Under the pieces are notes generated by a model, which saw only the letters and a program-made list of their open reading frames with translations, had not been told where the DNA came from and made no database searches. From Epibacterium ulvae (lineage in GTDB: Bacteria; Pseudomonadota; Alphaproteobacteria; Rhodobacterales; Rhodobacteraceae), in the NCBI RefSeq assembly GCF_018678075.1, contig NZ_JAHHIR010000003.1, positions 1-41,431 of the forward strand: DNA of 41,431 nucleotides, read 5' to 3'. Positions 1 through 41,431 of the stretch are shown piece after piece (the first letter of the stretch is position 1; the number at the start of each line of letters is the position of its first letter). Made by a program: the position numbers and the translations under genes.

Positions 1-66
1 AGAATACGGGTGCAGGCCATATATGCGCGTACTGAGCAGGCCCACTTGAGTGGTCCAATTTGAAAG

Positions 67-480
67 TTAGTGCAGGATTGGCCTTTGGTCCATCGAGACG
101 ATGCCCTCTGGCCCAGGCGGGCGATAGCCCAAGACACCGTGTGGTCGTTTGGTGTTGCAATGGTTCCTCCAGCTTTCGATGATGATTTGGGCTTCCCGTA
201 GCGAGTAGACGATTTCGCCGTTCAACAGTTCGACTCGCATCCGCCCGTTGAAGCTCTCGCAGTATCCGTTTCCCATGCAATACCCGGCTGGGCATCGCAT
301 GGCGATGTCCCGGGAGGGGCGACCGGGGCTCAATGTAAGCAGTCTTTGCCCCAACTGCCTTGATCCAATCCCTGACGGCCTCGGCAATGAACTCTGAGCC
401 TTTGTTGGACCTGATGTAGGCTGGCACGCCACGCGGGATGAACAGGTCAATTGAATAGCGCAGCATCGGTCAGAATGGGC
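67..480 (-). pseudogene. IS3-family transposase (OrfB) remnant
   Basis: The C-terminal part is typical of the IS3-family DDE transposase: NGYCESFNGRMRVELLNGE, which carries the catalytic Glu, then a YSLREAQ segment and an NTKRPH...LGYRPP end. The preceding catalytic-core segment is present but in another frame: translating upstream of about 340 gives LFIPRGVPAYIRS, then NKGSEF, then AVRDWIKAVG. The frames are separated by a short palindromic insertion at about 283-314. The usual SDNG motif reads SNKG, so a catalytic Asp is replaced by Asn. Frameshift, insertion and a lost catalytic residue make this a dead fragment. The N-terminal half and OrfA are absent, and homology stops at about 480, next to an integrase fragment. 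Confidence 0.85.
283..314. repeat. Short palindrome inserted in the IS3 remnant
   Basis: The arms are CCCGG (283-287) with CCGGG (310-314), and nested inside CATCGC (293-298) with GCGATG (302-307) around a 3-base loop. It sits between the transposase segments that normally read EPxSP and WENGYCE, so about 40 extra bases have entered here and shifted the frame. Its origin is unknown. Confidence 0.5.
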
Positions 481-510
481 ACCGACCTGCGTGCAGTTCA
501 GTTGTCCTGA

Positions 511-597
511 GGCCATACAAAAATTGATAGCACCGTCAGATATCTAGGAGACGAGCTCGAAGACGCGCTGAGCATTTCCGAGCGGATTGATTTCTGA
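511..597 (+). pseudogene. Tyrosine integrase, C-terminal fragment only
   Basis: The reading frame from 511 gives GHTKIDSTVRYLG followed by an acidic tail and a stop at 595-597. This is the usual C-terminus of alphaproteobacterial tyrosine integrases: the conserved LGH histidine region and the catalytic Tyr of TVRYLG, with the first residue at the boundary. A stop lies directly upstream (508-510) and the IS3 remnant begins just beyond, so the rest of the gene is gone. It marks the left edge of the island as an old integration site. Confidence 0.75.
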
Positions 598-603
598 GAA
601 TTC

Positions 604-629
604 TGACGAACGGTAGGAGCCGTTCGTCA
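604..629 (-). terminator. Hairpin downstream of dgoK operon
   Basis: A perfect 10-bp inverted repeat (TGACGAACGG / CCGTTCGTCA) with a 6-base loop lies about 125 bases beyond the dgoK stop. There is no clear T-run, so termination is an inference. The rest of 598-754 shows no gene. Confidence 0.4.
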
Positions 630-754
630 TTTCGAAGCGGTCTTGACCGTTTGATCCTTCCTACGGCAACGCTGAGCCCACTTTGCTAAATTGCTGCGCC
701 ATAGCTAATGTCCGCTTCTTGGGGCTGTAAGCACCTCGGCCGAAAGTACACAAT

Positions 755-1660
755 TTATGCTGGCTCTTTCAACAGATGCTTTGCGGAAGCACTTAGGCCC
801 GCAAGAGTTAGCGCGGTTGCGTCGTGGCAATCCGTGGTAGCATCTGCGAGGGAAAGCGCCTGCGCGTAGGTACACGTCAGATCTGCGGCACCAATCAAAT
901 GCACTGTCTGCCCTGACCACATCGTGCGGGTTGCCGCAAACTCAAACCCGAGCAGCAATCCGGAAAGTCGGGCTCTTGCTTTGGCAGCGTTTGCGCTTGT
1001 GAGAAGCGTACCTGCGCGGATCTCGAATAGCTCGGTAGCTACACTTTCGGGGGTCGCGAGCGCCCCAACCACGGCGGTCTCGAACGATGCTTGGTCCCAG
1101 CCATCTGCGCCCATTGAGTGCCGCAAGATCGATTGATCAGAAATCAGTCCAAAAATCTCACCCGTCATCGCGCTTACAAAATGCTGAATCCGACCACCTG
1201 ACACTTCCACCCATTTCGCGTGCGTACCCGGCAGGCAGAGCACACCTGTAAACTCGGCATGGGACTGTAAAAACCCTGCAATCTGTGTCTCTTCGCCCCT
1301 CATAACGTTCGGGGGGGTGGTTTGCTTAACGCCCGGCAGGATGAAAACTTCGCGCGCTGTCCCCGGTGCCTTAACGGCCCTCAAATGCAATTGCTCTAGG
1401 GCTCCGTCGATTGGAACATAGGGGGCCTCGATCCAGCCTTGTGCCGCGCCAACCATACCGCTCGCTACCACCGGAACATGCGCGGGGACCTCCATCTGCA
1501 CCAAGGCCTGCTCCAGTACGGACGAGAACTGGTCAGACGTCAGAGTGTTCATCCCCTGCGCCCCTTTATGACAGGCGCATACTGCTCCGTCTGCCCCGAT
1601 GGCCCAAGCCCGAAAACTGGATGTTCCCCAGTCAACAGCAACAAATTCAATCTGTGTCAT
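755..1660 (-). CDS. dgoK: 2-dehydro-3-deoxygalactonokinase (DgoK family)
   Basis: This 301-residue protein matches the DgoK kinase family over its full length. It has an N-terminal phosphate-binding VDWGTSSFRAW segment, a central LPGTHAKWV stretch and the following SAMTGEIF region. The family phosphorylates 2-keto-3-deoxygalactonate (KDGal) with ATP in the cytoplasm, giving 6-phospho-KDGal for cleavage to pyruvate and glyceraldehyde 3-phosphate. It is the last gene of a nine-gene operon, 4 bases after the second enolase-superfamily gene. The 6-phospho-KDGal aldolase (dgoA) that commonly partners this kinase is not downstream; the sequence runs into mobile-element scars instead. The kinase fixes the island's end product as KDGal, which is the best single clue to the substrate. 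Confidence 0.9.
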   Translation of the reverse strand: MTQIEFVAVDWGTSSFRAWAIGADGAVCACHKGAQGMNTLTSDQFSSVLEQALVQMEVPAHVPVVASGMVGAAQGWIEAPYVPIDGALEQLHLRAVKAPGTAREVFILPGVKQTTPPNVMRGEETQIAGFLQSHAEFTGVLCLPGTHAKWVEVSGGRIQHFVSAMTGEIFGLISDQSILRHSMGADGWDQASFETAVVGALATPESVATELFEIRAGTLLTSANAAKARARLSGLLLGFEFAATRTMWSGQTVHLIGAADLTCTYAQALSLADATTDCHDATALTLAGLSASAKHLLKEPA

Positions 1661-1664
1661 GGCG

Positions 1665-2828
1665 CTAGCCTATCTCGTAGTGGGCAATGAAATCTCGATC
1701 CGGCTCGACGCCTAGTCCTGGTCCGGTGGGAATGCTCACGCGGCCCTTGCTGCGGGCGACCTGCCCTTGAATATCAAGTGGATCGGCCAACAGGTTGTCG
1801 CGGAAACGGTTCTCGGTCGTGTCAAATTCCAGCATCGGCTCCCACGGGTGCAGACCGCCAGGCATGGGCGGCATGGCGGCTAGCAGTTGCAGATTGGTGG
1901 CCACGGCGATGGCGCTCCCCCAGACGTGGTTGATCACAGGTGTGAAATGCGCGTGGCAGAGAGCCAGAACGCGCAGGTATTCGGTGATTCCACCCAAGGC
2001 GCAGACTTCGGGTTGGGCGATGTCCAGCCCGCGGTTCTCAAGGATCGAACGCCAGCCCCAGCGGGCGAATTCGGCCTCGCCGCCCGAAATGTTTACCTTC
2101 AGTCCCGCGCGCAGTTCCCGGTAGCCGTCATGGTCTTCGGGCGCGACGGGTTCCTCGAACCAATAAGCGCCGAGTTCCTCCAGCGCGCGACCAACATAGA
2201 AGGCATCTGACGTCGTGTAGCAGTGGTTGGCATCGACCATGAAACGGGCCTCGCCCACCCCCTTGGCCACCGCTTCGCACAAGCGCACATCTTCGCGTGG
2301 GCCAAGGCCTGTTTTCATTTTAGCCGCGCCAAATCCCATGCCAATGATTGCCGCTGCTTCATCAGTAAACCTGGCCACGTGATCCTCGACGCTTTCGCGT
2401 TTGAGCATCATGCCATAACCATAGGCTGCAACATCTGTGCGATGCGCACCGCCGATCAGCTTGTGAATGGGCAGACCAACGACTTTGCCGGCGATATCCC
2501 ACAGCGCAATGTCCACGCCGGACAGAGACTGGATCGGCATCCCCTTCTGTCCATGATCGCGCAGCAAATTATACACTTTGTGCCAGATCACATCGCGGTC
2601 CAGCGGGTCCATACCAATGACCATCGGTGCGATTACCCGTTCGACGATGGTCTTGTTCGCGATTGCCACGTTACCCGGGCCAAAACATTCACCCCAACCC
2701 GTGATCCCTTCGTCGGTGGTGACCTCAACTAGATGCGCGGTGCGTTTTGCGTAATATTGCTGCGAGTACCCCAGTTCCTCAGGCATATCACATTGCAGGA
2801 CATGGGATTTTATTTCGATGATTTTCAT
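1665..2828 (-). CDS. Enolase-superfamily sugar-acid cycloisomerase/dehydratase
   Basis: This is a 387-residue mandelate racemase/muconate-lactonizing-type enzyme. Visible catalytic elements are Lys170-x-Lys172 (AAKMKTG), metal ligands Asp199 (MVDAN), Glu225 or Glu226 (WFEEP) and Glu251 (SGGEAEF), and His301 (NHVWG). From memory of the family it resembles galactarolactone cycloisomerase-type enzymes (GWGECFGP, LRDHGQKG and LSGVDIALWD blocks). Placed directly between an aldehyde dehydrogenase (ATGA overlap) and dgoK, its likeliest job is to turn an anhydrogalactonate or related sugar acid into KDGal, as 3,6-anhydrogalactonate cycloisomerases do. Sequence alone does not fix the substrate; a galactonate- or fuconate-type dehydratase remains possible. 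Confidence 0.8.
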   Translation of the reverse strand: MKIIEIKSHVLQCDMPEELGYSQQYYAKRTAHLVEVTTDEGITGWGECFGPGNVAIANKTIVERVIAPMVIGMDPLDRDVIWHKVYNLLRDHGQKGMPIQSLSGVDIALWDIAGKVVGLPIHKLIGGAHRTDVAAYGYGMMLKRESVEDHVARFTDEAAAIIGMGFGAAKMKTGLGPREDVRLCEAVAKGVGEARFMVDANHCYTTSDAFYVGRALEELGAYWFEEPVAPEDHDGYRELRAGLKVNISGGEAEFARWGWRSILENRGLDIAQPEVCALGGITEYLRVLALCHAHFTPVINHVWGSAIAVATNLQLLAAMPPMPGGLHPWEPMLEFDTTENRFRDNLLADPLDIQGQVARSKGRVSIPTGPGLGVEPDRDFIAHYEIG

Positions 2829-4282
2829 GCTGTTTCCAGGGCTCGGGTGATGCGTTTGACGACGAGATAATCGTGAAGCGCGAGCGTCGAGCAGTCATGC
2901 CCAATCCCAGATTGGCCGATACCACCGTGAGGCAGATCAATGTCGTACTTCACACCATTGATCTGGATTTCGCCGTAACGGAGTTTCCCCGCCCAGCGTT
3001 CGGCCTTTGCGAGGTCGCGCGTGAAAACGTAGGCAGTCAAACCGCCGTCATCGCAATCATTTGCCATGCGTTCGAGTTCGCTAGTCTCATCAAATGGCAC
3101 AATGCTGACAATGGGGCCAAAGGTTTCCTGCTGATATACACCCATCGTCTCGGTAACACCTCCAAGGACCGTCGGTGCCAGAAAATGACCTTTGTTTTGG
3201 CCGTCGGGGCGGGTTCCTCCCGCAAGGATGGTAGCACCATATAGTGCGGCATCGTCGATTAGACACCTGAGCCGGGACCATGCGCGGCCGTCAATGACAG
3301 GGCCCGTCGTGATATTGGCAGTTTTGTCCCAGCCAACAGTGGCAGATTCAGCCCGCGCGACGGCTTTTTCGGTAAAGGCATCATGAACATCCCTATGCAC
3401 AAAGACGCGGTTTGGAGAGACACATACCTGGCCGGCGTTCGAAAATTTAACACCGCAGACGATATCGGCCGCCAAGTCCAAATCAGCATCCGGAAATACA
3501 AGCACAGGGGCATTGCCGCCCAGTTCCATAGAGTAGCGTTTTATCGTGCTCGCACCGGTGCGCATGATGTGTTTGCCGGTTTTGGTCGAACCAATCAACG
3601 TGATAAGCGCAGGGATTGGCGACGCCGACAAATGATCAGCCACATCATAGCCGTCGGTACAGAGGATCTGAACGACACCGTTAGGCATTCCGATTTTATG
3701 ACATAACTCGCCAACCGCATAAGCCGAGATCGGTGTTTGCTCGGAGGGGCGGATAATGATCGGACAGCCCGCCGCCATTGCCGGACCAATTTTGAAGGCT
3801 AGGTTCAGAAGCGGAAAATTCCACGCGAGGAACGCGAGCGCCACCCCCGCTGGCTCGTAGACCATACGATGTGTATGAGTCCCTGCACGGTCGGGCAGTC
3901 CCATGTCCTGAAACCGTGCGATTTCCTCGGCATAGAAAGCGAGGCTATTCTTCAGGCTATCAAAATCCTCTTGTGTGCTCGCCCACGGCTTGCCCAACTC
4001 GTAGTGAATGCAGTCGCGCAGATGCTCTTCGTTCTCGATCACTGCGTCGCGCAGTTTGCGCATCCACTCCTGCCGTTCCGAGATGGACGTTTGCGCCCAA
4101 GTCGGAAAAGCGGCCCTTGCTGCCTCTAGTGCGCGATCCGCATCGGCGATCCCTGCGGTGGGCACGGTGGCGACCAATTCTTCTGTAGCGGGATTGAAAA
4201 CGTCAATGCTTGCCATACCACCGGTCAGCTCACCGGCGATATACATCTGTTTCTCGAATTTGGGCATTGGGTTGTCTTTCAT
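2825..4282 (-). CDS. NAD(P)-dependent aldehyde dehydrogenase
   Basis: A complete 485-residue ALDH-superfamily enzyme with Asn155 (LAWNFPLL), general base Glu253 (MELGGNAP) and nucleophile Cys287 (NAGQVCVSP). It is closest in feel to succinate-semialdehyde/glycolaldehyde-type ALDHs. Its stop overlaps the start of the next enolase-superfamily gene (ATGA), and it starts 3 bases after the ABC ATPase. ALDH, cycloisomerase and KDGal kinase in this order is the pathway described for 3,6-anhydrogalactose (oxidation to anhydrogalactonate, cycloisomerisation to KDGal, phosphorylation). I infer that role. Another sugar aldehyde is possible. An internal Met at residue 6 is an alternative start. Confidence 0.85.
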   Translation of the reverse strand: MKDNPMPKFEKQMYIAGELTGGMASIDVFNPATEELVATVPTAGIADADRALEAARAAFPTWAQTSISERQEWMRKLRDAVIENEEHLRDCIHYELGKPWASTQEDFDSLKNSLAFYAEEIARFQDMGLPDRAGTHTHRMVYEPAGVALAFLAWNFPLLNLAFKIGPAMAAGCPIIIRPSEQTPISAYAVGELCHKIGMPNGVVQILCTDGYDVADHLSASPIPALITLIGSTKTGKHIMRTGASTIKRYSMELGGNAPVLVFPDADLDLAADIVCGVKFSNAGQVCVSPNRVFVHRDVHDAFTEKAVARAESATVGWDKTANITTGPVIDGRAWSRLRCLIDDAALYGATILAGGTRPDGQNKGHFLAPTVLGGVTETMGVYQQETFGPIVSIVPFDETSELERMANDCDDGGLTAYVFTRDLAKAERWAGKLRYGEIQINGVKYDIDLPHGGIGQSGIGHDCSTLALHDYLVVKRITRALETA

Positions 4283-4285
4283 TTC

Positions 4286-5251
4286 TTAAATGTCTCCAGC
4301 GTAGTGACAAAGCACATCTGCGCCGTCGATTTTCCGTGTCGTTGGAACGGTCTCGCGGCACATGTCCGTCGCGTGCGGACAACGAGGTGAAAAGCGGCAG
4401 CCTTTCGAAGCGACGATTGGGATGGCTTCCCCTTTCAACCTGCGTGGCTTGCGGGCGCGCGGATCGGGGATCGGTACCGCCTCCAAAAGTGCACGAGTGT
4501 AGGGATGCTTGGGATTTTGAAAGAGATCAGTCGTTGTAGACAGCTCCACTATCTGACCAAGATACATGACCGCGATCCGGTCGCAGAAATGTTCAACGAC
4601 TGCTAGATCGTGCGCAACGAAGATGTAGGTTAACGCATATTGCTCCTGCAAATCCTTCAGTAGGTTAAGTGTCTGGGCCTGAATTGAAACATCCAGCGCA
4701 GAGACGGCTTCGTCTGCGATGATCACTTCCGGGTTGGTCGCAAGTGCGCGTGCAATGCCGAGTCGCTGACGCTGCCCACCCGAAAAGGCGTTTGGGTAGC
4801 GGTGGAGGAATTCAGGGCGAAGGCCCACTTTTGTAAGCAATTCGGAGACACGATCAGCGAGTGCAGCCCCTTTTAAACCCTCCGCCTTCGAGATGCTCTG
4901 ACCGATGAGGTCTATCACACGTAGTCGCGGATTGAGTGACGATTGCGGGTCTTGAAAAACCATTCGAATGGCCTGCCAGATCTGGCGCAGTGTCTTTTGG
5001 TCGGCCCCAACAAGGTCCGTACCATGGAATTTTACGGAACCAGAAGACGGTTTGATGATCTGCATCATACAGCGCCCGAGCGTCGTCTTGCCTGACCCAC
5101 TTTCTCCCACAATGCCGAAACTTTCACCTCGCATGACATCAAAAGAAATATTATCCACGGCACGCACCACGTCATTCGGTTTAGAAAAAAATCCACCACC
5201 GATGTTGAAGTGTTTGTTTAGTCCCCGGACCTCGATCACCGGCTCAGTCAT
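4286..5251 (-). CDS. ABC importer ATPase, oligopeptide/oligosaccharide type (DppF/OppF-like)
   Basis: This cytoplasmic ATPase of 321 residues has Walker A GESGSGKTT, signature FSGGQRQRLG, Walker B VIIADEAVSALD and the H-loop AHDLAV. It ends with the family's C-terminal [12 protein letters not shown] segment and a cysteine-rich CRFSPRC...C tail. The frame is open upstream to 5440, but the family begins at MTEPVIEV, so I place the start at 5251, overlapping the preceding ATPase stop by 8 bases. It pairs with the upstream ATPase to power the two permeases. The family is named for peptides but many members import oligosaccharides, which fits this sugar-acid operon. Confidence 0.9.
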   Translation of the reverse strand: MTEPVIEVRGLNKHFNIGGGFFSKPNDVVRAVDNISFDVMRGESFGIVGESGSGKTTLGRCMMQIIKPSSGSVKFHGTDLVGADQKTLRQIWQAIRMVFQDPQSSLNPRLRVIDLIGQSISKAEGLKGAALADRVSELLTKVGLRPEFLHRYPNAFSGGQRQRLGIARALATNPEVIIADEAVSALDVSIQAQTLNLLKDLQEQYALTYIFVAHDLAVVEHFCDRIAVMYLGQIVELSTTTDLFQNPKHPYTRALLEAVPIPDPRARKPRRLKGEAIPIVASKGCRFSPRCPHATDMCRETVPTTRKIDGADVLCHYAGDI

Positions 5252-6266
5252 GGGTTTTCTCCAAGTGTAGGAAACAGGCGGCCTGGCTGTCACCGATATC
5301 CACCATCGCCGGTTCATTGACGTCGCAAATACCCGGCATGAAATGGTCACAGCGCGTACGGAAGGTACAACCAGTGGGCCGCGCAAGCGGATGCGGCACC
5401 ATTCCCCGGATGGCAGGCAGGCGGTCGCGCTTTTCACCACCTATTTTCGGAACGGATTCCAAAAGAGCGCGAGTATAGGGGTGCTGTGGACGCTCAAAGA
5501 TCGAATAGACATCGCCTTTCTCGACCACTTTTCCCATGTACATGACGGCGACGTCTTCTGCGACCTGAGCGACGACCCCGAGGTCATGCGTAATGAGCAT
5601 GACCCCCATCTCGAATTCTTCCTTTAGCTCAGCAATTAGGTCAAGAATCTGTGCCTGCGTTGTAACATCAAGCGCCGTCGTCGGCTCGTCGGCGATCAAA
5701 AGGCGGGGTTGGCAAGACAACGCCATAGCAATCATCGCCCGTTGACGCATGCCTCCGGAAAGCTCGAAGGGATAGGACTCGAACCGCTCCCGTGGGCGCG
5801 GAATTCCTACCTTGTCGAGCATCTCAATCGCAATTTCTTTTGCTTCTTTCCGCGACACGTCGCGGTGCAGCGAAATAGTCTCAGCTATCTGTTGGCCGAT
5901 CTTCTGAATCGGCCCAAGCGAAGACATCGGCTCTTGAAAGATCATGGCGATATCCTGCCCGCGGATCTGCCGGAGTTGGCGCGAACCGTGACGTACCTTG
6001 GCCAAGTCTACAATAGAGCCCTCGGCGCTCCGATATTGGATCGAGCCTTCAACAATTCGTCCAGGCGCGTCCACAATCCGCATGATCGAGCGGGCCATGA
6101 TCGACTTGCCACACCCCGACTCGCCCAGAACACACAGTGTTCGGTTAGGGTAAATGTCGAGATCCACGCCCTCGACCGCCTTAACGACGCCGTCGTCCGT
6201 GTGGAAGTGGGTTTTGAGCCCGCGCATCTCGACAAGAGGTTCAGTGGGCATTGGGGTCAGCGGCAT
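5244..6266 (-). CDS. ABC importer ATPase, oligopeptide/oligosaccharide type (DppD/OppD-like)
   Basis: ATPase with Walker A GESGCGKS, signature LSGGMRQRA, Walker [14 protein letters not shown]-loop THDLGV and the C-terminal [12 protein letters not shown] and CTFRTRC segments. Start choice is uncertain. An AGGAG lies right before an ATG at 6278 (no spacing), 9 bases before a GTG at 6269 and 12 bases before an ATG at 6266; a further ATG is at 6251. I use 6266. In every case it overlaps the permease gene, indicating translational coupling. It forms the ATPase pair with the gene at 4286-5251. Confidence 0.88.
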
Positions 6267-7389
6267 CACGAAGTCCATCTCCTAGAAAGTTGAGGGCAAG
6301 GACCGCCATGACGATCATCGTACCGGGCGCGATCAACAGCCATGGTGCCTGAATGATCGTGCGGATGTTCTGCGCCTCCTTGAGTAAAGTGCCCCAAGAC
6401 ACTGTGGGCGGTTGCAGTCCGATTCCAAGGAAAGAAAGAGAGGTCTCCGCAAGGATCATAAGCGGCACGGCCAACGTCAGTGAAGCGATGATGTGCGACG
6501 AAAAAGACGGTACCATGTGGCGACGAATTACTTCCCAATCGGTCAAACCGTCCAACCGAGCAGCGGTGACAAAATCCTCTTTACGCAAGGATAGAAACTT
6601 GCCCCTGACTTCGCGTGCCAAAGAGGTCCAACCAATCATCGAGACTATTACGGTCACCACAAAATAAGTCCGTAGCGGTGGCCACCCCAGCGGAATAGCC
6701 GCGGCAAGCCCCATCCAGAGCGGGATAGTCGGAATTGAGCGGATGAACTCGATCAGGCGCTGGATAATGTTGTCGATCCAGCCACCATAGTAACCAGAAA
6801 TGCCCCCAAGCGAAATGCCAATGACCATTGACAACGCGACACCAACTAACCCGATAGACATCGATACACGTGTACCCATGACAATTCGGCTGTAAATGTC
6901 TCGCCCTAGTCGGTCAGCTCCGAAGAAATAGACCCGGTCGCGAGGGTTTTTGGCGCCGAATAGGTGCGTGTTCAACGGGATCAGACCAAGCAACTTGTAG
7001 TCATAGCCTTCGACGAAGAACCCCAGCGGGATTATCTTGTCGGGATCTTCGACAAATGTACGCCGACGCTCCTCTTCATTCAATTCCAGCTTCAAACCTC
7101 TGGCATGCAAAAGGAACTGACTCGTTCCGCTTTCGTCATTTGTGAACAACTGCACTGACATCGGGGGGGCGAATGGCGCACGGCGATTTGTTTCATTGAT
7201 GTCTTGCGTGGTCAAAAACTCTCCAAAGAGCGCCATTAGGTAGATGAAGCCGACAAACCAGAGACTGAAATAGGCTAACCGGTGGCGCTTGAACTTACGC
7301 CATATTAGCGACCAAGGCCCTAGCAGTTCAGGGACCAAGTTAGTGTCTTTGCTATTGTCAGAGACGGGAGAGGTATCAGTTAAGGTCAT
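6241..7389 (-). CDS. ABC importer permease (DppC/OppC-like)
   Basis: A 382-residue inner-membrane permease. It has an N-terminal cytoplasmic stretch, a first membrane segment (residues about 38-56), a long periplasmic loop, then the five-helix core starting near GADRLGRDIYSR. The EAA loop is visible as TAARLDGLTDWEVIRRHMVP. The periplasmic loop of about 100 residues is longer than in peptide permeases and resembles transporters with large ligands. It overlaps the start of the ATPase gene and shares an ATGA with the upstream permease. Confidence 0.88.
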   Translation of the reverse strand: MTLTDTSPVSDNSKDTNLVPELLGPWSLIWRKFKRHRLAYFSLWFVGFIYLMALFGEFLTTQDINETNRRAPFAPPMSVQLFTNDESGTSQFLLHARGLKLELNEEERRRTFVEDPDKIIPLGFFVEGYDYKLLGLIPLNTHLFGAKNPRDRVYFFGADRLGRDIYSRIVMGTRVSMSIGLVGVALSMVIGISLGGISGYYGGWIDNIIQRLIEFIRSIPTIPLWMGLAAAIPLGWPPLRTYFVVTVIVSMIGWTSLAREVRGKFLSLRKEDFVTAARLDGLTDWEVIRRHMVPSFSSHIIASLTLAVPLMILAETSLSFLGIGLQPPTVSWGTLLKEAQNIRTIIQAPWLLIAPGTMIVMAVLALNFLGDGLRDAADPNAH

Positions 7390-8372
7390 TGATAGCGGAT
7401 CCTTGGGTCAATCCAGGCCAGAAGCAGATCTGAGATGAGCGTACCCAGCACCGTCAGGAGACTAACGATCAGGATCAATGACCCTGCGAGGTACATGTCC
7501 TGCACCAGAAGTGCGCGCAGAAGCATCGGTCCTGTCGTGGGCAGGTTCATCACAACGGCCACGATGATCTCTCCAGAGACCAGCGTCGGGAGTATCCAGC
7601 CGATAGTGGAAAGAAAGGGGTTTAGCGCGACCCGAACCGGATAACGCATGAGAAGTTGAAATTCCGACATGCCCTTGGCACGGGCGGTCACGACGTAAGG
7701 TCGGTAGAGTTCATCCAGCAAGTTCGCCCGCATAATCCGGATCAATGCCGCCGCACCAGACGTGCCGACGACCACGATGGGCATCCAGATGTGCTTGAAC
7801 AGATCGACGTATTTCTCCCAAGTCCATGGAGCGTCAAGGTATTCTGGACTCACAAGCCCGCCGACGGATTGGCCGAAGTACTTGAAAGCCACGTACATCA
7901 TGACAAGCGCCAGCAGGAAATTAGGAACAGCAAGTCCGATAAAGCCAAAGAAGGTCGCGGCATAATCGCCAAAGGAGTATTTGCGGACTGCCGAATAGAT
8001 GCCGATGGGTAGAGCGATCGCCCATATGAATAGCAGCGTCATAAGTGAAATGGCGAAGGTCCAGCCCAGGCGGTCCCAAATCAAGTCGCCGACTGGAAGG
8101 TTCTTTTCAAAGGAAAGGCCAAAGTCACCTTGCATGACAATTCCTGTGATCCATTTCCAGTACTGAACGAAAAAGGGCTGACCCAGCCCATATTGCTCGC
8201 GCAGGGCTTCCATCGTTCCACTGTCCAACCCGCCTTGATCCGACAGCTCTGCCGCAAGGGTGTCCAGATAATCACCAGGCGGGAGCTGAATGATCAGAAA
8301 GGTCACGATTGAAACGAGTATGACCGTCGGGATCATGTAAAAGATGCGTCTAAGAAGAAAAGCGAACATCAC
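7386..8372 (-). CDS. ABC importer permease (DppB/OppB-like)
   Basis: A 328-residue permease starting FAFLLRRIFYMIPTV, the family's usual first helix, followed by the QYGLGQPFFVQYWKW periplasmic segment and a membrane core. The EAA loop reads TARAKGMSEFQLLMRYPVR. It ends IDPRIRYQ as in DppB proteins. It overlaps the next permease by 4 bases and starts 65 bases after the binding-protein gene. With the neighbouring genes it makes a complete importer. Confidence 0.9.
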   Translation of the reverse strand: MMFAFLLRRIFYMIPTVILVSIVTFLIIQLPPGDYLDTLAAELSDQGGLDSGTMEALREQYGLGQPFFVQYWKWITGIVMQGDFGLSFEKNLPVGDLIWDRLGWTFAISLMTLLFIWAIALPIGIYSAVRKYSFGDYAATFFGFIGLAVPNFLLALVMMYVAFKYFGQSVGGLVSPEYLDAPWTWEKYVDLFKHIWMPIVVVGTSGAAALIRIMRANLLDELYRPYVVTARAKGMSEFQLLMRYPVRVALNPFLSTIGWILPTLVSGEIIVAVVMNLPTTGPMLLRALLVQDMYLAGSLILIVSLLTVLGTLISDLLLAWIDPRIRYQ

Positions 8373-8400
8373 TTTTTCCTATGAGAGAAGGGTTGGCCCA

Positions 8401-8417
8401 GGGCGAGGATTACGCCC
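8401..8417 (-). promoter_or_regulatory. Intercistronic hairpin after binding-protein gene
   Basis: GGGCG (8401-8405) pairs with CGCCC (8413-8417), extended by CC/GG across one A-A mismatch. It lies in the 65-base gap between the binding protein and permease genes, where a processing or partial-termination hairpin could keep binding-protein levels above the permeases. Modest stem; inference. Confidence 0.35.
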
Positions 8418-8437
8418 AGGACCGATTAGTTCACAGA

Positions 8438-10375
8438 TCAAGGCAGGGAAACACCGCCCTCAAAGAACATTTGGCTTACGTACGGAGACGGATACCAAAG
8501 CTGACCAGAGATCGGCAGCGGATCGGGATGGTTGCGCACGTTATTGCGAGCCACACCGAAGGCTGGATCGCTTTGCACTAGACCGATCGTCAGAAACTGG
8601 TCGGCCGACATTTCGAGGAGTTGATCCATCGTAGCCTTGCGATCCTCGGCTGTCGCCGCACCTTTGACCAGATTGTATTGATCAAAGAGCGCCCTTATGG
8701 CTTCGGGCGGCTCAATACCCGTGTTAGGATCCACGCCCCAACGCGACCATTCCGGAGCCCAATACACCGCAGAACCAAATGGCAGATAGCACTCGGGCGA
8801 GGTGTAGGCGTCAGATTGACCGCCCGCGCAGTTCCAAATATAGGCGTCGTGCTCGGCACGGGCCGCGATTTCCTGAAGTCGCGCACGGTCACTAACCCGG
8901 ATTTGAACATCAAGGCCTACGTCGGCGGCATATGCGGAAACCAGTTCCATTACGTCTGGGAACTGTGCCCCAAAGACATCTGCTGTAAGGAAGACAAGCG
9001 TAAAACGGTCACCGTTAGGATCCAGGCGGAACCCATCGGAGTCCATTTCGGGCAGCACTTTGTCGAGGTATTCTTTCGCCAGATCCGGGTCGAATTCGGT
9101 AAATTGAGTGGCCATTCGCTCATTGTAAAGCGGCGAGACAGGCTGCGGCGCGGTCTGTGCCGCACGGCCGGAGCCAAAGTAGATCAGGTCGATGATTTCC
9201 TGCCGATCAACGGCATGGGACAGGCCGATACGGAAATCTTTATTATTGACGATCTCGTTCTTAACTGGATCGGGATTATTCAAATTCAGCATCAAGATCG
9301 CGCCGTTAGATGGCAGATCATTGGTGTCAAAAAAATCGTACTGACCCCGCTCCATGTTGTCGGTCAGCACGGCGCGGTTTGCAGGGCGGCCCAAATGCCG
9401 ATTCATGTAGTCGATTTCCCCATTGAACGCCTTAAGCAAGATCGTTTCTGGGTCTTCGACCTGATCCCAGCTTATGGCATCAAAATAGGGAAGCTGGTTA
9501 CCTTCGCGATCAACCTTCCAGAAGTATGGGTTTCTCACCGCGACGACGCGGTCGGAGGAGCCATACGCGTTCTGCAACGTCCAAGGGTGAAGCGTCGGGC
9601 GGTCCGTGTTCTGCCAGAATGCGGGCGTATGCAAATTGCCGGCCTTAAGGCGAAACAACGAAACCCAATCGGCGGCCGCGGGCTCTGCATCAATCAGAGC
9701 TTGAATACCGTCAGGATTGTAGTCGACATGGAACTGGCTCAGGTAGTGTCTGGGATAGTTCACCGGAAAGTATCCGAAGCCATAAGCCAAGTTGTTAATA
9801 AATAATCCGTTGGGGCTTTCGAATTGGAATTCGACTGTCAGATTGTCGATTTTGGTAACCTTTACCGGACCTTCAGGACCGACATAGATCGCATGTTTCG
9901 AAGTGGTCAGCCGTTCGTCCGAAAAGACCTCATACCAGAACATGATGTCATCTGCAGTAAATGGAGCTCCATCCGACCACTTCATGTCTTTGCGTAAGCT
10001 GAAGGTAAAAGTGGTGGCATCATCGGACACAGTCCAGCTTGAAGCGATGTTCGGCCGGACCTCAGTCCAGTCGGCGCTCCAACGCACAAGGTTCTCATGT
10101 CCGATGACACGCACGATATTGTGCTGATCGCCGCCACCGAGAATAGCGCGCCGCATCGTCCCTCCGTACTCCCCGATGGTGTCCAGTGTCTCGAACACGA
10201 GCGGGTCGGTGGGCAAGCGGTCCTCGACGGGAGGCAACTCTCCCGAAGCGACTCTCTCATCAAAGATCGGGGCTTGGCTGTAGCTTTGAGCGTGCGCACT
10301 AGCCCCAAGCAGTATCGCCGCCACCGCAGTTAAACCGACGCGGGTTAACCGCCTCTTCGTGTTGAAATTCCTCAT
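8438..10375 (-). CDS. Periplasmic solute-binding protein, family 5
   Basis: A 645-residue family-5 (peptide/nickel/oligosaccharide) binding protein. It has a signal peptide with a basic N-terminus (KRRLTR), a hydrophobic core and a likely cleavage after ASAHA. The KRR pair only weakly resembles a Tat signal. The mature part has the family's SWTVSDDATTFTFSLRKDMKWSDGAPFTADD segment (given here in two overlapping landmarks, SWTVSDD and WSDGAPFTADD). It is long for a peptide binder, in the size range of oligosaccharide-type members. An AGGGAGGAA Shine-Dalgarno precedes the ATG. It sits 26 bases after the dehydratase gene and just before its permeases. A sulfated galacto-oligosaccharide is the inferred ligand. 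Confidence 0.88.
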   Translation of the reverse strand: MRNFNTKRRLTRVGLTAVAAILLGASAHAQSYSQAPIFDERVASGELPPVEDRLPTDPLVFETLDTIGEYGGTMRRAILGGGDQHNIVRVIGHENLVRWSADWTEVRPNIASSWTVSDDATTFTFSLRKDMKWSDGAPFTADDIMFWYEVFSDERLTTSKHAIYVGPEGPVKVTKIDNLTVEFQFESPNGLFINNLAYGFGYFPVNYPRHYLSQFHVDYNPDGIQALIDAEPAAADWVSLFRLKAGNLHTPAFWQNTDRPTLHPWTLQNAYGSSDRVVAVRNPYFWKVDREGNQLPYFDAISWDQVEDPETILLKAFNGEIDYMNRHLGRPANRAVLTDNMERGQYDFFDTNDLPSNGAILMLNLNNPDPVKNEIVNNKDFRIGLSHAVDRQEIIDLIYFGSGRAAQTAPQPVSPLYNERMATQFTEFDPDLAKEYLDKVLPEMDSDGFRLDPNGDRFTLVFLTADVFGAQFPDVMELVSAYAADVGLDVQIRVSDRARLQEIAARAEHDAYIWNCAGGQSDAYTSPECYLPFGSAVYWAPEWSRWGVDPNTGIEPPEAIRALFDQYNLVKGAATAEDRKATMDQLLEMSADQFLTIGLVQSDPAFGVARNNVRNHPDPLPISGQLWYPSPYVSQMFFEGGVSLP

Positions 10376-10401
10376 TTCTTCCTCCCTGTTTTAGTTTTGC
10401 G

Positions 10402-11613
10402 TCACCAGTTGGTGACCGAACCGTCCGGCTTCTGTAGATGCGGACATTCGACGTGGTCAGGCGCAGAGGTACGGATCGCATCCTCGTCCACCTCAACGCC
10501 GAGGCCTGGCGCTTCGGGCACTGGATAAACAGGCCCGTCTAGTTCAATTTGTGTTGGGAACATGATAGGGTCGTGGAAACCAAGCGCTTCAGCTGGAGAT
10601 TGGCGTGTCTCAACCCAAGCAAGATTTGGCACAACCGCTGCCATGTGAACCGTAGCTGCGGTGCAGACCGGCCCGAGTGGGTTGTGGGGCATAAGATCAA
10701 TATAAGATCGCTCGCTCCAACCGGCGACTTTCAGGGCCTCCGTGAACCCACCGATGTTACAGATGTCGAGCCGCATGTACTGCGTCAGCCCTTGTTCAAG
10801 GAACGGTGCCGCCTGCCATTTCGAGGCAAACTCTTCGCCAACGGCGAAAGGAACATCCGTCATTCCGCGTAGCATCGCGTATGCTTCAGGCGCTTCGGAA
10901 CGTATCGGCTCTTCAAGAAAATCAAGCGTACCAGGTGGTAAGAGATTGCAGAAACTGACGATTTCGGACGGAGAGTAGCGATGATGCAGATCAATGCCGA
11001 TCGCCAAGTCGGGCCCAAACTCCGCGCGCATCGCCTTGAGAATATCAATGGTTCCGCCAAGTGACCGACGTGGGTTGAAGGAGGTGTCATCGGAAAAGCC
11101 TGACGGATAAATGCGGACGCACTCCCACCCTGCCTCAACTAACAACCGCGTTTTTTCCAACGACTGCTGAACCGTTTCCGCCATAAAACTTCCGAAAGTC
11201 GGCACAACATCGCGTTGCTTGCCGCCAAGCAGTTGATGCACAGGCACGCCCAGGCGCTTTCCGAGCAGATCATAAAGCGCGATGTCGATAGCTGACATCG
11301 CGGCGGTGATGACGCGACCACCTTCGAAATATTGGCTGCGATAGGCCTCTTGCCAAATGCGTCCAATCTGACGTGAGTCCTGACCAATTAGGAAGGTCGA
11401 GAAACTGTCGATCATCGCAGCGACTGAAGCTTCGCGCGACGACAGTCCGCTTTCGCCCCACCCCACAAGGCCGTCTTCGGTCTCTATCCTGACCAAAAGC
11501 TGATTGCGCGCTCCAACACGGGCAAGCAATGGCTCGATCCGTGCGATCTTCACCGCGCGCTGTGCTGCGGCAGTTGGCCCCCTTGGCGCAGTTATCTTTT
11601 GCTCTTTCGTCAC
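10402..11613 (-). CDS. Enolase-superfamily dehydratase, galactonate-dehydratase-like
   Basis: First gene of the operon. An upstream GTG exists at 11631, but an AAGGAG lies 7 bases before the GTG at 11613, giving 403 residues. Numbered from there, ligands and catalytic residues are visible at Asp208-x-His210 (GIDLHHRYS), Glu234 (FLEEP), Glu260 (VGEEFASKW) and His310 (MPHNPLGP). The D-x-H and PHNPLGP signatures are those of DgoD/ManD-type sugar-acid dehydratases, distinct from the second enolase-superfamily gene of this operon. The expected reaction is dehydration of a hexonate such as D-galactonate to a 2-keto-3-deoxy acid, feeding dgoK. Exact substrate unproven; mannonate or an epimer is an alternative. 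Confidence 0.82.
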   Translation of the reverse strand: MTKEQKITAPRGPTAAAQRAVKIARIEPLLARVGARNQLLVRIETEDGLVGWGESGLSSREASVAAMIDSFSTFLIGQDSRQIGRIWQEAYRSQYFEGGRVITAAMSAIDIALYDLLGKRLGVPVHQLLGGKQRDVVPTFGSFMAETVQQSLEKTRLLVEAGWECVRIYPSGFSDDTSFNPRRSLGGTIDILKAMRAEFGPDLAIGIDLHHRYSPSEIVSFCNLLPPGTLDFLEEPIRSEAPEAYAMLRGMTDVPFAVGEEFASKWQAAPFLEQGLTQYMRLDICNIGGFTEALKVAGWSERSYIDLMPHNPLGPVCTAATVHMAAVVPNLAWVETRQSPAEALGFHDPIMFPTQIELDGPVYPVPEAPGLGVEVDEDAIRTSAPDHVECPHLQKPDGSVTNW

Positions 11614-11669
11614 CGTCGCACTCCTTGACACGAATCTTGCCTACCACTATTGATAACACAATTTCAAAA

Positions 11670-11683
11670 AATCGTACATTATT
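11670..11683. promoter_or_regulatory. Putative GntR operator, divergent promoter 1
   Basis: AATCGTACATTATT lies in the 130-base gap between the nine-gene operon (minus) and sulfatase 1 (plus). The 12-base word TCGTACATTATT recurs at 14826-14837 and 20658-20669, each in another divergent gap of the island. The GTAC core suits GntR-family operators, and a GntR gene is nearby. Confidence 0.6.
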
Positions 11684-11743
11684 TTTAGCGGATTATCCAC
11701 GAAAAGAGCGTGCACGAAACTTGAAGCTTGCGAGACCACAAAA

Positions 11744-13150
11744 ATGCCCAACAAAAACAACATCATACTTTTCATTACTGATCAGTGGCGTTGGGATACG
11801 CTGAATGATCCTTCGAACCCTGCGAGACTTCCGAACCTGCAAAATTTCCGTGATGAAGCGGTGAAATTCGACAATGCCTTCACCACTGTACCGTTGTGCA
11901 CGCCTGCTCGTGGAAGCCTTTTCACCGGCCGCCTGCCCCACCAGAACGGCACAATGGACAATGTTCAAGGCAAAGCCTTTTACCCGCACGGCAAGCTTCA
12001 CCCTGACCAAAAAACCTATCTCGAACGACTACGTGAGAGTGGCTATCATGTTGCGTTTGTTGGAAAATGGCATCTCGGAGATGGCACTTTGCAAGACCGC
12101 GGCATTGATGATGTGGTCCTGTCTGACGGCGGTGACGTCCCACTTACTGCTACGGGCGACGTGACCTTTAGCGAAACCCGAAAATCGCCCTACTACGGAA
12201 CAATTACAGACGGCGAACCGCTAGACGGAATTCGTGTCGATAACGCCATAGATTTACTTCCCCGCCTTGCGTCGTCGGACAAGCCGTTCTGCTTGGTGGT
12301 CTCGCTACACGCACCACATTTTCCACACCACGTACCCGAGAGATACGTCGCTCTATATGACGACTTGCCGAAAGACTATGTGCCGGAAAATTGGTGCAAG
12401 CAGTTCAGCGAACCGAACAAGCCTGTTGCCCAGTCTCGTCCTTGGCACGAGGTGCATGACACATCGCACATGAGTGCAAACGACTGGCGGCGCACCGCGC
12501 AGCACTACTGGGGCTTTTGTAGCTACACCGATGCGCTTTTCGGTCGGTTCCGTACGGCAGTTTCTCAAGCTGGACTGACTGAGAACACCGTGCTTGCCTT
12601 CACCTCGGACCACGGTGAAATGCTGGGTGCCCATGGTTGGTTCGACAAGGGGCCATTTTTCTATGAGGAAGTGATGCGTATCCCGATGTTGATCCGTGCC
12701 CCCGGGCAAATCAATGAAACGAGGCAGAACTTTGTTTCACTCCACGACCTCTTACCGACTCTCATCAATTGTGCCGGAGGCGACATTGAGCCCGATAGAT
12801 CCTATTTCAACACCCAGTCCGACGCCGCCTTCTTTGTCTACGACGCCTATCAAGGTCGACAGTTCCGTTTTCGAGGCATCCGCGAGAAGCGTTTTAAGTA
12901 TGCATGGAGCCCACATGACCTAGAAGAGCTCTATGATCTCGAAAACGATCCGGCTGAGCGTATCAACCTCGCGGGCGACCCAATTCACACAAACACGCAG
13001 GCGCGGCTAAAAAATCGTCTGTTCGACTGGATGGGCAAGGAAGGTGACTGGCTTTCCGGCCCCGCACATCACCCTCCTGTCGGAAGCTACATCGATGGTC
13101 GCGGGAGCGAGGAACAGCATGTTCACCCAGCGCTAGGGCCTCGGTCATAG
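11744..13150 (+). CDS. Cytoplasmic type I sulfatase (CTPAR motif)
   Basis: A 468-residue S1-family sulfatase. The formylglycine motif is C52-T-P-A-R56, followed by GSLFTGR. Other active-site landmarks are Asp13 (TDQWRWD), Lys108-x-His110 (GKWHLG), Asp289-His290 (SDHGE) and Lys302 (DKGP). These hydrolyse a sulfate ester after Cys52 is converted to formylglycine. There is no signal peptide, so it should act in the cytosol on imported substrate. It starts 130 bases from the divergent operon and its 3' end overlaps the formylglycine-generating enzyme gene tail to tail by 28 bases. The ribosome site is weak. The sulfated position cleaved cannot be told from sequence. Confidence 0.92.
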   Translation: MPNKNNIILFITDQWRWDTLNDPSNPARLPNLQNFRDEAVKFDNAFTTVPLCTPARGSLFTGRLPHQNGTMDNVQGKAFYPHGKLHPDQKTYLERLRESGYHVAFVGKWHLGDGTLQDRGIDDVVLSDGGDVPLTATGDVTFSETRKSPYYGTITDGEPLDGIRVDNAIDLLPRLASSDKPFCLVVSLHAPHFPHHVPERYVALYDDLPKDYVPENWCKQFSEPNKPVAQSRPWHEVHDTSHMSANDWRRTAQHYWGFCSYTDALFGRFRTAVSQAGLTENTVLAFTSDHGEMLGAHGWFDKGPFFYEEVMRIPMLIRAPGQINETRQNFVSLHDLLPTLINCAGGDIEPDRSYFNTQSDAAFFVYDAYQGRQFRFRGIREKRFKYAWSPHDLEELYDLENDPAERINLAGDPIHTNTQARLKNRLFDWMGKEGDWLSGPAHHPPVGSYIDGRGSEEQHVHPALGPRS

Positions 13151-14064
13151 ACCACCCGAAACCCCGTATGACCGCTCGTGCTGTCAGGTGTGTTGCCCGT
13201 ACGGGCCGCAATGCGATACCGGTAGCAGTAGCTGCGGTGACACAGGAATGACCCGCCCTTGAGCAGCTTGCGCCCCTTGGAGGCAGCGTTAATCCGGCGA
13301 GCTTCGCGAGAGACACCGCGCACCCGAAAGGGTTCGGCCGTCCATTCCCAGACATTGCCGACCATCTGGTGCAACCCGTAACCATTGGGGGCAAAGGCCA
13401 TCACAGGTGCCGGCCCCGTGAAACCATCCGCCCCCGTATCAACGGTCGGAAACTCTCCCTGCCAAATGTTCACCAGATGCGCATTTTTGTCCGAAGGCTC
13501 TTCGTCGCCCCAAGGATAGCGCACATCACCTAGACCGCCGCGCGCCGCATTTTCCCACTCCGCCTCTTTGGGCAACCGTCCGCCCGCCCACGTCGCGAAG
13601 TCACGCGCATCCTGCCATGCCACATGGGTGACCGGCAAATCCTCATCGGCGGGGGGGCCATCAGGCCCGGTCGGCCAACCCCAACTGGCGTAATCTATCC
13701 GCCGCCACCATTCCAGACCTTCGACCCCCAGCGTCCCCACGCCGTCATTGGGCAAATGACTAAAAAACACATAGGACCACCCCAATTGCTCGGCCACTGT
13801 GCGATACCCCGTTGAGGCAACAAAACGTCGAAATTGTCCGACACTGATGGCTCCGGCTTCGACCCATAGGTGACGAACCTTTTTGCGGACCAACGGCCCT
13901 TCGGCATCCTGCGAAATCTGCGGCGCGTCCGTACCAACCAGGGCCGCCCCCCCTGGCACAAGTCGGCAGTTGCGCATGTGAAGCACTGGATTGGGGCAGA
14001 TCGGCGGCGCCGCCAATGCAACATCGCCCTCTCCGGACGGGGCGCAGCAGCTGACCTTAGCCAT
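13123..14064 (-). CDS. Formylglycine-generating enzyme (sulfatase-activating)
   Basis: SUMF1/FGE-family protein of 313 residues when started at the ATG 14064, which overlaps the GntR stop (ATGGCTAA); the frame is open to 14112. It keeps the family core: LPVTHVAWQDARDFATWAGG, then RLPKEAEWENAARGG, RYPWG and GNVWEW. The two copper-binding catalytic cysteines sit at Cys275 and Cys280 in GGSFLCHRSYCYRYR, with the spacing of five known in FGE. It has no signal peptide, so it should mature the two cytoplasmic sulfatases of this island using oxygen and copper. Its end overlaps sulfatase 1. Co-transcription with the regulator gene is likely. Confidence 0.92.
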   Translation of the reverse strand: MAKVSCCAPSGEGDVALAAPPICPNPVLHMRNCRLVPGGAALVGTDAPQISQDAEGPLVRKKVRHLWVEAGAISVGQFRRFVASTGYRTVAEQLGWSYVFFSHLPNDGVGTLGVEGLEWWRRIDYASWGWPTGPDGPPADEDLPVTHVAWQDARDFATWAGGRLPKEAEWENAARGGLGDVRYPWGDEEPSDKNAHLVNIWQGEFPTVDTGADGFTGPAPVMAFAPNGYGLHQMVGNVWEWTAEPFRVRGVSREARRINAASKGRKLLKGGSFLCHRSYCYRYRIAARTGNTPDSTSGHTGFRVVYDRGPSAG

Positions 14065-14758
14065 TTCGACCACGGGACCGCGTTTGATTGATACGCAGTT
14101 GATCCACCACATGGCGGCCCGCGTCCTGAATGTGCCGGTTCAGCGTCGACACGGCCAAGTTTACATCCTGCGCCTTGATCGAATCAATCAGCTCACGGTG
14201 CTCCTGTATGATCGCTTCCTGTCGCCCAATGGCAATGGGAACGCGTGTGCTGATCGAGCCGAGAATCTCGCGATGCTGTTTCCAGACGCCAAAGGCCACG
14301 CGATTGTAATGGCGTTCGTACATATACTCGTGGAACTGGTGGTTCAGCTCCGTATGGCGCGCCTTGTTCGAGAAATTGATCGCTTCGATTTCCGACTGGA
14401 TACGCTCCAACTCTGCGATGTCTTCCGCGCTAGCAGTCTCCACGAAAAGTTTCAGCAGATATGGTTCAAGCTGGTAACCGACCTCGGCCACGTCGCGAAC
14501 GAACTCCATGTCGATAGGGCGCACCCGCGCGCCTTGATTGGGTGTAAACAGAACCAGCCCTTCCCCCCGCAATTGTTGCAGCGCCTCGCGTATCGGGTTG
14601 GTCGACGTGTTGTGCTGCTTAGCAAGCTCCGAGATCTTCAGCCGCGCATTCGCTTCAAGCCTGCCTGACAGGATATCATGCCGGATCGCATCATAGATCG
14701 ATGTCTGGGATACATCGGCTGCGTCAGAGGCAAGTGCAATGGGTCCGGCAGTGCTCAT
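14057..14758 (-). CDS. GntR-family regulator, FCD subfamily
   Basis: N-terminal winged helix (residues about 15-75) with the recognition region KISELAKQHNTSTNPIREAL, then an all-helical FCD ligand-binding domain of about 150 residues containing HTELNHQFHEYMY and the late HRELIDSIKAQD histidine. An upstream in-frame TTG at 14773 is possible; the ATG at 14758 seems more likely and gives 233 residues. FCD regulators usually sense sugar acids or other carboxylates and repress divergent genes. It is divergent from the lactonase gene across a gap holding the repeated TCGTACATTATT word, so it is the natural candidate to control all three promoters of the island. It overlaps the formylglycine-generating enzyme gene by 8 bases. 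Confidence 0.9.
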   Translation of the reverse strand: MSTAGPIALASDAADVSQTSIYDAIRHDILSGRLEANARLKISELAKQHNTSTNPIREALQQLRGEGLVLFTPNQGARVRPIDMEFVRDVAEVGYQLEPYLLKLFVETASAEDIAELERIQSEIEAINFSNKARHTELNHQFHEYMYERHYNRVAFGVWKQHREILGSISTRVPIAIGRQEAIIQEHRELIDSIKAQDVNLAVSTLNRHIQDAGRHVVDQLRINQTRSRGRNG

Positions 14759-14825
14759 TTCATAATCGTCCAAAGGTTCTGGCGTTTAGAGGCTGGCCAC
14801 TCTGTCGCGCATGATTTATAATTTT

Positions 14826-14837
14826 TCGTACATTATT
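14826..14837. promoter_or_regulatory. Putative GntR operator, divergent promoter 2
   Basis: TCGTACATTATT in the 96-base gap between gntR (minus) and the lactonase gene (plus), identical over 12 bases to the other two sites. This placement suggests autoregulation. Confidence 0.6.
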
Positions 14838-14854
14838 CTGACGAAGGTGCCAAG

Positions 14855-15712
14855 ATGAACTTACCGATTAGCGCAGATCCCGCCAAGGCCGGATGCGGTG
14901 AAGGACTGCTTTGGGATGAACACCGCGGCCTTGTTTGGTGGGTCGACATCGCAAAAGAGGCGCTTCACTCCTACGACCCGGCAACACAGCACGCCAAGCG
15001 GGTCGCGATGCCATATCTTATCAGTGCGCTCGCGCTTGATCAGAACGGGGATTTGCTGATCGCCACCAAATACGGTCTGGGCCGTGTCGACCCAGAGAAC
15101 GGCACCATAGTGCTGTTACATGATCCGGAGCCAGATGCCGCGGGCAATCGTTTGAATGATATGCTCGCAGGCCCCGATGGTGCGCTTTGGATCGGGACAA
15201 TGTCCGAAGGCGCGAAGGGACCGACCGGCGCACTTTATCGGTATGCGGACGGCCAGCCAAAGACCATGATGACCGGCTGCACAATTTCCAATGGTCTGGC
15301 TTCTAGCCCCGACGGGACACGCCTCTACTTCGTCGACAGTGTGCCGGGTATTCTACATGTCTATGAGGACGACATTTGGCAGGTGTTGCGCCGATTTGAC
15401 ACCAGTACAGGCAAGCCGGACGGACTTACCGTGGATGCCGATGGTACCCTTTGGATCGCAATCTGCGATCGGGGACAAGTCATCGGCATGACACCTGAGG
15501 GGGAGATCACCACGCGGATCGATCTGCCCTGTGAGATCGTGACAAACTGTACGTTTGGCGGAGCGGACCTCAAGACCTTGTTTGTGACAACAGGCACCTT
15601 CAGCATGACTGACCAAGAAAAGGCCGCCAACCCCGCGGCTGGCGGCCTGTTCACTATAGAGATGGGGGTGGCAGGTCTGCCGCCCCACCGTGCCAACTGG
15701 CCCGAGGCCTAA
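14855..15712 (+). CDS. SMP-30/gluconolactonase-family lactonase
   Basis: A 285-residue six-bladed beta-propeller lactonase with the family's metal ligands visible: Glu16 (GCGEGLLWD), Asn146 (ISNGLASSPDG) and Asp189 (KPDGLTVDADG). The substrate-site segment NRLND is at residues 98-102. Such enzymes hydrolyse aldonolactones to aldonic acids in the cytoplasm. It has a good GAAGG ribosome site. Divergent from gntR, it would link a sugar dehydrogenase (the SDR at 16836-17600) to the galactonate-dehydratase-like enzyme. A galactono-lactone is the inferred substrate; gluconolactone or arabinonolactone are alternatives. Confidence 0.88.
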   Translation: MNLPISADPAKAGCGEGLLWDEHRGLVWWVDIAKEALHSYDPATQHAKRVAMPYLISALALDQNGDLLIATKYGLGRVDPENGTIVLLHDPEPDAAGNRLNDMLAGPDGALWIGTMSEGAKGPTGALYRYADGQPKTMMTGCTISNGLASSPDGTRLYFVDSVPGILHVYEDDIWQVLRRFDTSTGKPDGLTVDADGTLWIAICDRGQVIGMTPEGEITTRIDLPCEIVTNCTFGGADLKTLFVTTGTFSMTDQEKAANPAAGGLFTIEMGVAGLPPHRANWPEA

Positions 15713-15721
15713 CACATGGTT

Positions 15722-15750
15722 CTTGCCGGTGGGGAGGATGCCCCGGCAAG
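15722..15750. terminator. Bidirectional terminator between convergent genes
   Basis: CTTGCCGG (15722-15729) pairs with CCGGCAAG (15743-15750) in the 45-base gap between the convergent lactonase and malK-like genes. T-runs are absent on both sides, so its strength is uncertain. Confidence 0.55.
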
Positions 15751-15757
15751 ACACCCC

Positions 15758-16843
15758 TCAGCGAATGCGCACGCCGCTATCGTCATCAAAAACCAATGCA
15801 GCGGAGGGATCGAAAGAGACTGTCAGACGGCCACCTTTGGATGGCCGTGCAGCCCCCCGAAGTTCAACGATCACGGGGTGCGCCTCGCCTTCGAAAGACG
15901 AATAGGCGTATGACACACCGCCGAGGTTCTCAATCACATCGATGTCGAGAGAGGCCTGCATCGCACCATCTGCCGCGAAGTGTTCCGGACGCAGGCCTAC
16001 TTTTACCTGCTGCCCACGTACGAGCGCTTGCGTGACCTGAACAGGGAGCGGCGCATCCCCTAAACGCGGTACTGAAACCATAGTTTGTCCATTGTCCGTA
16101 GACATAACAGTCGCATCAAAGAAATTCATACGGGGCGAACCGATAAATCCAGCGACGAACAGATTGTCGGGGTCGTCATAGAGTTTGGCCGGTGATCCGG
16201 CTTGCTCAATACGACCGTCGCGTAGAACGACGATCTTGTCAGCCATGGTCATGGCCTCCACCTGATCGTGCGTGACGTAGATCATTGTCGCGCCCAACTG
16301 CTTGTGCAGCTTGGCAATCTCCACACGCATCTCAACCCGCAATTCGGCATCGAGGTTCGAAAGTGGTTCGTCAAACAGGAACACATCCGGTTGCCGTACG
16401 ATGGCACGGCCAATGGCGACGCGTTGGCGTTGCCCCCCCGACAGGGCCTTGGGCTTGCGATCCATGTAGTCGGTCAACTTCAGAATACGGGCAGCTTCAT
16501 CGACCTTTTTTGCGATCTCGGCCTTCGGGGTCTTTCCGATCTTGAGTCCAAAGCTCATATTCTCGCGCACGGTCATGTGGGGATACAAAGCGTAGGTTTG
16601 GAACACCATGGACACGCCGCGCTTGGCCGGATCCATGTGCGTCACATCCCGCCCGCCGATTGTCATGCGTCCATCCGAGGTTTCCTCAAGGCCCGCAATC
16701 ATGCGAAGAAGCGTTGATTTCCCACAGCCCGAAGGGCCAACAAAGACGCAGAAATCGCCATCCTCGACCTCAAGGTCCACGCCGTGGACCACTTGCACGT
16801 TGCCGTATTTCTTAACGGCCTGCTTCAGCGACAATTCAGCCAT
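15758..16843 (-). CDS. Sugar ABC importer ATPase (MalK/UgpC-like)
   Basis: ATPase of 361 residues from the ATG at 16843, which overlaps the SDR stop (ATGGCTGA) and has GGAAGGGAA upstream; the frame is open to 16864. Walker A is GPSGCGKST, the signature [11 protein letters not shown], and Walker [15 protein letters not shown]-terminal regulatory OB-fold domain contains KVGLRPEH. This is the standard CUT1-type energiser for carbohydrate import and the last gene of the second transporter operon. It serves the MalF/MalG-like permeases upstream. Confidence 0.92.
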
Positions 16844-17600
16844 TGCGCTTCCCTTCCAAGTCAAAAATATCCAAAAGCGATGACATGCCGCGATCTGCGA
16901 GCAGGTCGGAACCGTTCAGCGCAGCCCCCGCGTCTGACAGTAAAAACACCGCCAGAGCGCCGATTTCATCCACGGTCGTGACCTCTGCGTCCGGCGTCCA
17001 CGACCGAAAGCGTTCGGCCAATTCCGGCGTCTTCATCGCCTCCTCAACGATCTCGGTCCGGGTCATTGCCGGACTTATGGCATTCACGCGCAAGCCCTTG
17101 GCGCCCAGCGACCACGCCATGGCGCGGGTCATCGCCACGATCGCGGCCTTAGTTGCGGCGTAACCTTCATGGCCGGGATTGGTGGCGCGCGCGTGTACAG
17201 ACGCGATATTGACGATCGCGCCCCTCCCGGCCTCCGCCATGATCCGTCCTGCCGCTTGGCATCCCACGAGAACGGAACGCTGGTTGACCGTCCAGAGTGT
17301 TTCCATCTGATCACGGGTCATCTCGAGAAACGGCACCTTGATGGTGACGCCGGCGTTGTTGACCATGCCATCCAGCTTGCCCATGCGCTTATGCGACGTC
17401 GTAATTGCCTCCTCAAAGGCGTCCAGATCCGTCACGTCGACCTGCGCAAAATCTGCGCTTATCTCGGTCATCTTAGCGCGGCCGTCGTCTTTATCAAAGC
17501 CTGTCACCTGCGCCCCCGCCTTGGCACAGGCGCGGGCGATGCCCAGCCCGATGCCCGCCGCGGCGCCGGTGACGATGATATGTTTCCCTGTCAGGTTCAT
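16836..17600 (-). CDS. Short-chain dehydrogenase/reductase
   Basis: A classical 254-residue SDR: dinucleotide-binding TGAAAGIG (11-18), NNAG (81-84), and the catalytic Ser134, Tyr147 and Lys151 all present. An acidic residue (FDKDD) after the second strand points to NAD rather than NADP. It is embedded in the sugar-importer operon (ATGA overlap with the permease before it, 8-base overlap with the ATPase after it), so it most likely oxidises the imported sugar. With the lactonase and the galactonate-dehydratase-like enzyme it would form a De Ley-Doudoroff-type oxidation of galactose or a related hexose. Fucose or other sugars are possible. Confidence 0.87.
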
Positions 17601-18478
17601 TTCACCGCTCCTGCCGTGGCACCGGCCATAATCTTGCGCTGGAAGACCGCGAACATCAGCAACAACGGGAGAGAGCCCAACACCGCCGCAGGGAACAGTT
17701 TGGTCGGGTCGATCCCGGTGTTGCCGACGAATTTATAGACTGCGATCATTACCGTCAGCTTATCTTTATCCGTCAGCAAGAGCAGCGGATAGATAAAGTC
17801 GTTCCACACCATAATCATCACGAACAGCGACAGTGTGGCTGTGACAGGGGCCAGAAGCGGCCGGATCACATGCCAGAAAATCTGCCAATTGTTGCAGTTA
17901 TCAAGCCTTGCAGCCTCTTCCAACTCCATCGGGATGGCCGCAATAAAGCTGGTGTAAAAGAATACTGCGAGCGGCAGCTTTAGTGCGGCAAATGCAAGAA
18001 CAATGCCAAGATAGCTGTCCAGCAAACCAATATCGCGGAAGATAACGTAGATCGGCGTGATGGTGACAAAATTTGGCGTCGCCAGCCCCAACGCCATGAT
18101 CATAACGATCACACGGCTGGTGCGGTTCTGCAGGCGGGCCAACGGATAGGCCGCCATGGCACCTGCAAAGACGACCACAACAATCACGGAAAGCGTGATG
18201 CCCAGCGAGTTCAGAACCGAGCGGACATAACCCATCGAGGACAGCGCCGCCATGTAGTTGCCCCAGTACAGGCTGTCCGGCAGGCCCAACGGGTCTTGCG
18301 CGATCTCGGTCGAGGTTTTGAACGACATCATGACCATATAGATCAGCGGGAGCAGCATGATCCCGACCAATGCCAGCACGATGCCATGCACGAGGATGGA
18401 CTTTGCGCGACGCGTGATGAAATCCCAGTCAGGGCCCGTATGCGCGCGGGCCGTAGTTTGTGTCTCGGTCAGGCTCAT
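17597..18478 (-). CDS. Sugar ABC importer permease (MalG-like)
   Basis: A 293-residue CUT1-family permease with six predicted membrane segments. The EAA loop reads LEEAARLDNCNNWQIFWHVI and is followed by PLLAPV, typical of MalG-type proteins. The start overlaps the MalF-like stop by one base (TAATG), and the end overlaps the SDR start by four. It forms the translocation pore with the preceding gene product. Confidence 0.92.
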   Translation of the reverse strand: MSLTETQTTARAHTGPDWDFITRRAKSILVHGIVLALVGIMLLPLIYMVMMSFKTSTEIAQDPLGLPDSLYWGNYMAALSSMGYVRSVLNSLGITLSVIVVVVFAGAMAAYPLARLQNRTSRVIVMIMALGLATPNFVTITPIYVIFRDIGLLDSYLGIVLAFAALKLPLAVFFYTSFIAAIPMELEEAARLDNCNNWQIFWHVIRPLLAPVTATLSLFVMIMVWNDFIYPLLLLTDKDKLTVMIAVYKFVGNTGIDPTKLFPAAVLGSLPLLLMFAVFQRKIMAGATAGAVK

Positions 18479-19344
18479 TACGCTTGCTCCCGGTCACGCA
18501 GGACCTTGTTCTGTAAAAAGGCCACGGCCAGCACGATCACTAGCATGACAATCGACAGCGCACTGGCGAAGCCGAATTTATATTGGCCAAAGAGGTTGTC
18601 AATAATGTCGATGGACAAAAGGCGTGTGGCCCCGTCCGGCCCGCCCTTGGTCAGGATGAAGGGCAGCTCAAAGGTTTTTAGCGTTCCGATAGTGGTCAGC
18701 ATAACCGACACGGTGATCGACGGGCCAAGCAACGGCAGTTCAAGATAGCGGAACCGTTGCCAGCTTGAGGCCCCTTCCAACCGTCCGGCTTCGTTGATCT
18801 CTTCGGGAATACCTGCAAACCCCGCCAGAAAGATCGCGCAGGTAAAGCCGGTGAACATCCAGATTTGCGCAAAGGCCACGGAATAGAGCGCAATGGAAGG
18901 ATCACCCAGCCAGTTTTGCTCCCATGCGCCAAGCCCCAGATCGCGTAGTGCGACGTTAATGCCGCCATTCAGGGGTGAATAAAGGAACTGCCAGATATAA
19001 CCGACCACCACAAAAGACATCATGGCAGGCGTGTACAGTGCAGCCCGGCTAAAATTGCGAATTAGCGGCAGGCGGTGCAGCATGGCCGCAAAAAACAGCC
19101 CCGTCACGGTCAGCGCAGATACGACAATCACGGTGTACCACAGGGTCAACCAGATTTCGTTCAGGTAACGATCGCGGGCAACGATGCGCTCGTAGTTCCG
19201 CCAGCCGATATCGTTTGCCTCACCGATGCCTTTGTAGTTGGTCAGGCTCATATCGAAAGTCAGGATGATCGGGTGAATAAAAAACAGTCCGATCACAAGC
19301 AATGCTGGGAATGTGAAAAGATACAAGGATCGTCTGGCGCGCAT
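18478..19344 (-). CDS. Sugar ABC importer permease (MalF-like)
   Basis: A 288-residue CUT1-family permease. The first helix follows RARRSLYLFTFPALLV. The EAA loop is EINEAGRLEGASSWQRFRYLE, here cited by its EAGRLEGAS core. It has a GGGGAGGAC ribosome site. It is 60 bases after the binding-protein gene, with a perfect hairpin in the gap. Confidence 0.92.
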   Translation of the reverse strand: MRARRSLYLFTFPALLVIGLFFIHPIILTFDMSLTNYKGIGEANDIGWRNYERIVARDRYLNEIWLTLWYTVIVVSALTVTGLFFAAMLHRLPLIRNFSRAALYTPAMMSFVVVGYIWQFLYSPLNGGINVALRDLGLGAWEQNWLGDPSIALYSVAFAQIWMFTGFTCAIFLAGFAGIPEEINEAGRLEGASSWQRFRYLELPLLGPSITVSVMLTTIGTLKTFELPFILTKGGPDGATRLLSIDIIDNLFGQYKFGFASALSIVMLVIVLAVAFLQNKVLRDREQA

Positions 19345-19373
19345 GATGTCCTCCCCTTCGTTGTAATCGTGGT

Positions 19374-19396
19374 GTCCGGCGCACCATGCGCCGGAC
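19374..19396 (-). promoter_or_regulatory. Perfect intercistronic hairpin after sugar-binding protein
   Basis: GTCCGGCGCA (19374-19383) and TGCGCCGGAC (19387-19396) form a 10-bp GC-rich stem with a 3-base loop. No T-run follows. It lies between the binding-protein and MalF-like genes, the usual place for a hairpin that stabilises the binding-protein mRNA or partially terminates. Confidence 0.65.
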
Positions 19397-19404
19397 GCGG
19401 CTGC

Positions 19405-20628
19405 TTACAAGTTGTCTTCTACGACATCGTCCCAACGCTGAAGCGTGTCGTCATTGTCACGGTCAATGTTCAGCAAGAAGCCCGTGATGCTGTCTTCCCA
19501 CTCCGACTGAAGCGGTTTGGGGAACTCAAGCGTCGAGAACGGCCACAGGATCAGGCTGCCCTGCTCGCGCGCTTCGGTGTAGGGCGCTGCGAGATCGGGC
19601 ATGGTGAGAGCCCCCCCCACGAAAGGGCTGTACGCGCCTTCGGCTTCAAGGAAAACGTTCAGGTTCTCCTCGACCGCGAAGAAGTCGACCCACTTACGCG
19701 CCGCTTCAGGGTTTGCAGCGTCACGCGGGATCGCCCAGCCGGGGCCGACAAGATCAAGCGCAAGACCGTGCTCGGTGAAGGCAGACGGCATCGGCGCGAA
19801 CTGATAGTTCAGACCCTCGACGCCCGAAAAGCCGCCGATGTTCCATGCGCCCTGCGGCAGGATCGCCACGTTACCCGAGCGGAATTCCTGCGGTGCAGTC
19901 GCCCAAGGATCAAGGCCCGCCTGTAAATCCGGATCGAAACACTCTGCCGCGACAAGATCACGGACACTGTCCAAGGACGCATTGAAGTTTTCGTCCCCGA
20001 CGAATTGACGTTCGCTGCTGCCATATTCCGCAGGAGAAGCACCATTAAGGTCGATGCCGTTTGCGCCAACGTAGAGCATGGCAGAGAAACTACCTGCGAA
20101 AATCATCGGCGCGATACCCTTGGCCGACAATGCCTGACAGGTCGCCTTGAGCTCATCCAACGTCACCGGCGCCTTGTCGATACCGACCTGAGCTAGAAGA
20201 TCCATGTTGACGAAATTGCCCATACCGATGACTTCGAGCGGATAAACGAGGATCTCGCCATCCTTAGTCATCACATCGCGCACGTCCGGCACCATTTGAT
20301 CATACCAGGCGCTATCCGTTCCAAGATCGGACAAAAACCCGGCGCCCCCCCATAGATCAACCAGAGAACTGTCGACCATCGTCACGTCCGGTGGGTTGCC
20401 ACCTTGCAAACGCGGTGGGATGACTTTGTCTACATCCTTGCGCGCGACGTATGTCAGCTCGACATCGATGTCGGGATTTGCAGATTCAAACTTCTCGATT
20501 AACTCAGGTAAGCCAGCAGGCTCGGCCTCGTTCCCCTTCCATGCAACGACGTCCAAAATTGTCTGTGCGCTGGCAGTTGAAGCCAGAACGATTGCGGTCG
20601 CTGTGACCGTAGGTAAAACTCGAATCAT
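19405..20628 (-). CDS. Periplasmic sugar-binding protein, family 1
   Basis: A 407-residue carbohydrate binding protein of the MalE/UgpB class. A signal peptide is visible (residues 1-21, cleavage after ASTASA), followed by the lobe landmarks IEKFESANPDIDVEL, NPPDVTMVD and GNVAILPQGAWN. A GGAG site precedes the ATG. It is the first gene of the operon, and two copies of the repeated GTACATT word lie just upstream. It delivers a sugar, probably mono- or disaccharide sized, to the MalF/MalG-like pore. Ligand unknown. Confidence 0.92.
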   Translation of the reverse strand: MIRVLPTVTATAIVLASTASAQTILDVVAWKGNEAEPAGLPELIEKFESANPDIDVELTYVARKDVDKVIPPRLQGGNPPDVTMVDSSLVDLWGGAGFLSDLGTDSAWYDQMVPDVRDVMTKDGEILVYPLEVIGMGNFVNMDLLAQVGIDKAPVTLDELKATCQALSAKGIAPMIFAGSFSAMLYVGANGIDLNGASPAEYGSSERQFVGDENFNASLDSVRDLVAAECFDPDLQAGLDPWATAPQEFRSGNVAILPQGAWNIGGFSGVEGLNYQFAPMPSAFTEHGLALDLVGPGWAIPRDAANPEAARKWVDFFAVEENLNVFLEAEGAYSPFVGGALTMPDLAAPYTEAREQGSLILWPFSTLEFPKPLQSEWEDSITGFLLNIDRDNDDTLQRWDDVVEDNL

Positions 20629-20657
20629 TTTAAGATGCTCCTCTCTTCCCGCTAAAA

Positions 20658-20688
20658 TCGTACATTATTTATTTTCGATTGTACATTG
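20658..20688. promoter_or_regulatory. Two putative GntR operators, divergent promoter 3
   Basis: TCGTACATTATT (20658-20669) is identical to the sites at 11672 and 14826. A second, weaker copy, TTGTACATTG, is at 20679-20688, 21 bases along (two helical turns), which would suit cooperative binding. The gap separates the sugar importer operon (minus) from sulfatase 2 (plus). Confidence 0.6.
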
Positions 20689-20757
20689 CCAACTTTCTTC
20701 AATAGATGATGGGCAGTCCAAACGCTCATTCCTTTATCCGCTCAAGAGGTACTCAAA

Positions 20758-22287
20758 ATGGCTAAAGCACCTAATGTTCTATTAATCTCGACAGACCAGC
20801 AACGGGGCGACTGTATCGGTGTCGAAGGGCGCGGCATCCGGACGCCCAACATGGACCGGATCGCCGCCAATGGCGTGCGGTTTTCAAAGTGCATCACGCC
20901 GCACCCGATGTGTCAGGCGGCGCGGGCCTCGATCCTGACCGGCAAGCTGCCCTATAGTCATGGTGTGCGGGACAATGGCCGCGACATGGAACTGCCTCTG
21001 GCCGATCTGGGCTTGGGCGGTGTGTTTACCCAAGCGGGCTATGCCACGCATTTCATTGGCAAGGCGCACTTGTCGTCGCAACAGACTTTCGAGCCAACAG
21101 GCCGACCTGAATGCTACAAGAGCGCGGGCGATTTCGGGCCGGACTGGCGTGGCAGCTACATGGGGTTCGAGGATGTCCAGCTGATGTTGCGTCCGCACCA
21201 CCACACCCAATGGTATCCTGCCCCTGAGGCTTTGCACTATGAATACTGGCTGGATCAGGGCGGCAAGGGAGACGAGCGCTGGACCCGCGCTAAGGATCGC
21301 CTTGCGCCTGATACCGCACATTTCCAGACATGGCGATCTGGGCTCGAAGCGCCGTGGCATTCCTCGCCATGGATCGGCGACCGCACCGTAGATATGATCC
21401 GGAACAAAGGCGACAAGCCGCTGATGGCTTGGGTGTCCTTCCCCGATCCGCACCCGCCGTTCCTGTCCCCGCAGCCGTGGTGCGACATGTATGATCGTGA
21501 TGAAGTAGTAGTCGCTAAACATCCGCAGCTTGATTTGGAAAACCGCCCGTGGTGGCACCGGGAATTCGTCGAGGATCGTGCCAAACCAATCAAACAGGGC
21601 TCGGAGCACAATGCAGGCGGTATCGACTGGGGCCAAAAAGGCGATCTGAACGAAGCCGCGCTGCGCGACCTAACACGTATCTATTTCGGGATGATTTCAT
21701 CCGTCGACTACGAAATCGGACGTATCTTACAGGCGCTCGAAGAAGCAGACGAGTTAGACAACACCTATATTATCTTCACCAGCGATCACGGCGAATGGCT
21801 GGGCGATCACGGGCTGCTTCTCAAGGGGCCGATGCTGTACGACGGGCTGCTGCGCGTGCCCTGTCTGATCCAGGGGCCGGGGGTGCCGCAAGGCCGCGTG
21901 ATCGATACCCCTGTCGGCACCGTGGATGTACTGGCAACCGCCGCTGATTTATCAGGCGTGGCCGCACCTGAAACGCACGGTCAGTCGTGGCGTGGACTAT
22001 GGGACGGCACCCAAAGCCGCGACTTCGCGCTCGCCGAATACGAGGTCGATGCGATCCGCTCGGCCGTAGATATGGATCTGATGACTGTCCGAAGCGACCG
22101 CTACCGCATGTCGATGGACCTCAAAACCAATACGGGCGAGTTGTATGATTTGCACGACGATCCGGACGAAATGGTCAACCGTTTCGACGATCCGGCCTAC
22201 GAAGCAATCCGACGCGAGCATCACGATATGATCCGCTCCCGACCTGACGACATGATCCCAGTATCGCCGCGTGTAGGGTGGCATTAA
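20758..22287 (+). CDS. Cytoplasmic type I sulfatase (CQAAR motif)
   Basis: A 509-residue S1-family sulfatase whose formylglycine motif is C52-Q-A-A-R56, the less common C-x-A-x-R form. Other landmarks are Asp13 (STDQQRGD), Lys102-x-His104 (GKAHLSS), Asp343-His344 (TSDHGEWLGDHG) and Lys356 (LLKGP). No signal peptide, so it is cytoplasmic. A GAGG ribosome site lies 8 bases before the ATG. It is divergent from the sugar-importer operon and belongs to another subfamily than sulfatase 1, so the two probably remove sulfate from different positions or sugars. The Cys-to-formylglycine step would rely on the enzyme encoded at 13123-14064. Confidence 0.92.
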   Translation: MAKAPNVLLISTDQQRGDCIGVEGRGIRTPNMDRIAANGVRFSKCITPHPMCQAARASILTGKLPYSHGVRDNGRDMELPLADLGLGGVFTQAGYATHFIGKAHLSSQQTFEPTGRPECYKSAGDFGPDWRGSYMGFEDVQLMLRPHHHTQWYPAPEALHYEYWLDQGGKGDERWTRAKDRLAPDTAHFQTWRSGLEAPWHSSPWIGDRTVDMIRNKGDKPLMAWVSFPDPHPPFLSPQPWCDMYDRDEVVVAKHPQLDLENRPWWHREFVEDRAKPIKQGSEHNAGGIDWGQKGDLNEAALRDLTRIYFGMISSVDYEIGRILQALEEADELDNTYIIFTSDHGEWLGDHGLLLKGPMLYDGLLRVPCLIQGPGVPQGRVIDTPVGTVDVLATAADLSGVAAPETHGQSWRGLWDGTQSRDFALAEYEVDAIRSAVDMDLMTVRSDRYRMSMDLKTNTGELYDLHDDPDEMVNRFDDPAYEAIRREHHDMIRSRPDDMIPVSPRVGWH

Positions 22288-22352
22288 GCGCGCATGTCCG
22301 GCGCGCACCTACGCATCGGGCGTCCAACGTCAGACATTAGTGCCCACTCGGC

Positions 22353-22386
22353 GCCGCCAATCGTACATCGCATGTTGATTGGCGGC
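22353..22386. terminator. Strong hairpin downstream of sulfatase 2
   Basis: GCCGCCAATC (22353-22362) pairs with GATTGGCGGC (22377-22386), and inside it ACAT pairs with ATGT around CGC. It lies 66 bases after the sulfatase stop. No T-run, so possibly Rho-assisted or an mRNA 3' end. Confidence 0.5.
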
Positions 22387-22875
22387 ATGCTGCTCACCTA
22401 GTTGGGAAGCAATGTCGAGATGCGAAGACAACAGCTCTGTGTCTGTGGCTAAGTAAAGGGTGTTAGGTTCAGTGCCTTCCGGGACCGTGGTTCTCTACGA
22501 GGTCAGGGATTATCCTGCCTCCTGATAGCGTACGGGACTAACCTGTCAAAATGTTGTTCACGCGGTTGGGATCCGCCCACCCCAGCCGCTTTGTTGGCTC
22601 GATCTGCCTCCGTCCCAGAGGACGTCGAACTTACCCCTTGTCTCTTGGGCAGGTATTCAAAAGTTCATTCGATCAGTTAATGGCCTCCATTCGAGGCTCA
22701 AACACGGTTTCGTCAATCACATATTTTTGATTGCTTGATATGAACCAGTCCCGATGTGTTCTGACACTGCCCCCTTCTCAGCAAGCTGGAAAGAGGGCGG
22801 TGCATCTCTTGAAGGAGATGATGGATATCCGTTTTGATGGAGGTGCAAACCGAACTATCAAACAGGGAAACCACA
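22387..22875. other. Intergenic stretch without recognisable gene
   Basis: I see no convincing coding frame. The stretch from about 22750 reads like the leader of the IS481-type fragment that follows, with a GAAGGAG near 22814. The remainder may be decayed mobile DNA. Confidence 0.4.
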
Positions 22876-23079
22876 ATGTTGAATACTACCGATAAGATCA
22901 TCAAACACAAAACCGGGCTTCTGATGCTGGCTGAGGAGTTGGGTAATGTGTCCAAGGCCTGCCAGGTAGCGGGCATGTCGCGCGACACGTTCTACCGCTA
23001 GAAATCGGCTGTAGATGATGGCGGCGTTGAAGCTTTATTGGAACGCACGCGGCGCAAACCAACCCAACCTCGCGACCGG
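22876..23079 (+). pseudogene. IS481-family transposase, N-terminal fragment
   Basis: Translation from the ATG at 22876 gives MLNTTDKIIKHKTGLLMLAE, then a helix-turn-helix stretch LGNVSKACQVAGMSRDTFYR. A TAG at 22999-23001 stands where family members have a Tyr codon (YR then Y-K), and the same frame continues DDGGVEALLERTRRKP before similarity is lost. The integrase-fold catalytic part is missing. It is dead, and marks the right edge of the sulfatase island. Confidence 0.82.
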
Positions 23080-23326
23080 AACTCCCCACCGGCAATGTCG
23101 ACTGGCCCTGGCAGCAATACAAATTTGCCTTTCGCAGCATGAGAAAAAGGTAGGCTTTCCAAACCCAGATCGCCCACGTGTTTGACCGCGCCGAAGGGCT
23201 ACACAAATAGCGGTGCTGGCGCAAGGCTGACCGGGACGAGGTAATGTCTGCCTGGGCAACGCCTCACATCTAACTAAACGTACTCCGCCTTTTGCACCAA
23301 CCTGCCCCACATGATAGACGCGCCGC
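23080..23326. other. Gene-free stretch after transposase fragment
   Basis: Broken frames only. A short plus-strand translation (YKFAFRSMRK, then stops) hints at another decayed gene, which I do not recognise. Confidence 0.3.
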
Positions 23327-23830
23327 ATGATCTTACGCCTCGCCACTCTATCCCTTTTGATCCTGTATCCCATCGCCTGGTTTGCACCTTTGATGCGCGC
23401 AGGGCTCCTGCCGCTCTTTGGCCTGTCGGAGATCAGCGTAGCGACCGGCCTCGCTAGCCTTTGGGACAGCGACATTTTTCTAGCACTGGTCGTCTCGATC
23501 CTTGCGCTCCTAGCGCCCCTAGTGAAAACCATTGGCCTCGCCTTGGTGCAATGGGGACGCCTGGACCGCCGCGCCATGCCAGCACTGCATGTCCTGGGCA
23601 AATTGGCCATGGCCGATATCTTCCTGATCGCGCTCTACATCACCCTCGCCAAAGGCATCGGCCTCGCCACCGTCGAACCTGCCTGGGGCCTCTACCTCTT
23701 CACCGCCTGTATCCTGATGTCGCTGGCCCTGTCGCTCTGGACCGAGCATCGGCTCACCGCCGCAGCCCCACATGCCACCCGCGCCGCGCCAGCGGCGCCT
23801 GGCCCAACGGGAGGAGATCATCTTAGATGA
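23327..23830 (+). CDS. PqiA-family (paraquat-inducible protein A-like) membrane protein
   Basis: A 167-residue inner-membrane protein with four hydrophobic segments. It has the PqiA-domain pattern: a start MILRLATLSLLILYPIAWFAP, then PLVKTIGLALVQ, LHVLGKLAMADIFLIALYI and a last helix before WTEHR. PqiA-domain proteins are membrane partners of MCE-type lipid transport or stress systems, but here no MCE gene is adjacent. Role unknown. It precedes radA by 73 bases and may share its transcript. Confidence 0.75.
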   Translation: MILRLATLSLLILYPIAWFAPLMRAGLLPLFGLSEISVATGLASLWDSDIFLALVVSILALLAPLVKTIGLALVQWGRLDRRAMPALHVLGKLAMADIFLIALYITLAKGIGLATVEPAWGLYLFTACILMSLALSLWTEHRLTAAAPHATRAAPAAPGPTGGDHLR

Positions 23831-23903
23831 TCGCGCGACGGGCGGGAGTATTTGACTGCGCCAAACACTTGAACAAAACCTGAACATCGGGCAGAACTCT
23901 GTC

Positions 23904-25268
23904 ATGGCAAAAACAAGTTTCTCCTGCTCCGCCTGTGGAGCCACCTCTTCCAAATGGTCCGGTCGCTGCGAAGCCTGCGGTGAGTGGAACACCATCAGCG
24001 AAGACAAAGGGCTGGCCGCCGATGGCCCGTCCAAGAAATCGCTGGGCGCAAAACGCGGTCGCACCGTTACCCTGACCGATCTCGCCGCCCATGAGGCCCC
24101 GCCGCCGCGTATTGAATGTGGCGTTGGCGAATTGGACCGGGTGCTCGGTGGCGGTCTGGTTGCCGCCTCCGCCATTCTGGTCGGCGGTGACCCCGGCATT
24201 GGCAAATCCACACTTCTGTTGCAGGCAGCAGCACGCTTCGCGCGCTGCGGTGTCAAAACTATCTACGTCAGTGGCGAGGAAGCCTCGGCCCAGGTACGCA
24301 TGCGCGCGCAGCGTCTGGGACTGGAACAATCGCCGGTGCAATTGGCGGCTGAGACCAACCTGCGTGACATCCTGACCACCCTGGAACAGGAAGCGCCGCA
24401 GCTGGTCATTATTGATTCGATCCAAACCATGTGGGTGGACAATGTCGACAGCGCGCCAGGATCTGTTTCCCAGGTGCGCGCAGTCGCCCATGAGCTGACA
24501 AGTTTTGCCAAACGCAACGGCGTCTCGGTGATCATGGTCGGCCATGTCACCAAAGAAGGCCAGATTGCAGGCCCCCGCGTGGTCGAACATATGGTCGACA
24601 CCGTGCTGTATTTCGAGGGAGAACGCGGCCATCAATTCCGCATTCTGCGCGCGGTCAAAAACCGCTTCGGCCCCGCGGATGAGATTGGCGTCTTTGAAAT
24701 GACTGGTCGCGGCTTGGCGGAAGTCAAAAACCCCTCTGCTCTGTTTTTGTCGGAACGCGGTGAACCCGCGCCCGGATCGGTGGTTTTTGCAGGCATCGAA
24801 GGCACCCGCCCGGTTCTGGTTGAGATGCAGGCGCTGGTGTCCCCCTCGCCCCATTCCCAACCGCGTCGCGCCGTTGTCGGCTGGGACAGTGCCCGCCTTG
24901 CGATGATCCTCGCAGTGCTTGAGGCGCGCTGTGGCATTCCGTTTGCAGGATTGGATGTCTATCTAAACGTCGCTGGCGGCATGAAAATCCAAGAGCCCGC
25001 AGCGGACCTTGCGGTGGCCGCAGCGCTCCTAAGTGCCCGCGAAGATGTGTCCTTACCGGCCGATACCGTGATTTTTGGCGAAATTTCACTATCAGGAGCC
25101 CTTCGACCTGCCCCTCAGACCGAAAACCGGTTGAAAGAAGCCCAAAAACTTGGTTTCACCGCAAGCATAGCTCCAAGCGGTGGCAAATCGGTTTCGGTGG
25201 AGGGTCTGACGTTTCGAAAGACCTCTGATCTGGCTGGTTTTGTTGGCGAGTATTTTGGCGCTGGATAG
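23904..25268 (+). CDS. radA: DNA repair protein RadA
   Basis: A full-length (454-residue) RadA/Sms. N-terminal four-cysteine zinc finger (Cys8, Cys11, Cys22, Cys25), RecA-like ATPase with Walker A GGDPGIGKST (94-103) and the RadA-specific KNRFG motif, then a C-terminal Lon-protease-like domain (PRRAVVGWD...GDV region). It drives branch migration of recombination intermediates. It is followed 38 bases on by cvpA, a common alphaproteobacterial pairing. Confidence 0.97.
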   Translation: MAKTSFSCSACGATSSKWSGRCEACGEWNTISEDKGLAADGPSKKSLGAKRGRTVTLTDLAAHEAPPPRIECGVGELDRVLGGGLVAASAILVGGDPGIGKSTLLLQAAARFARCGVKTIYVSGEEASAQVRMRAQRLGLEQSPVQLAAETNLRDILTTLEQEAPQLVIIDSIQTMWVDNVDSAPGSVSQVRAVAHELTSFAKRNGVSVIMVGHVTKEGQIAGPRVVEHMVDTVLYFEGERGHQFRILRAVKNRFGPADEIGVFEMTGRGLAEVKNPSALFLSERGEPAPGSVVFAGIEGTRPVLVEMQALVSPSPHSQPRRAVVGWDSARLAMILAVLEARCGIPFAGLDVYLNVAGGMKIQEPAADLAVAAALLSAREDVSLPADTVIFGEISLSGALRPAPQTENRLKEAQKLGFTASIAPSGGKSVSVEGLTFRKTSDLAGFVGEYFGAG

Positions 25269-25306
25269 AGTCGCATAATTTAATCGCGCAAGAACAGGCG
25301 AGGGAC

Positions 25307-25861
25307 ATGGAAGATTTCACCATAGTCGACGGGGTTGTAGCCCTGGTAATTGTAATTTCTGCTTTGCTTGCGTACTCGCGCGGTTTTGTGCGCGAAGCCA
25401 TGGCAATCGCGGGCTGGATCGCAGCCGCAATCCTGGCGTTCATCTTTGCGCCGCAGGCGGAACCGCTGATGGCGGAAATCCCGGTGGTTGGCGAGTTCCT
25501 GTCCGACAGTTGTGAATTGTCGCTGATTGGCGCCTTCTTTGCGGTGCTTGCGGTCGCGCTTATCATCGTGTCCTTCTTTACCCCGCTGTTTTCTGCGCTG
25601 GTGCAACGCTCGGCACTGGGCGGGATCGATCAGGGGTTTGGTTTCTTCTTTGGCGTCCTGCGCGGCATCCTTTTGGTCACCATCGCCTTCTTCCTCTATA
25701 ATGTGGTCATCACCGGTCAAAGCTTTGCCATGGTCGACGACAGCCGCTCAGCCGTGGTGTTTGAGCGCCTGATCGGCAAGGTCGAGGACCGCAACCCCGA
25801 AGAAGCGCTGGGTTGGATCACTGGCAAATACGAGACATTGATGGGCCACTGCGAAGAGTAA
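25307..25861 (+). CDS. cvpA: CvpA family membrane protein
   Basis: A 184-residue colicin-V-production family protein with four hydrophobic segments. Landmarks are the N-terminal DFTIVDGVVALVIVISALLA, the YSRGFVREAMAIAGWI motif, and RGILLVTIAFF. The start is an ATG behind AGGGAC. Known as an inner-membrane protein affecting envelope integrity; molecular role poorly defined. In this order it commonly lies between radA and purF, as here, although a Hint-protein gene has come between. Confidence 0.93.
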   Translation: MEDFTIVDGVVALVIVISALLAYSRGFVREAMAIAGWIAAAILAFIFAPQAEPLMAEIPVVGEFLSDSCELSLIGAFFAVLAVALIIVSFFTPLFSALVQRSALGGIDQGFGFFFGVLRGILLVTIAFFLYNVVITGQSFAMVDDSRSAVVFERLIGKVEDRNPEEALGWITGKYETLMGHCEE

Positions 25862-25895
25862 CACCGCAGCTCGCCACATCTGAGATCACGAAACG

Positions 25896-25919
25896 GGGCG
25901 CCAATTGGGCGCCCTTTTT
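25896..25919 (+). terminator. Rho-independent terminator after cvpA
   Basis: GGGCGCC (25896-25902), loop AATTG, GGCGCCC (25908-25914), then five Ts. Confidence 0.9.
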
Positions 25920-25987
25920 GATTGTTACAATCATATACAGAGATACACACAGGTTTAATTAACCACTGTTAACGCTAGAGCGCTCAA

Positions 25988-26003
25988 TTAACCCTTTGTT
26001 AAC
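25988..26003. promoter_or_regulatory. CtrA-type box upstream of Hint-protein gene
   Basis: TTAACCCTTTGTTAAC matches the CtrA full site TTAA-N7-TTAAC exactly. A near copy, TTAACCACTGTTAAC with 6-base spacing, ends about 15 bases upstream. The 25862-26239 gap is AT-rich with several GTTAAC words. CtrA is the alphaproteobacterial cell-cycle, motility and gene-transfer-agent regulator, so the downstream gene may be in its regulon. The site lies about 240 bases before the start codon, leaving room for a promoter between. Confidence 0.6.
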
Positions 26004-26239
26004 AATTTAGAATCGCGATTTCGACTCGGGGTTCTCCACAGGCGGATCTCGGCTCAATCTGTTAATTTTCCCAGCGAATTTGGTAAGGAAGGTTAACAAA
26101 ACCCTCAAAAATCACGCGATTTTCACTAAAAACTGAACAATTTCCAAATTGGCCCCGAGCCTGCCCCATTTTCGGCCCAATTCGGCAGCCACATGGGCTC
26201 AAGACAAAAACGTGCACGAGCAGGTAAAAGGGACATCAC

Positions 26240-26944
26240 ATGTTTCTCGATCATTTTAACGCATTCGCAAATCACCAGCCGATTGAAATTGCATCCGATC
26301 TGCCTGCCGCGCTGTTTGCCACGACACCGTCCACCACGCCCCGCCCCCGCATCGGTGGCCTTCTGCCGCACACTTTGGTTGAAGCCGAAAATGGCTTTCT
26401 CCAGGCGCGTCAGCTGAAAGCGGGCGACATGGTCCACACCTTTGATGGCGGCGTTCAGGAAGTTGTGGCCGTTAAACAGTCCGTGCCGCGTCTCACCCCG
26501 ATGATGCATGTTCCGGCCGGTGCCCTGGGCAATGATCGCGACATGGACCTGCCCTCGGATCACGTGATCGCGCTGGATGAAGACACTGCCGAGCAGCTGT
26601 TTGATGTGCCAGTGGTTCTGGCCAAACTGGTCTCGCTCGCTGGCTTCAACGGCATTACCCCTGCGATGCCCCAGCGTCTGGCCCGCATCCATGTGACCTT
26701 CGCTGAGGAAGAGCTGATCTGGAGCGAATGTGGCATGCTGCTGCACATGGCCGACGACAGCGACGATGACAGCGCCTATTGGATGCTCTCCCTGACCGAA
26801 AGCCGCGAATTGGTCGCCACCGCGCAAGAGCGCAGCCTGCCAGAGGCGTCCGAAATTGTGGAACAAGCCGCGTCGGGCACGCTGGATCTGCCCCTGTGGC
26901 TGCGCCAGCTGAGCTTTTCCAACAGCGTCGATTTGGCGGCGTAA
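26240..26944 (+). CDS. Hint-domain (Hint_2-type) protein, degenerate
   Basis: A 234-residue protein whose residues about 40-145 follow the Hint_2 fold common in Rhodobacterales: an HTLVEAENGFLQARQLKAGD stretch, then VHTFDGGVQEV and a DLPSDHVIAL histidine segment. Usual members begin the domain with a Cys (CFTPGT-like) needed for self-splicing chemistry. Here it is GGLLPHTLVEA, without that Cys, so autoprocessing is unlikely. No signal peptide. The ribosome site is AAGGG. The long AT-rich leader contains a CtrA box. Function unknown; it may be a secreted or surface-processing relic used as a binding domain. Confidence 0.8.
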   Translation: MFLDHFNAFANHQPIEIASDLPAALFATTPSTTPRPRIGGLLPHTLVEAENGFLQARQLKAGDMVHTFDGGVQEVVAVKQSVPRLTPMMHVPAGALGNDRDMDLPSDHVIALDEDTAEQLFDVPVVLAKLVSLAGFNGITPAMPQRLARIHVTFAEEELIWSECGMLLHMADDSDDDSAYWMLSLTESRELVATAQERSLPEASEIVEQAASGTLDLPLWLRQLSFSNSVDLAA

Positions 26945-26993
26945 AACACCTTATCGCGAGCGTACACACGCCTGCACCCTTTATACATGAATA

Positions 26994-27036
26994 AAATCAA
27001 GGCTCGACCGGGATAACCCGTGTCGGGCCTTGATTT
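26994..27036 (+). terminator. Terminator after Hint-protein gene
   Basis: AAATCAAGGC (26994-27003) pairs with GCCTTGATTT (27027-27036), with inner CGAC/GTCG and GGG/CCC pairs. The stem is long and ends in T-rich sequence. Confidence 0.8.
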
Positions 27037-27268
27037 CCGTTGTGATCCTTTGATGACAGCGGGGCGCAATCGTTCTATGTGAGGGCACGTCACCTTTTTT
27101 GGATTCGGAGCCGAACCCCTTGCTGATGCTGCGGTTGCTGCCTGCCTACCCTCTGTGCTGCGGACTGACCCCGTCGGCGACGCGTGGTTTCGAACCTCTA
27201 GGTGTTAATTTTTCAGACAGTTTCGCAAATGCAGGCTTGGACAATCAGGCCACCATCGGCTAGTGACG

Positions 27269-27290
27269 CCGCGGCAAACCTGTGCCGCGG
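27269..27290 (+). promoter_or_regulatory. purF leader hairpin
   Basis: CCGCGGCA (27269-27276) and TGCCGCGG (27283-27290), a perfect 8-bp GC-rich stem 62 bases before the purF ATG. The gap 27037-27352 has no gene. No T-run follows. It could act in the leader, but I recognise no known riboswitch. Confidence 0.4.
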
Positions 27291-27352
27291 TTCAGACACC
27301 GACGACAAAGACGCAACGAACAGCAACGCCAAAGTGGAAATGGAGCCATTCT

Positions 27353-28873
27353 ATGTGCGGGATTTTGGGAATCGCAAACCGGGACTCGGATGTCTTCGCG
27401 GAGATCTACGATGGTCTGCTGATGTTGCAGCACCGGGGCCAGGATGCGTCCGGCATCGTCACCTACACCGGTGAATTCTTTCGCGAGCGCAAAGCCAACG
27501 GGCTGGTCAAGGACGTCTTTGGCCCTGACGACGCTGATACGCTGACCGGCAAGGTTGGCATGGGTCATGTCCGTTACCCCACGGCGGGCTCGCTCTCTGC
27601 CGCAGAGGCGCAACCGTTCTTTGTGAACGCGCCCTATGGCATTTACCTGGTGCACAACGGCAATATCACCAACACCGCCGAGCAGCGCGAGAAGGTCACC
27701 GCCAAATACAGCCGTCATCTGCGCACCACATCGGATTCCGAGATCCTGCTGAACGTTCTGGCGGACAAGGTTGCCGATGCGATCAAGGTCAACGGCAATC
27801 GCGAGCCGATCCGCAATATTTTTGCCGGGGTCAAAATGACGATGGAACGCGTGCAGGGCGCCTACTCCGTGATCTGCATGATCGCAGGCGTTGGCATGTT
27901 GGCCTTCCGCGACCCCAATGGCATTCGCCCCCTGTCGGTCGCCACCCGCAGCGCATCCGGTGACGGCGATGACTATGCCTTTGCCTCAGAAGACGTGGCC
28001 TTTGGCATCAACGGGTTTGAGAAGATCCGCGACGTCAAACCAGGTGAGGCGATCCTGATCGATCTGGACGGCAATATGCATTGCCATCAGGCAGTTGAGG
28101 GCAAGCTGAACCCCTGTATCTTTGAATATGTCTATCTGGCACGTCCCGATTCCATGCTGGACGGTGTCTCGGTCTACAAGACCCAGCTGCGGATGGGTCA
28201 GGCACTGGCGCAACAGATCAAGGATTCCGGTCTGGAAATCGACAGCATCATCCCGGTGCCGGATTCAGCCCGTCCCGTGGCGCTGGAAGTGGCCAATTCA
28301 ACCGGCATTCGCTACCGCGAAGCGCTGGTCAAGAACCGTTATGTGGGCCGGACGTTTATCATGCCGGGCCAACAGGAGCGCAAAAAATCAGTGCGTCGCA
28401 AGCTGAACGCCATCCCGCTTGAGATGAAAGGCCTGAACGTGCTGCTGATCGACGATTCCATCGTCCGCGGCAACACCATCAAAAAGATCGTCGAAATGTG
28501 CCGCGATGCAGGCGCCAAGAAGGTCTATATCGCCTCGGCCTCGCCACCGGTGAAATACCCCAACGTTTATGGCATCGACATGCCCACCAAGCACGAGCTG
28601 ATCGCAAACGGGCTTGAGATCGAGGAAATCCGCCAAGAGCTCGGTGCAGATGCGCTGTTCTATCAAAAGCTGGAGGATCTGATCTGGGCCGCCAAAGAGG
28701 GCAACGCCGAAATCGATGGCTTTGACTGTTCCTGCTTTGACGGCAAATACATCACCGGGGTCACCGCTGAATATCTGGACGGTCTGGAAAACAGCACCCG
28801 TGTGAGCGCCAAGATCAAGGACATGCCAAACTCTGGCAGCTCCTGGAACAAGGAACAGGTGGCATCGGGTTAA
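27353..28873 (+). CDS. purF: Amidophosphoribosyltransferase
   Basis: A 506-residue PurF. The start at 27353 is fixed by the family: after Met removal the catalytic Cys is N-terminal (MCGILGIA), and GGAG lies 7 bases upstream, although the frame is open to 27263. The glutaminase domain has LMLQHRGQDASG and the transferase domain the PRPP loop LLIDDSIVRGNT. It transfers ammonia from glutamine to PRPP, the first committed purine step, in the cytosol. A strong terminator follows. Confidence 0.97.
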   Translation: MCGILGIANRDSDVFAEIYDGLLMLQHRGQDASGIVTYTGEFFRERKANGLVKDVFGPDDADTLTGKVGMGHVRYPTAGSLSAAEAQPFFVNAPYGIYLVHNGNITNTAEQREKVTAKYSRHLRTTSDSEILLNVLADKVADAIKVNGNREPIRNIFAGVKMTMERVQGAYSVICMIAGVGMLAFRDPNGIRPLSVATRSASGDGDDYAFASEDVAFGINGFEKIRDVKPGEAILIDLDGNMHCHQAVEGKLNPCIFEYVYLARPDSMLDGVSVYKTQLRMGQALAQQIKDSGLEIDSIIPVPDSARPVALEVANSTGIRYREALVKNRYVGRTFIMPGQQERKKSVRRKLNAIPLEMKGLNVLLIDDSIVRGNTIKKIVEMCRDAGAKKVYIASASPPVKYPNVYGIDMPTKHELIANGLEIEEIRQELGADALFYQKLEDLIWAAKEGNAEIDGFDCSCFDGKYITGVTAEYLDGLENSTRVSAKIKDMPNSGSSWNKEQVASG

Positions 28874-28947
28874 GCCCCACACGTGCGCAAACTAGCTGTT
28901 TGTACTTTGCCGCAGGGCAGAGTAAGACGCCGCCCAATCAGTTCATC

Positions 28948-28980
28948 AAAGACGCTGGTCTCCGCATCAGCGTCTTTTTC
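28948..28980 (+). terminator. Rho-independent terminator after purF
   Basis: AAAGACGCTG (28948-28957) and CAGCGTCTTT (28968-28977) followed by more Ts. Confidence 0.92.
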
Positions 28981-29009
28981 TTTGGTCACCATGCAGTCAG
29001 GAACGTCAT

Positions 29010-29573
29010 TTGGATCCGCATCTCGCCAGGCTTTTGACGTCTCAACGCACCTGCCGTTGCTGCGGAGCCACTTTTGCGCAGCTTATCAGCCTGTCCTGTG
29101 ACCGGCCTGACATCTGCAGCGACGAGCATATCGTGCAGGACAATACCGCTGTTCTGACCGAAGCCGGCGATGTGTTGACCGAAGATTTCTGCCGCATCGG
29201 GGATCTGCATTTCCTGCGCGCGGTACTGGCGCTGCCGATCAACAATGCGGGCGAGACCGAATTCATTCTGGGCACCTGGGCCAGTGTCACGGCGGATGAC
29301 TTCCACGACTACCACTCTTTGCTGGATATGGGAGAGGTCGACACGATGGGCAGCCGTCCGGCCTGGCTTGCCAATACCATTCCGCTGCATGAAGGTCAGC
29401 CACCGGCCGCCAAAATCCAGCCGCGCGGCGATGGGCAATATCCGGATCTGGATGTGGTTGAGACCTCGCATTCGCTTCACACCTTGCAGCAGCGCGGGTT
29501 GGAGTTCGAGGACCTGCTGGAAATGCTCTATGCCTATGGGCACGATCTGCCGTCGCTCCTGTACGATGCCTGA
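29010..29573 (+). CDS. DUF2199 family protein
   Basis: A 187-residue soluble protein. An N-terminal CRCC cysteine cluster (residues 15-18) and a later DIC suggest a small metal site. The body carries the DUF2199 pattern EFILGTWASVTADDFHDY ... RPAWLANTIPLH ... LQQRGLEFEDLLEML. The start is TTG with AGGA seven bases upstream. Function of the family is unknown. It stands alone between the purF terminator and a hairpin. Confidence 0.75.
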   Translation: MDPHLARLLTSQRTCRCCGATFAQLISLSCDRPDICSDEHIVQDNTAVLTEAGDVLTEDFCRIGDLHFLRAVLALPINNAGETEFILGTWASVTADDFHDYHSLLDMGEVDTMGSRPAWLANTIPLHEGQPPAAKIQPRGDGQYPDLDVVETSHSLHTLQQRGLEFEDLLEMLYAYGHDLPSLLYDA

Positions 29574-29641
29574 TTGCCTGTGACCGCGAGGGTTTGGTTT
29601 CAAGGCATGCGCGGCTCAGATACCGCAAAGCACGCATAAAT

Positions 29642-29675
29642 CCGCTGGCCCAGATCAGGCCTACCAGCGGTTCTT
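29642..29675 (+). terminator. Probable terminator after DUF2199 gene
   Basis: CCGCTGG (29642-29648) pairs with CCAGCGG (29664-29670), 15-base loop, followed by TTCTTT. Confidence 0.6.
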
Positions 29676-29786
29676 TGCACGCATCTCCCCCTGGCCTTTC
29701 CCTTCGCCCGGCACGCTGATAGCTGCGCCTCTTCGCCCCGCTAAATGGCACCGGGCAGTCAAACAAGAGGCACAGGCAGTCCCAAA

Positions 29787-30059
29787 ATGGGTTCAAACAA
29801 CACAATAGAAGACACACCAAAACATGTGGCGCAATCCGCGACGCAATCAGACGCGCTGCCAACCGGCGGGACGGTTTTGGTCGGCATTTTTGGCGCGACC
29901 ACCGCGCCAGAGGCATTGGTGCGCACCAGCAGCGGTCGGGTGCGACGCGTGAAAAACGGCAGCCGTGTGGCCTCGGGTCAGGTTGTTGCCATCGACGAAA
30001 AAGGCTTGTTGCTGCAACGGGGCGGCCAGACCCAGCGGCTGCAAATCCCCGGCAGTTAG
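29787..30059 (+). CDS. Small protein with PilP/GspC-like domain
   Basis: 90 residues from the ATG at 29787 (the frame is open to 29745, but the first 14 residues look unlike coding sequence). After a polar N-terminus, the core LPTGGTVLVGIFGATTAPEA, then VRTSSGRVRRVKNGSRVASGQ and VVAIDEKGLLLQ, resembles the small beta domain of PilP/GspC secretion and pilus proteins. No signal peptide is visible, so a pilus role is doubtful. No neighbouring pilus genes. Ribosome site weak. Confidence 0.55.
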   Translation: MGSNNTIEDTPKHVAQSATQSDALPTGGTVLVGIFGATTAPEALVRTSSGRVRRVKNGSRVASGQVVAIDEKGLLLQRGGQTQRLQIPGS

Positions 30060-30115
30060 TCGCAGCGCCAACACGCCCCCTTGACCCTGCCAGCCCGGCA
30101 ACGCAAGAAAGCGGT

Positions 30116-30763
30116 ATGACACAGAAACTTGCTTTGATCACCGGTGCGTCGCGTGGCCTTGGGGCCGCATTTGCAGAGGCGCTTGCCCCGACCCATCACA
30201 TTGTCGCCGTTGGACGGACCGCTGGCGCGTTGGAAGAGCTGGATGACCGCATCCAGGCCGGTGGCGGCAGCGCCACCCTGGCACCGATGGACATCACCAC
30301 GCCGGACGCCATGGCCACCCTGTGCCGCGGTATTCATGACCGCTGGGGCCAGTTGGATCTGTGGGTTCATTGCGCCATCCACGCCGCCCCGTTGAGCCCG
30401 GCAAATTTCGTAGCCCCCAAGGATTGGGAGAAAAGCGTTGCGGTCAATGCCACCGCGACCTCTCTGCTGATCACCTATGTCGCGCCCCTTCTCGGACAGT
30501 CGGGCAAAGCGGTGTTCTTTGATGATCCTCGTGGCGGTGAGCGGTTCTTTGGCGCCTATGGGGCGAGCAAAGCCGCGCAGATGGCACTGGTACGCAGTTG
30601 GCAGGACGAAAGCGAACGCACCGGACCCAAGGTGCAGATCCTGGCACCCAATCCCATGCCCACCGCCACCCGCGCGCGGTTTTATCCCGGCGAAGACCGC
30701 GACACTCTTGCCGCGCCCCAGTCCGAGGCTGCGCGCCTGTTGCCCGCCGTTCTGGAAGACTAA
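30116..30763 (+). CDS. SDR-fold protein lacking the catalytic Ser
   Basis: A 215-residue protein with the SDR nucleotide loop TGASRGLG (9-16) and a Tyr148-x3-Lys152 pair (AYGASK). The catalytic Ser expected 13 residues before Tyr is Phe135, in FFDDPRGGERFF, and the NNAG motif reads HCAIH. Either the chemistry is altered or it is a non-catalytic NAD(P)-binding protein. It is 56 bases downstream of the small PilP/GspC-like gene and upstream of surE. Confidence 0.75.
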   Translation: MTQKLALITGASRGLGAAFAEALAPTHHIVAVGRTAGALEELDDRIQAGGGSATLAPMDITTPDAMATLCRGIHDRWGQLDLWVHCAIHAAPLSPANFVAPKDWEKSVAVNATATSLLITYVAPLLGQSGKAVFFDDPRGGERFFGAYGASKAAQMALVRSWQDESERTGPKVQILAPNPMPTATRARFYPGEDRDTLAAPQSEAARLLPAVLED

Positions 30764-30924
30764 CTCACGGTCGGCATCCGTCCGAACCCGCGTGAATTAT
30801 CACCGACTTGATCGGACAGGTGCCCGCTGCGGGACGCTTTCCTCCCGCTTGGGACACGCAGCCCCTTGCCCCGTTGCGGCGTTGGCCATATTCACGATGG
30901 CAACGATGTAACGCAGGGCAAGAC

Positions 30925-31707
30925 ATGCGCATTTTGATCACCAATGACGACGGCATCAATGCCGAGGGTCTGCAAGTCCTGAGCGAGATCGCCAAGAGCA
31001 TTGCAGGGGATACGGGCGAAGTCTGGACCGTTGCGCCCGCATTTGAGCAATCCGGTGTGGGTCATTGCATCAGCTATACCCGGCCGTTCATGATTTCCGA
31101 ACAGGGACCGCGCCGCTTTGCCGCCGAGGGCTCTCCGGCTGATTGCGTGCTGGCCGGTCTCTATAATGTGCTGAAAGACACGCCGCCGGATCTGATCCTG
31201 TCGGGCGTCAACCGGGGCAATAACTCCGCTGAAAACGCGCTCTATTCCGGCACATTGGGCGCTGCGCTGGAAGGCGCGTTGCAGGGCATACCGTCGTTTG
31301 CGCTGTCCCAGTATTTTGGCCCCGAGAACAAGGAACTGGCCAATCCGTTTGAAGCCGCCGCCGCCCACGGTGCCGCCGCCATTCAAAAGGTTCTGAAGGC
31401 CGCTCCGGCCAATAACAGCGCCTATCAGCTGTTTTACAATATCAACTTCCCACCGGTTGCCGCCGATGACGTCAAGGGGATGCGTTTTGCCGCCCAAGGC
31501 CTGCGTCAGGGCACGCGGTTCAGTGCCGAAAACTCCAACTCGCCAAATGGGCGTCATTACACTTGGATAAAAGGGGGCGATCAGCGCGCCGAAACCGCAC
31601 CCGGCAGCGATGCGGCGTCGAACCTAGCCGGCTATGTCTCAATCACGCCGATGCGCGCGGATCTTACAGCCCATGATGTTCTGGAGGGGTTTCAGGCAGT
31701 AGAATGA
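30925..31707 (+). CDS. surE: 5'/3'-nucleotidase SurE
   Basis: 260 residues from the ATG at 30925 (AGGGC upstream; frame open to 30808). N-terminal [10 protein letters not shown] carries the paired Asp metal ligands. [18 protein letters not shown] has the conserved Ser/Asn site. A stationary-phase survival nucleotidase acting on nucleoside monophosphates. Its stop overlaps the pcm start (ATGA), the widely conserved surE-pcm coupling. Confidence 0.96.
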
Positions 31708-32354
31708 CACCGGGACCCGATCCAGAAACCAAGATGCAATTCCTGTTCGCGCTGCGTTCCAAAGGCGTGACCGAACAAACCGTTCTGGAAGCGATGGAGA
31801 CCATCGATCGCGGGCTGTTTGTGCGCGGCCTGTTCTCGGATCGTGCCTATGAGGACATGCCGCTGCCGATTTCCTGCGGCCAGACGATTTCGCAGCCCTC
31901 GGTGGTTGGCATCATGACCCAGGCGCTGCAGGTGAGCCCGCGCGACACAGTTCTGGAGGTGGGCACTGGGTCCGGCTATCAGGCAGCGATCCTGGCGCGG
32001 CTGGCCCGCCGGGTCTATACCATCGACCGCTATAGCCGTTTGGTGCGCGAAGCGCGCGATGTGTTTGACCAATTGGCGATCTCCAATCTGACCTCTTTGG
32101 TGGGCGATGGATCGCATGGAATGCCCGAACAAGCGCCCTTTGATCGTATTATTGTGACCGCTGCCGCCGAAGATCCGCCAAGCCCGCTGTTGGCGCAGCT
32201 CAAGATTGGCGGCATAATGGTGCTGCCTGTTGGCCAGTCTGACCACGTACAATCGCTTATTCGTGTGCATAAAACCGCCGACGGGCTGGAATATGACGAA
32301 TTACGCTCTGTCCGCTTTGTTCCCCTGCTTGAGGGACTGGGCAAAGAGACATAA
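31704..32354 (+). CDS. pcm: Protein-L-isoaspartate O-methyltransferase
   Basis: A 216-residue PCMT with [16 protein letters not shown] and the SAM-binding motif [13 protein letters not shown]. It repairs damaged isoaspartyl residues in aged proteins using S-adenosylmethionine. Translationally coupled to surE and followed by an nlpD-like gene. Confidence 0.96.
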
Positions 32355-32479
32355 GAAATTGAGGTATACCATCCATTTGTCGCAGCGCGCGTGAGCACGC
32401 TGGATCGCGGCAGCAAGAGGTGGGGTTAACAAACGGGCCGGGCCGCACTGGGTTCTGCTGTGATTTGAGGAGAGCGAAG

Positions 32480-33718
32480 ATGACCGTGACCATCCCACGC
32501 CACACACGAGGCGCAGGCCTGCGCATCACGTCTGCCCTTGCTCTGCTGTCGGCACTGGCCGCCTGTGACGGCTCCCCGCTGGATTACGATCTACGGGGCC
32601 GCGTCGGTGGTTTTACCACGGCACCTGCTGCACAGACCGCCACCGCCAGCCGCCCCACCGCCGATGCGCGCGGCTTGATCAGCTATCCCTCATATCAGGT
32701 TGCCGTCGCTGAACGCGGTGACACGTTGGCCGATGTGGCCACCCGCATTGGTCTGCCCGTCGGCGAGCTGGCCCAGTTCAATGGCATGCAACCGGGCGAC
32801 ACCCTGCGCCGGGGTGAAGTGATCGCCCTACCCCGCCGTGCCCCCGATGTGGTGCCCCAGTCTGAGGTTGTCGCCCCTGGTGGCGTCGACATTGCCGCCC
32901 TCGCCGGCCAAGCGATCGAAACCGCGCCGCTGGCTTCCAACAATCCGGGATCAGCAACCCCAACCACCCTGCGCCCGACACCCAAACCACAGGCCACGCC
33001 CGCGGTCCAGGGCGGACCAGAACCGGTGCGCCACAAGGTAGAACGGGGAGAGACCGCCTTTACCATTTCGCGGCTCTATCAGGTGCCGGTGAAATCCCTG
33101 GCGGAATGGAATGGGCTGAACAGCAGTTTCTCAATCCGCGAAGGCCAATTCCTGTTGATCCCGATCAAGGATCAACCCGCCCCCAGCCGCCAAGACCAAG
33201 CCCCCGCAGCCCCCGAAGTGCAGGTTGTCGCCGCCCCCGGTGTGGGCAGTCCAACGCCAACCCCGCCCAGCTCCACCAAACCGCTGCCGGATGAAAAAGT
33301 CGAACCCGCCGCTGCCAAGCCGGAAATCATCCCCGAGGTCACGGTCCCGGCCCCGACCCAAGCACCAGATTCCGCCATGGTCTACCCGGTGCAGGGCAAG
33401 ATCATCCGCACCTATAGTAAGGGTAAAAACGACGGCATCGACATCTCAGGGCCCGCCGGTGCCACCGTGCGCGCCGCCGATTCCGGCACCGTGGCCGCCA
33501 TCACCAAGGATTCCAACGGCATCCCGATCATCGTTGTGCGCCATGATCCTAAGGTGCTGACGGTTTATGCCAATGTCGACAAGATCGAGGTCAACAAAGG
33601 CGACACCGTCCGCCGCGGCCAAGCCATCGCCGCCCTGCGCGAAGAAGCCACGCCTTACGTCCATTTCGAGGTCCGCAACGGCTTTGACAGCGTGGATCCC
33701 CTGCCGTATTTGAATTGA
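32480..33718 (+). CDS. NlpD-like lipoprotein (two LysM, degenerate M23)
   Basis: 412 residues from the ATG at 32480 (GAGGAGAGC upstream; frame open to 32420). Lipobox LAAC with Cys29. LysM 1 at about 70-118 (YQVAVAERGDTLADVATRIG), LysM 2 at about 183-229 (VRHKVERGETAFTISRLYQ), a Pro/Ala-rich linker, and an M23 domain at about 300-410. The zinc site is broken: the HxxxD His is Asn317 (NDGID), and the HxH first His is Tyr (PYVHFEV). This is the pattern of NlpD/EnvC amidase activators rather than a peptidase. The order surE-pcm-nlpD matches other proteobacteria. It acts at the outer membrane/periplasm in cell division. Confidence 0.9.
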   Translation: MTVTIPRHTRGAGLRITSALALLSALAACDGSPLDYDLRGRVGGFTTAPAAQTATASRPTADARGLISYPSYQVAVAERGDTLADVATRIGLPVGELAQFNGMQPGDTLRRGEVIALPRRAPDVVPQSEVVAPGGVDIAALAGQAIETAPLASNNPGSATPTTLRPTPKPQATPAVQGGPEPVRHKVERGETAFTISRLYQVPVKSLAEWNGLNSSFSIREGQFLLIPIKDQPAPSRQDQAPAAPEVQVVAAPGVGSPTPTPPSSTKPLPDEKVEPAAAKPEIIPEVTVPAPTQAPDSAMVYPVQGKIIRTYSKGKNDGIDISGPAGATVRAADSGTVAAITKDSNGIPIIVVRHDPKVLTVYANVDKIEVNKGDTVRRGQAIAALREEATPYVHFEVRNGFDSVDPLPYLN

Positions 33719-33923
33719 TGCCGACCTAGGGCCCTCGCTCAGAACTAACCCCCAACATATGCATGCCGATGCCGCGCGCGGCGGCGTGCCGGATCAGCAG
33801 GCGGTTGGATCACAAGTTTTCATTGTGCGCTCCTGCCCTAGACAGATGTCTTTTTTGTGTGTTGCATACTCGCCTTGAGCGATTCACAGTGCGTAAATTC
33901 ATGCATAAATTGATCGTCAGATT

Positions 33924-34565
33924 ATGAAAAACCTTTTTATTTTTTTCGTCCTGCTGGGTGCGGCGCTTATACCCAATGTTCCCCTGGCGGATGACATCAC
34001 GCGTATCGAAGAGATCTTGCATAACCAAAGATTTAGCGATGACGGATTAACAGTGACCACAGAGGAGACCGCGACAGTTGAAGGTTGCGCCATTCGCCTT
34101 GTGAGGACATCTGCAAACAGATGCCACAAGGACACGGGTTTCTATGAAAGAACCCGGTACATCGATGTGCGCGTCTTAAATACGCATAGATTTTTTGTGT
34201 CTCGGGAGGACTTTACCGGAGAAAGCTATGAAAACCTCAAAGGTGCGGCGGCATACAGCTTCCGCTGGCATTATTGGTTCTCGTTATTCAAAGCTGGACA
34301 ACGCGCCCACGCGATTTTCAAAGAAGAATACGAAAATCACCCGCGCGACATCAGCACCCGGTTGCAAGTTCTGAGCAGGCGAAACAGCGAAGAAATCGAT
34401 CCCGACGCTTATGCGATGTCTTATAAGACTACCAAATTTTGCTCTGGCGCTACGATCAAGGAACCTCTGTTCAGCAGCGGCTTTGATTTCTATATGCCCC
34501 CTGAGCACACGCGCGAATTCGTGGCACTAATTGAGGATCTGGCGAAGACTTGCGAGCCGCTTTAA
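33924..34565 (+). CDS. Hypothetical secreted protein
   Basis: A 213-residue protein I do not recognise. It has a signal peptide (residues 1-22, cleavage after PLA), and an exported part with four cysteines (Cys55, Cys67, Cys173 and Cys211, approximate) able to form disulfides. Its base composition is visibly more AT-rich than the neighbours, and it has no clear ribosome site, suggesting recent acquisition or poor expression. The 205-base gap before it holds nothing I can name. It is followed 6 bases on by a small membrane-protein gene. Confidence 0.6.
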   Translation: MKNLFIFFVLLGAALIPNVPLADDITRIEEILHNQRFSDDGLTVTTEETATVEGCAIRLVRTSANRCHKDTGFYERTRYIDVRVLNTHRFFVSREDFTGESYENLKGAAAYSFRWHYWFSLFKAGQRAHAIFKEEYENHPRDISTRLQVLSRRNSEEIDPDAYAMSYKTTKFCSGATIKEPLFSSGFDFYMPPEHTREFVALIEDLAKTCEPL

Positions 34566-34571
34566 ATCAAA

Positions 34572-34778
34572 ATGGGCTATGCAGGATGGGGCAGTGTTAT
34601 TCTCGCGGGTGGTCTCATGGCCCATGTGTTTTTGGTCTATGGGTTGGACTTCAAACCAAAGGAGGCCTCAATTGGCGTCGCCTATGGTTTGGTGTTTGGC
34701 GCAATCTTTTGGCTTGGCGCACGCCTCTCCACACCCGCTGCGTTTATCGTCACAGCAGATCCCAAAGATGTTCTGTGA
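34572..34778 (+). CDS. Small two-helix membrane protein
   Basis: 68 residues, with hydrophobic segments at about 6-24 and 35-55 separated by a short DFKPKEAS loop. No family recognised and no clear ribosome site. The 6-base spacing to the secreted protein suggests the two are co-transcribed. It converges with the ATPase gene 18 bases away. Confidence 0.45.
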   Translation: MGYAGWGSVILAGGLMAHVFLVYGLDFKPKEASIGVAYGLVFGAIFWLGARLSTPAAFIVTADPKDVL

Positions 34779-34796
34779 GAATCGGACCCGCGGGCG

Positions 34797-35645
34797 TTAC
34801 GCGATTGTCACCCCGTGCCGCCCTGCAAGGTCCGTGAAGAATTGCCAGGCCACCCGGCCGGATCGGCTGCCGCGGGTGGCTTGCCATTCGATGGCTTCTG
34901 CGCGCAGGTCTTCGGCCGCGATCTCCACGCCATAGGCGGTGCAATAGCCCTGGATCATCGACAGGTATTCGTCCTGGTCGCAGGCATGGAACCCCAGCCA
35001 AAGGCCAAAGCGATCTGAGAGAGAGACTTTTTCTTCGACCGCCTCAGACGGGTTGATGGCGCTGGAGCGTTCGTTTTCGATCATGTCCCGTGGCATCAGA
35101 TGACGCCGGTTTGAGGTGGCATAAAAGACCACATTTTCGGGGCGTCCCTCAACACCGCCATCCAGCACCGCTTTGAGGCTTTTGTAATGTTGGTCGTCAT
35201 GGCTGAACGACAGATCATCACAATAGAGAATAAAGCGGCACGGCGCGCTACGCAGGTGGTTCAACAGGCGCGCCACGGTGGGCAGGTCTTCGCGTTGCAG
35301 CTCCACCAGTTTGAGGTCGGGGTGATCTGCGTTGAGCGCGCCGTGCACAGCCTTGACCAGCGACGACTTCCCCATGCCACGCGCGCCCCACAACAAAGCG
35401 TTATTGGCGGCGAACCCTTGGGCAAAACGGCGGGTGTTTTCCAAAAGCGTATCGCGGGCGCGGTCGATGCCCACCAAAAGATCCAGCGCCACCCGGTTTA
35501 CCTGGGAAACTGGCGTCAGCCGTTCGGGCGCAACGTGCCAGACAAAGGCGGGGGCGGTGGAAAAATCGGGCGCAGCCAAAGGGGCCGGCGACATGCGCTC
35601 CAAAGCTTCGGCGATCCGGTTCAACGCAGTCTCATCCATGGCCAT
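34797..35645 (-). CDS. DUF815-family AAA ATPase
   Basis: A 282-residue P-loop protein: Walker A GARGMGKSS, Walker B-like FILYCDDLSF, and a sensor region ATSNRRHLMPRDM. The NHLRSAPCRF segment is family typical. Members are AAA+-like proteins of unknown cellular role, common in alphaproteobacteria. Monocistronic, with the tat terminator between it and tatC. Confidence 0.85.
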   Translation of the reverse strand: MAMDETALNRIAEALERMSPAPLAAPDFSTAPAFVWHVAPERLTPVSQVNRVALDLLVGIDRARDTLLENTRRFAQGFAANNALLWGARGMGKSSLVKAVHGALNADHPDLKLVELQREDLPTVARLLNHLRSAPCRFILYCDDLSFSHDDQHYKSLKAVLDGGVEGRPENVVFYATSNRRHLMPRDMIENERSSAINPSEAVEEKVSLSDRFGLWLGFHACDQDEYLSMIQGYCTAYGVEIAAEDLRAEAIEWQATRGSRSGRVAWQFFTDLAGRHGVTIA

Positions 35646-35687
35646 TCTCCGATCTTGCAGCGTGGGGATTGCGTCTGTTTACAAACG

Positions 35688-35718
35688 AAAAAGCGCCCCT
35701 GCACAAGGGGCGCTTTTT
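35688..35718 (-). terminator. Rho-independent terminator of tatABC
   Basis: AAAAAGCGCCCCT (35688-35700) pairs with AGGGGCGCTTTTT (35706-35718). Symmetric A and T runs make it work in both directions. It serves tatABC on the minus strand. Confidence 0.92.
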
Positions 35719-35744
35719 ATGGACTTGAGCGGGGATGAGGCGGC

Positions 35745-36632
35745 TTAGTCGTCTTCGACCTCATCATCGTAATAGCCTTCGGCCCGCAGCTTGGCTTCGC
35801 GCTTTTTATCAACCCGACCCACAAGGAAGATCGAGATTTCATACAGCCCGTAGACCACGCTGAACAGGATCACCTGGGTGACAACATCCGGCGGGGTGAC
35901 CAGAGCGGCCAGCAGCAAGATGGCGACAACCGCGTATTTGCGCACCGCGCCCAGCCCTTCGGCGCTGACCAACCCGGCCTTGCCCATCAGGGTCAACAGA
36001 ACCGGCAGCTGGAAACACAGCCCAAAGGCCATGATGAATTTCAGCGTGATATCCAGGCTCTCGTTCACCTTGCCAAAGAAGGTGATTTTCACCCCGTCCG
36101 AGGTTTCGGGCACCACGGCGACCTCACCCGGGACTTCGCTGACGGTACTTTGAAGCAAGTTAGCAAAGACCGACGCCACATCGGCAAAACCCAAGAAGAA
36201 CTGCATCGCCAGCGGTGTGACCACAAATTGGGCAAAGGACGCGCCCAACAGGAACATGACGGGCGAGGCGATCAGGAAGGGCAGGAACGCACCCTTCTCG
36301 TTCTTGTAAAGGCCCGGTGCCACAAACCGCCACAGCTGGTATCCGATCATCGGGAACGACAAAGCAAACCCAAAGACCATCGAGATACGGAACAGGGTGA
36401 ACAGATATTCCTGCGGCGAGGTATATTGCAGCGTCGGCGAGGGATCGCCAAGATCGCGCAGGGTGGATTCAATCGGCCCCAACAAGAACTGCAGGATCGG
36501 TTCCGCCACCGTAAATGCCAGAACGATGCCAACAATAAACGCCAGAACCGCCCGGATCAGACGGGTGCGCAGCTCGGCCAGATGTTCAATCAACGGGGCT
36601 GTTGACTCGTCCATTTCTTCAGTTTGGCTCAT
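35745..36632 (-). CDS. tatC: Sec-independent protein translocase TatC
   Basis: A 295-residue six-helix membrane protein. Landmarks are the N-terminal PLIEHLAELRTRL, the conserved first periplasmic loop, FPMIGYQLWRFVAPGLY with its conserved FxxPGL-type element, and an acidic C-terminal tail. It forms the receptor for twin-arginine signal peptides with TatB. It is 3 bases after tatB. Confidence 0.97.
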   Translation of the reverse strand: MSQTEEMDESTAPLIEHLAELRTRLIRAVLAFIVGIVLAFTVAEPILQFLLGPIESTLRDLGDPSPTLQYTSPQEYLFTLFRISMVFGFALSFPMIGYQLWRFVAPGLYKNEKGAFLPFLIASPVMFLLGASFAQFVVTPLAMQFFLGFADVASVFANLLQSTVSEVPGEVAVVPETSDGVKITFFGKVNESLDITLKFIMAFGLCFQLPVLLTLMGKAGLVSAEGLGAVRKYAVVAILLLAALVTPPDVVTQVILFSVVYGLYEISIFLVGRVDKKREAKLRAEGYYDDEVEDD

Positions 36633-36635
36633 GTT

Positions 36636-37115
36636 TTAAGCCTCATCTTTCGGCTTGGTCTCAACGGCGGCTTCTGCTGCATCCGCTTTGGCCATCGCCT
36701 CTTGTGCCTCAGTGGCTTTGCGTTCGGCGGCCGCGCGTGCCGTGGCGGCCTGGATCCGCTTGGCGTCCTGTGCGCGTTCTTCGGACAGGACAGAGTTCTC
36801 CGCCTTGTCCGTCGATGCGGCACTGCCGAATTTGGTAGGGTCGACCGATGTGCGCAGATCTTCGGCGGCCTTGCGCATGGTGTCGCTCACCGCGCCCATG
36901 GGGTTGGTTGCGGTCTTCAGACCCTTTGCCACATCTTTGACGCCGGTTTCATCCGCCGCATCATTCATCGCCCGGCTGAATTCGCGCGCCATGCCACGGG
37001 CTTTACCCACGAAACGGCCGACATTGCGAAACAGCACTGGCAGATCCTTGGGACCGACCACGATCAACGCGACGATCCCAATGACCATCAATTCGGTCCA
37101 TCCAAGATCGAACAT
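36636..37115 (-). CDS. tatB: Twin-arginine translocase subunit TatB
   Basis: A 159-residue protein: a short N-terminus [20 protein letters not shown], the hinge GPKDLP, an amphipathic helix (residues about 24-60) and a long Ala/Lys-rich charged tail. It partners TatC in signal recognition. 6 bases after tatA. Confidence 0.96.
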
Positions 37116-37121
37116 AGGCCC

Positions 37122-37337
37122 TTACGCCTTGTCTTTTTCGGTCTCGGGGGTCACGTCTTTTGCTTCTTCCATTGCATCCTGTTCCAGCTCGGCTGAGCTG
37201 TCGCTGACGCCTTTTTTGAAGGCGGTGATACCTTTGCCGACTTCGCCCATAAGGGATGAAATTTTGCCGCGTCCAAACAGGACCAGAACCACAACTGCGA
37301 TCAGAAGAATGCCGGGAAGGCCGATATTGTTGAGCAT
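37122..37337 (-). CDS. tatA: Twin-arginine translocase subunit TatA
   Basis: 71 residues from the ATG at 37337, with AAGGAGAG upstream (frame open to 37433, not used). A single N-terminal helix ([16 protein letters not shown]), the [14 protein letters not shown] hinge and amphipathic helix, and an acidic tail. It forms the translocation pore. Confidence 0.95.
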
Positions 37338-37496
37338 TGAAACTCTCCTTTTAGTCAGACCGGGCATGGCGTCCCGGTGATGTCTCGTTGGGATCAAGAC
37401 TACGGCGCAGAGCCCGGCGCGGACCAGCGCCACAAGGGGGCAAATCGCGGATCCGTGAAGAGATTGCGGATTTTCATAGGCGTCCGCACAGGCAAC

Positions 37497-37540
37497 TGAC
37501 AGGTTTGTGGCAGTTGGTGCCTTCTAAAACAAGCCTGTCA
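37497..37540 (+). promoter_or_regulatory. Inverted repeat upstream of ABM-fold gene
   Basis: TGACAGGTTTGT (37497-37508) and ACAAGCCTGTCA (37529-37540): 12 positions paired with one G-T wobble, 20-base spacer, ending 21 bases before the GTG start. It is either an operator with TGACA/TGTCA ends or a leader hairpin. Confidence 0.5.
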
Positions 37541-37561
37541 CATCACAAAAGGAGAGACATC

Positions 37562-37933
37562 GTGACACCCAATGTCGCAGAAACTGTCACATTCGAATTG
37601 GCGGATCGGATCACGGACACGGATTTTCTGGCTCAGATCAGAGCCACCGAAACCTTCATGCGCAGCTGTCCCGGCTTTATCTTTCGGCGTCTCAGCTGTG
37701 GCGCAGATGGCCGTTGGACCGATTGCGTGATCTGGACCAACATGGAGCACGCGCAGGCCGCAGCCAAAGCGTTTGAGACGCAAGCGTTTCTACCCGCCGT
37801 GATGGCAACCATGAAACCCGGCAGCATCCAAATGCGCCATGAGACGATCCATAATGCCGAGCTTCGGATTATGCCGCGCCGATCCGCAGAACCAGTTGCG
37901 TTGCGGTTGGACCGGCGCAGCGTGTCGGCATAA
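37562..37933 (+). CDS. ABM-type (dimeric ferredoxin-like) small protein
   Basis: The GTG at 37562 behind AAAGGAGAG gives 123 residues; the longer open frame to 37388 lacks a ribosome site. The core ETVTFELADRITDTDF, then RSCPGFIFRRLSC and DCVIWTNMEHAQAAA, matches the antibiotic-biosynthesis-monooxygenase-like dimeric fold. Many members act on quinols, haem or small aromatics, but no specific role is indicated. Its stop lies one base from the end of the recombinase trio, so its last residues may be encoded by element DNA. Confidence 0.75.
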   Translation: MTPNVAETVTFELADRITDTDFLAQIRATETFMRSCPGFIFRRLSCGADGRWTDCVIWTNMEHAQAAAKAFETQAFLPAVMATMKPGSIQMRHETIHNAELRIMPRRSAEPVALRLDRRSVSA

Positions 37934-37934
37934 T

Positions 37935-38933
37935 TCAGAGCGCTTCGAGGAATGCCAAGAGTTCCTCACCCGGTCGATATCGTCCGCCCGTCTGGTCAAC
38001 CGGCTTTGTCAGAGCCATCGCCCTTTCTTTCAGTTCGATATCGGCGTGGATGTAGACCTGTGTCGTCTCGACCGATTCATGGCCCAGCCAGAGCGCAATG
38101 ATAGTCCGGTCCACACCGCGCTGTAGAAGCTGCATTGCAGCGGTGTGGCGCAAGACATGGGGTGTGACGCGCTTCAATCTGAACGTCGAGCTGGTCGAGG
38201 CGGCGGTGGCCGCATGTTTCCGAACAATTCGCTCAACCGCATCTCGGCTGAGCGGCCTGCCACGGATGGTTGCGAACAGGGGATCGTTGGGCTCAGTCCG
38301 GCACTGCGCAAACCATGCCTTCAATGCACCCCGACTGTCTGCGCGAAGCGGCGTTGCGCGTTCCTTCCGACCTTTGCCCATGCATCTGATGTGCGCTCCG
38401 GTGCCGAGCTCGACATCGCCAACACGCAGGCCGATCACCTCTGATACGCGCAAACCCGTCTGTAGCATTGTGAGGAGCAACACCCGATCACGCCGCCCAA
38501 ACCAGGTCGACTGGCCAGGTGCCTTCAGTAAGGCCTCCATCTCGTCACGAGTCAGAAAGTCCACGACGCGTTTTTCGTGCTGTTTGGACGGCATCGCCAG
38601 CACCTTCTGGCAATGATGCAGCAACTGGGGTTCACAGCCCGCGACATATTTGAAGAACGAACGGATCGCTGCTAGCCGCGTGTTCCGGCTTCGCGCGCTG
38701 TTGCCGCGTTCATCCTCGCAGAACGTCAAGAACCGCCCGATGATGTCGGCGTCGATGTGGGCTACATGCAGCTCAGTCGGCGGCAAACTGGTCTCTGCTG
38801 TCGCGTATTTCAGTAAGAAACGGAAGGTGTCGCGATAGCTCGCGATCGTGTTTGGACTGGCCTGCATCTGGGTCAAAAGTCGCTCGGTGAAGAACCGCTG
38901 CACGTAAACGGGCAATGGATAGGTTGTGATCAT
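37935..38933 (-). CDS. Tyrosine recombinase, third gene of trio (RitC-like)
   Basis: A 332-residue intact recombinase. An N-terminal SAM-like core-binding domain (YVQRFFTERLL ... SPNTIASYRDTFRFLL), then the catalytic domain with Arg (GLRVSEVIGLR), Lys (GKGRKERATP), His-x-x-Arg (TPHVLRHTAAMQ), His (LGHESVETTQVY) and the nucleophile Tyr in VYIHAD. All key residues are present. Its start overlaps the stop of the middle gene. Confidence 0.9.
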   Translation of the reverse strand: MITTYPLPVYVQRFFTERLLTQMQASPNTIASYRDTFRFLLKYATAETSLPPTELHVAHIDADIIGRFLTFCEDERGNSARSRNTRLAAIRSFFKYVAGCEPQLLHHCQKVLAMPSKQHEKRVVDFLTRDEMEALLKAPGQSTWFGRRDRVLLLTMLQTGLRVSEVIGLRVGDVELGTGAHIRCMGKGRKERATPLRADSRGALKAWFAQCRTEPNDPLFATIRGRPLSRDAVERIVRKHAATAASTSSTFRLKRVTPHVLRHTAAMQLLQRGVDRTIIALWLGHESVETTQVYIHADIELKERAMALTKPVDQTGGRYRPGEELLAFLEAL

Positions 38934-39874
38934 GATGATACCTCCAGAATCCGCTGCTCTGCTCGTGCTGCGGCCAACTGCATCAGCTCGGGCACTGCCT
39001 CGATGTACCAGAACGTATGCTTGGGCTCGGAATGGCCGAGATAGGTGCTGAGCTTGTACATTTCGGCCTCGATGTCCCGGCCATCCCGGAACCAGTCCAG
39101 GATGGTGTGAACGGCAAATGTGTGCCGCAAATCATGGATTCGGGAACCATGACCGTGGCGGTTGAAGGCTTGCGATGACCATAGGCCGATATTTCTGCTG
39201 ACCTGTGCGAAGTTGTAGCGTGCCCCGCAATCTCCTGCCGGTTCGCCATCTTCTTTGATGAAGAACCGTGGTGATTGCCGCGGTACCAGCCGGTCCCGCA
39301 ACTCGGTATAGTGAGCAAGCCGATGGGCGGTGTCACCTTTGACGGGCAGCTGCCGATCCTTACCATTCTTCGTGTTTCTGAGTGTGAGCACGGCGCGGTC
39401 AAGATCGACGTCCTGCTGCTCAAGAGATAAAGCTTCGTTCACCCGCATGCCTGTCACCGCGATCAAGCCGAACAGGGTCTGCCACAAAGCGGCCCGAAGC
39501 CCATATGGTGACGGCAATCGACCAGCTTCAGCGACAAGATCTACGATCTGACGGGGCGCATAGATCTAGGGGACACGCCTTCGGTATCGGCCGATGACGA
39601 GTTGGTTGGACAGGACTTCGGTCCGATCGTCGTGCTCCGCTAGCCAAAAGGCGAACCGGCGCACCATGCCAAGGCGATGAGACCATGTGTTGTTGTCCGC
39701 ACTGCCGTAGTTTGCCTTCCAATCAAGGAACAACGGCGTCGAGATGATTTGGAACCCGTTGTCGTCGGCCAAGCTGACGAACTTGCGGAGGACCCGTTCC
39801 TCAAAGGACAGGTCAAATCCCATCGAACGCCGAAGGGCCAGATATTCATCAAGTCGTTGAGACAGTGTCTTCAT
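38930..39874 (-). pseudogene. Tyrosine recombinase, second gene of trio (RitB-like), one stop
   Basis: N-terminal part from 39874 (MKTLSQRLDEYLALRRSMGF) runs to a TAG at 39566-39568. The same frame then continues IYAPRQIVDLVAEAG and into the catalytic part with Arg (GMRVNEALSL), His-x-x-Arg (HDLRHTF), His (LGHSEPKHTFWY) and Tyr. Thus a single in-frame stop, most simply CAG to TAG, splits an otherwise complete gene of about 314 codons. A downstream TTG at 39517 could restart the C-terminal piece but without the DNA-binding domain. Confidence 0.85.
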
Positions 39875-41111
39875 TGCACTTCCTCCGCCGTCGGCCAGGA
39901 ACGCGAGATCGAGCGCAAGGCATCGACATCATGTTGCGCATAGATTGTCGTGTTCATCGCAGACCGATGTCCCAGCACATCCCCGATCTCGGCAAGCGAC
40001 GCGCCTTTTCACAGAATGTCGGTGGCCAGGCTGTGCCGCAGAATGTGCGTGCCGATATAGGCTTGCGGCGGGCTAATGCCGATCGCATCATAGGCATCAC
40101 GTAAAATCCAGCGCAGGATTTGTGCGTCCTTGAACCTCTTGAACGGCGGTTTTACTGACACGAACCGCGCGCGGCCCGGGCCCCGGCGCTCATTCTTGAT
40201 GTAATCGACAATCGCCTCACCAATCTCCGCCGACATCGGCATCCGATCATGCAATTGCCTCTTGCCACGGATCAGGATTTCACCAGCACGCCAGTCGATA
40301 TCGCCTAGTTCTATCGCCGTCACCTCTGGGGGCCGAAGGCCCAGCCGAGCGACCAGCATCAGCATTGCATAGTTGCGTCGACCCGTTTTCTTGTGGCCGC
40401 GCACCACCTCTACGAGCCGGTTGACCTGTTCCGGCTCCAGATACCTCGGAATGCCTGTCGGCTCGGCTGCCGCGCCTTCGGCACGGCGCTGCTCAGGTTA
40501 CGCTCCGTCTTGCCGTTCCAAAACAGGAACGGGAACAGGTTGCGCAGATGTGACGGGCCGGTCTTGTCACGCGGCGCATTTTGCGCCTCACGCAATCAAA
40601 GGATGAGCCCGGTGATGTCGTCAGGCTTGACGGTGTTGAGATCGCCTAGACCGGTGCCGAACTTCGCGGTGAGGAACCGGTCATAGAACCGCAGGCAGTG
40701 GTAGATTGTGTCCCCGGACAGACCGCGCTGGACGCGCAGGTACGTCTCGTACTCCCATTTGAGCACAGCCCTTGGCGACATGTCGAGCGGCGCCATAGGG
40801 CGCGCTGGAGCGGATGCATTCTCGATCAGCTAATCCCTGAACCGATTAAGTCGGTATAGGCAATGCTTCTTGTCGTTCGCCGACGCGGCGTCGACAATTG
40901 GACGCGCAAGCTGGTCCATAAGCTCATCAGTTAAGTCAGCAGGGGTGAGTTTTGCCGATACCAGGGCCTCCCTGAGCGCTTGTGCATTCGACCTGTATTT
41001 ATCAATCGACCCTTTGCTGTACCCTTCAGATTCGATGATTTCGGCGAAGTGGTCAGCATGGTTGATCCGGTTTGACAGAGACCCGTTCGCACGAGATGGT
41101 TGCGTCTTCAT
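39871..41111 (-). pseudogene. Tyrosine recombinase, first gene of trio (RitA-like), multiply broken
   Basis: A strong AAGGA precedes the ATG at 41111. Reading down: MKTQPSRANGSL ... YRLNRFRD, TAG at 40830, LIENASAPARPMAPLDM ... DDITGLIL, TGA at 40596, LREAQNAPRDKTGPSH ... NLSSAVPKA, a frameshift near 40470, AAEPTGIPRYLEPEQV ... HILRHSLATDIL, TGA at 40009, KGASLAEIGDVLGHRS ... TTIYAQHD to the end at 39871. Arg, His-x-x-Arg, His and Tyr of the catalytic site are all still legible. It is a pseudogene with three stops and one indel. Confidence 0.88.
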
Positions 41112-41227
41112 AAGCTTTTCCTTCAGTTGGTTGAAGGTTGTGCTTATGCCAGATCACCGAAGCGGACGCTCACGGGGCAAGGATAGATCGACACACTGCT
41201 GAGCGGACGAAGCCGCTGCGTGAGCGG

Positions 41228-41431
41228 ATGATCGAAGACATGCGCATCCATGGGATGGGCGATAAAGCGCAAAAAGCCCATATCCGGTCGATCAAGGATT
41301 TTGCCGGGTTTCTGAAGAGGTCACCGGACACGGCCGCGCCTGACGATCTGCGTGCCTATCAGCTTCACATGACAGATACTGGGGTCACGCCGCCTACATA
41401 TAATGCGCAGATCATGGCGCTGAGGTTCCTG
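41228..41431 (+). CDS. Tyrosine integrase, 5' part (runs off the window)
   Basis: Open to the window end. From the ATG at 41228: MIEDMRIHGMGDKAQKAHIR, then SIKDFAGFLKRSPDTAAPDD and LRAYQLHMTDTGVTPPTYNA, the core-binding domain of a tyrosine integrase of the type often found beside IS91-family transposases in alphaproteobacteria. The frame is open upstream to about 41138, so an earlier non-ATG start cannot be excluded. The catalytic domain lies outside the window. Confidence 0.78.
   Translation, partial: MIEDMRIHGMGDKAQKAHIRSIKDFAGFLKRSPDTAAPDDLRAYQLHMTDTGVTPPTYNAQIMALRFL

Follow-up and report, generated by a model that had tools for sequence, protein, structure and literature searches.

Carrageenan loci in other bacteria and the Epibacterium island

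Genes for 3,6-anhydrogalactose catabolism and for a De Ley-Doudoroff galactose route are known to share one locus in Pseudoalteromonas, as set out in the available sections of two reports (PMC6262041; PMC6923384). The carrageenan locus of P. carrageenovora encodes, in order, a sulfatase, an MR/MLE protein, an SMP-30 protein, an MFS transporter, an SDR dehydrogenase, a protein annotated as hypothetical, an aldehyde dehydrogenase (ALDH), a second MR/MLE protein, 2-keto-3-deoxygalactonate kinase (DGOK), KDPGal aldolase and two GntR regulators. The DauA enzyme of Pseudoalteromonas PS47 acts on 3,6-anhydro-D-galactose with NADP+ as cofactor (PMC6923384, in part), and a carrageenan core of dagA (GH127), dauA, dauB and dauD has been reported over 30 species (PMC5698469, in part). 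A sequence-only reading of the DNA analysed here had called the combination little described in an alphaproteobacterium with cytoplasmic desulfation. In Pseudoalteromonas the genes are already described together; for an alphaproteobacterium we found no description in the literature, judged by titles and abstracts.

The stretch analysed (the window) is from the marine alphaproteobacterium Epibacterium ulvae (GCF_018678075.1, contig NZ_JAHHIR010000003.1, 41,431 nt, positions 1 to 41,431 of the forward strand). It makes up the whole of contig C89 in an assembly of 107 contigs and 4.09 Mb. We scanned 40 of its frames against Pfam, namely 39 of the 59 frames of at least 150 amino acids and one of 149; the other frames are overlaps of scanned genes, RadA, or frames left aside. 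The island genes named in the sequence-only reading are open frames that match their families above the Pfam cut-off, and the positions and families given there were borne out. Signal peptides of the island proteins were judged by eye from the sequence. At the left contig end lies a transposase fragment with an integrase core (rve_3 in Pfam; 67..516, minus strand), which may interrupt the DGOK operon downstream of DGOK.

We consider it about 75% probable that the island forms the later half of a system for using kappa/iota-carrageenan, with a layout suited to uptake by ABC importers. The support for this reading comes from gene content, homology, neighbourhood and co-occurrence. Nearly the whole set lies within 21 kb in E. 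ulvae (locus L011), and much of it is found in Yoonia tamlensis (L013).

A predicted route for 3,6-anhydro-D-galactose

Three consecutive minus-strand genes encode a dauC-like DGOK (755..1660; PF05035, 299 bits), an enolase-superfamily cycloisomerase (CYC; 1665..2828) and an ALDH (2825..4282). The closest solved relative of ALDH is DauA (6PNU, 585 bits; the next solved relative scores 336 bits), which marks it as being of the DauA type known from the rare 3,6-anhydro-D-galactose (dau) pathway. Counterparts in the P. carrageenovora carrageenan locus share 55.4% identity with ALDH and 67.8% with CYC. Among solved cycloisomerases, CYC scores 266 bits with the D-type 5OLC and 117 bits with the L-type 5XD7, and the agar (L) route was rejected on these scores. 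The sequence-only reading had allowed either carrageenan or an agar-type galactan. Because ALDH is of DauA type, CYC is so close to the carrageenan-locus protein and 5XD7 falls behind 5OLC, that choice can be sharpened: the predicted anhydrosugar is the D form of carrageenan, not the L form of agar.

In alignments, CYC keeps the general base, the acid and the three metal ligands expected of a DauB-type enzyme, the same residues that are listed for AtGCI and ZGAL_3156 (PMC5698469, in part). Because galactarolactone cycloisomerases have them too, more is to be learnt from the identity to the carrageenan-locus protein and from the motif GGExE(F/Y), which CYC shares with DauB-type proteins, whereas galactarolactone-type proteins carry GGETWH. 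An assignment of CYC as a galactarolactone cycloisomerase was rejected: two annotated relatives encoded beside kdgD are 43% identical to it and have GGETWH. In a quick tree CYC and the P. carrageenovora protein fell together (99), apart from the galactarolactone-type relatives; this tree carries little weight as a quick version with the careful search unfinished and a long-branch warning.

Overall, the galactarolactone-type cycloisomerases (43%) are nearer to CYC than are the DauB-type proteins of Bacteroidetes (35-36%), and family members without an ALDH lie beside TRAP transporter genes (read by eye) in many loci and also occur on contig C24 of the same genome. For these reasons its substrate may be another or a broader one. 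Taken further, the CYC family could serve a different sulfated or acidic sugar, as in the TRAP-linked loci, with the likeness to carrageenan genes reflecting descent only. The TRAP parts beside CYC homologues without ALDH form families present in 28, 26 and 22 loci and in 0 of 24 ALDH-cluster loci. We give this explanation very little credence, since ALDH, CYC and the sulfatase SUL1 (below) each point separately to carrageenan, and a GH127 gene elsewhere in the genome lies with second copies of all three.

Of the dau genes that follow the cycloisomerase, the dauC-type kinase is in the window and the candidates for the dauD aldolase are outside it. PF01081 (KDPG/KDPGal aldolase) matched nothing in the window; its two matches in the genome are on contigs C63 and C96.

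A second set of genes predicted to lead to KDGal

A De Ley-Doudoroff-type set is made up of an SDR dehydrogenase (16836..17600, minus strand, profile match), an SMP-30 family lactonase (14855..15712, plus strand; PF08450, 227 bits; 7PLB, 149 bits) and an enolase-superfamily, galactonate-dehydratase-like protein, ENO2 (10402..11631, minus strand; the end at 11613 proposed earlier would be an alternative start in the same frame). A GntR/FCD regulator (14057..14773, minus strand, Pfam) lies among them. ENO2 scores 246 bits with the galactonate dehydratase model PRK14017, below the cut-off of 311, so it falls short of an equivalog. Proteins of Rhizobium and Aureimonas match it just as closely (59-60%) as does its counterpart in the P. 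carrageenovora carrageenan locus (58%; 57.6% unrounded), and for SDR and SMP-30 the identity to their counterparts in that locus is only about 30%. Homology supports the earlier proposal that an anhydrogalactose route and a second set converge on KDGal. Because contig C96 carries another De Ley-Doudoroff locus for galactose, which includes an IlvD/EDD dehydratase gene and an aldolase gene, the set in the window may serve carrageenan fragments specifically.

Of 27 ALDH-bearing genomes, 18 gave an ENO2 match, as did 1 of the 194 genomes without ALDH in a sample of the family. The 27 comprise the window's own genome, three family genomes (which possibly overlap with others of the set) and the genomes of 23 of the 27 loci with an ALDH at at least 61% identity, with loci L007, L033, L038 and L040 left out. 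The main Fisher value for ENO2 compares unlike samples, because these 27 were picked for having ALDH and the 198 family genomes each stand for a genus. Within the family sample, with the window's own genome excluded, ENO2 was present in 1 of 3 genomes with ALDH and 1 of 194 without (Fisher, P 0.03). The ENO2 copy has an internal stop in the matched stretch in 4 of the 18 genomes (G199, G200, G202, G206).

Proposed import and desulfation

Two ABC importers are encoded on the minus strand. One is of Opp type (4286..8372; ATPases 4286-5440 and 5244-6278, permeases 6241-7389 and 7386-8372, all by Pfam), with a family-5 solute-binding protein (SBP5; 8438..10375; PF00496, 207 bits). The true start of the first Opp ATPase frame is probably downstream of the annotated one. 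The parts of the other, a sugar importer, are spread between 15758 and 20628: a MalK/UgpC-type ATPase (15758..16864, profile match), two permeases (17597..19344, as 17597-18478 and 18478-19344; Pfam) and a family-1 sugar-binding protein (SBP1; 19405..20628; Pfam).

Two sulfatases are encoded on the plus strand, SUL1 (11744..13150, motif CTPAR) and SUL2 (20758..22287, motif CQAAR, recognised by profile and motif), and an FGE-type (formylglycine-generating) maturase on the minus strand (13123..14112; PF03781, 219 bits; cysteines read by eye in the protein sequence). The top solved relative of SUL1 is 6PT4 (220 bits over residues 4-420), and SUL1 is a candidate 6PT4-type sulfatase; it is about 32% identical to a P. 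carrageenovora sulfatase. 6PT4 itself is an exo-DA2S (exo-2S) carrageenan sulfatase, assigned from structure (PMC6923384, in part). We propose that SUL1 is an exo-2S anhydrogalactose sulfatase and SUL2 a galactose-sulfate exo-sulfatase. By eye, none of the three proteins has a signal peptide, which supports cytoplasmic desulfation as the sequence-only reading had it; its sulfatases, maturase and two ABC importers were likewise upheld by homology. SUL1 orthologues were found in only 1 of 198 family genomes (the window's own) and 7 of 80 CYC loci, so ALDH and CYC are not regularly accompanied by the sulfatases.

Possible cleavage between the two sugar units

The earlier statement that no glycoside hydrolase or TonB receptor is present holds for the 40 frames of the window that the Pfam scan covered. 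For glycoside hydrolases it fails genome-wide: contig C55 carries a GH127 gene, and near it are a second ALDH (67% identical), a paralogue of SUL1 (60%) and a disrupted copy of CYC. Of the dagA, dauA, dauB and dauD core, C55 holds candidates outside the window: the GH127, the second gene of dauA type and the disrupted one of dauB type. The GH127 protein has no signal peptide visible by eye. It is 40% identical to both GH127 proteins of a Flammeovirga locus, in which SusCD, GH2, two sulfatases and DauA-D-like proteins are encoded as well, 38.7% to a GH127 of a soil Rufibacter, nearly as near, and 32-34% to the Rhizobium and Devosia GH127 proteins compared; its best solved relatives are named beta-L-arabinofuranosidase. 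Contig C38 has two GH16 matches. The weaker scores 27.8 bits, and the stronger was rejected as an endo-carrageenase because it is laminarinase-like with RTX repeats.

Among the 27 ALDH-bearing genomes, GH127 was found in 3 and had no match at E 1e-90 in the other 24. These 24 genomes, together with the lack of glycoside hydrolases in the scanned window frames, would suit a system that cuts no glycosidic bond and imports only free or sulfated D-anhydrogalactose and galactose. A GH42-annotated P. carrageenovora protein, which we take to be its GH167, also had no match in the 27 genomes, in a search run without a positive control. We regard such scavenging of monosaccharides as improbable, given that in this genome GH127 has second copies of these enzymes nearby and that the 645-residue binding protein of the Opp-type importer suggests a cargo larger than a monosaccharide.

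A bolder alternative is cleavage without any glycosidase, and we hold it to be similarly unlikely. SDR would oxidise the reducing-end galactose of neocarrabiose, SMP-30 would open the lactone, and ENO2 would take the C2 proton and beta-eliminate the 3-O-linked anhydrogalactose, giving KDGal and D-anhydrogalactose in one step. In neocarrabiose the anhydrogalactose is on O3 of galactose, the position from which aldonate dehydratases remove a leaving group, and a C3-O bond is also what DauB breaks. ENO2, SDR and SMP-30 might even be, at equally long odds, the missing neocarrabiose splitter of carrageenan users without GH127 or GH129, in roseobacters and Pseudoalteromonas. ENO2 is far more widespread than GH127 in the 27 genomes, and 15 of the 18 ENO2 genomes lack GH127 (the family searched) at E 1e-90; the separate galactose route on C96 has its own IlvD/EDD dehydratase. 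A CRTAC1 protein of P. carrageenovora, presumably one of the published beta-propeller candidates for the neocarrabiose-splitting enzyme, had no match in the E. ulvae genome and matched in 6 of the 27 by a C-terminal piece only. In the available sections of PMC6923384, Pseudoalteromonas carrageenan loci are said to be without GH127 and GH129, and PS47 grows on carrageenan, yet its cell fractions gave no conclusive anhydrogalactosidase activity; the splitting enzyme of GH127-less Pseudoalteromonas was still termed unknown in 2025 (PMC12549532, in part). However, P. carrageenovora 9T has an ENO2 counterpart and its kappa/iota-carrageenan pathway is nevertheless described as incomplete, which is attributed to the absence of GH127 and GH129 (PMC6262041, in part). 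Moreover, the E. ulvae genome does have a GH127, the equally near Rhizobium and Aureimonas relatives of ENO2 are encoded in stretches annotated without carrageenan genes, and no feature of the sequence separates 3-O-substituted galactonate from plain galactonate as substrate. If this alternative were true, an ENO2 lyase would replace a glycoside hydrolase in carrageenan users without GH127 or GH129. The reading narrows the published gap to one enzyme assay on ENO2.

In the carrageenan pathway that we favour, the Opp-type and MalFGK-type importers would bring small (neo)carrageenan fragments freed by other microbes into the cytoplasm. The two FGE-matured sulfatases would take off sulfate there, SUL1 probably from position 2 of the anhydrogalactose unit and SUL2 probably from galactose, and the C55 GH127 would cut the bond between the two units. 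D-anhydrogalactose would be oxidised by ALDH and opened by CYC to KDGal; galactose would reach the same KDGal through SDR, SMP-30 and ENO2. Phosphorylation by DGOK would be followed by splitting by an aldolase encoded elsewhere, most likely on C96. Carrageenan catabolism would thereby extend to alphaproteobacteria in an import-first form, with desulfation and bond cleavage in the cytoplasm, and cells so equipped would eat fragments made by primary degraders.

Comparison with known systems

The island resembles the Pseudoalteromonas kappa/iota-carrageenan PUL (CarPUL; PS47 and P. carrageenovora), with counterparts of DauA, DauB and MR/MLE type at 55-68% identity and with DGOK, SMP-30, SDR, sulfatases and GntR together in one locus. 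It differs in that its scanned frames include no GH16, GH42/GH167-type or TonB gene and the window has no aldolase; ABC importers stand in place of TonB and MFS transport, and the two P. carrageenovora sulfatases examined start with a signal peptide, unlike SUL1 and SUL2. With the carrageenan regulon of Zobellia galactanivorans (dauA-D, dagA, cgs; PMC5698469, in part) E. ulvae shares a predicted four-step D-anhydrogalactose route and a genomic GH127, but here GH127 is on a separate contig and without a visible signal peptide, CYC is just 35-36% identical to DauB-type proteins of two other Bacteroidetes, and SusCD-type import was not seen in the window.

The De Ley-Doudoroff galactose pathway is matched by the SDR, the SMP-30 lactonase, the MR/MLE dehydratase-like protein and DGOK, whereas the second E. 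ulvae set, on C96, has an IlvD/EDD dehydratase and an aldolase. The 3,6-anhydro-L-galactose pathway of agar users has the same logic of an ALDH and an enolase-superfamily cycloisomerase (PMC5698469, in part), but its L-type 5XD7 is far behind the D-type structure in similarity to CYC. The dau back end is already known in other seaweed-degrading bacteria, and the import-first, intracellular layout looks like a new variant.

Gene content of the island

The island (755..22287) is probably a variant of a known carrageenan back end, largely as the sequence-only reading had supposed. A Pfam scan of the window frames found all of the genes which that reading had named, in the families it had given them. 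The window is the whole of contig C89, from a 4.09-Mb assembly of 107 contigs. There is a transposase fragment at the left end of the contig. To the right of 22287 are genes for RadA, a colicin-V-production-type protein, a Hint-domain protein, an amidotransferase/phosphoribosyltransferase, an SDR other than that of the island, SurE, PCMT and a LysM/M23 protein, along with DUF2199, DUF815 and TatC genes. Two adjoining phage-integrase-family frames (37935-39517) lie at the right end, and further frames past 39517 appear integrase-like by eye.

Probable substrates of the dehydrogenase, cycloisomerase and sulfatases

The best solved relative of the aldehyde dehydrogenase (ALDH; 2825-4282, minus strand) was 6PNU, at 585 bits (second best, 336). 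This is DauA of Pseudoalteromonas PS47, which acts on 3,6-anhydro-D-galactose with NADP+ (PMC6923384). Five PLSDB plasmids matched the ALDH at E 1e-120, from Sulfitobacter (75%), Paracoccus (71%), Roseibium (68%), P. carrageenovora (55%) and Persicobacter (45%). The candidate DauB-type cycloisomerase (CYC; 1665-2828, minus strand) is 67.8% identical to the cycloisomerase adjoining the P. carrageenovora ALDH, and plasmid relatives outside this group reached at most 43% (among 40 of 64 records listed). Its nearest relatives come from roseobacter-type genomes. In an alignment, its catalytic residues are conserved relative to those given for AtGCI and ZGAL_3156 (PMC5698469), and it shares GGExE(F/Y), not GGETWH, with DauB-type proteins.

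The first sulfatase (SUL1; 11744-13150, plus strand) was closest, among solved structures, to the exo-2S carrageenan sulfatase 6PT4 and two variants of it (220 bits; next other entry, 133). 6PT4 has been assigned to DA2S on the basis of its complex (PMC6923384), and the enzyme is classed as S1_81 (PMC10958521). The same kind of search gave no close solved relative for the second sulfatase (SUL2; 20758-22287, plus strand; top score 143 bits); we infer that it acts on galactose sulfate. Its motif is CQAAR, as in three of the four relatives of at least 64% outside its own genome; the Roseibium relative has CQPAR.

Related genes elsewhere in the genome

The proposed pathway, an anhydrogalactose route joined to a De Ley-Doudoroff galactose route (SDR, 16836-17600, minus strand; SMP-30 lactonase, 14855-15712, plus strand), was largely supported by homology. 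The sequence-only reading had seen no glycoside hydrolase; the genome does hold one outside the window, a GH127 on contig C55, which was the single match. Its neighbors are a SUL1 paralogue (60%), a second ALDH (67%), an HpcH/HpaI aldolase, another enolase-superfamily gene and a sugar ABC importer. The C55 copy of CYC (L090:890-1757) is an incomplete, two-frame match that extends to about residue 293 and ends about 890 bases from the contig end; the second ALDH, which adjoins it, is an open frame. A full-length CYC copy (78%) is on contig C24 (L107:6326-10443), with TRAP transporter genes (by eye) and a partial DGOK. On contig C96 lies a further galactose locus, comprising GH42, GH36, SMP-30, a KDPG-type aldolase, DGOK, SDR, an IlvD/EDD dehydratase and an aldose epimerase.

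The C55 GH127 is 40% identical to both GH127s on one Flammeovirga kamogawensis plasmid locus, where SusCD, GH2, sulfatases and DauA-D-like genes are found as well. Other relatives were from Persicobacter (40%), a soil Rufibacter (39%), and Rhizobium and Devosia (32-34%), and the best solved relatives are named beta-L-arabinofuranosidase. By eye, no signal peptide is visible on SUL1, SUL2 or this GH127, whose sequences start directly at the catalytic domain or close to it; two P. carrageenovora sulfatases and one Flammeovirga GH127 start with an apparent signal peptide. Because signal peptides were not visible and ABC importers are present, the sequences point to processing in the cytoplasm.

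Possible glycosidase-free cleavage of neocarrabiose

In neocarrabiose, the galactose O3 bears the anhydrogalactose. If the galactose were first oxidized to galactonate, the O3-anhydrogalactose would be a leaving group for an enolase-superfamily dehydratase; the cycloisomerase itself cleaves a C3-O bond. One hypothesis, of low probability, is that the second enolase-superfamily protein (ENO2; 10402-11631, minus strand) is a lyase that frees anhydrogalactose from oxidized neocarrabiose by beta-elimination. Carrageenan-using Pseudoalteromonas strains, PS47 among them, grow although they have neither GH127 nor GH129, and anhydrogalactosidase activity was not conclusively detected in PS47 fractions (PMC6923384); the beta-neocarrabiosidase was still termed unknown in 2025 (PMC12549532).

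ENO2 was present in 18 of 27 ALDH-bearing genomes (17 with a copy of at least 68%, G200 with 54%), and in four of the 18 the copy has a stop inside the match. GH127 was found in three of the 27, all with ENO2. That it was not found in the other 15 ENO2 genomes favors a lyase, but relatives of ENO2 in Rhizobium and Aureimonas match as closely as the one from a carrageenan locus, a pattern more in line with a common sugar-acid dehydratase. P. carrageenovora 9T also has an ENO2 counterpart, yet its kappa/iota pathway is reported to be incomplete (PMC6262041).

Distribution and comparison with known loci

In a family sample of 198 genomes, one per genus and including the window's own, we found ALDH in four (E 1e-180), ENO2 in three and SUL1 in one (both at E 1e-100). 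We also surveyed 80 CYC-bearing loci, the best 80 of 450, of which 27 had an ALDH and seven a SUL1 relative, each of at least 61%.

These best 80 of 450 loci show two types of neighborhood, with and without ALDH. The ALDH type often has a GMC oxidoreductase, a small-subunit-3-like gene and a ribose-type ABC importer. The other has TRAP transporter genes (by eye), whose families occur in 28, 26 and 22 loci and in none of the 24 ALDH-cluster loci; it could be a sign that the free acid is taken up. On plasmids of Roseibium (L111:33090-40892), Sulfitobacter (L112:15445-23245) and Paracoccus (L113:15842-23677), the GMC oxidoreductase and small gene immediately precede ALDH and CYC; they may carry out an initial oxidation of the sugar. 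Two records annotate the small gene as a member of the gluconate 2-dehydrogenase subunit 3 family, and the Roseibium record calls it hypothetical. On a Pseudooctadecabacter MAG contig (L007:1292-4290), CYC is 97% identical to that of the window and the flanking ALDH and DGOK are 74% and 65%, a mismatch that could reflect gene-by-gene exchange or a chimeric contig.

None of the titles and abstracts retrieved in searches of open-licence papers described such a carrageenan back end in alphaproteobacteria or roseobacters. An Epibacterium ulvae locus (L011) has almost the full set in 21 kb, without the Opp importer (4286-10375, minus strand) or the FGE-type maturase (13123-14112, minus strand). A large part of it also occurs in Yoonia tamlensis (L013); the stretch compared is without DGOK (755-1660, minus strand, in the window), maturase, Opp importer and a close SUL2. 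A Roseibium aggregatum plasmid carries Opp importer, ENO2 and SUL2 together, and a Jannaschia plasmid the importer and an ENO2 relative, with no sulfatase in the stretch viewed. The P. carrageenovora locus runs sulfatase, MR/MLE, SMP-30, MFS, SDR, "hypothetical" (aldose-epimerase-like by eye), ALDH, MR/MLE, DGOK, KDPGal aldolase and two GntR genes. Co-location of anhydrogalactose and De Ley-Doudoroff genes has already been published for Pseudoalteromonas (PMC6262041; PMC6923384).
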